From: Cyclina sinensis
Lineage: Eukaryota; Mollusca; Bivalvia; Venerida; Veneridae
NCBI GenBank assembly: GCA_012932295.1
Contig: JAAONU010000001.1
Location: 682,001-746,000 of the forward strand
Length of the DNA stretch: 64,000 nt
Direction: 5' to 3'
Shown here: in pieces, positions 1 to 64,000 of the stretch
Layout of the letters: the number at the start of each line of letters is the position of its first letter
Numbering within the stretch: the first letter of the stretch is position 1
Notes under the pieces: generated by a model
Databases searched by the model: none
Told to the model about the DNA's origin: nothing
The model's input: only the letters and a program-made list of their open reading frames with translations
Made by a program: the position numbers and the translations under genes

Positions 1-567
1 TTACTGCATTCTAGGATGGTTTTATGGTTTTTAATCTCTTATCCGTTGTAAAGGATATTCAAGATCTAAGAAGTGTCTTGTTTATAAATTACATTCCTAC
101 ACAACTCATTAATACCACTCGAAAATGATTGATTACATGTCGTTAAATGAACATACTTTTTGAAGTATTTAATTATATGGTCTTCAAAAGAGAAGTCACG
201 ATCTTGAGGAAATGTGTCATAAAATATTGATTCAGTAATTAATTGGCCATAAAAAAGCTGAAAGGACTCAATAAAAAACCCTAAAAATGAACAGAAAAGT
301 TGAACGGCAGAATAATTTGGGTTCTCAAATTCTTTATTTCACTCAGTATGCATGAATATTCCTATAGGTAGGACGCTGAGAATTAATGGGTTAATTGGGT
401 CATTTATATGAGTAGGTTCTCATGTATTACTCCACCCATATTCTTATATGTAGCTACGAGACTGTTTATCATTTTAAAGTCTCTTATAAAACTTATTGAT
501 TAAGAATGTATATATTGCCATGTTTTATAAATATTGTTACTGTGATATTATATTTATATGTACGAGA

Positions 568-573
568 TTATAA

Positions 574-605
<32 letters not shown>
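568..605. repeat. (AAAT)n microsatellite
   Basis: About eight tandem AAAT/AATA units. Confidence 0.9.
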
Positions 606-1097
606 ATGGTATGACATACATAAAAATGAGATATATAAACTGTTTTATGAGGCAGTGTCCTATTGTAACCTTTAGATGATTTGTAGCCGTTAAATGATTT
701 CCAGGATCACACAGTGCAGCGCAGTCGACGGTTAAACATTTAATGCAATTTTAATGTAATAACTTCAAGACAGTCGTTAAGTCTAGCTTCCCGTACCTAC
801 CACGTGTCTCTCCTTAAAGAAATTATTGCAAAGCATGACTTATCCTATTCTATTAACCATTTCTGTGTTTAATATGTACAGCAGAGGTAGGGGACTTGCA
901 ATATTAACACGTTCAATGTCTGCTACATAGATGCATAATTCACTGAAGATATTTGAGTTATAACAAACAAAAGCACAAATGCAAATTATCAAATCGATTT
1001 TTATAATGTAAGAACATTGCAAATAAGTGTATACTTTAGAGGGGCCATTTATGAAACCAGGTAATAATTAACGCAATGACATTTAAATCCACATAAG

Positions 1098-1148
1098 GGT
1101 TTTTTTGTTGTTGTTTTTTGTTGTTGTTTTGTTGTTGTTGTTGTTTTT
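1098..1148. repeat. (TTG)n-rich simple repeat
   Basis: Imperfect TTG/T-run low-complexity tract. Confidence 0.8.
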
Positions 1149-4100
1149 ACAGCGACGAATATTATATGATTCCTCTAATTGACTAGATAAATAAAACCTT
1201 AATTATTTGAGGTGGTGTCTACTTTAGATATCGTTTTTAAAACTTCAGATACATATAAGAATTGAAATCCTTTAATAGTTAAAAATATCGTTGTATTAAT
1301 TTCTTTAGTCCGTTTGATTACTTGTACGAGGTAAAGATAAACTTCTATAAAACGCTTATGAATGCAAATAGGAATATTCTAATATTGCAAACATGAACTT
1401 CAAATTCCGTTTTTCTGCTTCCTAAAACAATAATTAAATCAAGTAAGCTGTCATGAATATTTCAGAGCTTATATTCGATCTTCTATAAAATGCTTCCAAA
1501 TGAAATGTTTCATATTCAGTGCGTATTTTATTTCACCGTAATTATATACAATTGCAAAGTTAAATTATTCAATCATGTTAATATTTCATATTAGATTTGA
1601 CTATGTTATGCAAAAATTACCCATAAGAATGCTCTATAGTTCATCGCATTTTGTGTTGTGAATGGAGAACTTGTTAAACTAGAAGAATGAAAAATCCAAC
1701 ATGAAAAGAAAATCGGAAACGTTATACAAGATTCACAAAAACAACTTTTGTGTTCCTAAATTTGTTGTCATAGAAACAAAAAGCGTTAACGTTTACACAC
1801 GTTTACAGACTCAAGTCATATTGACTGTGCTCACCATTTGCACCAGACTACAGATAACTGGAGTATATCTGATATCCTTCTCAAATTACAAACACGACTC
1901 AGTAACAATCCTCTGTAATTATTCTTGCTCGAGAAATACAAAGATGTTTTCTTCGAGCTCTTACAAATTATTTTACAGCGTTTTCTAATGTAAAATTTAT
2001 TCTCCCGATAAATGATAACTTTATTATCAAAACAGGCCGTCAGCTATACTTCTTGAGCTGTCGATCAACTTTGACTGGATAGATACTGTATTTGTAAAAC
2101 AATGCACTTACTAGTATCTACTGTTCATTAAAAGATGATGCTACCTTTTCATTTGCATGTGACCAGTGTTGGAGACAAAACTGTAAGATTGATAACATAT
2201 TAATTAATAACGAAGTTCTTGAGATCTTTTTAAAGGTAAAAGTATTTTATTTTGTCGGGTGCATGAGTGCATGATTTAACTCTGACTTGAATGAGGAGAG
2301 ATTTAGTGATGTCTGTGTAACATACTCTTTATATTTAAGTCTTTAAAAGGGGGAGATTATAACATCTGAAGAATCACTTAAAATATCAACCGTGAGAACG
2401 GCATATTCTTGATCAGGAAATCCTTCAATTTGATTTAAAGTGGTTCAATAAAATTCATACTTTTTCCCCCTAAGTATGATACCATGCGGGCGATCTTCGG
2501 AGTCAGTACTACATTTTCTCCCCCGTATGTCATGACTTTTTTTCTTTCAATAAGTTTACAGATATTAGACGCAAAGACTTAGGCAAATATTCTTTATATA
2601 AAAACTTTCGTTTTAAATCCCAAACTCTAGACAGCCTAAATAATACTTCATTTCAAGCCGCAAGTTTAAGTGTTTCCCAACTCTTGCAGTTCAGACTTAC
2701 TCAGAAAAAAGTGTTTTGTTTTCATGCACGTTTCCATGAGTGTTAGACATTAATGACTGATGCACACACATTTTCGAAATATCATAAAAGAAGCAATGAT
2801 AAATGGAAAACAGGATATACATAAATGGAACTTAAACGAACAAAACTTTACAGTGACCTGAGAGAATAAATGGTTATTATGTATAAAAACTTAATGGACA
2901 CTGTAACAATTTCTCACTTCTTTCTATAGCAACGATAGTAGCATAATTATACTCTGTACAATATATTCTTGAAGGAACATAAAGTTCTTACTGTAACACT
3001 AATAATCTGTCAAAAGGAATGTAAAAGCAACGCCATCTTTTCCTGGCGGACTCGGGTGATCTTCGGAGTCATAACTACATTTTATTCTCTGTGTGCCAGC
3101 TGCAAACGTCAGTAATTGACAAAGACTTATTTTAAAAAGTTACAAGATAATGGCATTTTCCAGAAACACCGTTATATACAACCTACGAAAATTAAAACAT
3201 AACAAATATTCAGAAACAAAATGACATTGATCTTCTCAAATTATTACAAGTACTACATTTTCTTCGACAAAGGTTACGCTTGTCGACTTTCTTTAACTCA
3301 TGTTTCTACAAGTAATATATGTGATGAGATACATGCCATTGCAACTCTGTATTTTTGAAATTTAATTTTACTCAGATCGGTCATCCGGAAATCGTCAAAT
3401 GTAAATATAAATTGACAGTAATGAACTGCTTACGTAAAGGTCCAGCCAAATATTTTTGTGCACGTACAATACATCAAACGAAAAAGTCTTAAGTTTTCAA
3501 TGTTCTGTTTGAAGAGACCTTCAAAATTGAAATACAGAACTTGATAGGTACTAAACACCGAAAACATATAATAGAAATAATAGTGCATGGATTTAATGGT
3601 AGAAATCGCTTAAATTCTTTGATTTACAATTGTGATCGATGAAAAAGTAATTGAAATATATATTTGGTTTTAAAATACCGTTAGCGTTTTTTTTTCTTTC
3701 ATGATAATGTCAAATTGCCGAAAAATCTAATTCAATACCAATAAAAATTCCCTTACTTCGGTTTTGCTTTTGCGTTCTAAACAAGGTTTGTCACGATAGT
3801 AGAGCAAAACTCCGCAGAAGTTCAAATTGGTAGTTTACAAAATACAAAGTAACACTTATTTTACTATATTGTATAGGAAGTAGTCTGGTTGTAAAACTAT
3901 TGAAAACTATCTGATTTTATAAAGCTATTTTTACTTCAAAGAGCCATGAAATACTAGTACGTATTTGATCATCAAAATATTTATTACCTAATGCATGAGA
4001 TGAATTAATTATTGACTATATAATTAACTGCTTAATACAATAAACGTACTGCATGTTTTCCTGACCTTTGTATAATAACTATGGAAGATAAATACATGAG

Positions 4101-4457
4101 TCACACAGTGAGAAGGTTAATGTCAAATCTGTATTACCAAATATCAAATCATGCTAATGCAGAAAAGGAACCATTAAAATAATTCCTAATACTAAACATT
4201 ATTATTAAACTTTAGGATCTTGCGGAGTCATGTGCCACCATTTTAACTTTGAACGACTGTCAAAAAAATCGTTACAAAACTGTAGCCAACAATGATACTG
4301 GTAAATCCTTCTTTAGTCTTTCATGAGCAAACTAAATTGAATGAAATAATGTAGAAGTGCAGCTCGAAAAAAGCTTTGTTACCTTTTTGCTACCATTTAC
4401 ATAGTTCACTTATTTTAATACGAACTACACAAAAAGTTCTAGTTCTTGTGAATTTTG

Positions 4458-4458
<1 letters not shown>

Positions 4459-4513
<55 letters not shown>

Positions 4514-4538
4514 TGTGAGTGTGTGTGTGTGTGTGTGT
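4459..4538. repeat. compound (TA)n-(TG)n microsatellite
   Basis: About 26 TA units run directly into an interrupted TG tract. This is an ordinary compound dinucleotide repeat. Confidence 0.95.
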
Positions 4539-7500
4539 TTTAATTGCACTTTAACGGAAATAGTGGTTAGTCAAATTAAAATCATTGAGAACCACTTTAT
4601 TTAAAGTTTTCATAAAAAACTTTAATTGGCTATCATACATGTAGGTGTCATAGTTTGTCGCTATGTTGACTGTCAATGATGATCATCAGGTATTGTTTAT
4701 GGCCACCGTGACTTTGTCATTCAAGATCGGATGGGGATAAACACAGTATGGCTGAAAGCGCTAAATCATTATACGAACATTGTGCCAATTATATGATATG
4801 ATACACGGAAACCAAGCCATATAAACAATTGGGTGCCTTCGTGGTCTATACATGCTGTATGACATAAACGGCCTCATTGGGTGATACGAATCTAATAACT
4901 TTAATTCGTAAGTATATCAAATTTATCTTTAAAAAAAACTTGATTATATAAAAAAGATAATATTTAAAAAAACACAGTTGGTAAACTATAAGTACTATAC
5001 CATTGTCACACATAATATATTTTTTTCTAATGTTAAGTGTAGGTGAGAATTTTAAGCAAATCAAGGGCAAGGTGAACCACCTACTTTGTTAAAATATTAA
5101 TATGTGAGCTTTTACTCAATTATTGTAAACTACACCTCTATCGTGGAGCTTGTTTGATAAATTTCGGTCTGATTTCAGTCGTTAAAAAAAATGAAAATAC
5201 CTGAAGACTCGTTCGCGGGATTTTATTTTAAAAGACAGGTAGGCACGACAATTTATTTTTCCCCGGAAGATAAGTGTCTGATGGAGATGCTTAGCATAAG
5301 GTATAGTATTATATGAAGAAAAAGCATAACATTTCAGAGCATTTTCAATGAGTGGACGGCGGAACGGAGCTGAGGTCAAAAGACACCTTCCTAAACGAAT
5401 TCCCTTCATGATTTTATATACCCAGATATTAAAAACATCAATAAGATCACCAAATATTTGGAAATAAAAACTTGGTTGCTCGAACAAAGGATCAGTACGG
5501 TATCAGTCGAACTGATCTATATCGGAGACATACACTTTCAACTTACAGCCATAGCTGAAGTAAACAGCCCTGCATCTCCTAAAATTAAGAATAATTAATC
5601 ACAAATAGTTATTTAAAAACATGTATTTGTATATTAAACATTGCAGGAACTCATGAATTATAAAAAAAGTTCTGTTACTTTCCAGCAACCATACAATTAA
5701 ATCTTTATAATTGCTAAAGGATACTGTTTATTCGTTTTATTGGGGGGCGAATACTTTCGCCCTCCAAAGGTATAACTATGCTTGCCAAATTTTCAGGAAA
5801 ATCGAGACATTTCACATTAGATTTCAGAGAAGTAGTAATCCTACGCTTCTAAATAGTTCGATCATTTTTTCATAAATGAATTGAAAATTGTTAATCAATG
5901 ATGGACTTTATGTTCAGCTTTGATAAAGGTTCTTTATTATGTGTTTATTTTTATTTTCAAATGAGACCAAAAACCGAACACTTTTTACTGAAACAAAGTG
6001 ATTACGCGCATTGATTTCGCAATGTTGGATCATATTTCTTAGCTTACGGTCATTTTGGATCGTGCAGCCGAATTGTGATAGAGGATATAATTAATAAAAT
6101 AAAACAGCATTGTAAGTAGTCTTTTTAAATTTATTTTAAGCAAATTATTATTTTCAGATATGTTTAAGGAAATGAAAACAATTTTGTCTTTGAGCGCTTA
6201 TTCTGAATGTCACGCATCGGTACTAGAAAGTAGGTCAACCTTCTTTGTAGGCTTCAAACTTAATCGTTCGGCGAATTACATTTTACAACAGAGACAAAAC
6301 AAGATCTTGGCAGTTGCAAATTTAAGATACGGAGATATCGAGCCATAAACATGGTTCTGAATGTATATTGTCGACATGACTGTTTTGACATATTGCGTCA
6401 TTTTTGCAAAAAACATTTACATGATTAAGTATTTATAGATCAGCCAATCGAAACGCCGAAATTTAGACAATGGGAATTCCAGAAGTTATGTTGTAAGAAA
6501 AGGAGGAGAAATTTCATGAGCTTTGTGCCTTTTCTGCATAAAAACGTTTGAACTAGTCATTGAATTATCCGCTAGACTGTTCATTGAGTTTAAGTGAAGT
6601 TCTGCATTATGATGGAATCCCCGATTGTAGCCTAGTTAAAGTGAAAGTGAAAGTATCAGAACTGTCAATAGTTTTTCCTTGGTTTTCTCAATAATAACAA
6701 AGGTCTGTAAAATGTTGGTTGTGCCTATCAATTAAGTGATAATTACAAGTGTATTCTACACATCAATATTTGTCTAAGTGAAAGAATAAGCTTAAAATTC
6801 AATAAGAACACTCAAAATTAACTTGTCGCCACATATTCTTTCGAGAAATAATGACAGCGGGAGACAGAGATGGGAACTAGTTCCCATCTTCAAGTGACTG
6901 TGGGCCCATTACGTTGGTTAAGTTGCATATTCTGAAATAAAAAACAGAAGAGGGAACAACTTTATTTTCTTAATTTAGAAAAAGAATGAAGAGAACTGCA
7001 ACTCAGTCAGTTGCGCCTTGTGAGTTTTGAATTTTGCTTCCCTCAAAAGCATAGTGACACAACAGCACATTGACCAAACATTTTACCGTTTGGCCAGTGA
7101 GCCATGTCCCTGTGCTCAAAAGTAGTATGTGTTCATTTAACAAAAAAAAACTACAAAGAACTCTGTCTGCATTTAGGGTTTTTTATCGTATCAGTTGTCC
7201 ATATGACTGATAGCATAGTTATTAACTACTTATTTCTCTGAAGTTGCATAAAATTAGTTTTCATATCTGCAAACAAATAACAAATTAACATAAAAAACAC
7301 CGTGTCTTAACCCAATTTAAGGAAGATTGTCATTCTTTTGTTTCATGTGTATCACTCAATGCTGAGAAACACAAATAATAAAAATAAGCAACTTGCAAGA
7401 TGAAGATTTAATGCTCGAAATATATGAAAATGATAGCTTAAATACATTAAACTAGATTCTAAGTATTTTTTGTTTACATTTCCTTTCTGTCTGCTCATTT

Positions 7501-9635
7501 ATTTTAATATAGGCATTAAAGATAAAGGAAATTGTAATTATTCTTCATTACTATTATTTTGAATACCATAAAAGAAGCATTTTTTCCTGCATAGGATAAG
7601 TTATTGCTTTTTAAATTGAAATCATCTTTGAAATTATCACGTGTTTTCTGTTTTTTGTATAATTATGTTGATCAATTGTTATCTCAAAATTTGTGACATT
7701 GAGAAATTGGGCAAAATGTCTTATTGTTTTCTTTGCAAGAATGGGTCAAAGACATTGAGGAACTAATCAGAGAAATGATTTGACAAGGCTGACTTTTTAA
7801 GATAAAGCACTGTAAACACTTGTGATGGTATCTGAGATGGTTGGTGGTCACCAAATCACAAGTTTCATTCCACTTTTACCATGTTTTATTTGGCTTTTTT
7901 TTTGTTTACCCTTATTATGGTAACAGTAAGTATGTGCTTACTGTGCAGCTGAAACAACCTGATATTCCTAACCTTTGAACCCCAAAGATTAATAAAGAAC
8001 AAATTGACTCTGAAATTATAGAACATTACTATTATTTATCATTTTTACTCTTGTTCCAGATGAGCATCATTCTAAAGATAGTAAACAAAGGAAGTGGCCC
8101 GTATGGGATGCCAGTACAAGTTATGGCACTTGCACAAGCCACTCACTACAAGGGCCCTAATGGAAGTGATAGACTGCACGGTCATGTGATGGAGGCCTAT
8201 GCAGTTATGTGACTTTTTAAATAATCATGGTCTGACAGGTAAACCACCAGCCTAAAGGAGGAAACTGTTGTTTTGGGGGAGGTAATTTTGAAGAGGGATG
8301 ACAAACCAGCCTACCTTGTTGCAACACAAGCAACAAACATGTTTATCACAAATAATATGATAACTCAGAGGAGCACAGAGTTAACTGTGATAACGTCTCT
8401 ACGGAAGTACCCCTCCCTTGCTCCTACTCTGCATGTTAGAGTTCACTGACCTATGGTTAAACAAAGGGTCTGTGTGTACGGAGGGTATGATTATAGAGGT
8501 GAGTTGTGTAAGATTAAACAAAACAAATTTATAAGATTTCTCATGTTTAACATGTCTTTATTCTAATTCCATAGTTATCATACAACCTTATATTGATAGA
8601 TATCATAATAAAAAACAAACATTCTGTAAAAAATGCTAGAGATGTTTTATTGTAATATTTTTTATCTTTTGCATTAAACCTTTGTCTTGGTTTTACTTCA
8701 GGTCAGTTGGTTAGAGTCACTCACTTGAAAACCTTTTTACTAATAAAAAGGGGGCAGTTGGTTTGAGCCCTGCTATATGTAATAAAGGCTGCAGATTCTC
8801 AAAGAGATCAGGAGTGGAGTACTGGCACATTTATAAAACGATCATTGTCTGACAGATAAACCACCTGCCTGTGCTAGATGAGGCTAAAAATTTATTTAAT
8901 ATGTACATAAAACTCAAAATTAATGAAATTAGACTTCCTTAGTGGAAGTTATGTGTAGTACATGTAGGTTGCATAATATAGGTCATTATGTTTGAACAAG
9001 TTTGAACCAGTGAGTAGTTCAGATATTTTTACTGATTATTTCATCCTGCAGGAAGACAACCAGAGAATGTTTAAGGTCAAAGGAACAGATGTTTCAATAA
9101 AACAGTTACACATTAAGATGGATCTCGGAAGGCAATGATCACACTCTAGTGGGATGCAACATGTTGTGATGCCACTTGGGATTTTGTGGAAGTAACAAAG
9201 GTGATGTGAGAAAATTAGACTTTGTCCACGACTGTACAAACATCAATTAAGGTATGTTTGATAAATTTCAGATGTGGTATCAAAATGTTATGGTCTGTTT
9301 CATTGTATGATACCTTATTATGTTACATTTATTACTTTATGGCCCTTAATGTTGGCAGTTTCTTATGGAGACTGGCCATAAAAGAAGGATGGTTAGATAA
9401 ACTGCCCGCTCTGATAAATTATTGAATATGATATGGGCATTAAATTCAAAACAAACCTAAAAATAATAACTACAATAAAAATATATTTGAACAATATTTC
9501 TGTGAAGTTTGAATACGATTCTATGCAGAATTGTTTACTTATAATTATTACCTATCTAAATTAATTCCACAATTATCTTGTATTTTACTACAATGCCTTC
9601 TTAATGTGTCGTTACAGTGATCTATATATTTTTTT
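4539..9635. other. non-coding stretch, possible decayed repeats
   Basis: No gene supported. Between about 8040 and 9240 the text looks like the remnant of a dispersed element: a phrase around 'ctgacag.taaaccacc' occurs near 8230 and again near 8850. A tRNA-like patch lies at about 8700-8775. No coding domain can be recognised. Confidence 0.4.
8700..8775 (+). repeat. tRNA-like (SINE head?) fragment
   Basis: An A-box-like stretch (GTCAGTTGGTTAGAG) is followed about 45 bases later by a B-box-like GGTTTGAGCCC. The cloverleaf arms do not pair well, so a tRNA-derived SINE fragment is more likely than a working tRNA. Confidence 0.3.
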
Positions 9636-10415
9636 GTGTCGCCTGCTGCAAAGTAGCCACGACATATAGGTATCACTTCTCTGTTGTCAGTCTGTCCATC
9701 CGTCACAAAAATTACTTCTCAGAAACTACAGGTGCAATTTCATCCAAACTTTACAGGAATGATCAGTACCAAGTCTAGTTGTGCATATCATCGGAATTTT
9801 CCAGTTTAATGATTTTTGTGAGAGCTATGGCCCTTTAATGATTTTTTAAAACTTCTCTTATACTACTAACGCAGTTTGAATGAAATGTTACAGAATTGGT
9901 CGGTACCTCAAGTACTTGCGCGTATCTAATGGGTTTTTAAGTGGAATAATTTTTTGGCTGAGTTATGGCCCTTGATTATAAAAAGGTGTTTTGGCCCGTT
10001 AATGATTTTTGTGTTGCCTGCTTCACAGTAGCTGCGACATGTTACAAAGTAGCCGTTACATGCATGGATCACTTCTCCATTGTCTGTCTGTCCATCCGTC
10101 CATCTGTCACAAACTTGTCCAGACTACTCCTCAGAAAGTACTGGTGCAATTTCATCCAAACTTTACTAGAATGATCAGTACCAAGTTAAGTTGTGCAAAT
10201 CATCGGCATTTTCCAATTCAATGTTTTTTGTCAGAGTAATGGCCCTTTAATGATTTTTATTTTTAAACTTCGTCTGGACTTCTTCTCTTACACTACTGAA
10301 GCAATTTGAATGCAATGTTACAGGATTGATCGGTACCTCAAGTACTTGGGCTTGTTTAACAGGTTTTTCGGTTAAATGATTTTTGGCTGAGTTATGGCCC
10401 TTGAATAAAAATCTC
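9636..10415. repeat. imperfect tandem dimer of a dispersed repeat
   Basis: Two diverged copies of about 370-400 bases (9636-9998 and 10011-10415). Each has the order CTGTCCATCCGTC, a 'gtgcaatttcatccaaactttac' type segment, GATCAGTACCAAGT, then 'gagttatggccctt'. Each copy is itself built from two related halves of about 165 bases. No coding capacity is seen. Confidence 0.75.
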
Positions 10416-13400
10416 GTTTTAGCCAACAATCTGTCCAATCACCTCTCAATGCAACTGCTTAATTGGCTATCATCAGGTGACACATGTTATCACTGATTGC
10501 CCATGTATTTCCAATTAAAGTTTCAGTGAATACATCTTTTGATATTTTGACTTAACGTTGTGTAATTATGCCTGTTCACCAGTTGTTGTTTTTTTTCATA
10601 ATTTTTAGAATTGTGAAACAGGCTTTGCATTTGAGGAACTGCATGTAGTTGCGGTCAGTATGGAAGACAGCAAGGCAGAGTTATTACTGCAAGATACATT
10701 GTCATGGTATTGCCAGCAGATGTTCTCTTCTTTGCTCTTGGTGATGACCCTGCCACTGTGGTTTGCAGAACATGGATCAGTTCATTTGGAGATCGAAAAG
10801 CAAGGCAGTGAAGTTTTAGGAGTTAAAATTGTTGAAACTTGGAAATCTAGTATCCAAAATCACAAGAACATTATACAATAGGAAGACAAGTGCATTAATA
10901 GATGAATAATTAATGAAAACTTCTTGTATATGAAGGTGCATAAACATGATAGAATAAGTATATCACAGAAAAAATTATGCTCAGATTTAGAAAAACTGTA
11001 ACTTAGTTATAGAAAAAATCTTTTCTGTTAATTTTGTTTTTATTTCATTTTGTTGTCGTGAACTTTTTTTTCTATTATACGATGCAAAGTGTGGCCAGTT
11101 TATTGTTTGAATAAGGTCTTGATTTGGAAATATAAGTACAAGGTTTATTTACATTTTACTGTGCACTAGACTAGTTTAAATTTTCAGAGCAGAACTGAAT
11201 TCCTTAAATAGCAATCATCCAGAAATAAATTAACCTAAAACAAATACATTTGTAGTCTTAGTTAACATTTAGTTTTGCGATGCCTCGAATCCCCAGTCTC
11301 TCAGTAGCCTTTATGCACAGTTGTTGAATGACATTAAGAAAGGTTTACATGTACCTAAAAATGTGATATAAATGTCTTGTCCTTTCTTTGAAGAATGTAT
11401 GTGAGTGGAACTTATGTTGTCTTTTACAGTTCTGCTTACTTTTTTTTAATTTGTTCCTATGCATAAAACCACTGGTATATACTAGTCTGATCTCATTTAT
11501 TTTATATTCTAGAGTAAATGTTATATTGACCTCGTGTTCTTGTCTGTTTTCAAATCTCTTCCTGCTGATGACTATGTAGGCAAAATTACATTGTGTGTTG
11601 TTAAGTTTCTTAACATGAAAAAAAATATTTTTACCTCCGTAGTAAGAATGGGTCCATTACACTTCAAAATACATGGTACATCTACAAGTTTCAGAGATGA
11701 TCACCAAGGCTTCTTAAGATTTTTTTTTAAATGAACAAGCTCATGTATTAAAGGCTCTAACTTTCAAAATATTATTAGTTTTGTGGTTTATTTTTGCTTT
11801 GCACTGGTGATTGTCCTGAATGTAAAAAGCAAAATGCTGTTCCTAAGTTCAGAGACCTATTTTTGTAAATGAAAAATCTTGTTTCCCTAGCACCGGTGAA
11901 ATATGTCACTTGCACTGGTAAAACGTTTAAATGCTGTTATTTAAGTCGTAGTTCCTAAAACGGACAATAACTAGAAAATGTGATAGAGAGTCATGTGCGT
12001 CCTACCAACTACTGTGTCTGCAAAGTTTCAGTTCTGTATCTTCAAGGTTTCCACGATACTGATGTTTCAAAAAAAGTGACGGTATTATTAAAGTTAAAGG
12101 ACTGAAACACGATCAGACAATTTCCAACATTTTGCAAAGGAATTGTTACTTTTGAAACTCTTCATTGTATTCATTCTTCGCCCCCATCAGTACTTTCAGT
12201 GCTTTGATTGTTTCCCTTTTAAGTCGTGTGTTGTAATAATGCCTACAATTTTGAAGGCCAGTAACCTATTACAAGCAACTTAAAGAAGTATGACTAATAA
12301 TTAACGTCATATAATTCCCATACTGCGCAATAACTTTACATTTGAGAGGTTTAACTATCTAAAAGGCGCTAAATCACACCATTCTTCTGTGGGTGAATTT
12401 AGTACGTTATAACCAATGTCAAACCACAGTACATTTCCGCTTTTTACACAGTCATTTCGTAATCGAAACAATATTTTTAAGACAAATTTCTTTTTATGAA
12501 TTGAATAAACACTTTTACATAATTGTCAAACGAAATCATTTTATATGTCATTCTTTCAATTACTTTCAAGTGGGTGAACAAATTAGACTGGCACGTTACT
12601 TGAGAGAGATTTTAAACCCACTTGGACCTCAAGTGGATGAAAAAAACAGGCAGTAGGTATTGTCGAGACTATCCTCTGTGTAAATGTCCTGGAAGATTCT
12701 GTTAAACAAAAGCCTCTAAAACCTATTTGCAAGAGTACAAAATGTACAGATAATACATTGCATTCTTTATATTCAATCATAGAGCAAGGTTGAACTAAAA
12801 GGGTCCAAGTGTAATAATGGCACCGTTCTGTCAAAAACGATAAATGTTGGGTAAGCAGAGGTGTAATTATAGGTCAATCAGAAAACTTTTAGCGTTCTCT
12901 GATTTCATAATTATTTGTCATTATATCATTACGATTTCATTTTGTACTGTAATGTTACACGAGAAAATGCGCATACAGTCATATTGCGCATATTGTAAGA
13001 TCTTACGTACAATAGTATGAAACCAATATTTCTTTCCACTTACGGGAGTTACAATCCTTTACATGCAAGGGAATGAAAATTCACAGTGTGTTTGTTTTTA
13101 TTTATAAAGGTCACTTCGTATCTTTACTGTCTGTTATCCTATTGTTTCATTTAATATTGAGATGTTGAGATTTGAGCACAGTCATTGTTTGACAAGTTTT
13201 CTAAACCTAGATAACGCTAACATTTAGTGTTTTTATGGAGACGATAAGATGAAAATACACTATTTATGAATCACTTAAATTCTGTTAACAGATCACACCA
13301 CCCAGTAAATGATTCAGTCTGCTAACTGTCATTTCGAGGAGTTTACATCATCATTACTGAAGTCAACTTATTTTTTTTTAATATCATAAAATAAGCATAC

Positions 13401-16400
13401 ATGTATCTTCTTTTAAGGAGGGTGAACTATATTGTCGAAGCTTTCTACCGTTAATCGACTCAGGTAAGAAGAAATCATGTCAAAAGTTTATCTTAGATTA
13501 GTAGTATCTTTTATGCTCCATATGTGAATGACTTCCTGACAGTTTTCAAATAATCACACGGCTTTGTCACGTCAAAGATTTCCTTTGAGCTATTGAAGTT
13601 TGAATACTTAGTATGTCATTTGTTTAGGTTTCTTTCGCGTTTCATTTAAAAAAATCTATACACTATAGATTTTGATGATTTGTTGACAAATTTTACAAAG
13701 CAATTGGATTAAACTCATCCTCTAAAAGTCAAAACGAACTAACAAGAACAACTTGGGATTAGTCCGATAGCTGGCTACATTTTGAAAAATTAGTAGCCAT
13801 TAGTAGCCTGAATCTAAAACATAGCTTATTAGTTACCCAGGACAAACAACAATAACTAAAAACTAATAAAATAACCTTTTGATGATGTCCAAGGTGTTCC
13901 CAACAGGATGTTATAAATAACTATCTGAGTATGTACAGCTCAATGTACGACATAATTATGCTTAGCCTAAAATACAACGAGCAGGTCATTTATATTTCCC
14001 AAATACATATAGGTATCATGTTCAAGATGTCCAAGACCAGGATGCATCAGACCTACCATATAAATTCGTTGAGCTCCTCTGATATTTTCACCTTTTGATT
14101 GTTCAATGTATGTCAAATTATTTGCCAAGATAAAACTAGCTGGCTATTTATCTTTCCCTAATGCACGAGATGTTCTAGGCCAGGACATAACAGGGCCATG
14201 CTGATATGTGCACTGTGCCTACCAGCTACCTGTATCATTGGATTTTATACAATTCCATCATATTATCAGCGGAACAGGTAGCAGCATCATGAACATTTCA
14301 TGAATCATTAATTTCATTAATTTACATTTTTCCAGTTCATCGCAGGCGTACGTGCGGACTCTTTAGTTTCTATATGATAAATATATTACAACATTTACTT
14401 CTTAGTTGAAAGCAGATCCTGTTATGTTTAGTGTAAGCTTTGGCGGACGACACTGCATTATTGATTAGGCTGACAAAACTATAAAATACTTTCATATCAG
14501 TATGAATGAAGGTAGTAAAAAATTTGAACCGTGATGTATAATTTTGAATCCTGTAAATCAAATCCCTGTAATAAAAAATCTTTTATGTTTTATTAAAAAA
14601 TAACAAAACCTTTATATTTAACTTTCTCTTTAAAACTACGCGTATGTTCGATTCATTAACCTTTTGCTTTTAATAATTCATTAAAAAAGTTTTAGAAGTC
14701 AATAAAGTAACGATTCATATAAGATGTAAACCCACCAGAACAATTCATTCTTTATTCTTTATAAAATTTACCTACTTCTTGGGTCTGTTAAACATATCAA
14801 GACTCATTTTCAATTACTTTAGCATATATACTATTTTACAATTACATCTATTCTCTTGAAAAATAATAAGGAAAGGGGTCATGTTTCAAACAAGAAAGAT
14901 ATGTCTGCTCAAGTAAACATACCCTTAAAATGAACAAAAATTTGACCCAATTTTGAGATTTGGGTATGTTCAGCATCTTCCTTGCATGAATTCAATTCTG
15001 AAAGAGTCTGAACAAAAAATTGTTACCATTATCAGAAACAGTCAAGCCAAGTGATTTATGTAAAACAAATACGCAGATAAGGGATTAGGGCAAACATTTT
15101 CAAAACAGCCAAGAAAACTAGGAACTGCTTATTTTCGACATATAGTGAGTACTATTTTTTGAGCTCTGGTTGACTGAATTAGTGGTTTCATACCTATAAT
15201 AGGTTAATATCTCTTGTGGAGGATTACTTTCTGTAGATTCTGCCTAGAATTCACCGTGACTTTCTTTTTTAAATAACCAGCTTTATACAGCGTTTAGCCG
15301 CAATAATAAGCATACAAATCGTATTTTAAGAAAATATGCGTAAGAGAAGTTGCGCCCTCTACACCCTCCAAAAAATAAAATAAATATAAAAACATTTTCC
15401 ACCTACATCATGTAATTGGTGGCATGGTCCCTACTTTCTGTTTACTTACTTTTAGCTTATGTTTTTTTTCTTCTTACATATTTATATTGATTAAGGCAGA
15501 TGTGTAGCAGCCTCAATCTGACGATTAGAAGACAAGAAGACAGTTATCGTACATTATAATTGCTAAAATATGCTACTTACACCTTTGAGTTTTTAAAGCA
15601 TTGGAACAGGTTTTTTTTTTCTCAGCGGAACAGAATTGAACATACAGTGTATTCACTCATACCGTTTATTACAGGCATTTTTTTCCAATAAACAAACAAA
15701 AAAAAAAAAGGAAAAAAAAAAAGAAGAAAATAATATGTCTAGTGACCTGTGTTTAGGGATGTATGATTCCAAGAGTAAATGAATTTATTACACTAGAACA
15801 GAATAAAAAGATAAAAAACACCAAATTCTTAAAGAAGATACTAATAAATGCATAAAAAGAAAATATATTGAAACCAAGGTAATTCAGAAAGTTAAATCTA
15901 TGTGTTTATATTGTAAACAATTGGTTGGATTTTTTTTTGTAGTTTTTTTAAACATATAATGTTATTGCAAACGAAAAGAAAATGGTATAATATACTTTGA
16001 ATATTTAGAATGGAGTAGAATATGAGAGGTAAATATGCTAAAATGTTACCTTATCAAGGCATGTTTAATGATTTGCGTAGTTTACTAGAGAGTTCTATAG
16101 CCTGATTATAGAATATTTTGTTCACAGATACGCTCTAAGCTTCGACATAACGCATTCCCTACCGTTTACAGAACTCTCATAAATGTTAAAATAAAATTAG
16201 ATCGTCGTTTATTTTCCTTCATCGATTAAACGTATGATTTAAATTAAAAATGAAATAACTAAAATGGCGAAATTAATCTTTTTAGGATCACGTGGTACTG
16301 AAAACTGTCAGGTAGAGTCTCTTACTACACTTGGAGTTATTTTTTTTATTTTTTTTCCTCTTTTTTTTCCCACAAGTATTACACGAAAAGATGATATAAA

Positions 16401-17615
16401 CAAGAGAATAGGAGAAAAAAGTCAAATGATGAAGACAGTATGTAGAGGTACAGACAATGTTTTAGAACATATCAGAACAGAAATCTCCCAAAAACTTTAA
16501 AGCTATCTAAGTTTCCATAGTGTAAAGAATTTTCAATAGAAGTACCAATTGTCCGTGTCGTTTTAAATGATTCCATATTTACAAAAAAATCGTCTTTTTA
16601 TCAATTCGTCTTCATAGATTATGTTACAAAATCGTTTACAATGGTTTGTGACTCACACTGAAGTTACTTATTATGTATTTCGCCCGTGGGATTTAAAGCT
16701 CTCTTTCAAGGTTTATCTAAAGAAAGTTTACATTAACCTTTGTGGCCAATATTTGTAAGAGTATCAAACGGGATAGAAAAAAAGTCAACTGTATTTTCAA
16801 TAGGTGACAATCCTTTTATGTACCACCAGTCAATAAAACAGCATGTTTTCAATAATATTAACACAAATGATTACTTAAAATGTTTGATATTCTCAGCTGT
16901 CGCACAAGAGATAAAACTTGTAGAATATGTACAATTATCGTAAGATTAGAAGGTTAGGTCATCCGAAAGGTATCATACTTAGGAGTGAAATGAAAACAGA
17001 ATCATTTTATTGAAACAAATCTAATCAGATTGAATGTCTTGCTTTTTGCAATGTACTCGTATATGTCACTTTCAAGAATGAAGTGCCACTTACAAGTGAA
17101 ATATTTCCCCTTTGAAAGACCTAAGAAAGTGAAATATTACTTGACACAGAAAACACTAAGGGCTACAAAGATAGTGATGAATATTTGTACACATTTAATC
17201 AAGAACTTTATTACGTTACTTTGTGAGTAGGACTTCGTGTATAGATCAAATAAAACTCCCCAATGACCGATGAAATTAAAAGATGAATAATTTTTGAGGA
17301 ATACTACAAAACAATAAAACTTATCCATGTAGTTTTTGAAGTTTGAAAACAGAAACTTTCAAAAATATTCATCTGCACACAACAGCACAGAACAGCTTAC
17401 AAGGCAAATATAGGGTGAACGTTATCGCTTACTTATCAGCTATCATGTATTTAAACTTCATCTATATCAAGAAACTATGCCTGACAGCAGTAATTTGCTT
17501 TCTGTGTTTCGTGCAGTAACAAATACGAGGCATTTCTTACTGTATACGAAGGGATGAAAGAGACGGATATATTTGATGAAAATAAGAACAAAAAACACAA
17601 CAGATAAAAACATGT
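10416..17615. other. non-coding stretch, no gene seen
   Basis: Nothing recognisable. The longest plus-strand frame, 10660-10881, has no identifiable domain or splice context. An A-rich low-complexity tract lies at about 15695-15735. A short sequence near 12563-12640 is related to one near 20845-20925 and is a dispersed repeat. Confidence 0.5.
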
Positions 17616-17621
17616 TTTATT
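17616..17621 (-). promoter_or_regulatory. AATAAA poly(A) signal of the ASB-like gene
   Basis: The minus strand reads AATAAA about 140 bases past the stop codon of the ankyrin/SOCS gene, a plausible position for 3' end formation. Confidence 0.5.
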
Positions 17622-17760
17622 ATTGTGACTAGCATTTACATAACTCAATTTAATACTGGCAGTCGGCATGAATATTTAAAACTAAAAGCAAAGTAAAATA
17701 TCCGTGAGATTCTTAACAAAAACAACAATATTGGCAGTAACTTGAACAATGAAAATTACT

Positions 17761-18360
17761 TCAGATTTTAAAATCATGAAACATTAGATATGCTTTGAGA
17801 TTCAGAGGGATATCAAACTTGTCTATTTCCTCTTTTAAACTATAACCGCATCTCAACGACTCGCGCACAGTCAGCCTGGCTAGACTCTGTAAGCGTGCCG
17901 GTGTTCTGAAAGACATCTTTAGTGCACTGTATCTGTCACGGCATTTATCCCTGCCCTTACCGTGTTTTATTTGTTTTTGAGAATTAGAAGGCATTTGAAA
18001 CCCAATGGAAATCAACTGTTTTGCAATATTCAGTCGTGTTTTTGCATGGAAATCGTGGTCATTTGAAGTAAACCTAAGTAATTTTGCTAATGGTGTTTGT
18101 CCGTTGTTATTTTCTATGTTGAAGCGACTTCCATATCGAATAAGCGTTTGAATAGTTTCCCGACAAGCCGCACCGCAAGCAATGTGTAGGGGCGTTTCTT
18201 TGTTTATGTCATCAAGAGTGTTAACATCTTGGCCCTCATCTAAAAGCAAGGTAAGCACACCTGGTGAGAACTTCGCAGCAACATGAATAGGAAGTTTTCC
18301 TGAGGAAGATTTGACTAGAGGGTCTGCACCAAGACTTATAACCCGTTCTGTGACCATTTC
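17761..18360 (-). CDS. ASB-like gene, last exon with ankyrin repeats and SOCS box
   Basis: The acceptor is ACTTTCAG|GAAATG. Two to three ankyrin repeats (GADPLVKSSSGKLPIHVAAK; DVNTLDDINKETPLHIAC; GSRFNIENNNGQTPLAKLL) lead to a linker and a terminal SOCS box. The stop is TAA-type at 17761-17763, with TTTAAAATC context on the plus strand. Confidence 0.85.
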   Translation of the reverse strand, partial: EMVTERVISLGADPLVKSSSGKLPIHVAAKFSPGVLTLLLDEGQDVNTLDDINKETPLHIACGAACRETIQTLIRYGSRFNIENNNGQTPLAKLLRFTSNDHDFHAKTRLNIAKQLISIGFQMPSNSQKQIKHGKGRDKCRDRYSALKMSFRTPARLQSLARLTVRESLRCGYSLKEEIDKFDIPLNLKAYLMFHDFKI

Positions 18361-19256
18361 CTGAAAGTATTAATATTGCAAAGATGTTAAATAATGAATT
18401 TCTGTTAAACATTCAAGGTAAATCAGAATGAAAGTGTAGAACCTCTGCTACAAAATACCAAACTGTTTCCATCTAATCTAAATAAAATATAATTTCCACT
18501 GTTTTATGTTATTTTATTTATGTAAATCTCTGCTATTATTATGATAATCTTCAGCGGTATTAGAAAGATTCGTTTTAGTTTAAAGTAAATCCGATAAAGA
18601 ATTTTATAATCAAATAATAGTAAATCAATATTTAGCCGTACTTATATTCGTAATAATATTATGGGACTAAATATTTGAAGAGTCAATTTACATTCACTGC
18701 ATTGTATATAAGTACAATTGATTGTAGTTTGCTTTAATGAAACTACAGTAAGTGATAAATTATTTACCTTATTTGTAAACTGAGAGGTTAATACTGAATG
18801 GATAATACCCTCGCCCCTATTATCCAGGGAACATATATCACCTCCAGCCTTTACTAGCTCTGTAACTATCTCCGTATGACCATAGCAAGCAGCTAAATGT
18901 ATAAGAGGTTTTCCATAACAGCTTCCATTGACATTAGCCCCTTTATCAATTATTTCTTTCACAATATCAGTATCTCCAACCTCAATCGCACTCAAGAGCA
19001 ATTTCTGAAGCAAAGATTTTCCTTGTTTGTTATAAATGTTTCCGAGTTCCTGGTCAAGGGAATCGAGAAATACCTTGACGACTCCAGTTTGGCGTTTAGA
19101 CACAGCATCTTCAATCACGTTTAGAAGTTCGTCTTTTAGTTTGTCCCTGTGGACTTTGAGGTGTTCTTTTAAAGCAGCTATTTCTACGTTCTCTGCGCAC
19201 CATTTTATACACTGCAAAGCATACTCAGGGGGGTCGTTTGAATCTAAAAGCTCCAT
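17761..19256 (-). CDS. ankyrin-repeat and SOCS-box protein (ASB-like), gene model
   Basis: Two coding exons on the minus strand, 19256-18768 and 18360-17761, join in phase 0 and give 362 residues. The N-terminal 65 or so residues are helical and unassigned. Ankyrin repeats follow, with phrases such as GKPLIHLAACYGHTEIV, GKLPIHVAAK, ETPLHIAC and GQTPLAKLL. The last 45 residues form a SOCS box (ARLQSLARLTVRESL, then IPLNLKAYL). ASB-family proteins use ankyrin repeats to hold a substrate and the SOCS box to recruit Elongin B/C and Cullin-5 for ubiquitylation. The BC-box position usually held by cysteine is alanine here. A good splice acceptor (TTTATTTCAG) directly precedes the first ATG, so either a 5'UTR intron ends there or further coding exons lie upstream. 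The substrate is unknown. Confidence 0.82.
18768..19256 (-). CDS. ASB-like gene, coding exon with N-terminus and first ankyrin repeats
   Basis: 163 codons beginning with ATG at 19256. An acceptor TTTCAG abuts the ATG on its 5' side. The exon ends in ...AATAAG|GTAAAT at phase 0. It carries an acidic helical N-terminus and repeats including the GANVNGSCYGKPLIHLAA and GGDICSLDNRGEGIIHS segments. Confidence 0.82.
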
Positions 19257-19260
19257 CTGA

Positions 19261-22028
19261 AATAAATAAATCCCTACATAATTCTATCAGTAGGTGCATG
19301 TATTAATACATTGTATTGCTCAAAGACATTTTTTTGGGTAAAATGTTCCATATGAGTTTACATATCTACAATGAATTTTTTTTCTTGTTACAAGAAAGAT
19401 AAATAAGCAGCCCTTATCTTATGTATTTAAAGTAATGTTTACTTATGTGTCATATCAGAACAGATCGATTAGACAAGATTTAAGGTCAGAATTACATAAT
19501 ATTCCATATATATATATTAAAGGAAATTTAATATTAATTTTTTTTTCTTATTTTAAAGTCTTTTAAACAAAATGGAATCCTAAAATTTAAAGAGCAAAAC
19601 ATAATAATGTCTAAGAGAAACATTAATGCTACACAAGATACGGAAATGATTTAAAAGTCTTACTTTTTTTCATTTCATTTCATATATCGTAAGAACGTCT
19701 CTCGTTATAGTTTCATTTGTGCCGAAATAAGATGTCTTCCATTATATTCCAAAGTTTCCAATATTTGCTTGCATTTGTCTTGAACCGATTCAAGATTTAA
19801 TCCGAGCCATATAAACAAATCATTTAAATACTGAACAGTTTATGTCTGCTTTGACATAACAATCAAGCGACCTTTTATAGCAAATATTGCTGACTCAAAG
19901 CCCAACACTCAAGTATTATTTACACTCTAATCAATAACCTAAGAGGTTTAAAAGAATTGTATATACAATGCTATCTATTTCAGTTTTTGAAAATTTAATT
20001 ACTTGTTTCAATACAAATACATAGTTAGGGAACTCAAAATGGAACCTAATGATAATTTTATTTATAGAAACTCATTCGTCTTAATAACTTTCAGCGTTAT
20101 CAAAAAATCGGACCATTGCGTATATTTGAATAGGAACCCCTATATGCAACTTTCTACTTTATCTGACAAATGGGTCTCTAAATTAGAAACGCGTATTTAC
20201 ATAGAACCTTCATGTTAAGTAATAAATTGCATTAGCCATTTCCTAATTGTCGTTTATTATTATTAATTAATTAATTAATTAACTGATATAAGCACGCACT
20301 AAAAAAATGTTAAAATGTTAAAATGCCGATTCTTACAGACCAACGTTTTTGCCTTTTATAAAATTATATCTGAATACATTATTAATAATTTTAGTTAAAA
20401 CTGAAATATCAAGAAAGATCTTTTCACTGTACATGTATCTATGTGTTGAGGAAAATGATGTATTAAATGTATGGAGACGAGGACAGCTGGCATAAAAAGC
20501 ATGTTTAAAAAATGTGATTAAAAGTCATAGTTCCATTAATATTGATGAGTATATAGTTTACCTTTTTTTAATATGACTAATAAGCTTTACATATCCTTCA
20601 CATCATTGAACGAGTTTTGTTTTCTACATAACTGTAAGGTTAAGTCGTCCGATTTTACCTACCTATGTGGGTGTATCTATTACGTTATTCGATTTGATAA
20701 ATCAAAGTATTTTTTCTTTTCAAATCTTCAATTGATGATTCAAATAATATTTTTATGACAAATTTTTCTAGATATTTGAAAGTACATTTTTTCTTTAAGA
20801 CACACCTGAGAAATACGGGATTGATTATATCTTTCTATCAATAACTTTCAAGTGGGGTGAACAAAATTGGTACCGGTAATTATTTTTAATACGACACTTG
20901 AAGAACCTTTCACTCCCACTTAAGTATTATCGGGGTACAAAGTGATTGGAAAATGTTAAGACTGCCTTAAATCGAGGATATGGGAAAGATTTGAAAGTAG
21001 TAGATAGATTTTGGTCATATATTTGCGGTATAATAACACACTTTGTAATAACATTATACCAAATATGTCTATGACTTACGGCACTTCGTAAAATTTAATT
21101 ACCACCCACCCCCACTTTCAAATAGGATGCTCTGTTCGGCGATAAAGCAATGGTCTCTTTGCGTCCGTATGTCCAAAGTTTAGTTCTGTAACTCATATGT
21201 GATCTGACATGACACTAAGGAAAGCTAAATGATATCAAAGTGCTGAGTAAATAACTAAACCTCTCAAATGACTATATCCACAGTTATTTTCCTTTTGTCC
21301 GGCGCGGTACCGTGGAATCTTTTGATAAATTTACTTGAAACTTGAAGAATGGTTAGATGGCATTGTGGAAAAGTGCATGGTAAAAGAAACCTCTAAACTG
21401 GCTATCCCTCTGATAAATTTTCCAGTTAAATTTTGATCTTTAGCGTTGCTCTGAAACTCTTCGATGCCTTGACCTGAAATTTAAGTTAGTATGGTTAGAT
21501 GCAATTAAGAAAACGCGCAGAGTAAAGGACCATAACGGTTACTTGGTTAGTTAATTGTTTTTGTTGTTTACCAACAATCATGTCGGTACTGTGAGTTTGC
21601 GATGGTAAAAAAACTTAACTTGAAATTTGAAGGGGAGAAAACAATAACTCTACATTATCCAATACCTAAAGTATGTATCTTATTCGTCTTTTCGTAGAAT
21701 AATTGTTCTTTGTGATTTCAATAAAAGTTGTTGCTACACACATATGTGTCTTGTTTGTCTATTTGCAAAGTAATTGTTCTTCATTATCTTAATAAAGGTT
21801 TTTGCCACACAACTATTCGTCTTTTATAGAAGTTTCTACCGAAGTAAGAAAATACAGAAATATTATTGAAATTCAAGCTCGAATTATATAGCAAATATGT
21901 ATTCTAGTCACAGTTTCTAAAACAGTTTTTGAAAATAATAGCAGAACAGGAATCATGGTGTAATCCAAATCTTTAAGAATGCCTTTGCCGGCTGGAAATA
22001 TAGTGTTTGAAGGCTTTATTCAATGAAT
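19261..22028. other. non-coding stretch upstream of the ASB-like gene
   Basis: AT-rich sequence. No further 5' exon of the minus-strand gene can be identified with confidence. It contains a diverged dispersed-repeat patch at about 20845-20925. Confidence 0.45.
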
Positions 22029-22310
22029 GTTCTAATGTCCCTGTGGTTAAGTCAGTTCTAATGTCCCTGTGGTTAAGTCAGTTCTAATGTCCCTGTGGTT
22101 AAGTCAGTTCTAATGTCCCTGTGGTTAAGACAGTTCTAATGTCCCTGTGGTTAAGTCAGTTCTAATGTCCCTGTGGTTAAGTCAGTTCTAATGTCCCTGT
22201 GGTTAAGTCAGTTCTAATGTCCCTGTGGTTAAGTCAGTTCTAATGTCCCTGTGGTTAAGTCATTTCTAATGTCCCTGTGGTTAAGTCAGTTCTAATGTCC
22301 CTGTGGTTAA
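22029..22310. repeat. 26 bp minisatellite, about 11 copies
   Basis: The unit is a near-perfect 26-mer containing CTAATGTCCCTGTGGTTAAG. Copies differ at only a few positions (one 'aagaca', one 'catttc'), which implies recent expansion or homogenisation. Confidence 0.95.
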
Positions 22311-23781
22311 CCTTCATGGTCTCCTTTCACACAAAAAGCTCTTTGGAGGAGCAACATGAAATATCAAATGTTTTGGTTTCAAAGTCTTTCTGTCGTAATT
22401 ATTTCATGTTATCTTATCGTTTTTCGACTGTTTTTGAAAGAACCAAATAAGATCAACACATAATTATTCCATCACAGAAACGAAAAACACTTAAATTTAG
22501 TTAAATGATTTAAGATTGTTTAAGTTTTTTGCGAAAATATGTCACTGGTTGGTAAAGTGTTATATGAGAAAGTATAAGCGAAAATGATAATTGGCACATT
22601 TTTAGTACTATTTTCATCTATGTCCCGGCAGCGGCCACATACCGTTACGATAAAAATTAAGCCATAAAATGGTCTGATAGAATAAACATATATGATAAGA
22701 AGAACAAGAGCAGAACAAATGTAAACGTTCATGTCAAAGTCTACCCCGGCAACAGTAGCTAAAAGTGTCTTTTATAGGTACCACTAATTGTAAAGTTATT
22801 TTTCACTCATCGTCAGATTTATGTTCACATTCCACATATACTGTCACTGTTTTGTCTACAGCCACGACGACGGATTCTAAATGTTGTAAATCTGAAAAAC
22901 ACAAAAACTTCCGGCAGAAAAATGTAACTACTTAGGGTTTAGACACTAAATTAATTTACATTCTGTAAAGCTGTACAACTACCTTCTTCGAGATCGCAGG
23001 AAAGGCCGATAACTCGGCGTGCAGCTTCTTCGATATGGTGCTAAATATACCTCGCAGAACTAACAACCAATCGAAAAGGTTGTTATAACCTGACGCTTTT
23101 GGATGCAATAGATAGTTTCACTTTTAGCAATTAAACTCTTTATTGCATAACTGGTATACATTTGATACCTTGTGGACATATATGTAGATATTTTGGCAAG
23201 CAACGGGCTATCGTGAGTTTTTTGAACGGTCATTATCTAGACTTGTTTAAAGGCATTGTCTGCATTATGATGAATATAGATTTTCTTCTATGTATTTACA
23301 TGTGATAAAACGAGATCACAACTAAAACGAAATAAACAAACATTTAGAAAAAAACGGACGTATGCATACACACACGTACATACGCATGTACGCAATTTCA
23401 ATTCACATAGACTTTCTTGTTGTACAATTTTTGATTCCTTTATTTGTCAAAATATACCGGTCTGTTAGTTTCCTAAATAATGACAGTATTCTTTCGTATA
23501 CGGGGAGATAACCTGTAGATGATAGAGGTACAAGAATGGACGTGGTTAAGTCCACTGTATTCAAGTCTTAAGCGTATCAGGAAGTGGAAGGTTTGAGGGT
23601 GGGTGCAGGTTCACCATCTTAAAGGAGGCTGAAACGGGTGTGAATAATTGTGTGTGAAAACACAGTTACCCCCTGAACAGATATCACAAACAAATGTTTA
23701 ATATCATTGAAGATCGCTCTTTATTAACAAAAACTAAATCAACAAAAGATAAAAAAAAGAATTTACAACATTAGAAAAATA
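22311..23781. other. non-coding stretch, no gene seen
   Basis: Nothing recognisable beyond AT-rich sequence and a short alternating purine/pyrimidine patch near 23360-23395. Confidence 0.5.
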
Positions 23782-23783
23782 TA

Positions 23784-24979
23784 CACTCAACAAAATGAAT
23801 TAAGGGTCATAGAAGGTCGTAGGTTCATAGATTTTTTAAATGCATAAGTGTTCATGTAACAGATAAATTGTGTTTTGCTTTAGACACACAGTTCTTGTGT
23901 ATATATGTGTTTATCTACCGGTAACAGCTCAGTTATCCCGTGCAGGTCCGTTCAAACACACCCACCCCTCAAAATCAACTGAAAATCCAATGTGTAGAAT
24001 AAAGTCAACGTGACATGAGCAGGTTTTAATTTGAATTTTCGATTCGAATCATCTGTAACACTATAGAACTGATTAGTGTGAAGAATCTCTGATGCCTAGA
24101 AGACACATGTCGGAGGCTGAGGCAGCCAGAGCAGTCGGTCGTCTGCTGGCTGGGCAAACGCAGCGCGAGGTGGCCTATGAGCATGGTGTTAGCCAAAGTA
24201 TAATCAAACGACTCTGGCAAAAGTACCTGGACACAGGCGCTGTCGCCAGACGTCCTCAAAGTGGACGTCCAAGGTCAACATCTGCTCGGGAAGACCGTGC
24301 CATCGTTGTCTTGGCAAAACGCCATAGGTTTGATTCGGCTGTTGGAATAGAGACTTCCAAACTGCTTCCAGTTTTCGAATCTCGGCACAAACATACCGCA
24401 ACAGACTCCACGACGGTAATTTACGTGCTCGCGGTCCTGTGGTACGTCCTCTTTTAACGCCAAGACACCGTGCGGCCCGTCTGGAGTTTGCCAGAGATCA
24501 CGTTAATTGGCAACTCGAGCACTTTCGTAATGTCCTATTCACCGACGAGTCCAAATTTTACCTGGACTTCCATGGTGGACGTCAGCGTGTATGGTGTCAG
24601 CGAAATGAGCGCTTCAGCGAGTGTTGCATATCCGAACATGACAAGTTTGGTAGAGGCTGTTATTGTTTGGGCGGGCATTTCTTACGACGGGCGTACAGAC
24701 CTTCACGTGTTTGTTAGCGGCACAGTTACTGCTAGATGTTATATTGACGAGATTCTACCACCTCAGGTCATTCCATATGCTGGTACAATCGGCCAGGAAT
24801 TCGTGTTAATGGACGACAATGCTACAGCTACTGTGTTTGTGAAACACACGTTACTTTGAGTTACAATTGGTCACAGAATTAATGAATATTTGTTGGATAT
24901 AAAGTTCAGCAAGTGAAAAAAGGTACGTCTTTAAGATCTGCTGTCATAAGTCCTTGACCCTTAATTTTTTTGTTAAGCG
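23784..24979 (+). mobile_element. Tc1/mariner-like DNA transposon, degenerate
   Basis: About 1.2 kb bounded by TA dinucleotides (23782-23783 and 24980-24981). Imperfect terminal inverted repeats read CACTCAACAAAA...TTAAGGGTCA on the left and, on the reverse strand, CGCTTAACAAAA...TTAAGGGTCA on the right. Inside lies a broken transposase on the plus strand. Confidence 0.85.
24092..24859 (+). pseudogene. Tc1-like transposase relic
   Basis: The N-terminal helix-turn-helix segment (EAEAARAVGRLLAGQTQREVA, then a GRPRSTSAREDRAIV linker) is in one frame. The catalytic core appears in two other frames, with LFTDESKF (first Asp) and FVLMDDNA (second Asp). At least two frameshifts separate them. The region that should hold the third acidic residue is missing, because the core stops near 24859 and the right inverted repeat follows within about 90 bases. 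The element cannot be autonomous. Confidence 0.85.
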
Positions 24980-25139
24980 TAATAACATGATAACCAAAAT
25001 GTATCTAAAAATTCCATATCTGACATCTGACCCTCGGGTTTCATATATTTCAAAAACTAATTTATCTGCAGTTATCCCTCATGAAATCTAGCTGATAATG
25101 TTTTTCTACTTACTTCAATAAAATTAACCCTGTTTTAGA

Positions 25140-25275
25140 CACAACAAGGAGGATGAGTAGACGAGGGGTATTCGGAAATATTTGTCCGAATCCGACTACG
25201 GGTGAGATTCTCCGGGGACTTTCCGCATTACTCTTTCGGTGCGAGGACTGGTTTGAATCCATGAAGCAGTCATCG
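25140..25275 (+). repeat. possible tRNA-derived repeat fragment
   Basis: A GGTTTGAATCC B-box-like motif near 25250 follows a GC-richer stretch (GGTGAGATTCTCCGGGGAC). This island stands out from the AT-rich surroundings. No complete cloverleaf can be drawn. Confidence 0.25.
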
Positions 25276-25507
25276 CATTGAATTCATGTTGTTTACAATA
25301 ACTTCTTTCCCAATATATGCAAAATAGGTTTAAACTAATGTATGTTTATATTTATCTGTAGACCATATATACAGGTTTGCAATTATGAATACATCCATGT
25401 AGCAATCAATTGTTTACGGATTTGTTGAGGGTCGTTTACGCCTCAAACCTTCCTTGATAAAATCAGACAGATTTTGACTGTGATTACCAATTATTTACTC
25501 AAGTATA

Positions 25508-27065
25508 CTACTCAAAATTTGATAGGGATCACTTTTTATTTCTTAAATATCTTTTTAATGATTACCTCAAGATAACTGATTTTTTCACATACATGTAGTT
25601 TATTTATATGGCAAAGCCGACCTGTCCAGCAGATTTTGATTGTTTACCTGTACATGGCTCGAGATGCACGGGAAAAGCGATACCCCTCAAAAAGTGATGC
25701 ACCGCGGACATGTACTTTCATGTACATATCCGTTTTATTTAGACTTCGCTTGTGCATGGTAACGTTTATATCGAACCTAGCACTGGTCATGGCAAATCTA
25801 CGGCAAAGACGGCGTATTGACGATGAGGAGATGAATAGGGGGGAAGGGATGCTTGAGGCTGGGCGTTCCTAACGGCACGTGGCAGGTGTCCTTAGGGTGT
25901 CCCATGTGGCGACGGTTTCAAACTTACGGGCATGTCACGCATAGGCTTGGCGGAGGGCGTCAGAGGTCCACAACTCAGCGTGAGGACCGGTTTATTGTCG
26001 TTCAAGCGCGACGTCAGCGCTTTGTTACCGCTACTTCCCTCCAAAATGACTTCCAGAATGCCACTGGTGTAAGACTTTCCACTCAAACTATCAGGAACCG
26101 TCTTCATACAGCTGGCATAAGGGCTAGAAGGCCAGCAATCCGAATCCCATTGACGCGAAACCACATCCTGGCACGTCTATAATAGGCCCGCGATCACGCG
26201 AGGTGGACGCTGCATGACTGGACCCTAGTGCTGTTCACTGACGAGTCTAGATTTTGTGTGGACTTATATATAGGCGAGTGCGGGTATGTAGATCCGCAAA
26301 TGAGCGTTTGGCACCCGTATGTGTTGCTACCCATGACCGTCATGGCGGGGCCTCGGTCATGGTGTGGGCGGGCATTAGCATGCAGGGAAGAACGAACCTG
26401 CACATTGTTCAGAACGGCACATTGACGGCTGTACGATACGTCAATGAGATCTTAGATGTGTACGTTCGTCCGTACGCTCGTGCTAAAGGTCCTGAGTTCA
26501 TTTTAATGGACGACAACGCCCGGCCTCACAGGGCAAGGGTCACCGACGAGTACCTGGAGGCAGCAGCCATAGAGAGAATGTACTAGCCAGCAATGTCTCC
26601 AGACCTCAATCCAATATAGCACGCCTGGGATATGCTGCAGACTGCAATTTCTGCTCTCCCAGTCCAGCCAACCACGGTCCCTGGGCTACAGCAGGCCCTT
26701 CTAGACGAGTGGGCTCGACTCCCACAACAAATTATCCGGAGACTCATTAGCAGCATGAGAAGGCGGTGCGGAGCAGTAATCCAAGCAAACGGACACTACA
26801 CGTGATATTAAAGCAAAATTCAGGCCATAGACTTGATTTTTCCAAAAAGTTCCATTTCATCTCCTGTCTGTGTTATCCCAAATTCATGCCTCTCCGACGG
26901 CTCAGCCTCTGTCACGCTTCAACCCTTTACAGACTTACTCATTTTTTTGATACCAAACTGTTGTCATATGAACATATTTTCAGAATCACAACAAAAATGT
27001 AACCTTACAACCTTATGAAGTAAATATACACATTCTTATAAGTGTTCCCTATCAAATTTTGTTTC
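25508..27065 (+). mobile_element. second Tc1/mariner-like transposon, degenerate
   Basis: Inverted ends share CAAAATTTGATAGGG and a CACTT block (25512-25534 and, inverted, about 27040-27061). They are flanked by TA (about 25506-25507 and 27066-27067). It belongs to a different subfamily from the copy 1 kb upstream because the inverted repeats differ. The exact ends are approximate. Confidence 0.75.
25790..26805 (+). pseudogene. Tc1-like transposase relic with catalytic Glu codon turned into a stop
   Basis: Fragments in several frames follow the family order: an N-terminal DNA-binding region, GGGRQRSTTQREDRFIV, then LFTDESRF (first Asp), AGISMQGRTNLHIV, and FILMDDNARPHRAR (second Asp). Next comes a segment that would read MSPDLNPI-stop-HAWD. 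In the family that stop position is the third catalytic residue (Glu). Here the codon is TAG at 26617-26619. A second stop at 26584-26586 sits where the family has Trp. The transposase is dead. Confidence 0.85.
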
Positions 27066-27067
27066 TA

Positions 27068-27719
27068 TCTGCCGTAATCATGAAATCAAAGAAGGTTGCA
27101 AAGCGCATAAACAAGTGAACAAGTTAAGATAATGCATTGAATTTAAGTACAACTTTAAGTTGCATTTTTCAAGGATATGGTGAAACAAAGTATGTGTCAT
27201 ATAAACATAAACAACATGTCTCGTAGTTTATTGAAACGTTTTCTTATTTAAAACTGTCCATATTCCATTAGAAAACACTTATAAAAGAGCAATGTCTTAG
27301 AGAAAATCACTATTCATAAATAAAAACTTACTTTAAGAAAAAAAAGTGTATATAAACTTTTTAAAGGAAATATTTCAATTTATGAAATTTTATCTAAAAG
27401 TCGGGCAATATATGTATTGTTTGTCAGTGCATTGATATCATTAGCTTTTTATTTGCTGCTAGAAAAAAAGTCATATGAAATAGAAACAAATCAAGAATGT
27501 TTGAGTCGGGATTTCACGTATTTCATTGTTTATCGCACGGTCGTTAAAATGCAGAGCAAAATCTTTTAAACGACTTTATAAATACGTCTTTATTCTCGAT
27601 TGATTTCATGTTTACCATAAAAGCACATTAATTTAACCATCTGACCTCTTTAACTTCGTCGGTATATATTCATAATTATGGAACGCAAGAAAGGCCTTAT
27701 TATTTTCATAGTTTCGACA
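27068..27719. other. non-coding stretch, no gene seen
   Basis: AT-rich sequence between the second Tc1 relic and the inverted satellite. Nothing recognised. Confidence 0.5.
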
Positions 27720-28330
27720 TTTGGTGAAGTGCAATTGATATATCGTATGTCGATTTCAAATTTCGTGAAGTCCTTCACTTACTTCATGATGTGATTTTAT
27801 TATTCCGTGAAGTGAATTTGTTATATTTTCTAGTAGTTTGAGCAGACTGTAATAGACAAGTCGTTATGTAGATTTCAAATGTCGTGAATTGCACATCACC
27901 ATCTGTCGAAACTACTACACGATATAACAATTCCACATCAAGGAATACCAAAATCACATCACGAAGTAAATACAGCGCTTCACGAGATTTGAAATTTACA
28001 ACACGACTTGTCAGTTGCACATCACTATCTGACAAAACTACTAGACGATATAAAATTTCGACTGCATGAAATTAAAAAAGTCACATCACGAAGTAAGTAA
28101 AACATTTCGCGACATTTGAAATCAACATCACGGCATTTCAATGGCACTTCAACTGTTTGAGCTACTGGACGATATAACAGTTACACTTCATGAAATATAC
28201 AGATTACACCACGAAGTTATTGAAGCACTACACGACATTTGAAATCCTCATTACGATTTTTCAATTGCACTTCATAATATGCATAAACTGCTAAACGATA
28301 TAACAATATCACTTCACGAATAATGACGTA
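27720..28330. repeat. 125 bp satellite with an inverted arm
   Basis: On the right, about 3.5 tandem units on the plus strand are phased by ACGATATAA at 27919, 28045, 28169 and 28295 (spacing 124-126). Each unit contains CATCACGAAGTAA and a 'gacatttgaaat' type motif. On the left (27720-27895) a related unit runs in the opposite orientation. The locus is head-to-head and could fold back on itself. The open frames on both strands here arise from this symmetry. Confidence 0.8.
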
Positions 28331-28409
28331 GATAACTAGTACTCGTACATAACAATTTAAGAAGTACACTAAGAAGGCAGCTTTGGCGGTTCATACATAA
28401 TAACTACTC

Positions 28410-28682
28410 AGTTGATTTGGTTTTGGTTTTATTCGGGTTTGACGCCAGTTCATATCCCGGCGGTCAGTTCACCTAACCAGTGTTCCTGGGTATCCAACCA
28501 GTTTACTTACCAATTTCTCCGCAAGTGACTGACTACATCCTCACTTGCTTCGGAGGTAAGGGACAAATGACCATTTAACGCATTGTCTGAGATTAATAAT
28601 CACGGAGGATTTTTGACGGCTCTAATTGGCATTGAACCGGGATCGTCAAGATTGTCGATCCGATGCTCTATTGAGCTAGTCA
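28410..28682 (-). mobile_element. tRNA-derived SINE, near full length
   Basis: Read on the minus strand, it starts with a tRNA-like head: A box TAGCTCAATAGAGC and B box GGTTCAATGCC, about 50 bases apart. The body contains CTCCGAAGCAAG and CAGTCACTTGCGGAG, and the A-rich tail follows GGCGTCAAACCCG. An 8 bp direct repeat AACTACTC flanks it (28402-28409 and 28683-28690). The 3' part matches a second copy at 30807. It resembles bivalve SINE families such as RUDI, but I could not compare it. Confidence 0.75.
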
Positions 28683-28690
28683 AACTACTC

Positions 28691-30618
28691 GCTTTAAAGC
28701 TATACTTTAAAAATACAGATTCACTCGAAAAATTCTGTTTAATAAGTACTTATAATGAATTCAGAAAGGATTTAAGATAGAACGTAATCCACTGCAACAT
28801 AAGCGTTTGAAGTGATTACAATCCGGAGGTATTCGCAAACAATAAGTGGTCTGCACAAAAACAAAGATAATTATGACTGACAAGATCTAGATTAGTCTGG
28901 TTGCATTTTTTTGTTGTTCATTGTTCTTTTATGCAAACATATACTGCGCTTTCTTTCATACGTACTTTGCTGTTATCTAAGGACATCTTTCTAACTTTAT
29001 TAAAGATTAAAGTAAAGATTTCCTATGTAATGTAAGTCAGGTAGTCGAACTAATTGCATGCCAAAAATTGATGTCGAGTGTTTTTGTCCCTCTGAAATGA
29101 ATTCAAGGTCAGTGTTTGCGGTAATAGTGCCCCTTTCGAAGAATCGACCTTGGACCGCTGGTTTTGTAGTCTAGTCTGCAAATCAGTCGTCAATCGACCC
29201 TTCCCCACGCAATGTTCGAATCCATGAGTTACTTTGCATTTGCTTTTTAATAAATAAGTATGCAAAATAATAAGATTGACAGACCTTTAAACTAATCAAC
29301 ATTTATTTAGCATTTTCAATCAGTCATTTAATGTTTAAACCTCTAACTTTACCTTCCCTTTTTTATCTCAAGCTATAAAAATGTTCTAAATGTATTTTTC
29401 AACTCTCAGTGAATGGATAAAAAAAACTTAGCTACCTTGTTACCTTTATAAATATATAGGATACTTTTACTATGGTGTTTTAAAGATATGACAAGTATTA
29501 ACTTTCATTAACCATGTTAACTTTAAATCTCTTATGATTAAATGTGTCTATAAACTGGAGACATACTTTTTGTTTTAGTCTTCTTGACATAAAAAGCAGC
29601 ACAAAATTGTTCTGTTAATATCGTTTGATTTATTTATTTATTTAATTTTTTCTAAAGCGGCAAACGGCTGCCTGAGCTTACAATATTATCTAAAACTGTC
29701 AAAATAAATAAACAAAAGACCGGTGTTTATTTTATTCTTAATGAATTGTTCAAAGCGGAAGTTCAGACTAAAGGTAATCTGCTTTTCAAAATACGAGGGT
29801 TGGTCAAAAAATTTAAAGGCTAACTACAATCCCCTGCACCCAAAGATATCAACCAAAATTCCTGAAAGATCGGATGAGTGAAAACATTTTTATGTTACAG
29901 AGCAAAAGTCCACAGACGATGGGAGTACGTTTATTTCAACTGATACGCCAATGGTTGCGACAGTTTTCACTAATATGGAAACTTTACCATTTCGTCAACA
30001 TTTCGAAAATGAAAACTAAATTGGAAATGTATATGTCGGAAAACATAGTCATGTTAATAACCTCTTTCAATATGATTGACAGTTAAAATTATTTTCAAGG
30101 CAACATTTCAATACAACTTTATCTCCGTATTAAGATGAGTTCAGTGAATGAATTGCTTATATAAAAGTTAACCAGAAGTACTGCCTAGCATTTGAATAAT
30201 ATGTTATGTTTCTTGAAGAAAAATCAGAAATTAAAGGAGAGAGCTAATTTTTCTATCAACTGAATTTTAGAGCGTTTGTTTCTGACATGTACCCTGTACC
30301 CTATTTGTTTTATTATGATTATTATTATTATTATCTTGGTCGGAAGGTGCATTCATTTTGTACGGAGGTTTTGAACATAAAGGGTGTGTGTGCATGTGCG
30401 TGTGTGAATGTGCGGTAGTATTTAAGAGAAACAGTAAGTAAATTCCCTAAATGGAAATACATATCTTCATTTTTCCAAACGGCCCTCGTTCGGTAATATT
30501 GTAATAATGCACCGATTTTAATCTTAAGATATTTCAGTTTGTCAGCATTTTACATCAGAGTCTCTATATGAAATGCATATTTTTGTCTTAAGTAATCATA
30601 ATATAAAACATATTTTTA
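28691..30618. other. intergenic stretch upstream of the Ig receptor gene
   Basis: It contains a weak tRNA-like patch (about 29130-29230, with GTTCGAATCC), a TTA repeat near 30308-30336 and a TG-rich patch at 30383-30415. No TATA box or 5' exon can be placed with confidence. Confidence 0.4.
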
Positions 30619-30682
30619 ATGGCTCATTCGAAAGCAATTCGAAGTACACTACTGTTCTGGATAGTTTGTTTAAATTTACCAG
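30619..30682 (+). CDS. receptor exon 1: signal peptide
   Basis: ATG opens a 21-codon exon, Met-Ala-His-Ser then a hydrophobic core LLFWIVCLNL. It ends LP plus one base before GTAAAT. The split codon makes Gly with exon 2 (LPG|LVTQD). The phase, donor and signal-like content all agree. Confidence 0.75.
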
Positions 30683-33600
30683 GTAAATATGAGTAATGTA
30701 TTTTTTTCACGGATGCCTAACAAATGTTTTCAGATTTATCTAAAAATATGCCAATACACGTTTTCATACCATTTGCTCACAAATTTCAGCTCTGCGTCTT
30801 ATATTGTAGTCAGTCACTTGCGGAGAAATTGGTTAGTACACTGGTTAGATACCCAGGAACACTGGTTAGGTGGATTGATCGCCGGGATATGACCTTAGCA
30901 GTTGAAACTGGCGTTAAACCCCAATGAAACAAAACAAATAAGCGTCTTATATTGATGAAAAATACTTGCGCCTATTAGTAAGTAGTTTTCACTTACTATG
31001 TCGAGATGCGAACCCACAATCTTTGGGTAACCTTTTTATAAAATGCTGCAAGTGCTGCTAGCCATGACCTCTTGTCTCAGATGATAGTAGCTTCTAATCC
31101 CATCAGCAAAATTAGTGCTTGACTTTCGGCACCAATTCCGATAAATATTCAATAAAACATCAAATGAATACCAAAGGACATGAAGTTATGAATTGAGTGA
31201 AGAGGATATAATATTGTGAATATAACACTTGTCAAATCTTAAGTTTGATCTTCCCGTTTTCCTTCTGATTCCATCAGGCTTAGTAACTCAAGACGTGTGG
31301 CTACAACCGTCCGAGGCTGTGGTTTTGGAAGATGGAAATATCACTCTGACATGCTGGTATAATGGGACTGAAAAACAAATGCACTCATTCTGGACAAGGC
31401 ATACCAAAGACTTTAGTAGCCTGAATCCGATGATTAACCAGAGAGGCAGTTCTTGCAGTGCGTCTGGCTACCTGCTGGAATATCCGGACATGTACTCATG
31501 GGAATGTCCTGGAAACAATACCTTTCAACTAACACTACTGAACGTAAAACGTGACCAACACGGTGACAAATGGACGTGCAGCCAACATTACACCGAAAGT
31601 AACGAAGTCAGAGTCTTTGTAAAAGGTAGGTATTAAACATTTATTTGGAATAGATTCTAAATGGACCTTTGTAAAAGGTAGGTATTAAACATTTGTTTAG
31701 AATAAATTCTTAATGGACCTTTGTAAAAGGTAGGTATTAAACATTGATTTGGAATAAATTCTACATGGACCTTTGTAACAGGTAGGTATTAAACATTTAT
31801 TTGGAATAAATTCTAAATGGACCTTTGTAACAGGTAGGTATTAAACATTTATTTGGAATAAATTCTAAATGGACCTTTGTAAACAATGCGAAGATCATTA
31901 GTTAGGGCAATATGCCAAACATAGGCATATTTCATTCATTTATTGTAAACACTGCAATATTTTAAAAGCAACGCAAAATGAATGTCCGATTTCTGTAATA
32001 AATTGAGATGCTTTAAGAGGAGTAATTGTAAATGATTCGATCTTGTTGTATTAGTATACACTGTCTTTGCAAGTGGATCTTGACCTTTAAATATCTAATA
32101 GAAATAATATTTATCTCACTCCAACGAAACAAATGTTTCAGTTATCGTAGATTTTATAAGACTTATAACTTTCTTAGTCAACAACTACTACTTTATTTTG
32201 CTGTTTTCAGTGTCGGTAAAGTATATAGACATTGCTCCAAACAACGACTGGCTGACTCTTCTAGAAAACTCTTCAATAACTATCACATGTTTGACTTCGT
32301 ATAGCCGACCTTCTGCGACAGTCTCATGGTTCCTGAGTTCAAATTCATCAGATAAAACTGCCAACGTTTATAACCTGACTGAAAACACAACGATCAAAAC
32401 AAACAACATCAATGGTAGCCTAGTCTCAATCAACAGTACAATCATTTTAAGTCCCAACAGATCCATTAATGGCTGGAATTTACATTGTACAGCTAGCAAC
32501 ATTGAAGAGATAGATGCTGTAACTTCAGAAACAGTATCGTTCAATATAATATGTAAGTGGTCTTTATTACTATATCTTTAGTTTTTTTACCTTTGATGAA
32601 ATTTTAACTGACCACTTAATTGTATTTGCTTAATATGTGTTACTAATTGTAAACAAATTTGCTTCCTCACCAAATTCTTCCGACTGCACAGTAACTGAAC
32701 AGAGAATCCCATGTAGCTGGATTTCCGTCCAAAGGTCAATTAAATTACATATGTCATCACAAATGACGATTTAAGTTAGCAGGTATTACAAAATGATAAG
32801 AACAAAGAGCACAAATGTAGATACCTTTTCCAGTGCAAACATGGGTCTCTTACTTCTATTACAGATCCTCCCGATGGACCTCCAGCAATACGAGGGTATA
32901 GTAATGGTTCCATGTACACCGTGATAGAAGATAAACCTGGGCATTTGTCCTGCTTTGTTACAGGCGGCAATCCACCTCCTGACTTAACATGGGTTTGTTA
33001 TAACCCTGGTTTGCCCATAGAACGCAGTGACAGGATGGTTACAAGAAACATCACCTGGACAGCATCTACAGATCACAATCAAAGTTGTGAGTGCTGGCTG
33101 GAGCATAATACAACCGGACGTATAGCTGTCAGTGTTGATATAGATGTGTTATGTAAGTCTTTTTTAATACTTATGTTTTGTGGCTTATGACTTAGTATGT
33201 TTCAGTACTTCCAACATAGAATTATTGACTTCACCCTTTTCTTCCACTTCGCCCACCAGAAAGCTCAAATATCTCTCTCAGAACGCGCAACAATATTTTT
33301 TCTAAATCACATATAAGTTATTCGCAATAAACTTAAGTCAGTTTCCTTGCACTTGGCGATCCGTTTCGCTTGTTGTGGACACTTTGCTAGGATCATAGCC
33401 AAGTCTCTTCAAATGATACAAATACTTCGACTTGCAGCAAAATGTCTTACTCTATGACAATAAATTTTAAAGGTGCAACCAATCAAATTTACAAAACTGT
33501 TATCGAGTATATCAGATAAAACCTGCCGAATGCAGAACCCTAAATAAGTTTTTGTATTTCCTAGAGAAGTTCAAAGTCCACTTGAAGTCCTATAGGAACA

Positions 33601-35993
33601 GCGAGCGATTGTTTTCAAAGTTTTGTTTCCATTGTTTTGTTGTTGGTTTTTTTGTATTCTTATGCAAGCCTGAATAATTTATTATCAATGTCTGCTTTTT
33701 GTAATTTTCATTTGATAAAAGTATAAATTTCCGTTTGAGAGAAAGAATTTGCTCTGTGTACACATAAAATAGCGTTTGACATTAATTCGGACAAAATAAG
33801 CTTTAGAAACAAACGCTTGCTGATATTTGGGTAAAAAGGGTTTTAAGATAAACTAAGTCTTGTATGAGACAGATTTTAAAATACATGTGTGACTATAGAA
33901 TAATTTACGGCCTTGGAAAAGGGCTGAGTGTACATACAGTTTTGTTTACATTCTTAAGAGCTTATAGTATAGCGTATAACTACTTGTTAGTTTCGTATAA
34001 ATACGAAGGACATAGCATTGTTCCTAGCTCTTGGCACCGGGATATTTCTAGTCGATGTAGATAGTTGTGTTCTGTTAATACTAACTGGTCATTATTATTA
34101 AGAAAATGGTATCATAGAGGTACGAACATATAATAGTTTATATCTGTGTTTTGAAAATGCCATGTAAAATATATATTACGTGTAAATGGCATCAGGTTTA
34201 ACATAACTTTGTTTCTAACATTAATTATTTTCATCTTGATATTACTCACGGCTTGCTTAAACTTACTTAAGTAATAGCTTTTTAATTGACAATGAACCGT
34301 AAATGAAAACATATTGGCATTATCTGATTTGTTGAGCAGATAAATTTCATTATCTCGGGTAGGACCAAAAACATCCGTCTCCAATTTCACGGAAATACTT
34401 TGTTTTTGTATTACTACCGCTTGCAAAACTGATCGGAGTTTCACGTATTCGGAACGCGGTAAAAAGTGACGTTACGATGTTTATTTCAGTAGCTTACTCT
34501 GTCACTTTACTGATCATTAAATCACAGCGAGGCAGTTTTCACAGGTATACCTGTCAATAAAACTGCGTCTTGCAGTCTACCCGCAGCCAGAAAAAAATGT
34601 GTCTGGGCGGCGCCAAAGGTACTGTGGCGTAATTGTCGCTGCGTTGCTAGCGGAAATCTTCACTCAATATTTGTTTCCCAACTGCTTTTCCATTTCGTAC
34701 ACAGAATGACACTAGAATGACACCACTATTGACCGGTAAAAGGCGAGGTTTGAAAGAAACACATTGGGCGGCGCTTTAATTGATTTTTGATAGGTGTATC
34801 GACGAGTCTCGTTCTTTACCTAACAGTGTAAACTCTAATCAGTTTTGCAAGCGGTAGTAAAAGTAAATATTTTTCATTATTCAAATGAATAACCGGCTTC
34901 TTTCAACTCATTTTCACAGTAGATTTCAAGTTTAAAACTAGGGATGGCAACGAGTAACTGATAATCCGGGTTCTCGATCGAACGCCCGAGTTCCGGTTGC
35001 CAAAATTCATACCTGAGTATTCGGTGGAAAAAAATTTATAAGTACCAAATTATTTCATCTCTTACATATTTCTCCACTAAAACATCTTAGTAAAGTGTAA
35101 AATTTTGTAGTGACTTGATAATGTTATCGAAGCAACAGTTCGATATGCGTGTATATTACAAACAACAATTATGTCATTTACAGCATTATCATTTTTAATA
35201 TTCTGAGTCTATTTCAGATCCCCCGAAAACACCGATCTTCAGAATTGGTTCAGTGCAAGTACATGGTTCAATCAAAGTAATTTTTAACAATACTCTTTCA
35301 ATCAGTTGTTACTCGGAAAGTAAACCATCACCGAGATATTTGTGGTCAAAAGCTGGTAAAACTATATCCACAAGGCAGACGCTACAAGTTAGAAATATTA
35401 ACATCTCATATGATGGAATGTTACAATGTGAAGCGGAAAATGTAATGGTTTCCTCTGCTGGAGATAATGTTACCGGAAGTAATATGACTGCTACCAATGT
35501 GAATATTTTGTGTAAGCACATTTTAAAGTTGTAACTGACATTTATTGTTCTGACATTCTAAAAATAAAGCAAAATGAATTTATAACTCTCCTGTTAAGAC
35601 AATGGAAATGTCAGCAGTTTACAGGTAATCATCTCATTCATAAAAGGAAGCTTTCATATAATGCAATATACTATCGTTACATTTGAAACAAGATAGAAAT
35701 ATACATGTGCTAGAATAGTTATGCAACAAAATTGGAGATTTAGTGAGATCTTTTTTTATTGTAAAAAGTTATTCTTTTACCCTCACGGGCTCATGTATTG
35801 CTATACTAGGTATGCTAATAAAAATATTGAAATGTAACTTGTTTTCAAACACACAAGTCTCTTTCATGAAGTAAGATGAACAAATAAAGTGAAGTGACAG
35901 GGTTTTTGTCTGTTTTTGTTGTTGCTGTTGTTGTTTTTTGTACATACTTACATTTTTGACATAATATTTACAAAGTGTACTGTCATAATTATT

Positions 35994-36030
<37 letters not shown>

Positions 36031-39000
36031 TTATATATAATTTTTTTTGCTTCCGTTTAGATCCTCCTTCCGTACCAGTATTTGGCTTTGAAGATGCTTA
36101 CAACAAAGTAATAGATGAAGCTTCTCTGAAAGTTGTCGAATTTGACTCATTTACAATCGTGTGTATATCAAAAGGAAACCCAGATCCTACATTAAGCTGG
36201 GCAAATCAAAAAGAAAGCAGTAGTTTTCTTAGGATATTCAACATAAGTTCTGATATAAAGGAAACGTGTGTTGCTACGAATGTAATGCAAGAAACAGTTG
36301 GCGAAAAGCGTACAGGAGAAGCACAAGCAACGTTATCAATAAAAGTTCTTCGTGAGTAGAATTTTATTTAATATTGCTAGATAGTTAACCATCACAATGC
36401 ATGAAAAAGTATACTGATAAAGTGTAGAACCAACGATTTTAAAGACACCTGACCTAAAATAAATAAAACAAGTAATACTTCTTAAAGAATGGCTTCCTCT
36501 GGTTTACTTTCTTGCACCGAGCTCTGAATCAGTACTGATATTATATGTCATTCTAGTAACAACTATCATTTTTGCATTCAGATCCACCAAGAAAACCAGT
36601 AATTCAGTACTTTGATAGGCAAGGCCAAGAGAGATTTTGTATATCAGCCAGACTAACTGTGGTTGAAAAGATTTCTTTCACAATAGCCTGTAACGCAGTA
36701 AGTAGACCAGAGTCGACTTATTCGTGGTATGGACCGTCGACTTCTATATCTTCTACATTGTTAATGAACAATGTCGATAGGCATAAGAGAGGACGCTACT
36801 CGTGCAATGCTGATAATACAATGGAACGTTCCTTTGGTGGCATCGAACATGGAACTAACAGTACAAGCTTATATTTAGATGTATTATGTAAGTATCTTCT
36901 TCACGTACCATATCAGTTCAGAAGATTGAAAAAAAATATAACATATCTTTGATATTTTCCACGTTCATTAAAATAGATTTTACTTTCCCCTCCAGATGAC
37001 ATAGCTAGAAATTGATAAAGCTGTCAATTACTTATGGCTTGTGATAATGACGTTATTTTACCAATGAAACAGCCAAGTCCTTTGTATCCTTTTGATATGT
37101 AAATATTTTGTGTTAATATACTTTGGATGCAATATTCCTTATAATTATGGTAAGCGAACGCACTTTCTTCACAATGGATAAAAGGGGTACTGACTCCATT
37201 TATGTATTGATGGTATATTCTTTAAATTTATCACACAGTAGAAAATGCAACAACAATATCATTTTCATTCAATATTTCACAGTTAAAACGTAAAAAGTAC
37301 CACTTATTCCCATGTCCATTTTTCGAGAGTTGTGACGTGACATCAGACACGTGCTCTTCACTATGTTTACTCTTACTACAGCAGCAGAAGAACACTGTTT
37401 GACTGTGCGGATTCATTTATTTAGGTTGACTGTTATTCATGAGGCAAGGGATGGATGCAATTTACCTTTAGATTCAGTTTTTAGTCTTTGTTAATTTGAT
37501 TTTACGTATGTTTTTGTTTGAAATGAATGTTGGTACTACAATAAGGCATTAGGTAGTGACGCGAGTTGGTATAATTAACCTCAGTAAATACGTGTTACGT
37601 GAATTGTCGAGTCTGCGATATTACTAGAAACGACCGTACCGAGAGATTTTCATTAGAAACCGACAAAGTTGGAGTTTTAAATAATTCATATATACATACG
37701 AAAATCGATTACATGTTTAAGCGTAATTAAAATCATAGATCATATATTAAAATATGTCATTTTTCATTACCTTTCAAGATCCACCTAATATTGGCCAGCT
37801 TAAAAACCATACCATTTTCGAAATGTCATCACTTAATGTATCATGCCCTGTGACTCCTGGTAATCCAAAAGAAACAGAAATTATTTGGATGAGAAATAGA
37901 GACAAAAGGACTTGGAACTCATCGTTTCTTTATCTACCGAACGTAACACGAGAAGATGGCATGGTGTATACCTGCAGAGCAGTCAACAAAATGAAGCCAA
38001 GCTGTGAAAATGAGACTGAAGGGCGGGACACAAAAAGCTTGCATATCAATATTGTTTGTATGTTTTCTGCATTTTCTGGTCATGATTTCTTCAAAACTGT
38101 TTTTCAATGTAAATGTAAGGCAGTACTTTGCTTTACACGGTTGCCTTTCAAATACATCAGCAGTTCTATGACAAATAATCTGTGAATATGGGACTAACTG
38201 TTATATTAGGCTTGGCTGACTTAGCCAGCCTTTGTACATAACATAAAGACCACTCAATGTGTCGTCAAATAAACGTCGTTCGACATACCGAAGAATTATA
38301 TAGAATGATCATTCAGTGGCATAAATTTATTTTACGATTTTTCAGATGTCTTTTTCGATGATTTTAATTGCCAACTAAGATTCGCAATTCCTATTAGTAA
38401 AATAAAGGCTCAAAAATAAAAAATACAGAAACCCATTTTAGCTTATTTGTGTTGTTAATACACTAACGCATAATTTACGACAAGAGTTATTTCATGAAAA
38501 CAACAAGAAAAATGAACAACAGGAAACATAAAATTCAGTAACATGTATACAAGGTTACCTTACTGTTTGATGCAAAGCATATTTTGTTTCAGTGCAATAT
38601 TACCACTAAAAGCCACTATTTCGTGCTGATATTGGTTTATAAAGTGATATTAAGTGAAAAATATTATTCTAATGACTGCCAAAGCAGGAATTGTTAAAAT
38701 GAGATCTTTTCCCATTCAGATAAAGCAATTGTGGTGAAGTTCACTATTAACGGATATGAAGGCCCAACTCCAGTCACTGTCAATGAGAATGAAACGTTGC
38801 ATTTCTCTTGCCTGACTGACAGTAATCCAAACTCAACGACAAGTGTTTTGTTTAAAGGCAAAACCTTAAAGTTGAATTCAGGTCGAAACGAGCTATCATA
38901 CAATAAATCAAGTGCAACATGTTTGGACACCGGCATTTATACCTGCACTGGGATAAATGTTTACAACGACGGAGAGCCCTCAAGGAGTTACCTAACTTTG

Positions 39001-42000
39001 CGTGTCAAATGTAAGTGTTGTTGACAATAATGATTCGCATAGCAACAAATAGTTTTAAAATTAAGTGATACATTGATGGTAAACTAACCAAGGTGTGATA
39101 ATGTAATAATTTCATAAACAATTGTATTAGACAGATTTGATTAACAACTCTTCGGTAATTGTTTGCAACATCGTCTCCATGTTTGTATGTCTATTTCGTG
39201 TAGAAACAAAAAGTAATGAGCGATTGGTGACGCCACGTTCGACCAGAATATGATAAAAAGTATATATTGAAAAGACGAGTTTCATTCCCGAGCAGCTTTT
39301 AGAAAGCAATCACTACCTTATCGTTTAGAAGAATCAAATATATGTGAGTTAATTGAAAAGGCTATGGAGAGACCTTGTTTGTTTATCTTTAAACAGTATG
39401 TCTGAGTCTCTTGCGTAAGATGAAAAGAAAATAAGAAAAAAAAGGTTTGAAAGTGATCAGTGTAAAATGAGTGATTAAGCAAAAGTTATATTTACCTTTA
39501 TCTGTTAGTGTAAGTCAAATTCAAAATAGCTGTGCAGTTTAACTATCTATTTGTTTAGGTTTTCCGCGACCGTCACCAGATGTTCGACTATTTGACAACA
39601 TATACACCGAAGAGTATGTGTCAGCAACATTTAGTTTTACAGCAATAGCTTATCCAAGACCCCAACAGTCGGAGTTTAAATGGCAGAGACAACAGAATTT
39701 GACATGGATACTTCTAACGAATAACGAACAGTATAAGATAACTACATTTGATTTGCAGTCAAACTTAACCGTCAATAATGTGACAAAAGCGGACTTTGGA
39801 AAATACCGACTAGTAATTGAATATTCAGAAGACTTTTATGAGAAAGAATTCCATCTAGGGCCAAAGGGTAATTAATTTTTTCATAGTGTTTCACCAGTGT
39901 TATCGCCAAGCTTTGCAAAGAGCAACAATCATCTATCAGTTATGTATTATTCATTGAAAAGTAAGTGCACAGTGATTATATCGATATCATTCTTAAATCA
40001 TGTATTTTTGTGAATTGTTAAACTTGAATTGCAAAAAACTCTGGAAATTATTTCTACAAGAAGAATGTCGAACCTTTTCGATAAAAAATCTTAACTCATA
40101 AACGTTTACGTTGTTCCAAGAAGACAAGTGAATATAACACGGATGTGCACTATTAACCTATTACGATGCTCTTTACACATTATATGAAATTATAACGATA
40201 AAATGTTCACATAATTATTTTTGTATTTACATTAAGCACCACCATCACAGCCAACAGAATTAAAAGTTGAAGAAATTGCAGATACATTCGTAACAATAAG
40301 ATGGAAACCTGGCTCAGATCATGGATCGAAGCAAAGTTTTATCCTACAATACAAGAGTGCATCTGACGGAGATTGGACAAATATCACCGTACAAGACAAC
40401 GGAAATTTCGTCATGAATTACACAATAACTGGGATGTCTACCCGGATATGGTATCAGGTGCTCATATACGCACAAAACCAGCTAGGGAAGTCAGATAAGC
40501 TAGGGCCTGTCAACTTTCAAACGAAAGGTATGGGTCAAATAAATAACAAGTGTTTATGAAAATCTTCATCTGATAAAGAAGGAAAAACAAATATAGAACA
40601 TTATGTTTTCAATATCTTTCTTGATTGGAAATGCATAAAGATCATTTTGAAATGTTTGCTACTCTACTCTCAAAGTCAACACAATAATGAATTAATGATA
40701 AATAAATAAAAGTCAGTGCTCCACAGCTTTCAAACACTCCACACTTTAACGGTATCAAAGCCCTTTTTTTCCAAACAGTTGTTTCGAAACCTTGTTTCAC
40801 ACTGAGAAACGTCTTACGGACTTAAGAGACGTCAGTGGAAGTGCAAAGTTCAGAGTTCGGACACTTGATTATATTCATAATATTTGAAATACAAAACTTA
40901 ACCATGAATAATAACAAACCGCAATAAAAAAATTATGAAAGGTAGAGTTATCATTCTTGTGCTCTGCTCTCCTCCTAAATGAGATATATCCACCTATGAA
41001 GTTTCAAGTTGAAATCATAAACACTTTTCCAGTTATGCTCTGGACAAAAATTAAGCTTGAAAAATAACGAAGAACAATAATTCAACAATTATTAGTGGTA
41101 GAGTTATCATTCTTATGCACTCTACTCCTCGTTAGTGAGATTTATCCACCTATGAAAGTTCAAGTTGATATCTCAAACACTTTTCCTGTTATGCTCCGGA
41201 CCAAAATTATTCATGAAAAATAACAAATGGCTGAAGACTAAAAAATTATGAAGGTAGAGTTATAATTCTTGTGCAGTGCAGTCCTCCTCAATGATATCTA
41301 TTTATTATGAAGTTTCAAGTTGATATCTCAAATACTTTTCGAGTTATGCTCCGGACAAAAATGTTGGACAGAAGGACGGATGGACGGACGGACGGAGACT
41401 ATTACCATATCCCCGCCTCCTTTTCGGCGATGGATAACAAACAAGATGCTTAGATTTTTTTTAGTAGAAATATAGAAATAAATCTTTACCTTTACTCTGC
41501 TTTACTGCACAGAAGTGTTTTTGAATGGGGAGTTATCCATTTCAATAATCAAGTTCCCAGTGGGATTCGAACCCGCACCCAACGGCACCAACCGCCTGGC
41601 AATACAAAGTGAAAACTGTAGAAGTATATAAATATAGACAAATGAAAAATTTAAAAATAGATAAAGTTTTAAAAAAGATAAAAGTAGTATAGAATAACAT
41701 AATTTCAGTTTGAAATTACGTAGTTTATTATGTAGTTCATTTTAATATTGCAGAGAAACAACATTGCCGTTATTCACGATAAAGATTTTGTTTCCTTTCT
41801 TTTTAGGAAAACCGTTACCTCCAAGTGAAGTAGAGGTCATCCCAGGTAGTATCAGTGATAGATCTGCAACTGTACAGTGGAAACCTGGTTCAGATGGTGG
41901 TGCAATACAAACCTTTGTCTTGAACTACAAAAACCTCGTTGACTTTGATTGGACGAATAAATCTATTCTTGACAATGGGGAAGACATAATGACATCAACA

Positions 42001-45000
42001 ATTCATAATTTAAGCAGCGGATCACAATATGAACTGTTTATACTTTCAACAAACATAATTGGAAGCTCTGATGATTCAGATAAAATAGTCTTTCGAACGA
42101 AAGGTAATGCTATTGTTTGGTGATATTTTGCAGATTCTTTTGAGATAAAATATTCAAAGGAACAAGTGTAACTCTAACAGAAAGTTAAGTACTTCAGTCT
42201 GTAGTGTTTTAACTGCACTATAAGCGAATGTTTTTTACACAAATGTTTCTATTTATCATAATTATTGATTAAATGTCGTTAGTGACTTCCCTATTATCTT
42301 TGTCTTATTTCACTTCCTGATTATGTTAGAAAAAAAATATAAATAATCATTCAGAGCATTTGTATTGTATTCCAAAAAACCAAAACAATGTTTATATATT
42401 TTGTAGACGTTACACCAGAGAATGAGGAGATGAAACTGTCTACTGAGATATTGCTTATTTCTGTTCCAACTACTGTCGGTGTTTTAGCAGCTGTAATTAT
42501 CTTAATCTTTGTAATATTTCGACGAAAGAGGCGAACGAACAAAAGGTATGTTTTTAATATGCCACTTGTATTTGATCCAGGGTGGCCGTACCATGTGGTA
42601 AATGATGTCATTTAAGCTGCCGCAAGCAGCATTTTTTTGCCTCGATTCGGAGGAGAACAATGCTCTAAGTACTTTATTTCTTCATCAATTTCAATGGCAT
42701 ACAGCGCACGCGAAGCTGAAAATTGTGTCGTACACATTGGCCCTGATAAATTTCTTGTCAGATGTACAGAATTTTCTAACATTCGGGAAAACTCATGCGC
42801 TTTTCGCCATAGCAAATATATCTTTACGAACTCTTTATTTCCCGAATGTCAAGAAAAACTGTACATCTGACAAAAGAATCGTTAATACCTTCATGAAGGG
42901 CACAATTTTCCGCTTTGCATGCAATATGTCCCCATTCAATTGATGTTGAAGTAAAATACTTATAGCAGTTTTCTCCTCTGACTCGACGCAAAAATACTGC
43001 TTGCGACAGGCTTAATGACATCATTTACCACGTGGTATGGCCACTCTGTTATTGTAGTTATTATTCGTTTCAAAGCTATTATATATGTTAATCAGGAGCA
43101 ATGTCATTAACAAATATGTATAAACTATAAACTCCATTTCTTTCCAAACGATAATTGTCTAAATAAATTAAAATTTACCTTTTCTTGTTATGCAATCTAG
43201 AATATGAATGTTAATCAATATTCGTCCAAAGCTAGAAATCATTTGAAGTGTTATTGAACCTTGTATTGCGTGACTATCGTTCATGAGCTCACTTAATTAC
43301 GTTCAATTTCTGACCTATTGATACAGAATCTTGTCATTTTACGTCGTTTTTGTTTGATATGTTTCTATTTCTAGAACTTAACAAAATAACAGCTATTCGT
43401 TTATCCTTTTTTCTCGTTTTAAAGTGTTTATATTATTTTTCTGGCAATATTAATAACTGTAACATAAATATGATACAAATTACACATGTAATAATGAGGA
43501 ATTCCTTTAGTCCTAAAGGTACTGGAGTTGGTTTTCTACCTATGGCAATTTCATTTTTTAAATCTAAAAAAGAAATTTGTAAATGGTCCCTTGACTATCT
43601 TGTTTAAGAAACGTCAATTCTTTATATACCATTGATGCTCCAATCCTATTATGGTTTTATTACTCTGCAAATGTACAATAACACTTCCAAAATTGCATCA
43701 TTTCGGCGACATAATAAAATTTAATTATAAGGTTTAAAATATGAAACAACTAAATACGAATAATCAAGAAACATTGTATTTTCTTTCTACAGAAACGACA
43801 TTCAAATAACCGAAAATCTGAAAGACAAAGAGATAAGCCGTGGATCGTATGTCTCAATATCCGAAGTCATTGGTAACAAATTTACTTTTAAGAAATTTTA
43901 TACAGTTATCTGTCCAACAAAACATAAATGATATTTAAGATATATCTGTCATTGAACTGGTCTGTACGTTACATATGCATTTGTTATTGATTGATTGATT
44001 TGTACATAGTTCTTCTGAATTTTATAAATATACGGGGTTATAATTAAATAAATAACTGCATGAAAATAAATCAAATTAGATTTTGGAGGAGAAATCAAAA
44101 GCAACAAAGCGGCATAATAGTTTTTTTTCTAGCGTAAAAATCATCTTATTTTAGCAGTGAAAAGCTTGAATGATGCATACGAAGACGTGAAACTTGACAA
44201 AGGTATTTTTTCGAACGATTCTCAATGTTAACATACGACATGTACAATATGTCCAATAATGACTAATTTCAAAGTTGTCATAAAGAACCTTATCATTTTT
44301 CTGTTTGTGGATTGTTGCTAGTGTTTACGTTCAGCACTGTTTCTCAATTGGGTTTTTACTTTTAATTTGCCAACTTTCTTGGGGAAATGTTTTAAGAATT
44401 TTTGGTTTAAAGAGATTTTGTCATCTTTCATAAGAAAGCTTAAACGTTGTTGGAATCCTTTTCTAAAAACCACAACTTATTTAACATATATGCAAAATAT
44501 TTAATTTGATATCTAGCTTTCTTTGTTCAAGAGAGCAGTTTAATTTCCATAAGCATCGACATAAATCGAGATTTGATATATTTTGCAGAAATGAAATTAG
44601 ATGTCCAGAATCCAACATATGAAAGTCTCGTTCGAAACAGTAAGTACACGACGGTCTCATTTAAGTCTTTGAAACAAAATAACCATTTTTTTGTTTGCTT
44701 TGCTTTTCGTTTCGTAGAAGTAAACAGTCGCCAGAGCTCAGCATTTACAAAATAAGCAATAAATATTCAGTAATGTTTTTCTTAAATCAAAGAAACTATA
44801 AATGTATTTTTATTTTAAGGCATATGAAAAAAGCACAGTATACTTCTACTTCTTAACAAATAATTCAAATCTTCATATTGTTTAATCTACAAATGCGTTT
44901 TAGCGAACCTGAGCGCAGGGTGCTTAGCGATAATTTTTGTAACGGTCTTTGTCCATCGTGTTTCATCCATCCTCAGCATTAGTTCAGCCTACAAAAAATG

Positions 45001-48000
45001 CTCAGAATGTTTGCCCTTTCGGTAAGTTTAGAACATTTTTTTTGTTTACGGAATCTAGGTCATCCATGTGAATATCCTAGAAGCCATAATATTTCCTAAA
45101 TGTGAGAAAAAATATTGATTGCATGGTAGAATTCAAAACTGGGTCACATTGGGTTTACTAGGTAACAATGTAGATCAGTGGTAAACATGATGGATGTTTT
45201 TACTCAATCTTCATGAAACTTGCTCCGTATATTTTCCCTCTGAGACCTGTTCAAAACAAAGTGATGTATGTACAAATACTAAATTTCCAACCAAGATGAA
45301 AACCAGTACCGTATGAACACTTTTGTTCCCTGTTGTCATGAATCTTGTTCATAATGTTTGATTTTTAGATCCTTTGGATTAGCACGAAGATAAATGATAA
45401 GGTCACTAGTATAAATAAAAGAATTTTTTTATCACATTACAGTTAACAGTTTTGTCCCAGTATTCATTTGAATTGTTCTTTCATTCCAATGACGTAACAA
45501 ACACATTAGAATCTGAATGATTTTGAATCAAAATTAAAGACACCAGCCACAATATAAGGAAAAATTGTAAACGCTGTAGAAAATATTTTGACGCAATGTC
45601 CAACTAGTTTTGAAACTTGTTCGAGGTGTTTATCTAGATAAACTCTCAGTAAGGTTGAATGTGGGTCACAATGTATCATAGCCTGCATCACCAGATAAGA
45701 TCAGTGGAAAAACCTCATAACCGGCACATTTTAGGTTTGTTCTCTCTCTGTTTCTGTACATTATATTTAAGTACATTATTGACATTTACAGAGGCTGATC
45801 ATCAACACAAATCTAAACAAAGGTGGTACAGGAAGTTGCAAGAACAAGGTAATTTCAGATTTATGCACTTATCATTTAATCGTTATTTTTTATAGAAAGG
45901 GGTGTTCCCGATATCTCTGGAATCTAAATTTGTATCTACATTGTAACATCCATTTTAAAAGGGTTATAAATATATGAAGTAATATGGGATATATAAATGT
46001 GCTATTTAAATCGTTAAGCTTTGTAAATTCCTACACCAATTTTTTACATGTTTACTTGAATGCAAATACTTTGTACGTAAAGAGACTGTAAAGAACGAAC
46101 ACCGAGAATATTACGTGATATGAGCTTTGTTGACCCTATTCTTGTACACAACGGGCAAATAAAAAAATAGTTTATGTAAATCATAAACACAAAAAAATAA
46201 AGTATTCAAATTTTATTTGCAGACCGCCATCAGTTGACAAAACTCTACAAATTAATTTAATGTATACGTTGTATTCTATATCCAAGTTAATCTGCAATAC
46301 AAACCGGAATTATAATAATTCAGTAAAATGCTGTATTAATTTTTAGATTACCGTGTAACTTTTGTTATGCTCTTTTGTTCCTCTGTCGTCCGGTGTCTGT
46401 CGTCCACAATTTACCTCAAACGATATCTCCGCCTATACCACTAGGGTAATTGCAATATATGTTCAAAGAAATAATTCTTGTATTGTTTCCTTTTAAAATT
46501 GTACGGAAAATGGAATTCGACGCAGAACTCTGGTTATGATGGCAACTGAAATAAAACAACTTTAAAAAACCGCAAAACCTTGAGCTTAGATATTTGGTTT
46601 GTAGTATCATCCACTAGTGCTTTTCCAAAATCATATGAATCATTGCCCGAGGATCCGAGGGGTCACTGCATTTTGAAATGACTTATTTACAGAAAACTTT
46701 CAAAATTTCTTATCTGAAACCAAGGCCTAGAGCTTAGATATCTGGTGTGTTGTTCATCTAGTTGACCTTTACCAAAATCATATAAATCATGGCTTTGGGG
46801 TCAAATCTGGTCCAGCCTGAGGGGTCACTTCATTTTACATGGACTTTTATAGGAAAAGCTTTCAAAATCTTCACATCTAAAGCAATAATGCCAGTTGCAA
46901 TAAAAATTCACACCAATGATCTTTGGTTGGTCGCCTTTCAAAATTGTATATAAAAATCGAATTTCTTGGAGAACCGTGGTTGCCACTCTGGTCCGGAAAT
47001 TGAAAGGAAAGCTTCCCTCTCATAAACTTCTGGCCTATTTTAAATGTTTGGGCACAAATGTTCCTTGTGTAACCGTCTATATAAATCTGGAAATTTATTT
47101 CAATCCCTTAAAAACGTGGCCGTCGGACTTATTTTGCTTTATATGTCTATATGGCATCTTTAAAATCTTCTTCTTAGATACTGCAAGTCTAATTTGAAAA
47201 TAATTTGCACAAATGTTTCTTAGGTGGCCGTATGTATAAATTGTGAATATTTAAAAACATGGCTGCAAGTTGCGGGGCTTAATTTCTTTATATGTTTATA
47301 CTGGAAAGTTTATAGATCTTCTTTTTAGAAACTGCAGGTCTAATTTGAAAATGATTTGGCACGAATATTCATTGGGGACCCTCTATGTAAATTGTGAAAT
47401 TCATTTATCTGTGAGGAAAAAAACATTGCAACCCGCGGCGGGGATTATTAATCCCCTTCCACCGTAAAGCGGGGAGAGGATTATAGGAATGGCCTCCGTC
47501 TGTCAGTCCGTACGTCAGTCAGTCCGTCTGTCTGTCCGTCCGTAACACTTACGTGTCCGCTCCATAACTTTTAAACTGCCTAAAATGTTTTGAAATAACT
47601 TTGCACAAATGATCACCATTATGAGACAATGTGCAGAGCGCAATAATTGGGATGCTACCCCCAAGGTCAAGGTCACACTTAAAGGCCAAGTGTTAAAAAG
47701 TCTCTATTTCGTGTCCGCTCTATAACTTTTAAACTGCTGAAATTTTTTTGAAATAATTTGGCACAAGTGATCACCATTATGAGACGATGTGCAGAGCACA
47801 ATAATTGGGTTGCTACCCCCAAGGTCAAAGTCACAGTTAAAGGTCAAGTGTTAAAAGTCTACATTTCGTGTCCGCTCCATAACTTTTAAACCGCTGAAAA
47901 TATTTTGAAATTACTTGGCTCAAGTGACCACCATTATGAGACGATGTGCAGAGCGCAATAATTGGGTTGCTATCCACAAGGTCAAGGTCACAGTTAAAGG

Positions 48001-51000
48001 TCAAATATCCATATTTCACGTCTGCTCTATAACTTAAAACTTGGCCTACGAAAAGTTTTTTAATTACATCGCACAAATGATCACCACTATGACACGATGT
48101 GCAGAACCCAACATCCAGGTTGCTACCCCCAAGGTCAAGGTTAAATGTTCTCCATAACTTGTTGACTTTATTGAAGATTTGAAATAACTTGGCACAAATA
48201 ATTACTATCATGAGACAATGTGCTTATAATATGCATGGCACAACATCAAGGTCATGGTTGGTTAAAGGTCAAGAAGTACACATTCATGTCCGCTGCGGAA
48301 GGGGATTTAGCTGTCCTTCAGACTGCCTTGTTTTCCTTTATGTTTATTGAGGAAAATCTTCCCTATAGAAACTGCTGGGCCAAGTTAAAATTGAATTGGC
48401 TCAAATGCTTTATTATATATATTGAAAGGGTGTCTGTCAGTTTGTGTCGTAGGTGTTAAAACCCTTGTACTTCCACATTTCTACGACTATCGTTTGAAAG
48501 GTAGTGTACATGTTCATAATAAGTGTAGATGTTTGTGATGTGTCTTTCATGCCACAAATGCCCGCTCTGAGTCAATGCTCCCTCAGGGCAAAACTTTTTT
48601 TCATTCATATTTCGTTTTTCATCTGACACATGCTTCTAGCTACTCTGGGTAACCCCTCCCCATATCCCCGCATTATTTGATAGTCCCTTTTAGATTAGCG
48701 ACTAAAAACCGTTTGTTTCACTTGTTCACGTTGTTTAGCAACTTAATTTTAATGTTTTTTACCATTGCTCACCTCATAAATGTTTTCCTTTTGTTTATTT
48801 GTAAGCGCCATTTTTCGGAAATGTTACATTTTTAAAGTGTATCTGTGGCTGTATCTCGGTATTCAGTATTCATAAACCTCACAACGTTATGAGAAACCAT
48901 AGAAATAAGACACACTGGGCTGACTTAGAAATGATAGGGTACAGACATAAACTGTCACATATATTACAGACATGAAATATGTATATAAAGAAATGTTTTA
49001 AGCCAAATCCAAAATATTGATAAACATATCTGCCAAAACTGCCGAAATCTTGATTAACACAACTGCCCTTGTGTTTCTGCGCATAGACAAGCTGGTTTAA
49101 CAAAGCCGAAAGACAAAATGAACAAAGAATTTTGAATTTTACTTTGTTGATGGGAAAAAAATTAGATGAAACAAATTATAGAATATTTAAACATTAAAAC
49201 CGACGCCTCGTTGCAATGCATATCGTATTTTATTTTTCGTGCGTATTTGAGTGTGGGACTGAAACAAAGAACAAGTAAGAACGTGTAATCATGAAAGATA
49301 TACATGTATTGCAAATAAATGCTTCGAAAGTCACTTTTCCCGTTTCATTAAATAAGATATTAAGCCTGTCGTATCATGTATGGGTTTCAGTAGTTTGAAG
49401 TTTATTTTTTTCAGTACTGGATTCTTCGTCGAAAAAGAAAAACAAAACGACCGAGAACGAAAGCGGTAAGACTGTTTAACAAAACGATGTATAACCTAAC
49501 TGAAGTAAATAGTAGAATACATCTGTGCACTACTGTAATACTTTCTGAACTCAGGATTAATACTTACCTAAGATTTTATCCGTCGTAAAAGATCATTAAA
49601 ACATGTGTTTACAATATAACATTAAAGTCAAGTACTTTGAGTACTTACTTGAGTCTTAAATATCCGATACGGGGTTATAATAGAAATAAGTATTTTGGAG
49701 GAAAATAAAAAGTCAAAAAAGGCATTTGAGCAGTCTTTTTTCAGATTTCTAAGTCTTCATATTCTAGCAGTGAAAGATTTTTTATTCATACGAAGACGTC
49801 AAAATTCACAGATGTTTTGTCTTGAGCGGGTCTTGATGTTTATATACTGTTTTTTTTTTATATATATTGTCCAGTAAATGACTTAAAGTTACGAAAAACT
49901 GTCACAAAAAAGTTTTAATTACACGGGTTACTATTTTTCTGTTTTGTGGATTGTAACACCTTGTTAACTTTTGTCACAGTTTCTGCTTGGAATGTATTGA
50001 ATTCATATTTGTCATTTGTCAACTTTTAGTATGAATACAAATGTATTAACCATTAATTTTGGGGGGAAAAGTTGTTTTCCATCTCCATTAAGACAGCTTA
50101 AACAGAACAGAATTCACTGAAGTTTTAAAACGGTTATGTATGTAACATACATGCATTTTTAATATTTAAACAATGCAAAGTTGTAATGAATATTCTGCTT
50201 TTACATTTTTATGTATTGATACACATACATTGTCTTCTGTGTTAATTCTCCTCAGCATCGACACAAATAGACCTTTGATATTTTACAGAAAAGCAATCAG
50301 ATGGCCAGAATCCGACTTACTTAGGTCTCGTTCTACGGAAAAGTAAGTATAAGGTCTCGTTCTACGGAAAAGTAAGTATAAGGTCTTCTTCAACGGAAAA
50401 GTAAGTATAAGGTCTAGTGCTACGGAAAAGTAAGTATAAGGTCTAGTTCTACAGATAAGTAAGTATAAGGTCTAGTTCTACGGAAAAGTAAGTATAAGGT
50501 CTAGTTCTACAGATAAGTAAGTATAAGGTCTAGTTCTACGGAAAAGTAAGTATAAGGTATAGTTCTATGGAAAAGTAAGTATAAGGTCTAGTTCTATGGA
50601 AAAGTAAGTATAAGACGATCATATAAAAGTCTATAAAATGAATCGAAAATAATCATCTATTTTCTTGCATGACTATTCTGCTATTTTGCATTTTGTTTTG
50701 TAGAAATAAACCGTAATTCCTTTTTATTAATGTTATCTTGAAGTATAAAACTTTAGCCGCCCGATTTTACCTACTGGTATTTTTGTATATAACTTCGTAA
50801 AGTACGCATTCCTTGTAGGTCAAATGATTGTTCCGGAAACAACAAATCAAGGATATGAAGGTAATCATTTTAAATATAATTTGATTTGAATACTCGTGCT
50901 TTAAGGAGCTTCTAATGTTACTTTCAAAACACCAAGGACATTTATATGTATGTGAAAATATAACACTACAGTACATAGCCACCTACACTATAATTCGGAA

Positions 51001-54000
51001 AAAATATTCAAAGGTCACGCTTATGGACCAGTATTCAACTTTTTTTCTCATATATCACAGACACTTTAAAAATCTTTTTTTTTTTTATTATATCAAGACC
51101 TGTTTTACTGCCCATAATATCACCATCAAGAATAAAAGAAATCACCGTGAACACATTTTTGGCGCAGTTATATTTTCTTACTTTGAATCCTCTTCAAAGT
51201 GTTTGTTTTGATAAACTCGCAGTTAGGTTTTAAGCTTGGTCGCAATAGACAAGGTCACCAGCATAAATGAATAGAAAAACTTGCAGTAAGTCTAAAATCA
51301 CACCCATTTAATCACGAAACTTAGTAATAATGTTTGCCTTGATCTTAAATAAATGTTTCTAGTAAGTATGTAAAATTAAACTTAGATCACTAGCTTATAC
51401 TGTTAGAAAACATTGCAGATACTCTACAGGTCACATGTTTTACCGTTTCTTCATAAATTTTTTTGAAAATGTTTTTAATTGGTCATAAACTAAGTCATCT
51501 GGTCTGATCAGAGAAAACCCCTATGAACAAACCAGATCACATTTTTGCCGAATCTTTTTGAAACTTGCTCGTTTTTGTGTTTATGATCTCTAGAATGATA
51601 GTAAAATCATGCAGTATTTGGTCATAACCAAGATCGATACATACTCCAGTGGAAAAATTTGGAACATACTAAAAGTTTTTTGTTGTTTTTGTTTTTTCAC
51701 AATCTTTTTTGGTAAGAACGGGTTATTTGACAATCACCTGGTTGAGGGTCATGTTATGTCATGTTAGAGTTATATCAACATCACCAGCTCAGATCAGTTG
51801 AAAACTTTAGGTGTCACATTTAAGCATATCACAAAAGCATATCTCCCTGCACAGTCAAAAAGTAGAGAAGAAAAGACAGCATAAATTTATATATAGGTCA
51901 ATGAAAAAAAGACACCAACGAAAATGAGAACCCGAGGGGTTACCACTTTGTAACGGTCAGTATCAAAACACTTGCTGAGGGGGTTAAAACTTGGTAAAAT
52001 CATTTGTTTTAGTGATTAATGAATGATAGGAATCTGGGTCTTGAATGGCAAAAAACAAGGTCACTAGCTGAGATCATGGAAGAAAGCTATTTGATAACAC
52101 TAAAGGTCTAACATTTGTCCTAATTGATGCTAAACTTGGTCAGACTATTGTTTGTTTGTTTTTTATAAAATATTTTGGAAAACTTGATTCTGTGACTTAA
52201 ATCTTCTATGCCTATAAAAGCAATAACTGCACATTTACAGGCCTTTAAGGTTTGTATATGAAGACAACGAAGAGAAATCTAAAAATTCATATTTGTGTCA
52301 CAAACATTTTGTGGTCCTTTCGCAAACAATGAAGATTTAATGTATCATGAAACCTTTGAATAGAATTATATTGCCTGTGGTTTTCAACTGAACTGTCATT
52401 CCTTTCTGTTGCACAGAACATATATAATTTAACAGTTTTAATTCTGTGTAAGTTTTGTTTACATGTACACATATGTGCGAATTCTTTTATAGGTGAAGAG
52501 ATTGTAAAGAAAGATAATGACGGATATGAAGGTAATTTGAACTTTGAAAATCAAAACTATTTCTTTTGCCTAACGGACAAATGATATTGGTTTATCCATA
52601 ATATAGAAAAATATCAGTATATTAGTTTTTAAAATCTTACATTTTTTAAGCATAAAACATAGATATGAGACACACAGGCCTGATGCAGAAATAAGAGAAT
52701 ACAAATACTGCTTTTGACCAGTTGTACAATGTATCATAACGAAACCTGAAATGTTGAATGTGAATGTTTGCTAGTGTGGGGCTAAAACAAAGAATGTTTG
52801 ATAGTGTGGGACTAAAACAAAGTATGTTTGAAAGGGATAGCAATGTTGAAAATAAATGCTTCAAAAAGCATGTCTTACCTTTGAATAAATTAGACATATT
52901 ACAAGGTTAACCAGTCTTATCATAAATGGGTTTCAGTAGTTAAAGGTCATGTGCCACGACTTTAGCAACATTGTCTATTCAAAATAATCATATCGTACTG
53001 ATTTAAATGGTTTATTACAAAATTATGAAAATATTGCTTTTGATAAGAAAAAAATGTGTTTTTGGTGATCGGTTGTATCCGTTTCGACATCGGTAGCTTC
53101 CGCCGCAATTTGTTGCTGTGACGTAGATTTATCCCTACTGTACGAGCCAGTAGTGCAGAAATTACACTGCTCATAACGCATCCGTTTTAAAATGCAAAAA
53201 TAACACTAAACCACAAGTGCAAGAAACACAAAAAAAGCACACTTCCAAAAATAACATACTATGAATTGTAAATTATATAAAAATCTGTGATTAGTTTTCG
53301 AATTTTATAACTTAAATCAAACTTTGTACCGGGAGAACGGGTTGTAATTTTACCTTAGCAAAGAATGTGATTAATAAATATCCCATTTCTTCCAAGTTGT
53401 GGTTCTACATAAAACTATCTCCGCCACGTTTTAATATGTTGTGTAACACTTTCTCACTTGATTATTACGTCATTAACAAATTCTTTGTCATTGAGGTGTA
53501 GTAAAATTGAAGTGAATTTATGTGCCCTAATGCGTTAACATTTGTTTCACTGGAATGGAAATTTACACTACAGTGTATTTTCACGTTGGAATATTGTTTA
53601 AAAAATAATTATATGACATCTCAATCAAGCAGAAATTAGTGTCTGCTTATAAATTAATATCCAATGAAATGCCAAAGATCCATAAATCACGTCTTATACT
53701 GTGGGATTTATGCAAATTAACCTACCCAAATGGGACCCTTGTATATTATGTATAGCTGTCAAAACAAAGAAATTAACTTTTTTATGACCCAATCAATGTT
53801 ACAGTTGAGACAATATGCAAAATTTAATGGCAAGTGATCTTACCAATTGATTGAATTACTTTTTATCAGTCACACTTGTAAAAACATTATGTAATAGTTG
53901 CTTCCAATAATCATGTCTCAATGGTTTTACTTAAGTAGCTTCCATGCAGTTAAATATTTTAATTAGATAATTAGATGTATTAGATCTATTCATGATGAAA

Positions 54001-57000
54001 ATAAAAATCATTCGACGTCTAAATGTGAACAATTAACCAAAAAAATGTGTTTGTGTTATGATTTTGACATAGCTTTTAGATCTTCTTCTTACCCTATTAT
54101 TTGTTCTTTGATCATTGTTGTTTTGTTTTCAAAAAAATTCTAGAATGAATAAGCAAAAAGAAAAAAGATATGCATTTATAATGAAAAAAATCATAGATCT
54201 AGTCAAAGATTTCTTACACGTACCTCAAGCGAAATATATCACAGACAAATAAGCAACACATCATTTTAAAGAGAACGTTTTAATGGAAAAAATGGAATTA
54301 GCTAATCAAGTCTTGAAAAAAAAACTGCATGGAATAAAAATGAGCGTGTTCAAAATCTTTTTGGATCAGTTACTTGAAAAATATCTCTAGATATTTTCAC
54401 TGATGTATCTTTTAATTCTATAACCCTAATTAAACTAGCCTCTATATAAATTTTACTCCTTGGCTTCGTAATTCCATCAAAATTTCAAATGATTTATTTA
54501 AACAATCTTTAATGTATAGTCATGATTTTAGTTTAACTTGTTCAATTTTGTTTTTTACTTTTTTTCGGTCTACATTTTCACTTTCCATAATCATTTTTAA
54601 GTTTTTGTTAACAATCCAGGCAGCTGTGTCAAGTGGCAAGGGATAAATGTGCGTCACTTCCGGTTTCGCGTGTGACAGGTGCCCGCGACCAAGTGCGTAA
54701 AATATGGATTTTTATTTACTTTAAAAACATCTTTAAGATGAAAATTACCTGAAGAAATTTGTAAAACTGTCATAGTTACATATATTTTTTTCGCTCATAT
54801 GAAAACTTCGAGGTCAAAAATTGGTGTCGCATGACCTTTAAAGGTATTTTTCAGCACCAGTTTCTTCGTTGAAAAAGAAAAACAATTCCTACTCTGAGAA
54901 GCAAAGCGGTGAGTTTTTTTAAAACAAAACTGTATTGAGATGAACAATTAGACTAAGGTAATATAGAAATAAATCTGTGAACTACTGTAATACTTTTTAA
55001 ACTATAGAGAAAATATTAACTTTAAATAATATTTGCGGAAAATAATCATTGACCTTGTTTTAATAATATTTTGTCAGTGTTGTTTTTGTCTTTTTTTCAT
55101 GCAGTTGTACAGAATTTGACGGGTTAAATGAATTTGATATTTGGTTGCAACTAACTGAGATGTTTTTGGGGAAAACTAAAAAAAATCAGGAGACATAAAT
55201 AAATACAATTATTAGATTTGTTTCTTGTAAATAAGAGTGTCTTTTTTAATGTTACCTAAAAAAAGCTTGAATGTTGCATACAGAACATGAATATTAACTG
55301 AGAAATTTTATCGGCGATTCTCAATGTTTAGTTATTGTTTAATATATAATCCATTTGTTGAATGATTTTAAAGTTGGAAAAAATCTCGCACAGGAGCTTT
55401 ACTTACTCGGGTTACCAATTTTTTATTTTGTGGACTGTTATTACGTGTTTACGTTCGGCACTGTTTCTGCTTGACCTGTATTTGTCAACTTTCAGAATAA
55501 AAAAACTTAGCACTTTGGCGGAAAAAGGTTTTGAGTAATTTTGTTAACATATGTTAACATATCTAATACGTTATGGAATTCCTTATAATATGAAAGCGGT
55601 TATTCGACATACGTGCAAATTATTTATATTAAACATGTAGTAATGTAAACTCCGCTAAAACTTAGGTATATATATATATTGTTATCCCTCAGCATCGACA
55701 CATACCAGTCTTTGATATATTAAAGAAACGAAATTTGATAAACAGAATCGAACATATAAAATACTCGTTCTACGAAAGGTTCTCATTGAAGTCTCTTATA
55801 TAAATTTAAAATTATACTTCTTTTTCCTAGCATGATTAAAATGAATTTTGCTTTTTGTTCAGCAGAAGTAAACAGTAATTATTTCTTAATAGATATCAAT
55901 TTGGAATACATATTTAGAATATTTTAGCCCCCGATTTTCTCTTCTGGTATTGTTGTACATGACTTAGTAAAATTTGCATTACCTTGTAGATCAAATGGTT
56001 GTAACAAAGTCAGCAAATCAAGTATATGACGGTAAGTTTAGATATTTTCCAGGCTAGATGTCTTGAATACATGTAAGTATAGGAAGCATAAGCGCCTAGT
56101 GTAACTGCAAAACATATAAAGGAATTTATATTTAAATGTTCTACATAGGCACCTCAGCTAAAATGTGCAACGTTATGTAATATATATCCATTGTTTTTTT
56201 CAAATTAAAATATCATGTAATGGTTTTGAAGGTGTGGTATACTGCTGTTTTTATAAATGGTTTCTTCTTATTATTGTTGTATAAAACACATGTATTAGGC
56301 ACACCTGAGCGCAGGTTGCTTAGCATGAGCTTGTGACGATCTATATCAGTCTTCCATCGTGTGACTTAGGTCGTCATTGTTTGTCTTACTTTCACAACAC
56401 TTGCTCAGACTATTTGCCCTCCACGAGAAGGTCGTCATTTGAGTTGAAAATTCTAGGTCGTTAGCCTTGAGAACATATTTTGAGGCCATATCTTTGCTTG
56501 TCAGAAATATTACTTAAAATGTTTGTCTTGATATCGCTGAAGGGTTTGAAAATGGGTCACATTTCATTAATTAAGTATCATTCTAGATATGTGAAACACA
56601 TCATGGACACTCGAAAGTTACGTTCTTGACTCAATCTTCATGAAGCCTGCTCAGAATGTTTCACTTTTAGGACGTTATGTTGGTTCAAATGTGATATTAA
56701 ATAGTTTACAAGGGTCAAAGGTGACCACTCTAGAGGTCATGGTGTTGGCCCATTATTTATGTATATTTGTTTCTAATATGTTATAAACACTATTAACTGA
56801 ATTTACTTTTCGCCAAAAAAAAAAAAACAAAGTTATCAGCCAGAATATAAGGAGAAATCTTGAATTCTGTTGAAAACACATTATTAAAACAATTTTCTAT
56901 TTGTTTTGAATTTCACCTAAAGTGTTTTTCACGATATTATTTCAAATAAGTTTTAATCTGTTTCACAACTGATCAGAATCTAGGTCACTAGTTCAAAACT

Positions 57001-60000
57001 TTTAAAAAGTATAGACGTACCTCCTTAATTTTCATAAAACTTTGTCATTATTTGCCGTGATGTCTTATAAAAGTGTTAGATACCTTAATTTGTTACCTCG
57101 AATATCATTTTTTCCCTCTGAATGAATGTGGCATTATCTTTTTTCGACAATGTTATCGTATTAATTCACTGTTAATCCGTTGACATGTTTCAGAAACAAT
57201 GACTGTTATCTCTTATTTTTCAACAAAGCTGTTAATAAATTATATATGTTTCAGTACCAGTGTCTAAATTGAGTGAGAAACGCAGTCTAAATTCAGATAT
57301 ACACAGCAGTAAGTTTTTTGTTGTTTTTGTTTTTGCACAGTCTTTATATTTGGTAAGAACGGGTTATTTGACAATCTCCTGGTTGAGCGTCATGTTATGC
57401 CATGTAAGAGGTATGTCAACATCACCAGCTCAGATCAGTTAAAACATTATGATCACTTTAGTTGTCATATTTTAGCTATTTCATATAAAAAGGTGAAAAC
57501 GCATATCACAGCAAAAACAACCGTCAGAAAACACAATCTCCCTGCACAGTCAAAAAGTAGAGAAGAAAAGACAGCATGAATTTATATAAAAATCAATAAA
57601 AAAGACACCAACGAAAATGAGAACCCGAGGGGTTACCACTTTGTAACGGTCAGTATCAAAACACTTGCCGAGGGGGTCAAAATTAGGTAAAATCATTGAT
57701 AACACTAAAGGTCTAATATTTGTCCTAATTGTCGCTTAACTTGGTTAGACTATTGTTTGTTTGTCTGTTGTTTTTGTTTGTTTTTTTTTTATAAAATATA
57801 TCGGAAAACTTCATTATCTCGCTAAAATCTACTATTTCTATAAAGACATTAACTGCACATTAACAGTCCTTTAAGTTCTAAATATGAAGACAACGAAAAG
57901 AAGTCTAAAATTTCATATTTGTGTGATTAGGGTCACAAACATTTTGTGGTCCTTTCGCAAACAATGAAAATTTGATGTCTAATGAAAACTTTGAATAGAC
58001 TTATAGTGCCTGTATTTTTCAACTGAACTGTCATTCCTTTCTGTTACATAGAACTTATTTAATTAAACAGTTTAAATTCTGTGTAAGTTTTGTTTACATG
58101 AACACATAAGTTCGAATTCTTTTGTTGGTAATGAGATTGTAAAGAAAGATAATGACGGATATGAAGGTAATTTCAGCTTTGTTAATCAAAACATATATTT
58201 ATTTTGCTTAACGGACAAATGATATTTATGGTTTATACATAATGTAGAATATATACTTAGCTTGAAGACCGACTCCGTCACGATGTATGAAAAACCTTTA
58301 CAAATAATGAATACATTATTTCTAAAATCCAAGGAATCTGTAAGACATGTCGGATTTTTATAAAAACTAGTTACTTGTGTTTATTTTGAGTGCTTGAGCG
58401 ATTTTTTTTGTTTTATTTACTCATTTGATTTTATTTTAAATTTAACCATTGACTTCACATTTAATTACACTCAACAGAACATCGGTAGCTGTATATCAGT
58501 AATTAGTATTTAAAATCTTAGATATTTTAAGCATAAAACATAGATATGAGACACAAAGGACTGGTACAGAAATAAGAGAGTACAAATACTGCTTTTGACC
58601 AGTTGTACAATTTATCATAACGAAACCCGAAATGTTGAATGTGAATGTTTCATAGTGTGGGGCTAAAACAAAGAATGTTTGAAAGGGATAGCAATAGTGA
58701 AAATAAATGCTTCAAAAGTCATGTCTTACCTTTGAATAAATGAGGCATATAACAAGGTTAATCAGTCTTATCACAAATGAGTTTCAGTAGTTAAAAATAT
58801 TTTTCAGCACCAGTTTCTTCGTTGAAAAAGAAAAACAATTCCTACTCTGAGGATCAAAGCGATGAGTTTTTTTAACAAATCTGTATTGCGAGAAACAATT
58901 AGACTAAGGTTAATAAAGTGATAAATCTGTGAACTACGGTAATAACTTATTAACTATAGAGAAAATATAAACTTTAAATAATATTTGCGGAAATGATCTT
59001 TGACCTTGTTTTAACAATATTGTGTCAGTGTTGTTTTTGTCTTTATTTTTTCATGCAGTTGTACACAATTTGACAGGTTAAATGAATTTGATATTTGGTT
59101 GCAACTAAATGAGATGTTTTGGGGAAAAACTCAAAAGGAATAAGGAGACATAAATAAATACAGTTATGAGATTTGTTTCTTGTAAATAAGATGTTTTTTT
59201 AATTTTACCTGAGAAAAGCTTGAATGATGCATACAGAACGTGAATATTAATAGAGAAATTTTATCGACGATTCTCAATGTTTAGATATTGTTTTATATAT
59301 AATCCAGTTCTTAGTGTTCTTAAAGTTGGAACAAAATCTTGCACAGGGGCTTTACTTACTCGGGCTACCATTTTTTTGTGGATTGTTATTACGTGTTTAC
59401 GTTCGGCACTGTTTCTGCTTGACCTGTATTGAATTCTAAATTGTCAACTTTCAGAATAAAAAAAAAAGCACTTTGGCGAAAAAGGTTTTGAGTAGTTTTT
59501 GAAGATATCTAAAACGTTATGGAATTCCTTATAATTTGAAAGCGGTTACTTATTCGAAATATATGCAAACTATTTTTATGAAACATGTCGTAATAAAAAC
59601 TATTTTACAGAAACGAAATTAGATAAACAGAATCGGACATATAAAGGACTCGTTCTACAAAAAAGTAAGCACAGCAGGCTCTCATTGAAGTCTGTTAGAT
59701 AAATTACAAATTATAAATTATTTTATTTGCATGATTTAAATGAATTTTGCCTTTCGTTCAGCAGAAGTTAAACAGTAATTATTTCTTAATGGATATTTAT
59801 TTGGAATACATATTTAGATTTTTTTAGCCGTCCGATTTTTTCTTCTGGTATTGTTGTACATGACTTAGTAAAATTTGCATTACCTTGTAGATCAAATGGT
59901 TGTAACGAAGTCAGCAAATCAAGTATATGACGGTAAGTTTAGATATTTTCCAGGCTAGGTGTCTGGAATACATGTACGTACGGGAAGCATAAGCACCTAG

Positions 60001-63000
60001 TGTAGCTGCAAAACATACAAAGGAATCTATATTAACATGTTCTACATAGGCACCTCAGCTAAAATGTGCAACGTTATGTAAAATATATCCATTGTTTTCT
60101 TCAAATGAAAATATCATTTACTAGTTTATGAAGGTGCGTTTACTGCTGTTTTTATAAATGTTTTCTTCTTATTATTGTTGTATAAACAGATGTGTTAGGC
60201 ACACCTGAGCGCAGGTTGCTTAGCATGAGCTTGTGACGATCTATATCGGTCATCCATCGTGTGACTTAGGTCGTCAATATTTTCACAACACTTGCTCAGA
60301 CTATTTGCCCTCTACGAGAAGTTCTTCATGTGAGTTGAAAAAGCTAGGTCATTAGCCTTGGGAACATTTTGAGGCCATATCTTTGCTTGTCATAAATATT
60401 ACTTGAAATATTTGTCTTGATATCGCTGAAGGGTTTGAAAATGGGTCAAATTTCGTTGATTAGGTAACATTCTAGATATGTGAAACACATCATGAACACT
60501 CGAAAGTTACGTCCTTGACTCAATCTTCATGAAATCTGCTCAGAATGTTTCGCTTTTGGGACGTCATGTTGGTTCAAATGTGATATTAAATAGTTTACCA
60601 GGAACAAAGGTGACCACTCTAAAGGTCATAGTTTTGGCCCTTTATTTATGTATATGTGGTTCTAATGATGTTACAAACACTATTAACCGAATTTACTTTT
60701 CACCAAAAAAAAGTTATCAGCCAGAATATAAGAAGAAATGTTGAATTCTGTTGAAAACACATTATTAAAGCAATTTTCAATTTGTTTGGAATTTCACCTA
60801 AAGTGTTTGTCACGATATTATTTCAAATAAGTTTTAATCTGTTTCATAACTGAATAGAATCTAGGTCACTAGCTCAAAACTTTTTAAAAGTATAGAGGTA
60901 CCTCATTAATTTTCATAAAACTTTGTCATTATTTGCTGAGATGATCTCATAAAAAGTTTTTGATATCTTGATTTGTTACCTCGAATATAATTTCTTTCCT
61001 CGAAATGAATTTGGCATTATCTTTTTTCGACAATGTTAATATTAATTCACTGTTAATTCGTTGACATGTTTCAAAAACTATGACTGTAATCTCTTATTTT
61101 TTAACAAAGCTGTTAATCAAATTATATATGACTGTTTCAGTACCAGTGTCTAAACTGAGTGAGAAACGCAATCCAAATTCAGATATACATAGCAGTAAGC
61201 TTTTGTTTTGTTTTTGTTGTTGCGCAATCTTTACATTTGGTAAGAACGGGTTATTTGACAATCTCCTGGTTGAGGGTCATGTTATGTCATGTTAGAAGTA
61301 TATCAACATCACCAGCTCAGATAAGTTGAAAAAATTATGATCATTTTAGGTGTCATATTTTAGCTATTTCATATAAAAAAGTGAAAACGCATATTACCTC
61401 GAATATAATTTCTTTCCTCGAAATGAATTTGGCATTATCTTTTTTCGACAATGTTATCGTATTAATTCATTGTTAATTCGTTGACATGTTTCAGAAACTA
61501 TGACTGTAATCTCTATTTTTCAACAAAGCTGTTAATCAAATTATATATGTTTCAGATTTTTGTAGCCGTCCGATTTTCTCTACTGGTATTGTTGTACATT
61601 AGTTAGTAAAAATTGCATTACCTTGTAGATCAAATGGTTGTAACGAAGTCAGCAAATCAAGTATATGATGGTAAGTTTAGATATTTTCCAGGCTAGATGT
61701 CTTGAATACATGTACGTATAGGAAGCATAAGCACCTAGTACAAAACGTACAAAGAATTTATATTAACATGTTCTACGTACGCACCTCAGATAAGATGTGC
61801 AACGTTATGTAATATATATCCATTGTTTTCTTCAAATAAAAATATCATTTACTGGTTATGAAGGTGCGTATACTGCTGTTTCTATAAATGTTTTTCTTCT
61901 TATTATTGTTGTATAAAACAGATGTATTAGGCACACCTGGGCTTGTGACGATCTATATCGGTCTTCCATCGTGTGACTTAGGTCGTCAATGTTTGTCTAA
62001 CTTTCACAACACTTGCTCAGACTATTTGCCCTCTATGAGAAATTCGTCATGTGAGTTGAAAAAAGCTAGGTCGTTAGCCTTGGGAACATTTTGAGGCCAT
62101 ATCTTTGCTTGTCAGAAATATTACTTCTAATGTCTGAAGTGTTTGAAAATGGGTCACATTTCGTTAATTAGTTAACAATCTAGATATGTGAAACACACCA
62201 TGAACACTCGAAAGTTACGTTCTTGACTCAATCTTCATGAAACCTGCTCAGAATATTTCGCTTTTGGGACGTTATGTTGGTTCAGATGTGATATTAAATA
62301 GTTTACCCACTCTTAAGGTCATAGTATTGGCCCATTATTCATGTATATTTGTTTCTAATGATTTTACAAACACTATTAACCGAATTTACTTTTCGCCAAA
62401 AAACAAAGTTATCAGCCAGAATATAAGGAGAAAGCTTGAATTCTATTGAAAACACATTATTAAAGCAATTTTCTATTTGTTTGGAATTTCACCTTAAGTG
62501 TTTGTCACGATATTATTTTAAATAAATTTGAATCTGGTTAACAACTTATCAAAATCCAGGTCACTAGCTCAAAACTTTTAAAAAGTATAGAGGTACCACC
62601 TTAATTTTAATAACACTTTGTCATTATTTGCCTTGATGATCTTATAAAAGCTTTTGATATCTTAATTCGTGACCTCGAATATCATTTCTTTCCTCGAAAT
62701 GAATTTGGCATTATCTTTTTTCGACAATGTTATTGTATTAATTCACTGTTAATTCGTTGACATGTTTCAGAAACTATGACTGTAATCTCTTATTTTTCAA
62801 CAAAGCTGTTAATCAATTATATATGTTTCAGTACCAATGTCTAAATTGAGTGAGAAACGCAATCCAAATTCAGATATACATAGCAGTAAGTTTATTGATA
62901 TTAATTAAAGTAAACAGAGTAACACAAGCTTTATATACAAAATTGTTTGTTGTGGAAAATTGTTATCTATCATTCAGGGAAAATGGTACTTGTCATGTCC

Positions 63001-63828
63001 CGAAGAAAGGCATGTAATTTTTTAACTGTCCGTCTGTCAGTCCATCTGTCTGTACTGTCGACCGTCTGTCTTTCCATTCGAAAACATTAGCATTGCTCAT
63101 TACTTCCTTAATAATAAATTGGTTTACTCCATATTTTACCACAACACTCCTTTGGCCAAGACCTTCCCACCGACATTTGTATTACATTGACCCTGAATGA
63201 CCTTGACCTCAAAGGTGCAATTGTCAAAAACTGTAACATTGCCCATTACTTCTTTATACGTAAAAATTAATGCATTTACTTTATACGTTAACACAACACC
63301 CTTTGGACTAGACTTTTCTTATGATATATATTTTCTATGACTTTACCCCTCCTTCACCTTTACCTAAAAGGTCAAATGGTCAAATATTTTAGCATTGGCC
63401 ATAACTAACTTATTAGTTTATTGAATTACATAAACACAATACCAGTTTGGACAAGATCTTTCCACTGACATATATTAATTGACCTTCACCTCGCAGGTCT
63501 AGTTGTCGAAAATACTTTATTTTGGCCATTTATATAGCGTTTATGTTTGCACAAAACGATCCTTAGAGAAATCTTCCTAATGCATATATGTTTTTTTACC
63601 TTGATCCCTACTTGACATTGACCTTGAGATCAAATTGTCATGAAAATCTTCTTTCGAATGATCTACAATTTATCTTCATCATGCCTATGTGATGTTTTTG
63701 TTTTTTGTTGTTATTTTTTCAAATCCAAGTATCTTGACCGGCACATTTGGGGTTTTTTTTCTTTACAGTTTATATTTTCAGTGGCTGATGTTCAACACAT
63801 CACTTATAATACTAATCATGCAGGATGA
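30619..63828 (+). CDS. Ig-superfamily type I receptor with modular tyrosine tail, whole-gene model
   Basis: This is a joined model of 30 exons (listed separately below), 4401 coding bases and about 1466 residues. It has a signal peptide (1-21), nine Ig domains (about 22-937), two FN3 domains (938-1133), a transmembrane helix (about 1148-1171), a basic stop-transfer RRKRR, and a tail of about 295 residues. Ectodomain exons are all one domain each with phase 1 at both ends. The only asymmetric pair is the membrane exon (ends phase 2) and the first tail exon (2 to 1). Many Asn-X-Ser/Thr sites and a string of tyrosines fit a glycosylated surface adhesion or recognition receptor that signals through phosphotyrosine. 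Mollusc genomes hold many such proteins, often named CD22-like, nephrin-like or hemicentin-like. I recognise no exact orthologue. Ligand and signalling are inferred. Tail exon use is unproven and probably varies by splicing. Confidence 0.8.
30807..30940 (+). mobile_element. 5'-truncated SINE copy inside intron 1
   Basis: The 3' part of the same SINE as at 28410, in opposite orientation (GTCAGTCACTTGCGGAG ... CTGGCGTTAAACCCC and an A-rich tail). A perfect 13 bp target-site duplication GCGTCTTATATTG flanks it at 30794-30806 and 30942-30954, which proves insertion by retrotransposition. Confidence 0.9.
31278..31625 (+). CDS. receptor exon 2: Ig domain 1
   Basis: The acceptor is CCATCAG and the donor GTAGGT, phase 1-1. 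The first Ig cysteine is in ITLTCWYNG, with Trp in HSFWTRH and the second canonical Cys in DKWTCSQH. An extra pair (SSCSASG, SWECPGN) may form an added disulfide. It has several N-glycosylation sequons. Confidence 0.88.
31616..31890. repeat. 52 bp minisatellite spanning the exon 2 donor
   Basis: Five full copies of a 52-mer start at 31616, 31668, 31720, 31772 and 31824, plus a partial copy at 31876. The first copy overlaps the last ten coding bases and the splice donor, so every unit carries TTTGTAA-A/C-AGGTAGGT, a potential 5' splice site. Confidence 0.95.
32211..32552 (+). CDS. receptor exon 3: Ig domain 2
   Basis: The acceptor is TGTTTTCAG and the donor GTAAGT, phase 1-1. Ig core: ITITCLTS, TVSWFLSS and NLHCTASN. 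Rich in Asn-X-Ser/Thr sequons (NLT, NTT, NGS, NST, NRS). Confidence 0.88.
32865..33152 (+). CDS. receptor exon 4: Ig domain 3
   Basis: The acceptor is TATTACAG and the donor GTAAGT, phase 1-1. It begins with the YPPDGPP linker seen at the start of most later Ig exons. Core: HLSCFVTGG, LTWVCY, QSCECWLEH. Confidence 0.87.
34414..34857. mobile_element. MITE with about 29 bp inverted ends, intron 4
   Basis: The left end CTACCGCTTGCAAAACTGAT is mirrored at the right end (ATCAGTTTTGCAAGCGGTAG) with two mismatches further in. TA dinucleotides flank both ends (34412-34413 and 34858-34859). It is about 444 bp with no coding frame, and a TA-target DNA transposon derivative is likely. Confidence 0.82.
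35218..35511 (+). CDS. receptor exon 5: Ig domain 4
   Basis: The acceptor is CTATTTCAG and the donor GTAAGC, phase 1-1. YPPKTP linker, then LSISCYSES, YLWSKAG and YDGMLQCEAEN. Confidence 0.88.
35990..36043. repeat. (TA)n microsatellite next to the exon 6 acceptor
   Basis: An interrupted TA tract ends about 20 bases before the exon 6 splice acceptor, in the usual branch-point and pyrimidine-tract zone. Confidence 0.9.
36061..36351 (+). CDS. receptor exon 6: Ig domain 5
   Basis: The acceptor is TTCCGTTTAG and the donor GTGAGT, phase 1-1. YPPSVPVFGFED opens the exon. Core: FTIVCISKGNPDPTLSW and KETCVATN. The usual D-x-G before the second Cys is absent. Confidence 0.86.
36582..36887 (+). CDS. 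receptor exon 7: Ig domain 6
   Basis: The acceptor is TGCATTCAG and the donor GTAAGT, phase 1-1. HPPRKPVIQYFD, then FTIACNAVSRP, TYSWYGPS and RGRYSCNADN. Confidence 0.88.
37779..38057 (+). CDS. receptor exon 8: Ig domain 7
   Basis: The acceptor is CCTTTCAAG and the donor GTATGT, phase 1-1. YPPNIGQLKN, then LNVSCPVTPGNP, EIIWMRN and EDGMVYTCRAVN. Confidence 0.87.
38720..39010 (+). CDS. receptor exon 9: Ig domain 8
   Basis: The acceptor is CCCATTCAG and the donor GTAAGT, phase 1-1. LHFSCLTDSNP and DTGIYTCTGIN give the disulfide. The core Trp position reads TSVLFKG, so the usual tryptophan is replaced. Confidence 0.87.
39559..39867 (+). CDS. receptor exon 10: cysteine-less Ig-like domain 9
   Basis: The acceptor is TTTGTTTAG and the donor GTAATT, phase 1-1. 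It keeps the Ig pattern (ATFSFTAIAYPRP, FKWQRQ, ADFGKYRLVIEYS), but Phe and Arg occupy the two disulfide positions. It sits between the Ig string and the FN3 pair. Confidence 0.82.
40237..40527 (+). CDS. receptor exon 11: FN3 domain 1
   Basis: The acceptor is TACATTAAG and the donor GTATGG, phase 1-1. APPSQPTELKVEE, FVTIRWKPGSD, QSFILQYKS and WYQVLIYAQNQLG fit the fibronectin III strand pattern. The exon has no in-frame ATG near its start and is easily missed by an ORF search. Confidence 0.87.
40937..41400. repeat. about 155 bp tandem repeat, three copies, intron 11
   Basis: Units start near 40937, 41094 and 41246. Each holds GGTAGAGTTAT, 'atccacctatgaa' and GTTATGCTC-Y-GGAC. It ends in a GGAC/GACG-rich tract at 41375-41395 and resembles the repeats at 9.6 kb and 47.5 kb in style. 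Confidence 0.8.
41540..41610 (-). repeat. tRNA-like fragment, intron 11
   Basis: The minus strand reads TTGCCAGGCGGTTGGTGCC, then GGTTCGAATCCCACTGGGAAC. It has a perfect B-box and a T-arm-like end but no complete acceptor stem. A SINE head or tRNA pseudogene is more likely than a functional tRNA. Confidence 0.4.
41807..42103 (+). CDS. receptor exon 12: FN3 domain 2
   Basis: The acceptor is TCTTTTTAG and the donor GTAATG, phase 1-1. GKPLPPSEVEVIP, ATVQWKPGSDGG, QTFVLNYKN and SQYELFILSTNIIGSS. It is closely related to the preceding FN3 exon (shared WKPGSD and DWTN phrases), so the pair is a tandem duplication. Confidence 0.88.
42407..42545 (+). CDS. receptor exon 13: transmembrane segment
   Basis: The acceptor is ATTTTGTAG and the donor GTATGT. 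It enters in phase 1 and leaves in phase 2. A short acidic juxtamembrane stretch (DVTPENEEMKLSTE) is followed by a helix of about 24 hydrophobic residues (LLISVPTTVGVLAAVIILIF) and the basic RRKRRTNK, giving type I orientation. Confidence 0.88.
42578..43048. repeat. long inverted repeat (foldback element), intron 13
   Basis: CAGGGTGGCCGTACCATG at 42578 is mirrored at 43031-43048. The arms can be followed inward for about 200 bases each (ACATTCGGGAAA against TTTCCCGAATGT near the centre, about 42813). The whole 471 bp could form a near-continuous hairpin. It starts 33 bases after the transmembrane exon. Frames on both strands arise from the symmetry. Confidence 0.85.
43793..43872 (+). CDS. receptor exon 14: first tail exon, YVSI motif
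   Basis: The acceptor is CTTTCTACAG and the donor GTAACA. It enters in phase 2, matching exon 13 only, and leaves in phase 1. It encodes RNDIQITENLKDKEIS and then GSYVSISEVI. Tyr is followed by V-S-I, an SH2-type YxxI. The residue at Y-2 is Gly, so it is not a strict ITIM. Confidence 0.8.
44158..44202 (+). CDS. receptor exon 15 (module G): NDAYEDV
   Basis: 45 bases, phase 1-1, acceptor TTTTAGCAG and donor GTATTT. It encodes KSLNDAYEDVKLDK with an N-x-x-Y tyrosine. The acceptor is a NAGNAG tandem (TAGCAG), so one residue (Ala or nothing) may be added. Broken copies occur in each downstream block. Confidence 0.72.
44589..44639 (+). CDS. receptor exon 16 (module B1): NPTYESL
   Basis: 51 bases, phase 1-1, acceptor ATTTTGCAG and donor GTAAGT. 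It encodes MKLDVQNPTYESLVRN. NPTY is a canonical NPxY motif for PTB-domain binding, and Y-E-S-L also fits SH2-type YxxL. Confidence 0.78.
44718..44755 (+). CDS. possible alternative terminal exon H0 after module B1
   Basis: The acceptor CGTTTCGTAG leads in phase 1 to VNSRQSSAFTK and TAA, with AATAAA three bases later (44758-44763). The acceptor and the AAGTAAAC start are kept in the later blocks (near 50702, 55863 and 59763). Use as an exon is a guess; the intron from exon 16 would be only 78 bases. Confidence 0.25.
45792..45848 (+). CDS. receptor exon 17 (module F1): WYRKL
   Basis: 57 bases, phase 1-1, acceptor ATTTACAG and donor GTAATT. It encodes ADHQHKSKQRWYRKLQEQ, strongly basic with one Tyr (Y-R-K-L). 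It is homologous to the terminal exon at 63782 (ADVQH). If left unspliced it reads on to TAG at 45893-45895, with AATAAA at 46196-46201, so it could also end a short isoform. Confidence 0.6.
47461..48290. repeat. about 155 bp tandem repeat, four to five copies, intron 17
   Basis: After a CCGTC/TGTC-rich leader (47490-47545), units begin with TGTCCGCTCYATAAC. Each contains GATCACCATTATGAGAC, TGTGCAGAGC and CCCCAAGGTCAAGGTCAC. Copies decay towards the 3' side. No coding signal. Confidence 0.85.
49415..49465 (+). CDS. receptor exon 18 (module A1): tyrosine-less
   Basis: 51 bases, phase 1-1, acceptor TTTTTTCAG and donor GTAAGA. It encodes LDSSSKKKNKTTENES. It is homologous to module A2 (54855) but lacks its tyrosine, as TTEN replaces SYSEK. 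Confidence 0.6.
49755..49805 (+). pseudogene. decayed copy of module G, block 1
   Basis: It keeps TAGCAGTGAAA and ATACGAAGACGT from exon 15, but the frame is broken by base changes and the donor is gone. A relic exon. Confidence 0.5.
50289..50342 (+). CDS. receptor exon 19 (module B2): NPTYLGL
   Basis: 54 bases, phase 1-1, acceptor ATTTTACAG and donor GTAAGT. It encodes KQSDGQNPTYLGLVLRK, a duplicate of exon 16 with the NPTY motif kept. Confidence 0.75.
50324..50613. repeat. 29 bp minisatellite spanning the exon 19 donor
   Basis: Ten copies of a 29-mer (GGTCTMGTTCTACGGAAAAG then TAAGTATAA). The first copy covers the last 19 coding bases and the splice donor. Each unit therefore repeats the exon end and an AAA-GTAAGT donor. 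29 is not a multiple of three, and reading through meets a stop within three units. Confidence 0.95.
50819..50860 (+). CDS. receptor exon 20 (module C1): NQGYE
   Basis: 42 bases, phase 1-1, acceptor CCTTGTAG and donor GTAATC. It encodes QMIVPETTNQGYE. The tyrosine is one codon before the junction, so Y+2 and Y+3 come from the next exon. Confidence 0.72.
51640..51680 (+). pseudogene. site of a lost module D, block 1
   Basis: Intron sequence that follows module D in other blocks (TTTGGTAAGAACGGGTTATT) is present from about 51710. The exon itself and its donor are eroded to CATACTAAAAG. Confidence 0.4.
52493..52531 (+). CDS. receptor exon 21 (module E1): NDGYE
   Basis: 39 bases, phase 1-1, acceptor CTTTTATAG and donor GTAATT. 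It encodes EEIVKKDNDGYE. As in module C, the tyrosine sits one codon before the splice. Confidence 0.7.
52944..54837. mobile_element. 1.9 kb non-autonomous DNA transposon with TTAA duplication
   Basis: The ends are perfectly inverted (TTAAAGGTCATG ... CATGACCTTTAA), with TTAA at 52940-52943 and 54838-54841. The matching place in the next block (58786-58806) is an empty site, GTAGTTAAAAATATTTTTCAG, so the boundaries are supported by comparison. No transposase is recognised. A TTAA target suggests a piggyBac-type element, but because the inverted ends include TTAA, a TA or TAA target cannot be excluded. Confidence 0.85.
54855..54908 (+). CDS. receptor exon 22 (module A2): NNSYSEK
   Basis: 54 bases, phase 1-1, acceptor ATTTTTCAG and donor GTGAGT. 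It encodes PVSSLKKKNNSYSEKQS, a lysine-rich stretch ahead of an N-x-x-Y tyrosine. Confidence 0.72.
55260..55305 (+). pseudogene. decayed copy of module G, block 2
   Basis: AAGCTTGAATGTTGCATAC matches exon 15, but the TAGCAG acceptor is lost, the bases after TAC are shifted and no donor remains. Confidence 0.55.
55726..55780 (+). pseudogene. decayed module B3 (NRTYKIL)
   Basis: It matches the B exon at 59611. The acceptor is weakened to ATATTAAAG with no pyrimidine tract, and the donor is altered by a deletion (CGAAAGGTTCTC). The reading frame is still intact, so weak use is possible. Confidence 0.5.
55990..56031 (+). CDS. receptor exon 23 (module C2): NQVYD
   Basis: 42 bases, phase 1-1, acceptor CCTTGTAG and donor GTAAGT. 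It encodes QMVVTKSANQVYD. Joined to module D the junction reads YDVP. Confidence 0.75.
57255..57308 (+). CDS. receptor exon 24 (module D1)
   Basis: 54 bases, phase 1-1, acceptor TGTTTCAG and donor GTAAGT. It encodes PVSKLSEKRSLNSDIHS. It has no tyrosine but provides V-P after module C's YD. Its first residues resemble module A (PVS-x-L). Confidence 0.72.
58129..58167 (+). pseudogene. module E2 with destroyed acceptor
   Basis: The coding part (NEIVKKDNDGYE) and donor GTAATT match E1, but the acceptor CTTTTATAG|GT has become CTTTTGTTG|GT. Without the AG it should not be spliced in. Confidence 0.7.
58808..58861 (+). pseudogene. module A3 with destroyed donor
   Basis: The acceptor and frame are intact (PVSSLKKKNNSYSEDQS), but the donor GTGAGT has become ATGAGT. 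Read through, it ends after SDEFF at TAA (58872-58874), so it is either skipped or serves as a short terminal exon. Confidence 0.65.
59210..59256 (+). pseudogene. decayed copy of module G, block 3
   Basis: GAAAAGCTTGAATGATGCATAC matches exon 15 almost exactly up to the Tyr codon. After that the sequence is shifted (AGAACGTG) and the donor is lost. The acceptor is CTGAG instead of TAGCAG. Confidence 0.55.
59611..59664 (+). CDS. receptor exon 25 (module B4): NRTYKGL
   Basis: 54 bases, phase 1-1, acceptor ATTTTACAG and donor GTAAGC. It encodes TKLDKQNRTYKGLVLQK. The proline of NPTY is arginine here, while N-x-x-Y and the following G-L are kept. Confidence 0.72.
59891..59932 (+). CDS. receptor exon 26 (module C3): NQVYD
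   Basis: 42 bases, phase 1-1, acceptor CCTTGTAG and donor GTAAGT. The protein is identical to C2; the single base change (ACA to ACG) is synonymous. Confidence 0.75.
61141..61194 (+). CDS. receptor exon 27 (module D2)
   Basis: 54 bases, phase 1-1, acceptor TGTTTCAG and donor GTAAGC. It encodes PVSKLSEKRNPNSDIHS. It differs from D1 by S-L to N-P. Confidence 0.72.
61629..61670 (+). CDS. receptor exon 28 (module C4): NQVYD
   Basis: 42 bases, phase 1-1, acceptor CCTTGTAG and donor GTAAGT. The protein is identical to C2 and C3. It arose by a recombination that joined a D-upstream region to a C-upstream region at about 61556. Confidence 0.74.
62832..62885 (+). CDS. receptor exon 29 (module D3)
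   Basis: 54 bases, phase 1-1, acceptor TGTTTCAG and donor GTAAGT. It encodes PMSKLSEKRNPNSDIHS, one residue different from D2. Confidence 0.72.
62886..63781. other. intron 29 with bivalve-style dispersed repeat
   Basis: It holds a CCGTCTGTC-rich leader (63030-63080) and repeated 'ttgacctt.acct' phrases (63180-63640), the same general style as the 47.5 kb repeat. No exon seen. Confidence 0.5.
63782..63828 (+). CDS. receptor exon 30 (module F2): probable terminal coding exon
   Basis: The acceptor TATTTTCAG leads in phase 1 to ADVQHITYNTNHAG and TGA at 63826-63828. It is homologous to exon 17 (ADHQH) including its upstream intron context (CCGGCACATTT). No canonical AATAAA appears in the remaining 170 bases, so the 3'UTR probably runs out of the window, or other exons follow. 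Confidence 0.5.
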
Positions 63829-64000
63829 TATTTTTATCTCATATGTACGCACTTATCACTAAACCGTTTAAATATGTTTATTATATTTGAATATACATAT
63901 AAATGTCACATAAGTAGTAAGAGATTTTATAACTATACGATGCAAGTTTTGGATCTATAATTGTTGTACTAAAGGTATTTGGCAATCTACTTTAATTAAG

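Follow-up and report, generated by a model that had tools for sequence, protein, structure and literature searches.

The window, a stretch of 64,000 nucleotides (C1:682001-746000 of the 903-Mb, 154-contig genome of Cyclina sinensis), contains a predicted single-pass Ig/FN3 receptor gene with a cytoplasmic tail of about 20 small, mostly tyrosine-bearing exons. Our preferred reading is that this tail grew by duplication and that splicing sets the number of its docking sites, and we give this reading about an even chance of being correct; the tail exons as such are very likely real, and the array is likely to be used. The first-pass annotation had proposed a transmembrane Ig/FN3 receptor with an expanded set of symmetric, mostly tyrosine-bearing micro-exons, which is borne out by an open gene model, by intact exon copies and by the tail of a paralogue (F). 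The duplicated array, the compact paralogue suggesting its origin, the phosphatase-tailed sister genes and the junction-split motifs are new here; optional tail exons with SH2-binding or ITAM-type motifs (shrimp Dscam) and the micro-exon style (schistosomes) are already known, as far as the consulted parts of the sources go.

The full predicted receptor comprises 1516 amino acids encoded by 33 exons, with a single stop at its end and 15 tail tyrosines (Table 1). Its upstream part (30619-42545), consisting of a signal exon, nine Ig-sized exons of 279-348 nt (31278..39867, plus strand), two FN3 exons and a transmembrane (TM) exon, forms a phase-consistent open model. All junctions from exon 1 to exon 12 are in phase 1, exons 2-12 being 1-1 throughout, in agreement with the phase-1 rule previously claimed for the Ig/FN3 part, and the TM exon is left in phase 2. 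Pfam searches with the whole receptor protein, rather than with single exons, yielded matches to Ig_3 (3.4e-45) and I-set (2.5e-25), and the DSCAM C-terminal FN3 model was also matched (51 bits, cut-off 39), which was taken as FN3 likeness only. A minisatellite with a 52 bp unit (31615-31883) overlaps the end of a receptor exon, so that the 5' splice site is repeated about five times.

Table 1. Features of the receptor gene, its duplicated blocks and paralogue F (window coordinates unless marked C1 or C14).
Feature	Position	Strand	Phase	Peptide or remark
Exon 1	30619..30682	+	0-1	Start codon; signal-peptide-like MAHSKAIRSTLLFWIVCLNLP (signal by eye); donor GTAAAT
Exons 2-5, Ig-sized	31278-31625, 32211-32552, 32865-33152, 35218-35511	+	1-1	
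Exons 6-10, Ig-sized	36061-36351, 36582-36887, 37779-38057, 38720-39010, 39559-39867	+	1-1	
Exons 11 and 12, FN3	40237-40527, 41807-42103	+	1-1	Pfam fn3 1.1e-15, two stretches
Exon 13, TM	42407..42545	+	1-2	
t1, juxtamembrane	43793..43872	+	2-1	80 nt; GSYVSI
t2	44155..44202	+	1-1	VKSLNDAYEDVKLDK; 48 nt; tandem acceptor TAGCAG
t3 (type N)	44589..44639	+	1-1	EMKLDVQNPTYESLVRN; NPxY and YxxL; duplicated at 50289 and 59611
t4	45792..45848	+	1-1	ADHQHKSKQRWYRKLQEQ; 57 nt
Possible early terminal exon or decayed terminal copy	46223..46260	+		DRHQLTKLYKLI, then stop; acceptor 3.8; read by hand
K_A	49415..49465	+	1-1	VLDSSSKKKNKTTENES; no Tyr
N_A	50289..50342	+	1-1	EKQSDGQNPTYLGLVLRK; donor repeated in 29-bp minisatellite
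Q_A	50819..50860	+	1-1	GQMIVPETTNQGYE; Tyr one residue from 3' end
E_A	52493..52531	+	1-1	GEEIVKKDNDGYE; Tyr one residue from 3' end
K_B	54855..54908	+	1-1	APVSSLKKKNNSYSEKQS
N_B, degenerate	55726..55778	+		Sole donor found there scores -2.9
Q_B	55990..56031	+	1-1	QMVVTKSANQVYD
V_B	57255..57308	+	1-1	VPVSKLSEKRSLNSDIHS; no Tyr; Q_B and V_B join to YDVP
E_B, degenerate	58128..58166	+		Acceptor without AG
K_C, degenerate	58808..58861	+		Donor GT changed to AT
N_C	59611..59664	+	1-1	ETKLDKQNRTYKGLVLQK
Q_C	59891..59932	+	1-1	QMVVTKSANQVYD
V_C	61141..61194	+	1-1	VPVSKLSEKRNPNSDIHS
Q_D	61629..61670	+	1-1	QMVVTKSANQVYD
V_D	62832..62885	+	1-1	VPMSKLSEKRNPNSDIHS
Terminal exon of the first-pass annotation	63782..63828	+		Resembles t4 but frame-shifted and with a stop; decayed copy or alternative end
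Tail exon of known type, beyond window	64036-64074	+		EEIVKTENQGYE
Tail exon of known type, beyond window	64310-64363	+		PVSNSKKKDNSKSVNQK
t4x, relative of t4, beyond window	65927-65983	+		SDVKQGTDKKCYERLQEK; 57 nt, local match score with t4 28; weak donor (-1.0)
Terminal exon, beyond window	67188-67231 (C1:749188-749231)	+		Ends DTNPKIEYTNMKK, then stop; acceptor 5.2
Duplicated blocks	55716-57509 / 59601-61397			89%
Duplicated blocks	59806-61202 / 61543-62893			88%
Duplicated blocks	54838-55651 / 58791-59601			86%
Duplicated blocks	52091-52608 / 57696-58249			83%
Paralogue F, ectodomain and TM	C14:202643-214148		TM exon 1-2	Ig, Ig, Ig-like, one FN3, TM
Paralogue F, tail			83-nt exon 2-1; 45-nt and 57-nt exons phase 1	EVLKTKSTIYEELK, SGIQEKTEMAYETLRHKR (45 and 57 nt); terminal NPVYMNLNYEAPGVI, then stop

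Behind the TM exon, a single 80-nt exon (phase 2-1) is followed by 15 intact exons of 39-57 nt, and the introns of the array measure 226-3566 nt. As claimed earlier, the internal small exons are symmetric (phase 1-1 in all 15 intact ones in the window) and usually carry a single tyrosine: exactly one was found in 12 of the 16 internal tail exons of the window, and none in K_A, V_B, V_C and V_D. The claim of at least 17 symmetric exons up to position 63828 stands only in part, because 15 intact ones are present there, and the number rises to 18 when three exons beyond the window are counted. At least seven copies in this range, including 63782, are degenerate. By sequence, the tail exons sort into about seven types, and the candidate terminal exon at 46223 weakly resembles the final one (67188). 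A second minisatellite (50323-50614, 29 bp unit) overlaps the end of a receptor exon and repeats the 5' splice site about ten times.

The tail was formerly taken to end at 63828, which is an effect of the window edge. Its continuation was read in the 26 kb past the window, where four further exons follow, and the exon 63782-63828 proved to be a frame-shifted copy of 45792-45848; it aligns with t4 but contains indels and a stop, and the DNA past the window ruled it out as the terminal exon. The exon at 67188 has the best acceptor among many candidate stop-bearing stretches within 6 kb and was picked partly on its position and its tyrosine.

Exon-like stretches were far more frequent in the tail than in shuffled sequence. 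With candidates defined as 36-84 nt long, acceptor ≥0 and donor ≥2.4 (a cut-off chosen after the exons had been seen, scored with a generic splice-site matrix), the plus strand of the tail stretch contained 18 non-overlapping phase-1 candidates, compared with an average of 1.54 in 100 Markov-1 shuffles, none of which exceeded 6. At this cut-off the minus strand yielded no candidates and the other two phases 7 and 4, and two upstream stretches of 17 and 21 kb, which overlap each other, held 2-5 per strand. Seven other threshold pairs (60 shuffles) all agreed in direction, ranging from the loosest (25 on the plus strand; shuffle mean 8.1, maximum 15; 7 on the minus strand) to the strictest (5; shuffle mean 0.15, maximum 3; 0 on the minus strand). 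Fourteen of the 18 candidates are exons of the model, while t2 lies under the cut-off; since the copies are related by duplication, the 15 exons do not represent 15 independent observations. The remaining candidates (44977, 57341, 60270 and 61982) were regarded as chance and kept outside the model, the open frame 44977-45021 resembling, by eye, an intron repeat found elsewhere in the array.

Self-comparison indicated that the array has grown by nested segmental duplication, the largest blocks being 83-89% identical. Three short pieces of about 160 bp show 93-97% identity, and older pieces, including the t2-t3 region, about 67-81%. The degenerate copies, judged by eye from the sequence, number at least seven: N_B, E_B, K_C, 63782 and three t2-like copies near 49.77, 55.26 and 59.21 kb. 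A genome search with the block 54855-57308 as DNA query listed 8 matches, all of them in this array save for a 112-bp piece on C4. A 206-aa tail query found this gene and one other place at E 7.7 (12 matches, 22 candidates scored), which is a weak test, since several exon copies of the gene itself were absent from the result.

Among four recent intact Q and V pairs, picked after looking, 5 changes per 37 silent sites were counted versus 3 per 143 replacement sites (Fisher p 0.01), and two pairs with a splice-dead member showed 0 changes per 15.7 silent sites versus 4 per 71.3 replacement sites. When the seven pairs of types Q, V, E and N that allowed comparison were summed, pS was 0.20 and pN 0.09; three of the 11 pairs tried were left out owing to unequal length. 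The silent excess in the Q and V pairs provides moderate evidence that the peptides may be under constraint. In 12 of 14 block comparisons, which are not independent, identity was higher between exons than between introns; this was rejected as sole proof of constraint, given that the lowest single p was 0.047 and that comparisons with degenerate copies showed the same tendency. Over seven comparisons, three exon indels were observed versus 6.9 expected, two of them being one-codon length differences and the third lying in the degenerate N_B. Furthermore, the mean acceptor score of the 18 symmetric tail exons was lower than that of 12 ectodomain exons (1.78 vs. 3.55, generic matrix; Mann-Whitney p 0.012), as expected if the exons are skippable, and the tail donors were not weaker (mean 4.10 vs. 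2.95; p 0.12).

The position of the tyrosine is bimodal. In six of 20 tail exons (Q_A, E_A, Q_B, Q_C, Q_D and E_X) it lies one residue from the exon end, so that pY+2 and pY+3 are supplied by the next exon, and in the other nine tyrosine-bearing tail exons it lies 5-7 residues from the 3' end. Joining in genomic order yields YxxP at five of the six junction tyrosines (YEAP, YDVP three times and YEVP) and YEGE at one; as the three YDVP are duplicates, the YxxP junctions are not five independent cases. Other joins of these exons would yield YxDQ, YxET, YxGS or YxAD. The tail also contains YVSI, YESL, YRKL, YLGL, YKGL and YERL, with a spacing set by which exons join, where the ITIM/ITAM pattern is (I/V/L/S)xYxx(I/V/L) or paired YxxL. 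The NPxY, YxxL and YxxP motifs and the final YTNM are what we take to be docking classes for SH2 and PTB adaptors.

A four-Ig query of the window gene gave 71 exon matches in the genome (E up to 0.1), four of them being the gene itself, and its closest paralogues reached about 42-44% identity per exon. Paralogue F, at C14:209 kb and hence on another chromosome, is 28% identical to a shortened version of the window gene and needs about five exons from TM to stop. Both genes share a homologous second Ig exon (38%, E 2.5e-9), FN3 and a 1-2 TM exon followed by a 2-1 exon. Some splice sites of the F model are weak (the TM acceptor scores -1.4, that of the 57-nt exon -0.3), and its 83-nt exon is the better of two candidates. 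F combines a compact tail with matching exon phases, so the tail in the window was probably expanded from a short tyrosine-exon tail. Searching the genome with the F tail peptides, which is a weak test, gave 3 matches, each of them in F, and hence no additional copy, and no clear tyrosine tail was found in the stretches read of paralogues B, D and E; the TM exon of B was not found within 10 kb. Exon 2859-2939 of paralogues A and C, tried as F2-like, was assigned to the juxtamembrane 2-1 type on visual inspection.

A genome search with the second Ig exon of F gave 40 matches at E up to 1, F and the window gene included. For at least 10 of 13 C14 loci with FN3 matches, the same strand carries a PF00102 match no more than 30 kb downstream, the loci without one among the matches listed being those at 209 (F), 1498 and 42501 kb, and the concatenated exons of one C14 locus matched Y_phosphatase at 3.1e-18. 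PF00102 had no match in the 345-aa tail of the window gene at E up to 1 and none near C1:0.7 Mb among the matches listed (150 of 643 candidates scored). Receptor tyrosine phosphatase genes of this family are numerous on a single chromosome, C14. With its neighbour at C14:234 kb, F shares 83% identity in the second Ig exon; by position, this exon of the neighbour belongs to the phosphatase-tailed receptor G (C14:234477-257706). As neighbours, F, with its tyrosine-docking tail, and G look like a receptor pair with opposite signals.

Searched against a protein database, region 900-1320 of the predicted receptor matched 13 of 4574 candidates, of which the named ones are fish titin-like and L1-like proteins and the others unnamed. 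Tail residues 1126-1383 (a query without the later repeats) matched 0 of 1175 candidates, and a two-row alignment of F and the shortened window gene one weak unnamed match of 6982. No tail relative in another species was found with either tail query; because a match in these searches requires five-residue words in common, distant orthologues may be missed. A described mollusc receptor with such a tail was likewise not found in the open-licence PMC literature (titles and abstract starts).

We propose that a short ancestral tail of about five exons, as in F, would have grown by nested tandem duplication of multi-exon blocks. Ligand binding would lead a kinase to phosphorylate up to 15 tyrosines, on which SH2 and PTB adaptors would dock. 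As the tail exons are symmetric, any of them may be left out without harm to the frame, and splicing may in this way determine how many sites are present; in the Q and E types the following exon would also set pY+2 and pY+3 (YDVP, YEAP, YEGE, YDDQ, YDET and others). We infer that several exon combinations may be used by the cell, and combinatorial splicing of the tail is possible judging from the genomic sequence. It seems rather doubtful to us that splicing goes further and writes phosphotyrosine codes, with cassettes setting the site number and the next exon switching between YxxP, YxxQ, YxxE and YxxT at a Y-[DE]-junction. If combinatorial use is true, signal strength and type would be tuned by tail splicing and not by the ligand-binding part. 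The number of docking sites would then be evolving by visible block duplication, many sister loci having a tyrosine phosphatase domain instead.

The same array could encode a fixed long tail that always includes all intact exons, duplication having raised the number of tyrosine sites as in a multi-site scaffold and symmetry having made the copies tolerable. We consider this a tentative alternative, clearly short of an even chance. Symmetry is inherited, because the Ig/FN3 exons are 1-1 and phase-1 blocks were copied whole, and it is therefore no evidence for regulated skipping; the strength of the tail donors and the YxxP junctions obtained by collinear joining, mostly mutual copies, also fit a fixed tail. 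However, short exons with weak acceptors are often skipped, a general tendency with which the tail acceptor scores agree, and the splice-dead copies demonstrate that a change in the exon set need not disrupt the frame.

It is unlikely that the working receptor has a short tail ending after t4, possibly at 46223, or soon after, with the rest being mostly decaying duplication debris. The possible terminal exon at 46223 with its acceptor, the degenerate copies and the compact tail of F would all suit such an early end, but recent intact copies retain frame and peptide, and t4x and a terminal exon with a better acceptor lie beyond the array. A partial assembly artefact, in which the repeated blocks are unresolved haplotypes set in tandem, appears very improbable: recent blocks are indeed 87-89% identical over 1.4-1.8 kb, and the three short pieces even more so, yet length, order and state of decay vary among the blocks, the older pieces are far more diverged, and the window lies inside a 71-Mb contig.

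The C14 receptor tyrosine phosphatases share the Ig/FN3 ectodomain family with the window gene, and the TM exon phases of G and H are, by eye, the same; their cytoplasmic PTP domain, however, was not detected in the window-gene tail. YxxP scaffolds such as p130Cas contain many repeated YDVP-like docking sites and are not receptors, whereas the window gene has such sites in a predicted receptor and would make them at exon junctions; we know of no p130Cas-type repeats made across exon junctions. The oyster protein CgIgIT2 carries a tyrosine-based signalling motif and, as a mollusc Ig receptor, resembles the window gene in this respect. It has five Ig domains and a 'classic immunoreceptor' motif according to the consulted part of a review (PMC11999971), in which a micro-exon array like that of the window gene is not mentioned.

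Schistosome micro-exon genes, in the part of the source consulted, encode secreted proteins made of short exons (6-81 bp, for the most part multiples of three) that alternate with long introns, and splicing varies the protein (PMC10526429). In the window gene, a predicted transmembrane receptor, this style is confined to the cytoplasmic tail (18 exons of 39-57 nt) and absent from the ectodomain. In the Dscam of Penaeus monodon, again as far as the consulted part of the paper goes, transcripts show a variable tail: seven of its exons are optional, splicing also selects the stop exon, and the authors count at least 384 tail forms, some tail exons carrying SH2-binding and ITAM-type motifs (PMC6851185). 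The likeness lies in an Ig/FN3 receptor with many tail exons, some of them motif-bearing. However, the Dscam architecture (9 Ig, 4 FN3, Ig, 2 FN3) differs from the nine Ig-sized and two FN3 exons found here, and the tail exons of the window gene are tandem copies of a few types, known from genome sequence, whereas the Dscam variety is known from transcripts. By the features compared, the window gene is a member of neither group.

Several other features were observed in the region. Open frames resembling transposase fragments (mariner/Tc1-like by eye) lie at 24077-26586, and ankyrin-repeat-like open frames, also by eye, at 17761-19283 on the minus strand. A 26-bp tandem repeat occupies 22029-22310 (10.8 copies, 98% matches). 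Beyond the window, at about 80803-83500 in window coordinates, an Ig-like open frame is followed by a frame with KQYEELSNEQ, possibly representing a further small receptor.
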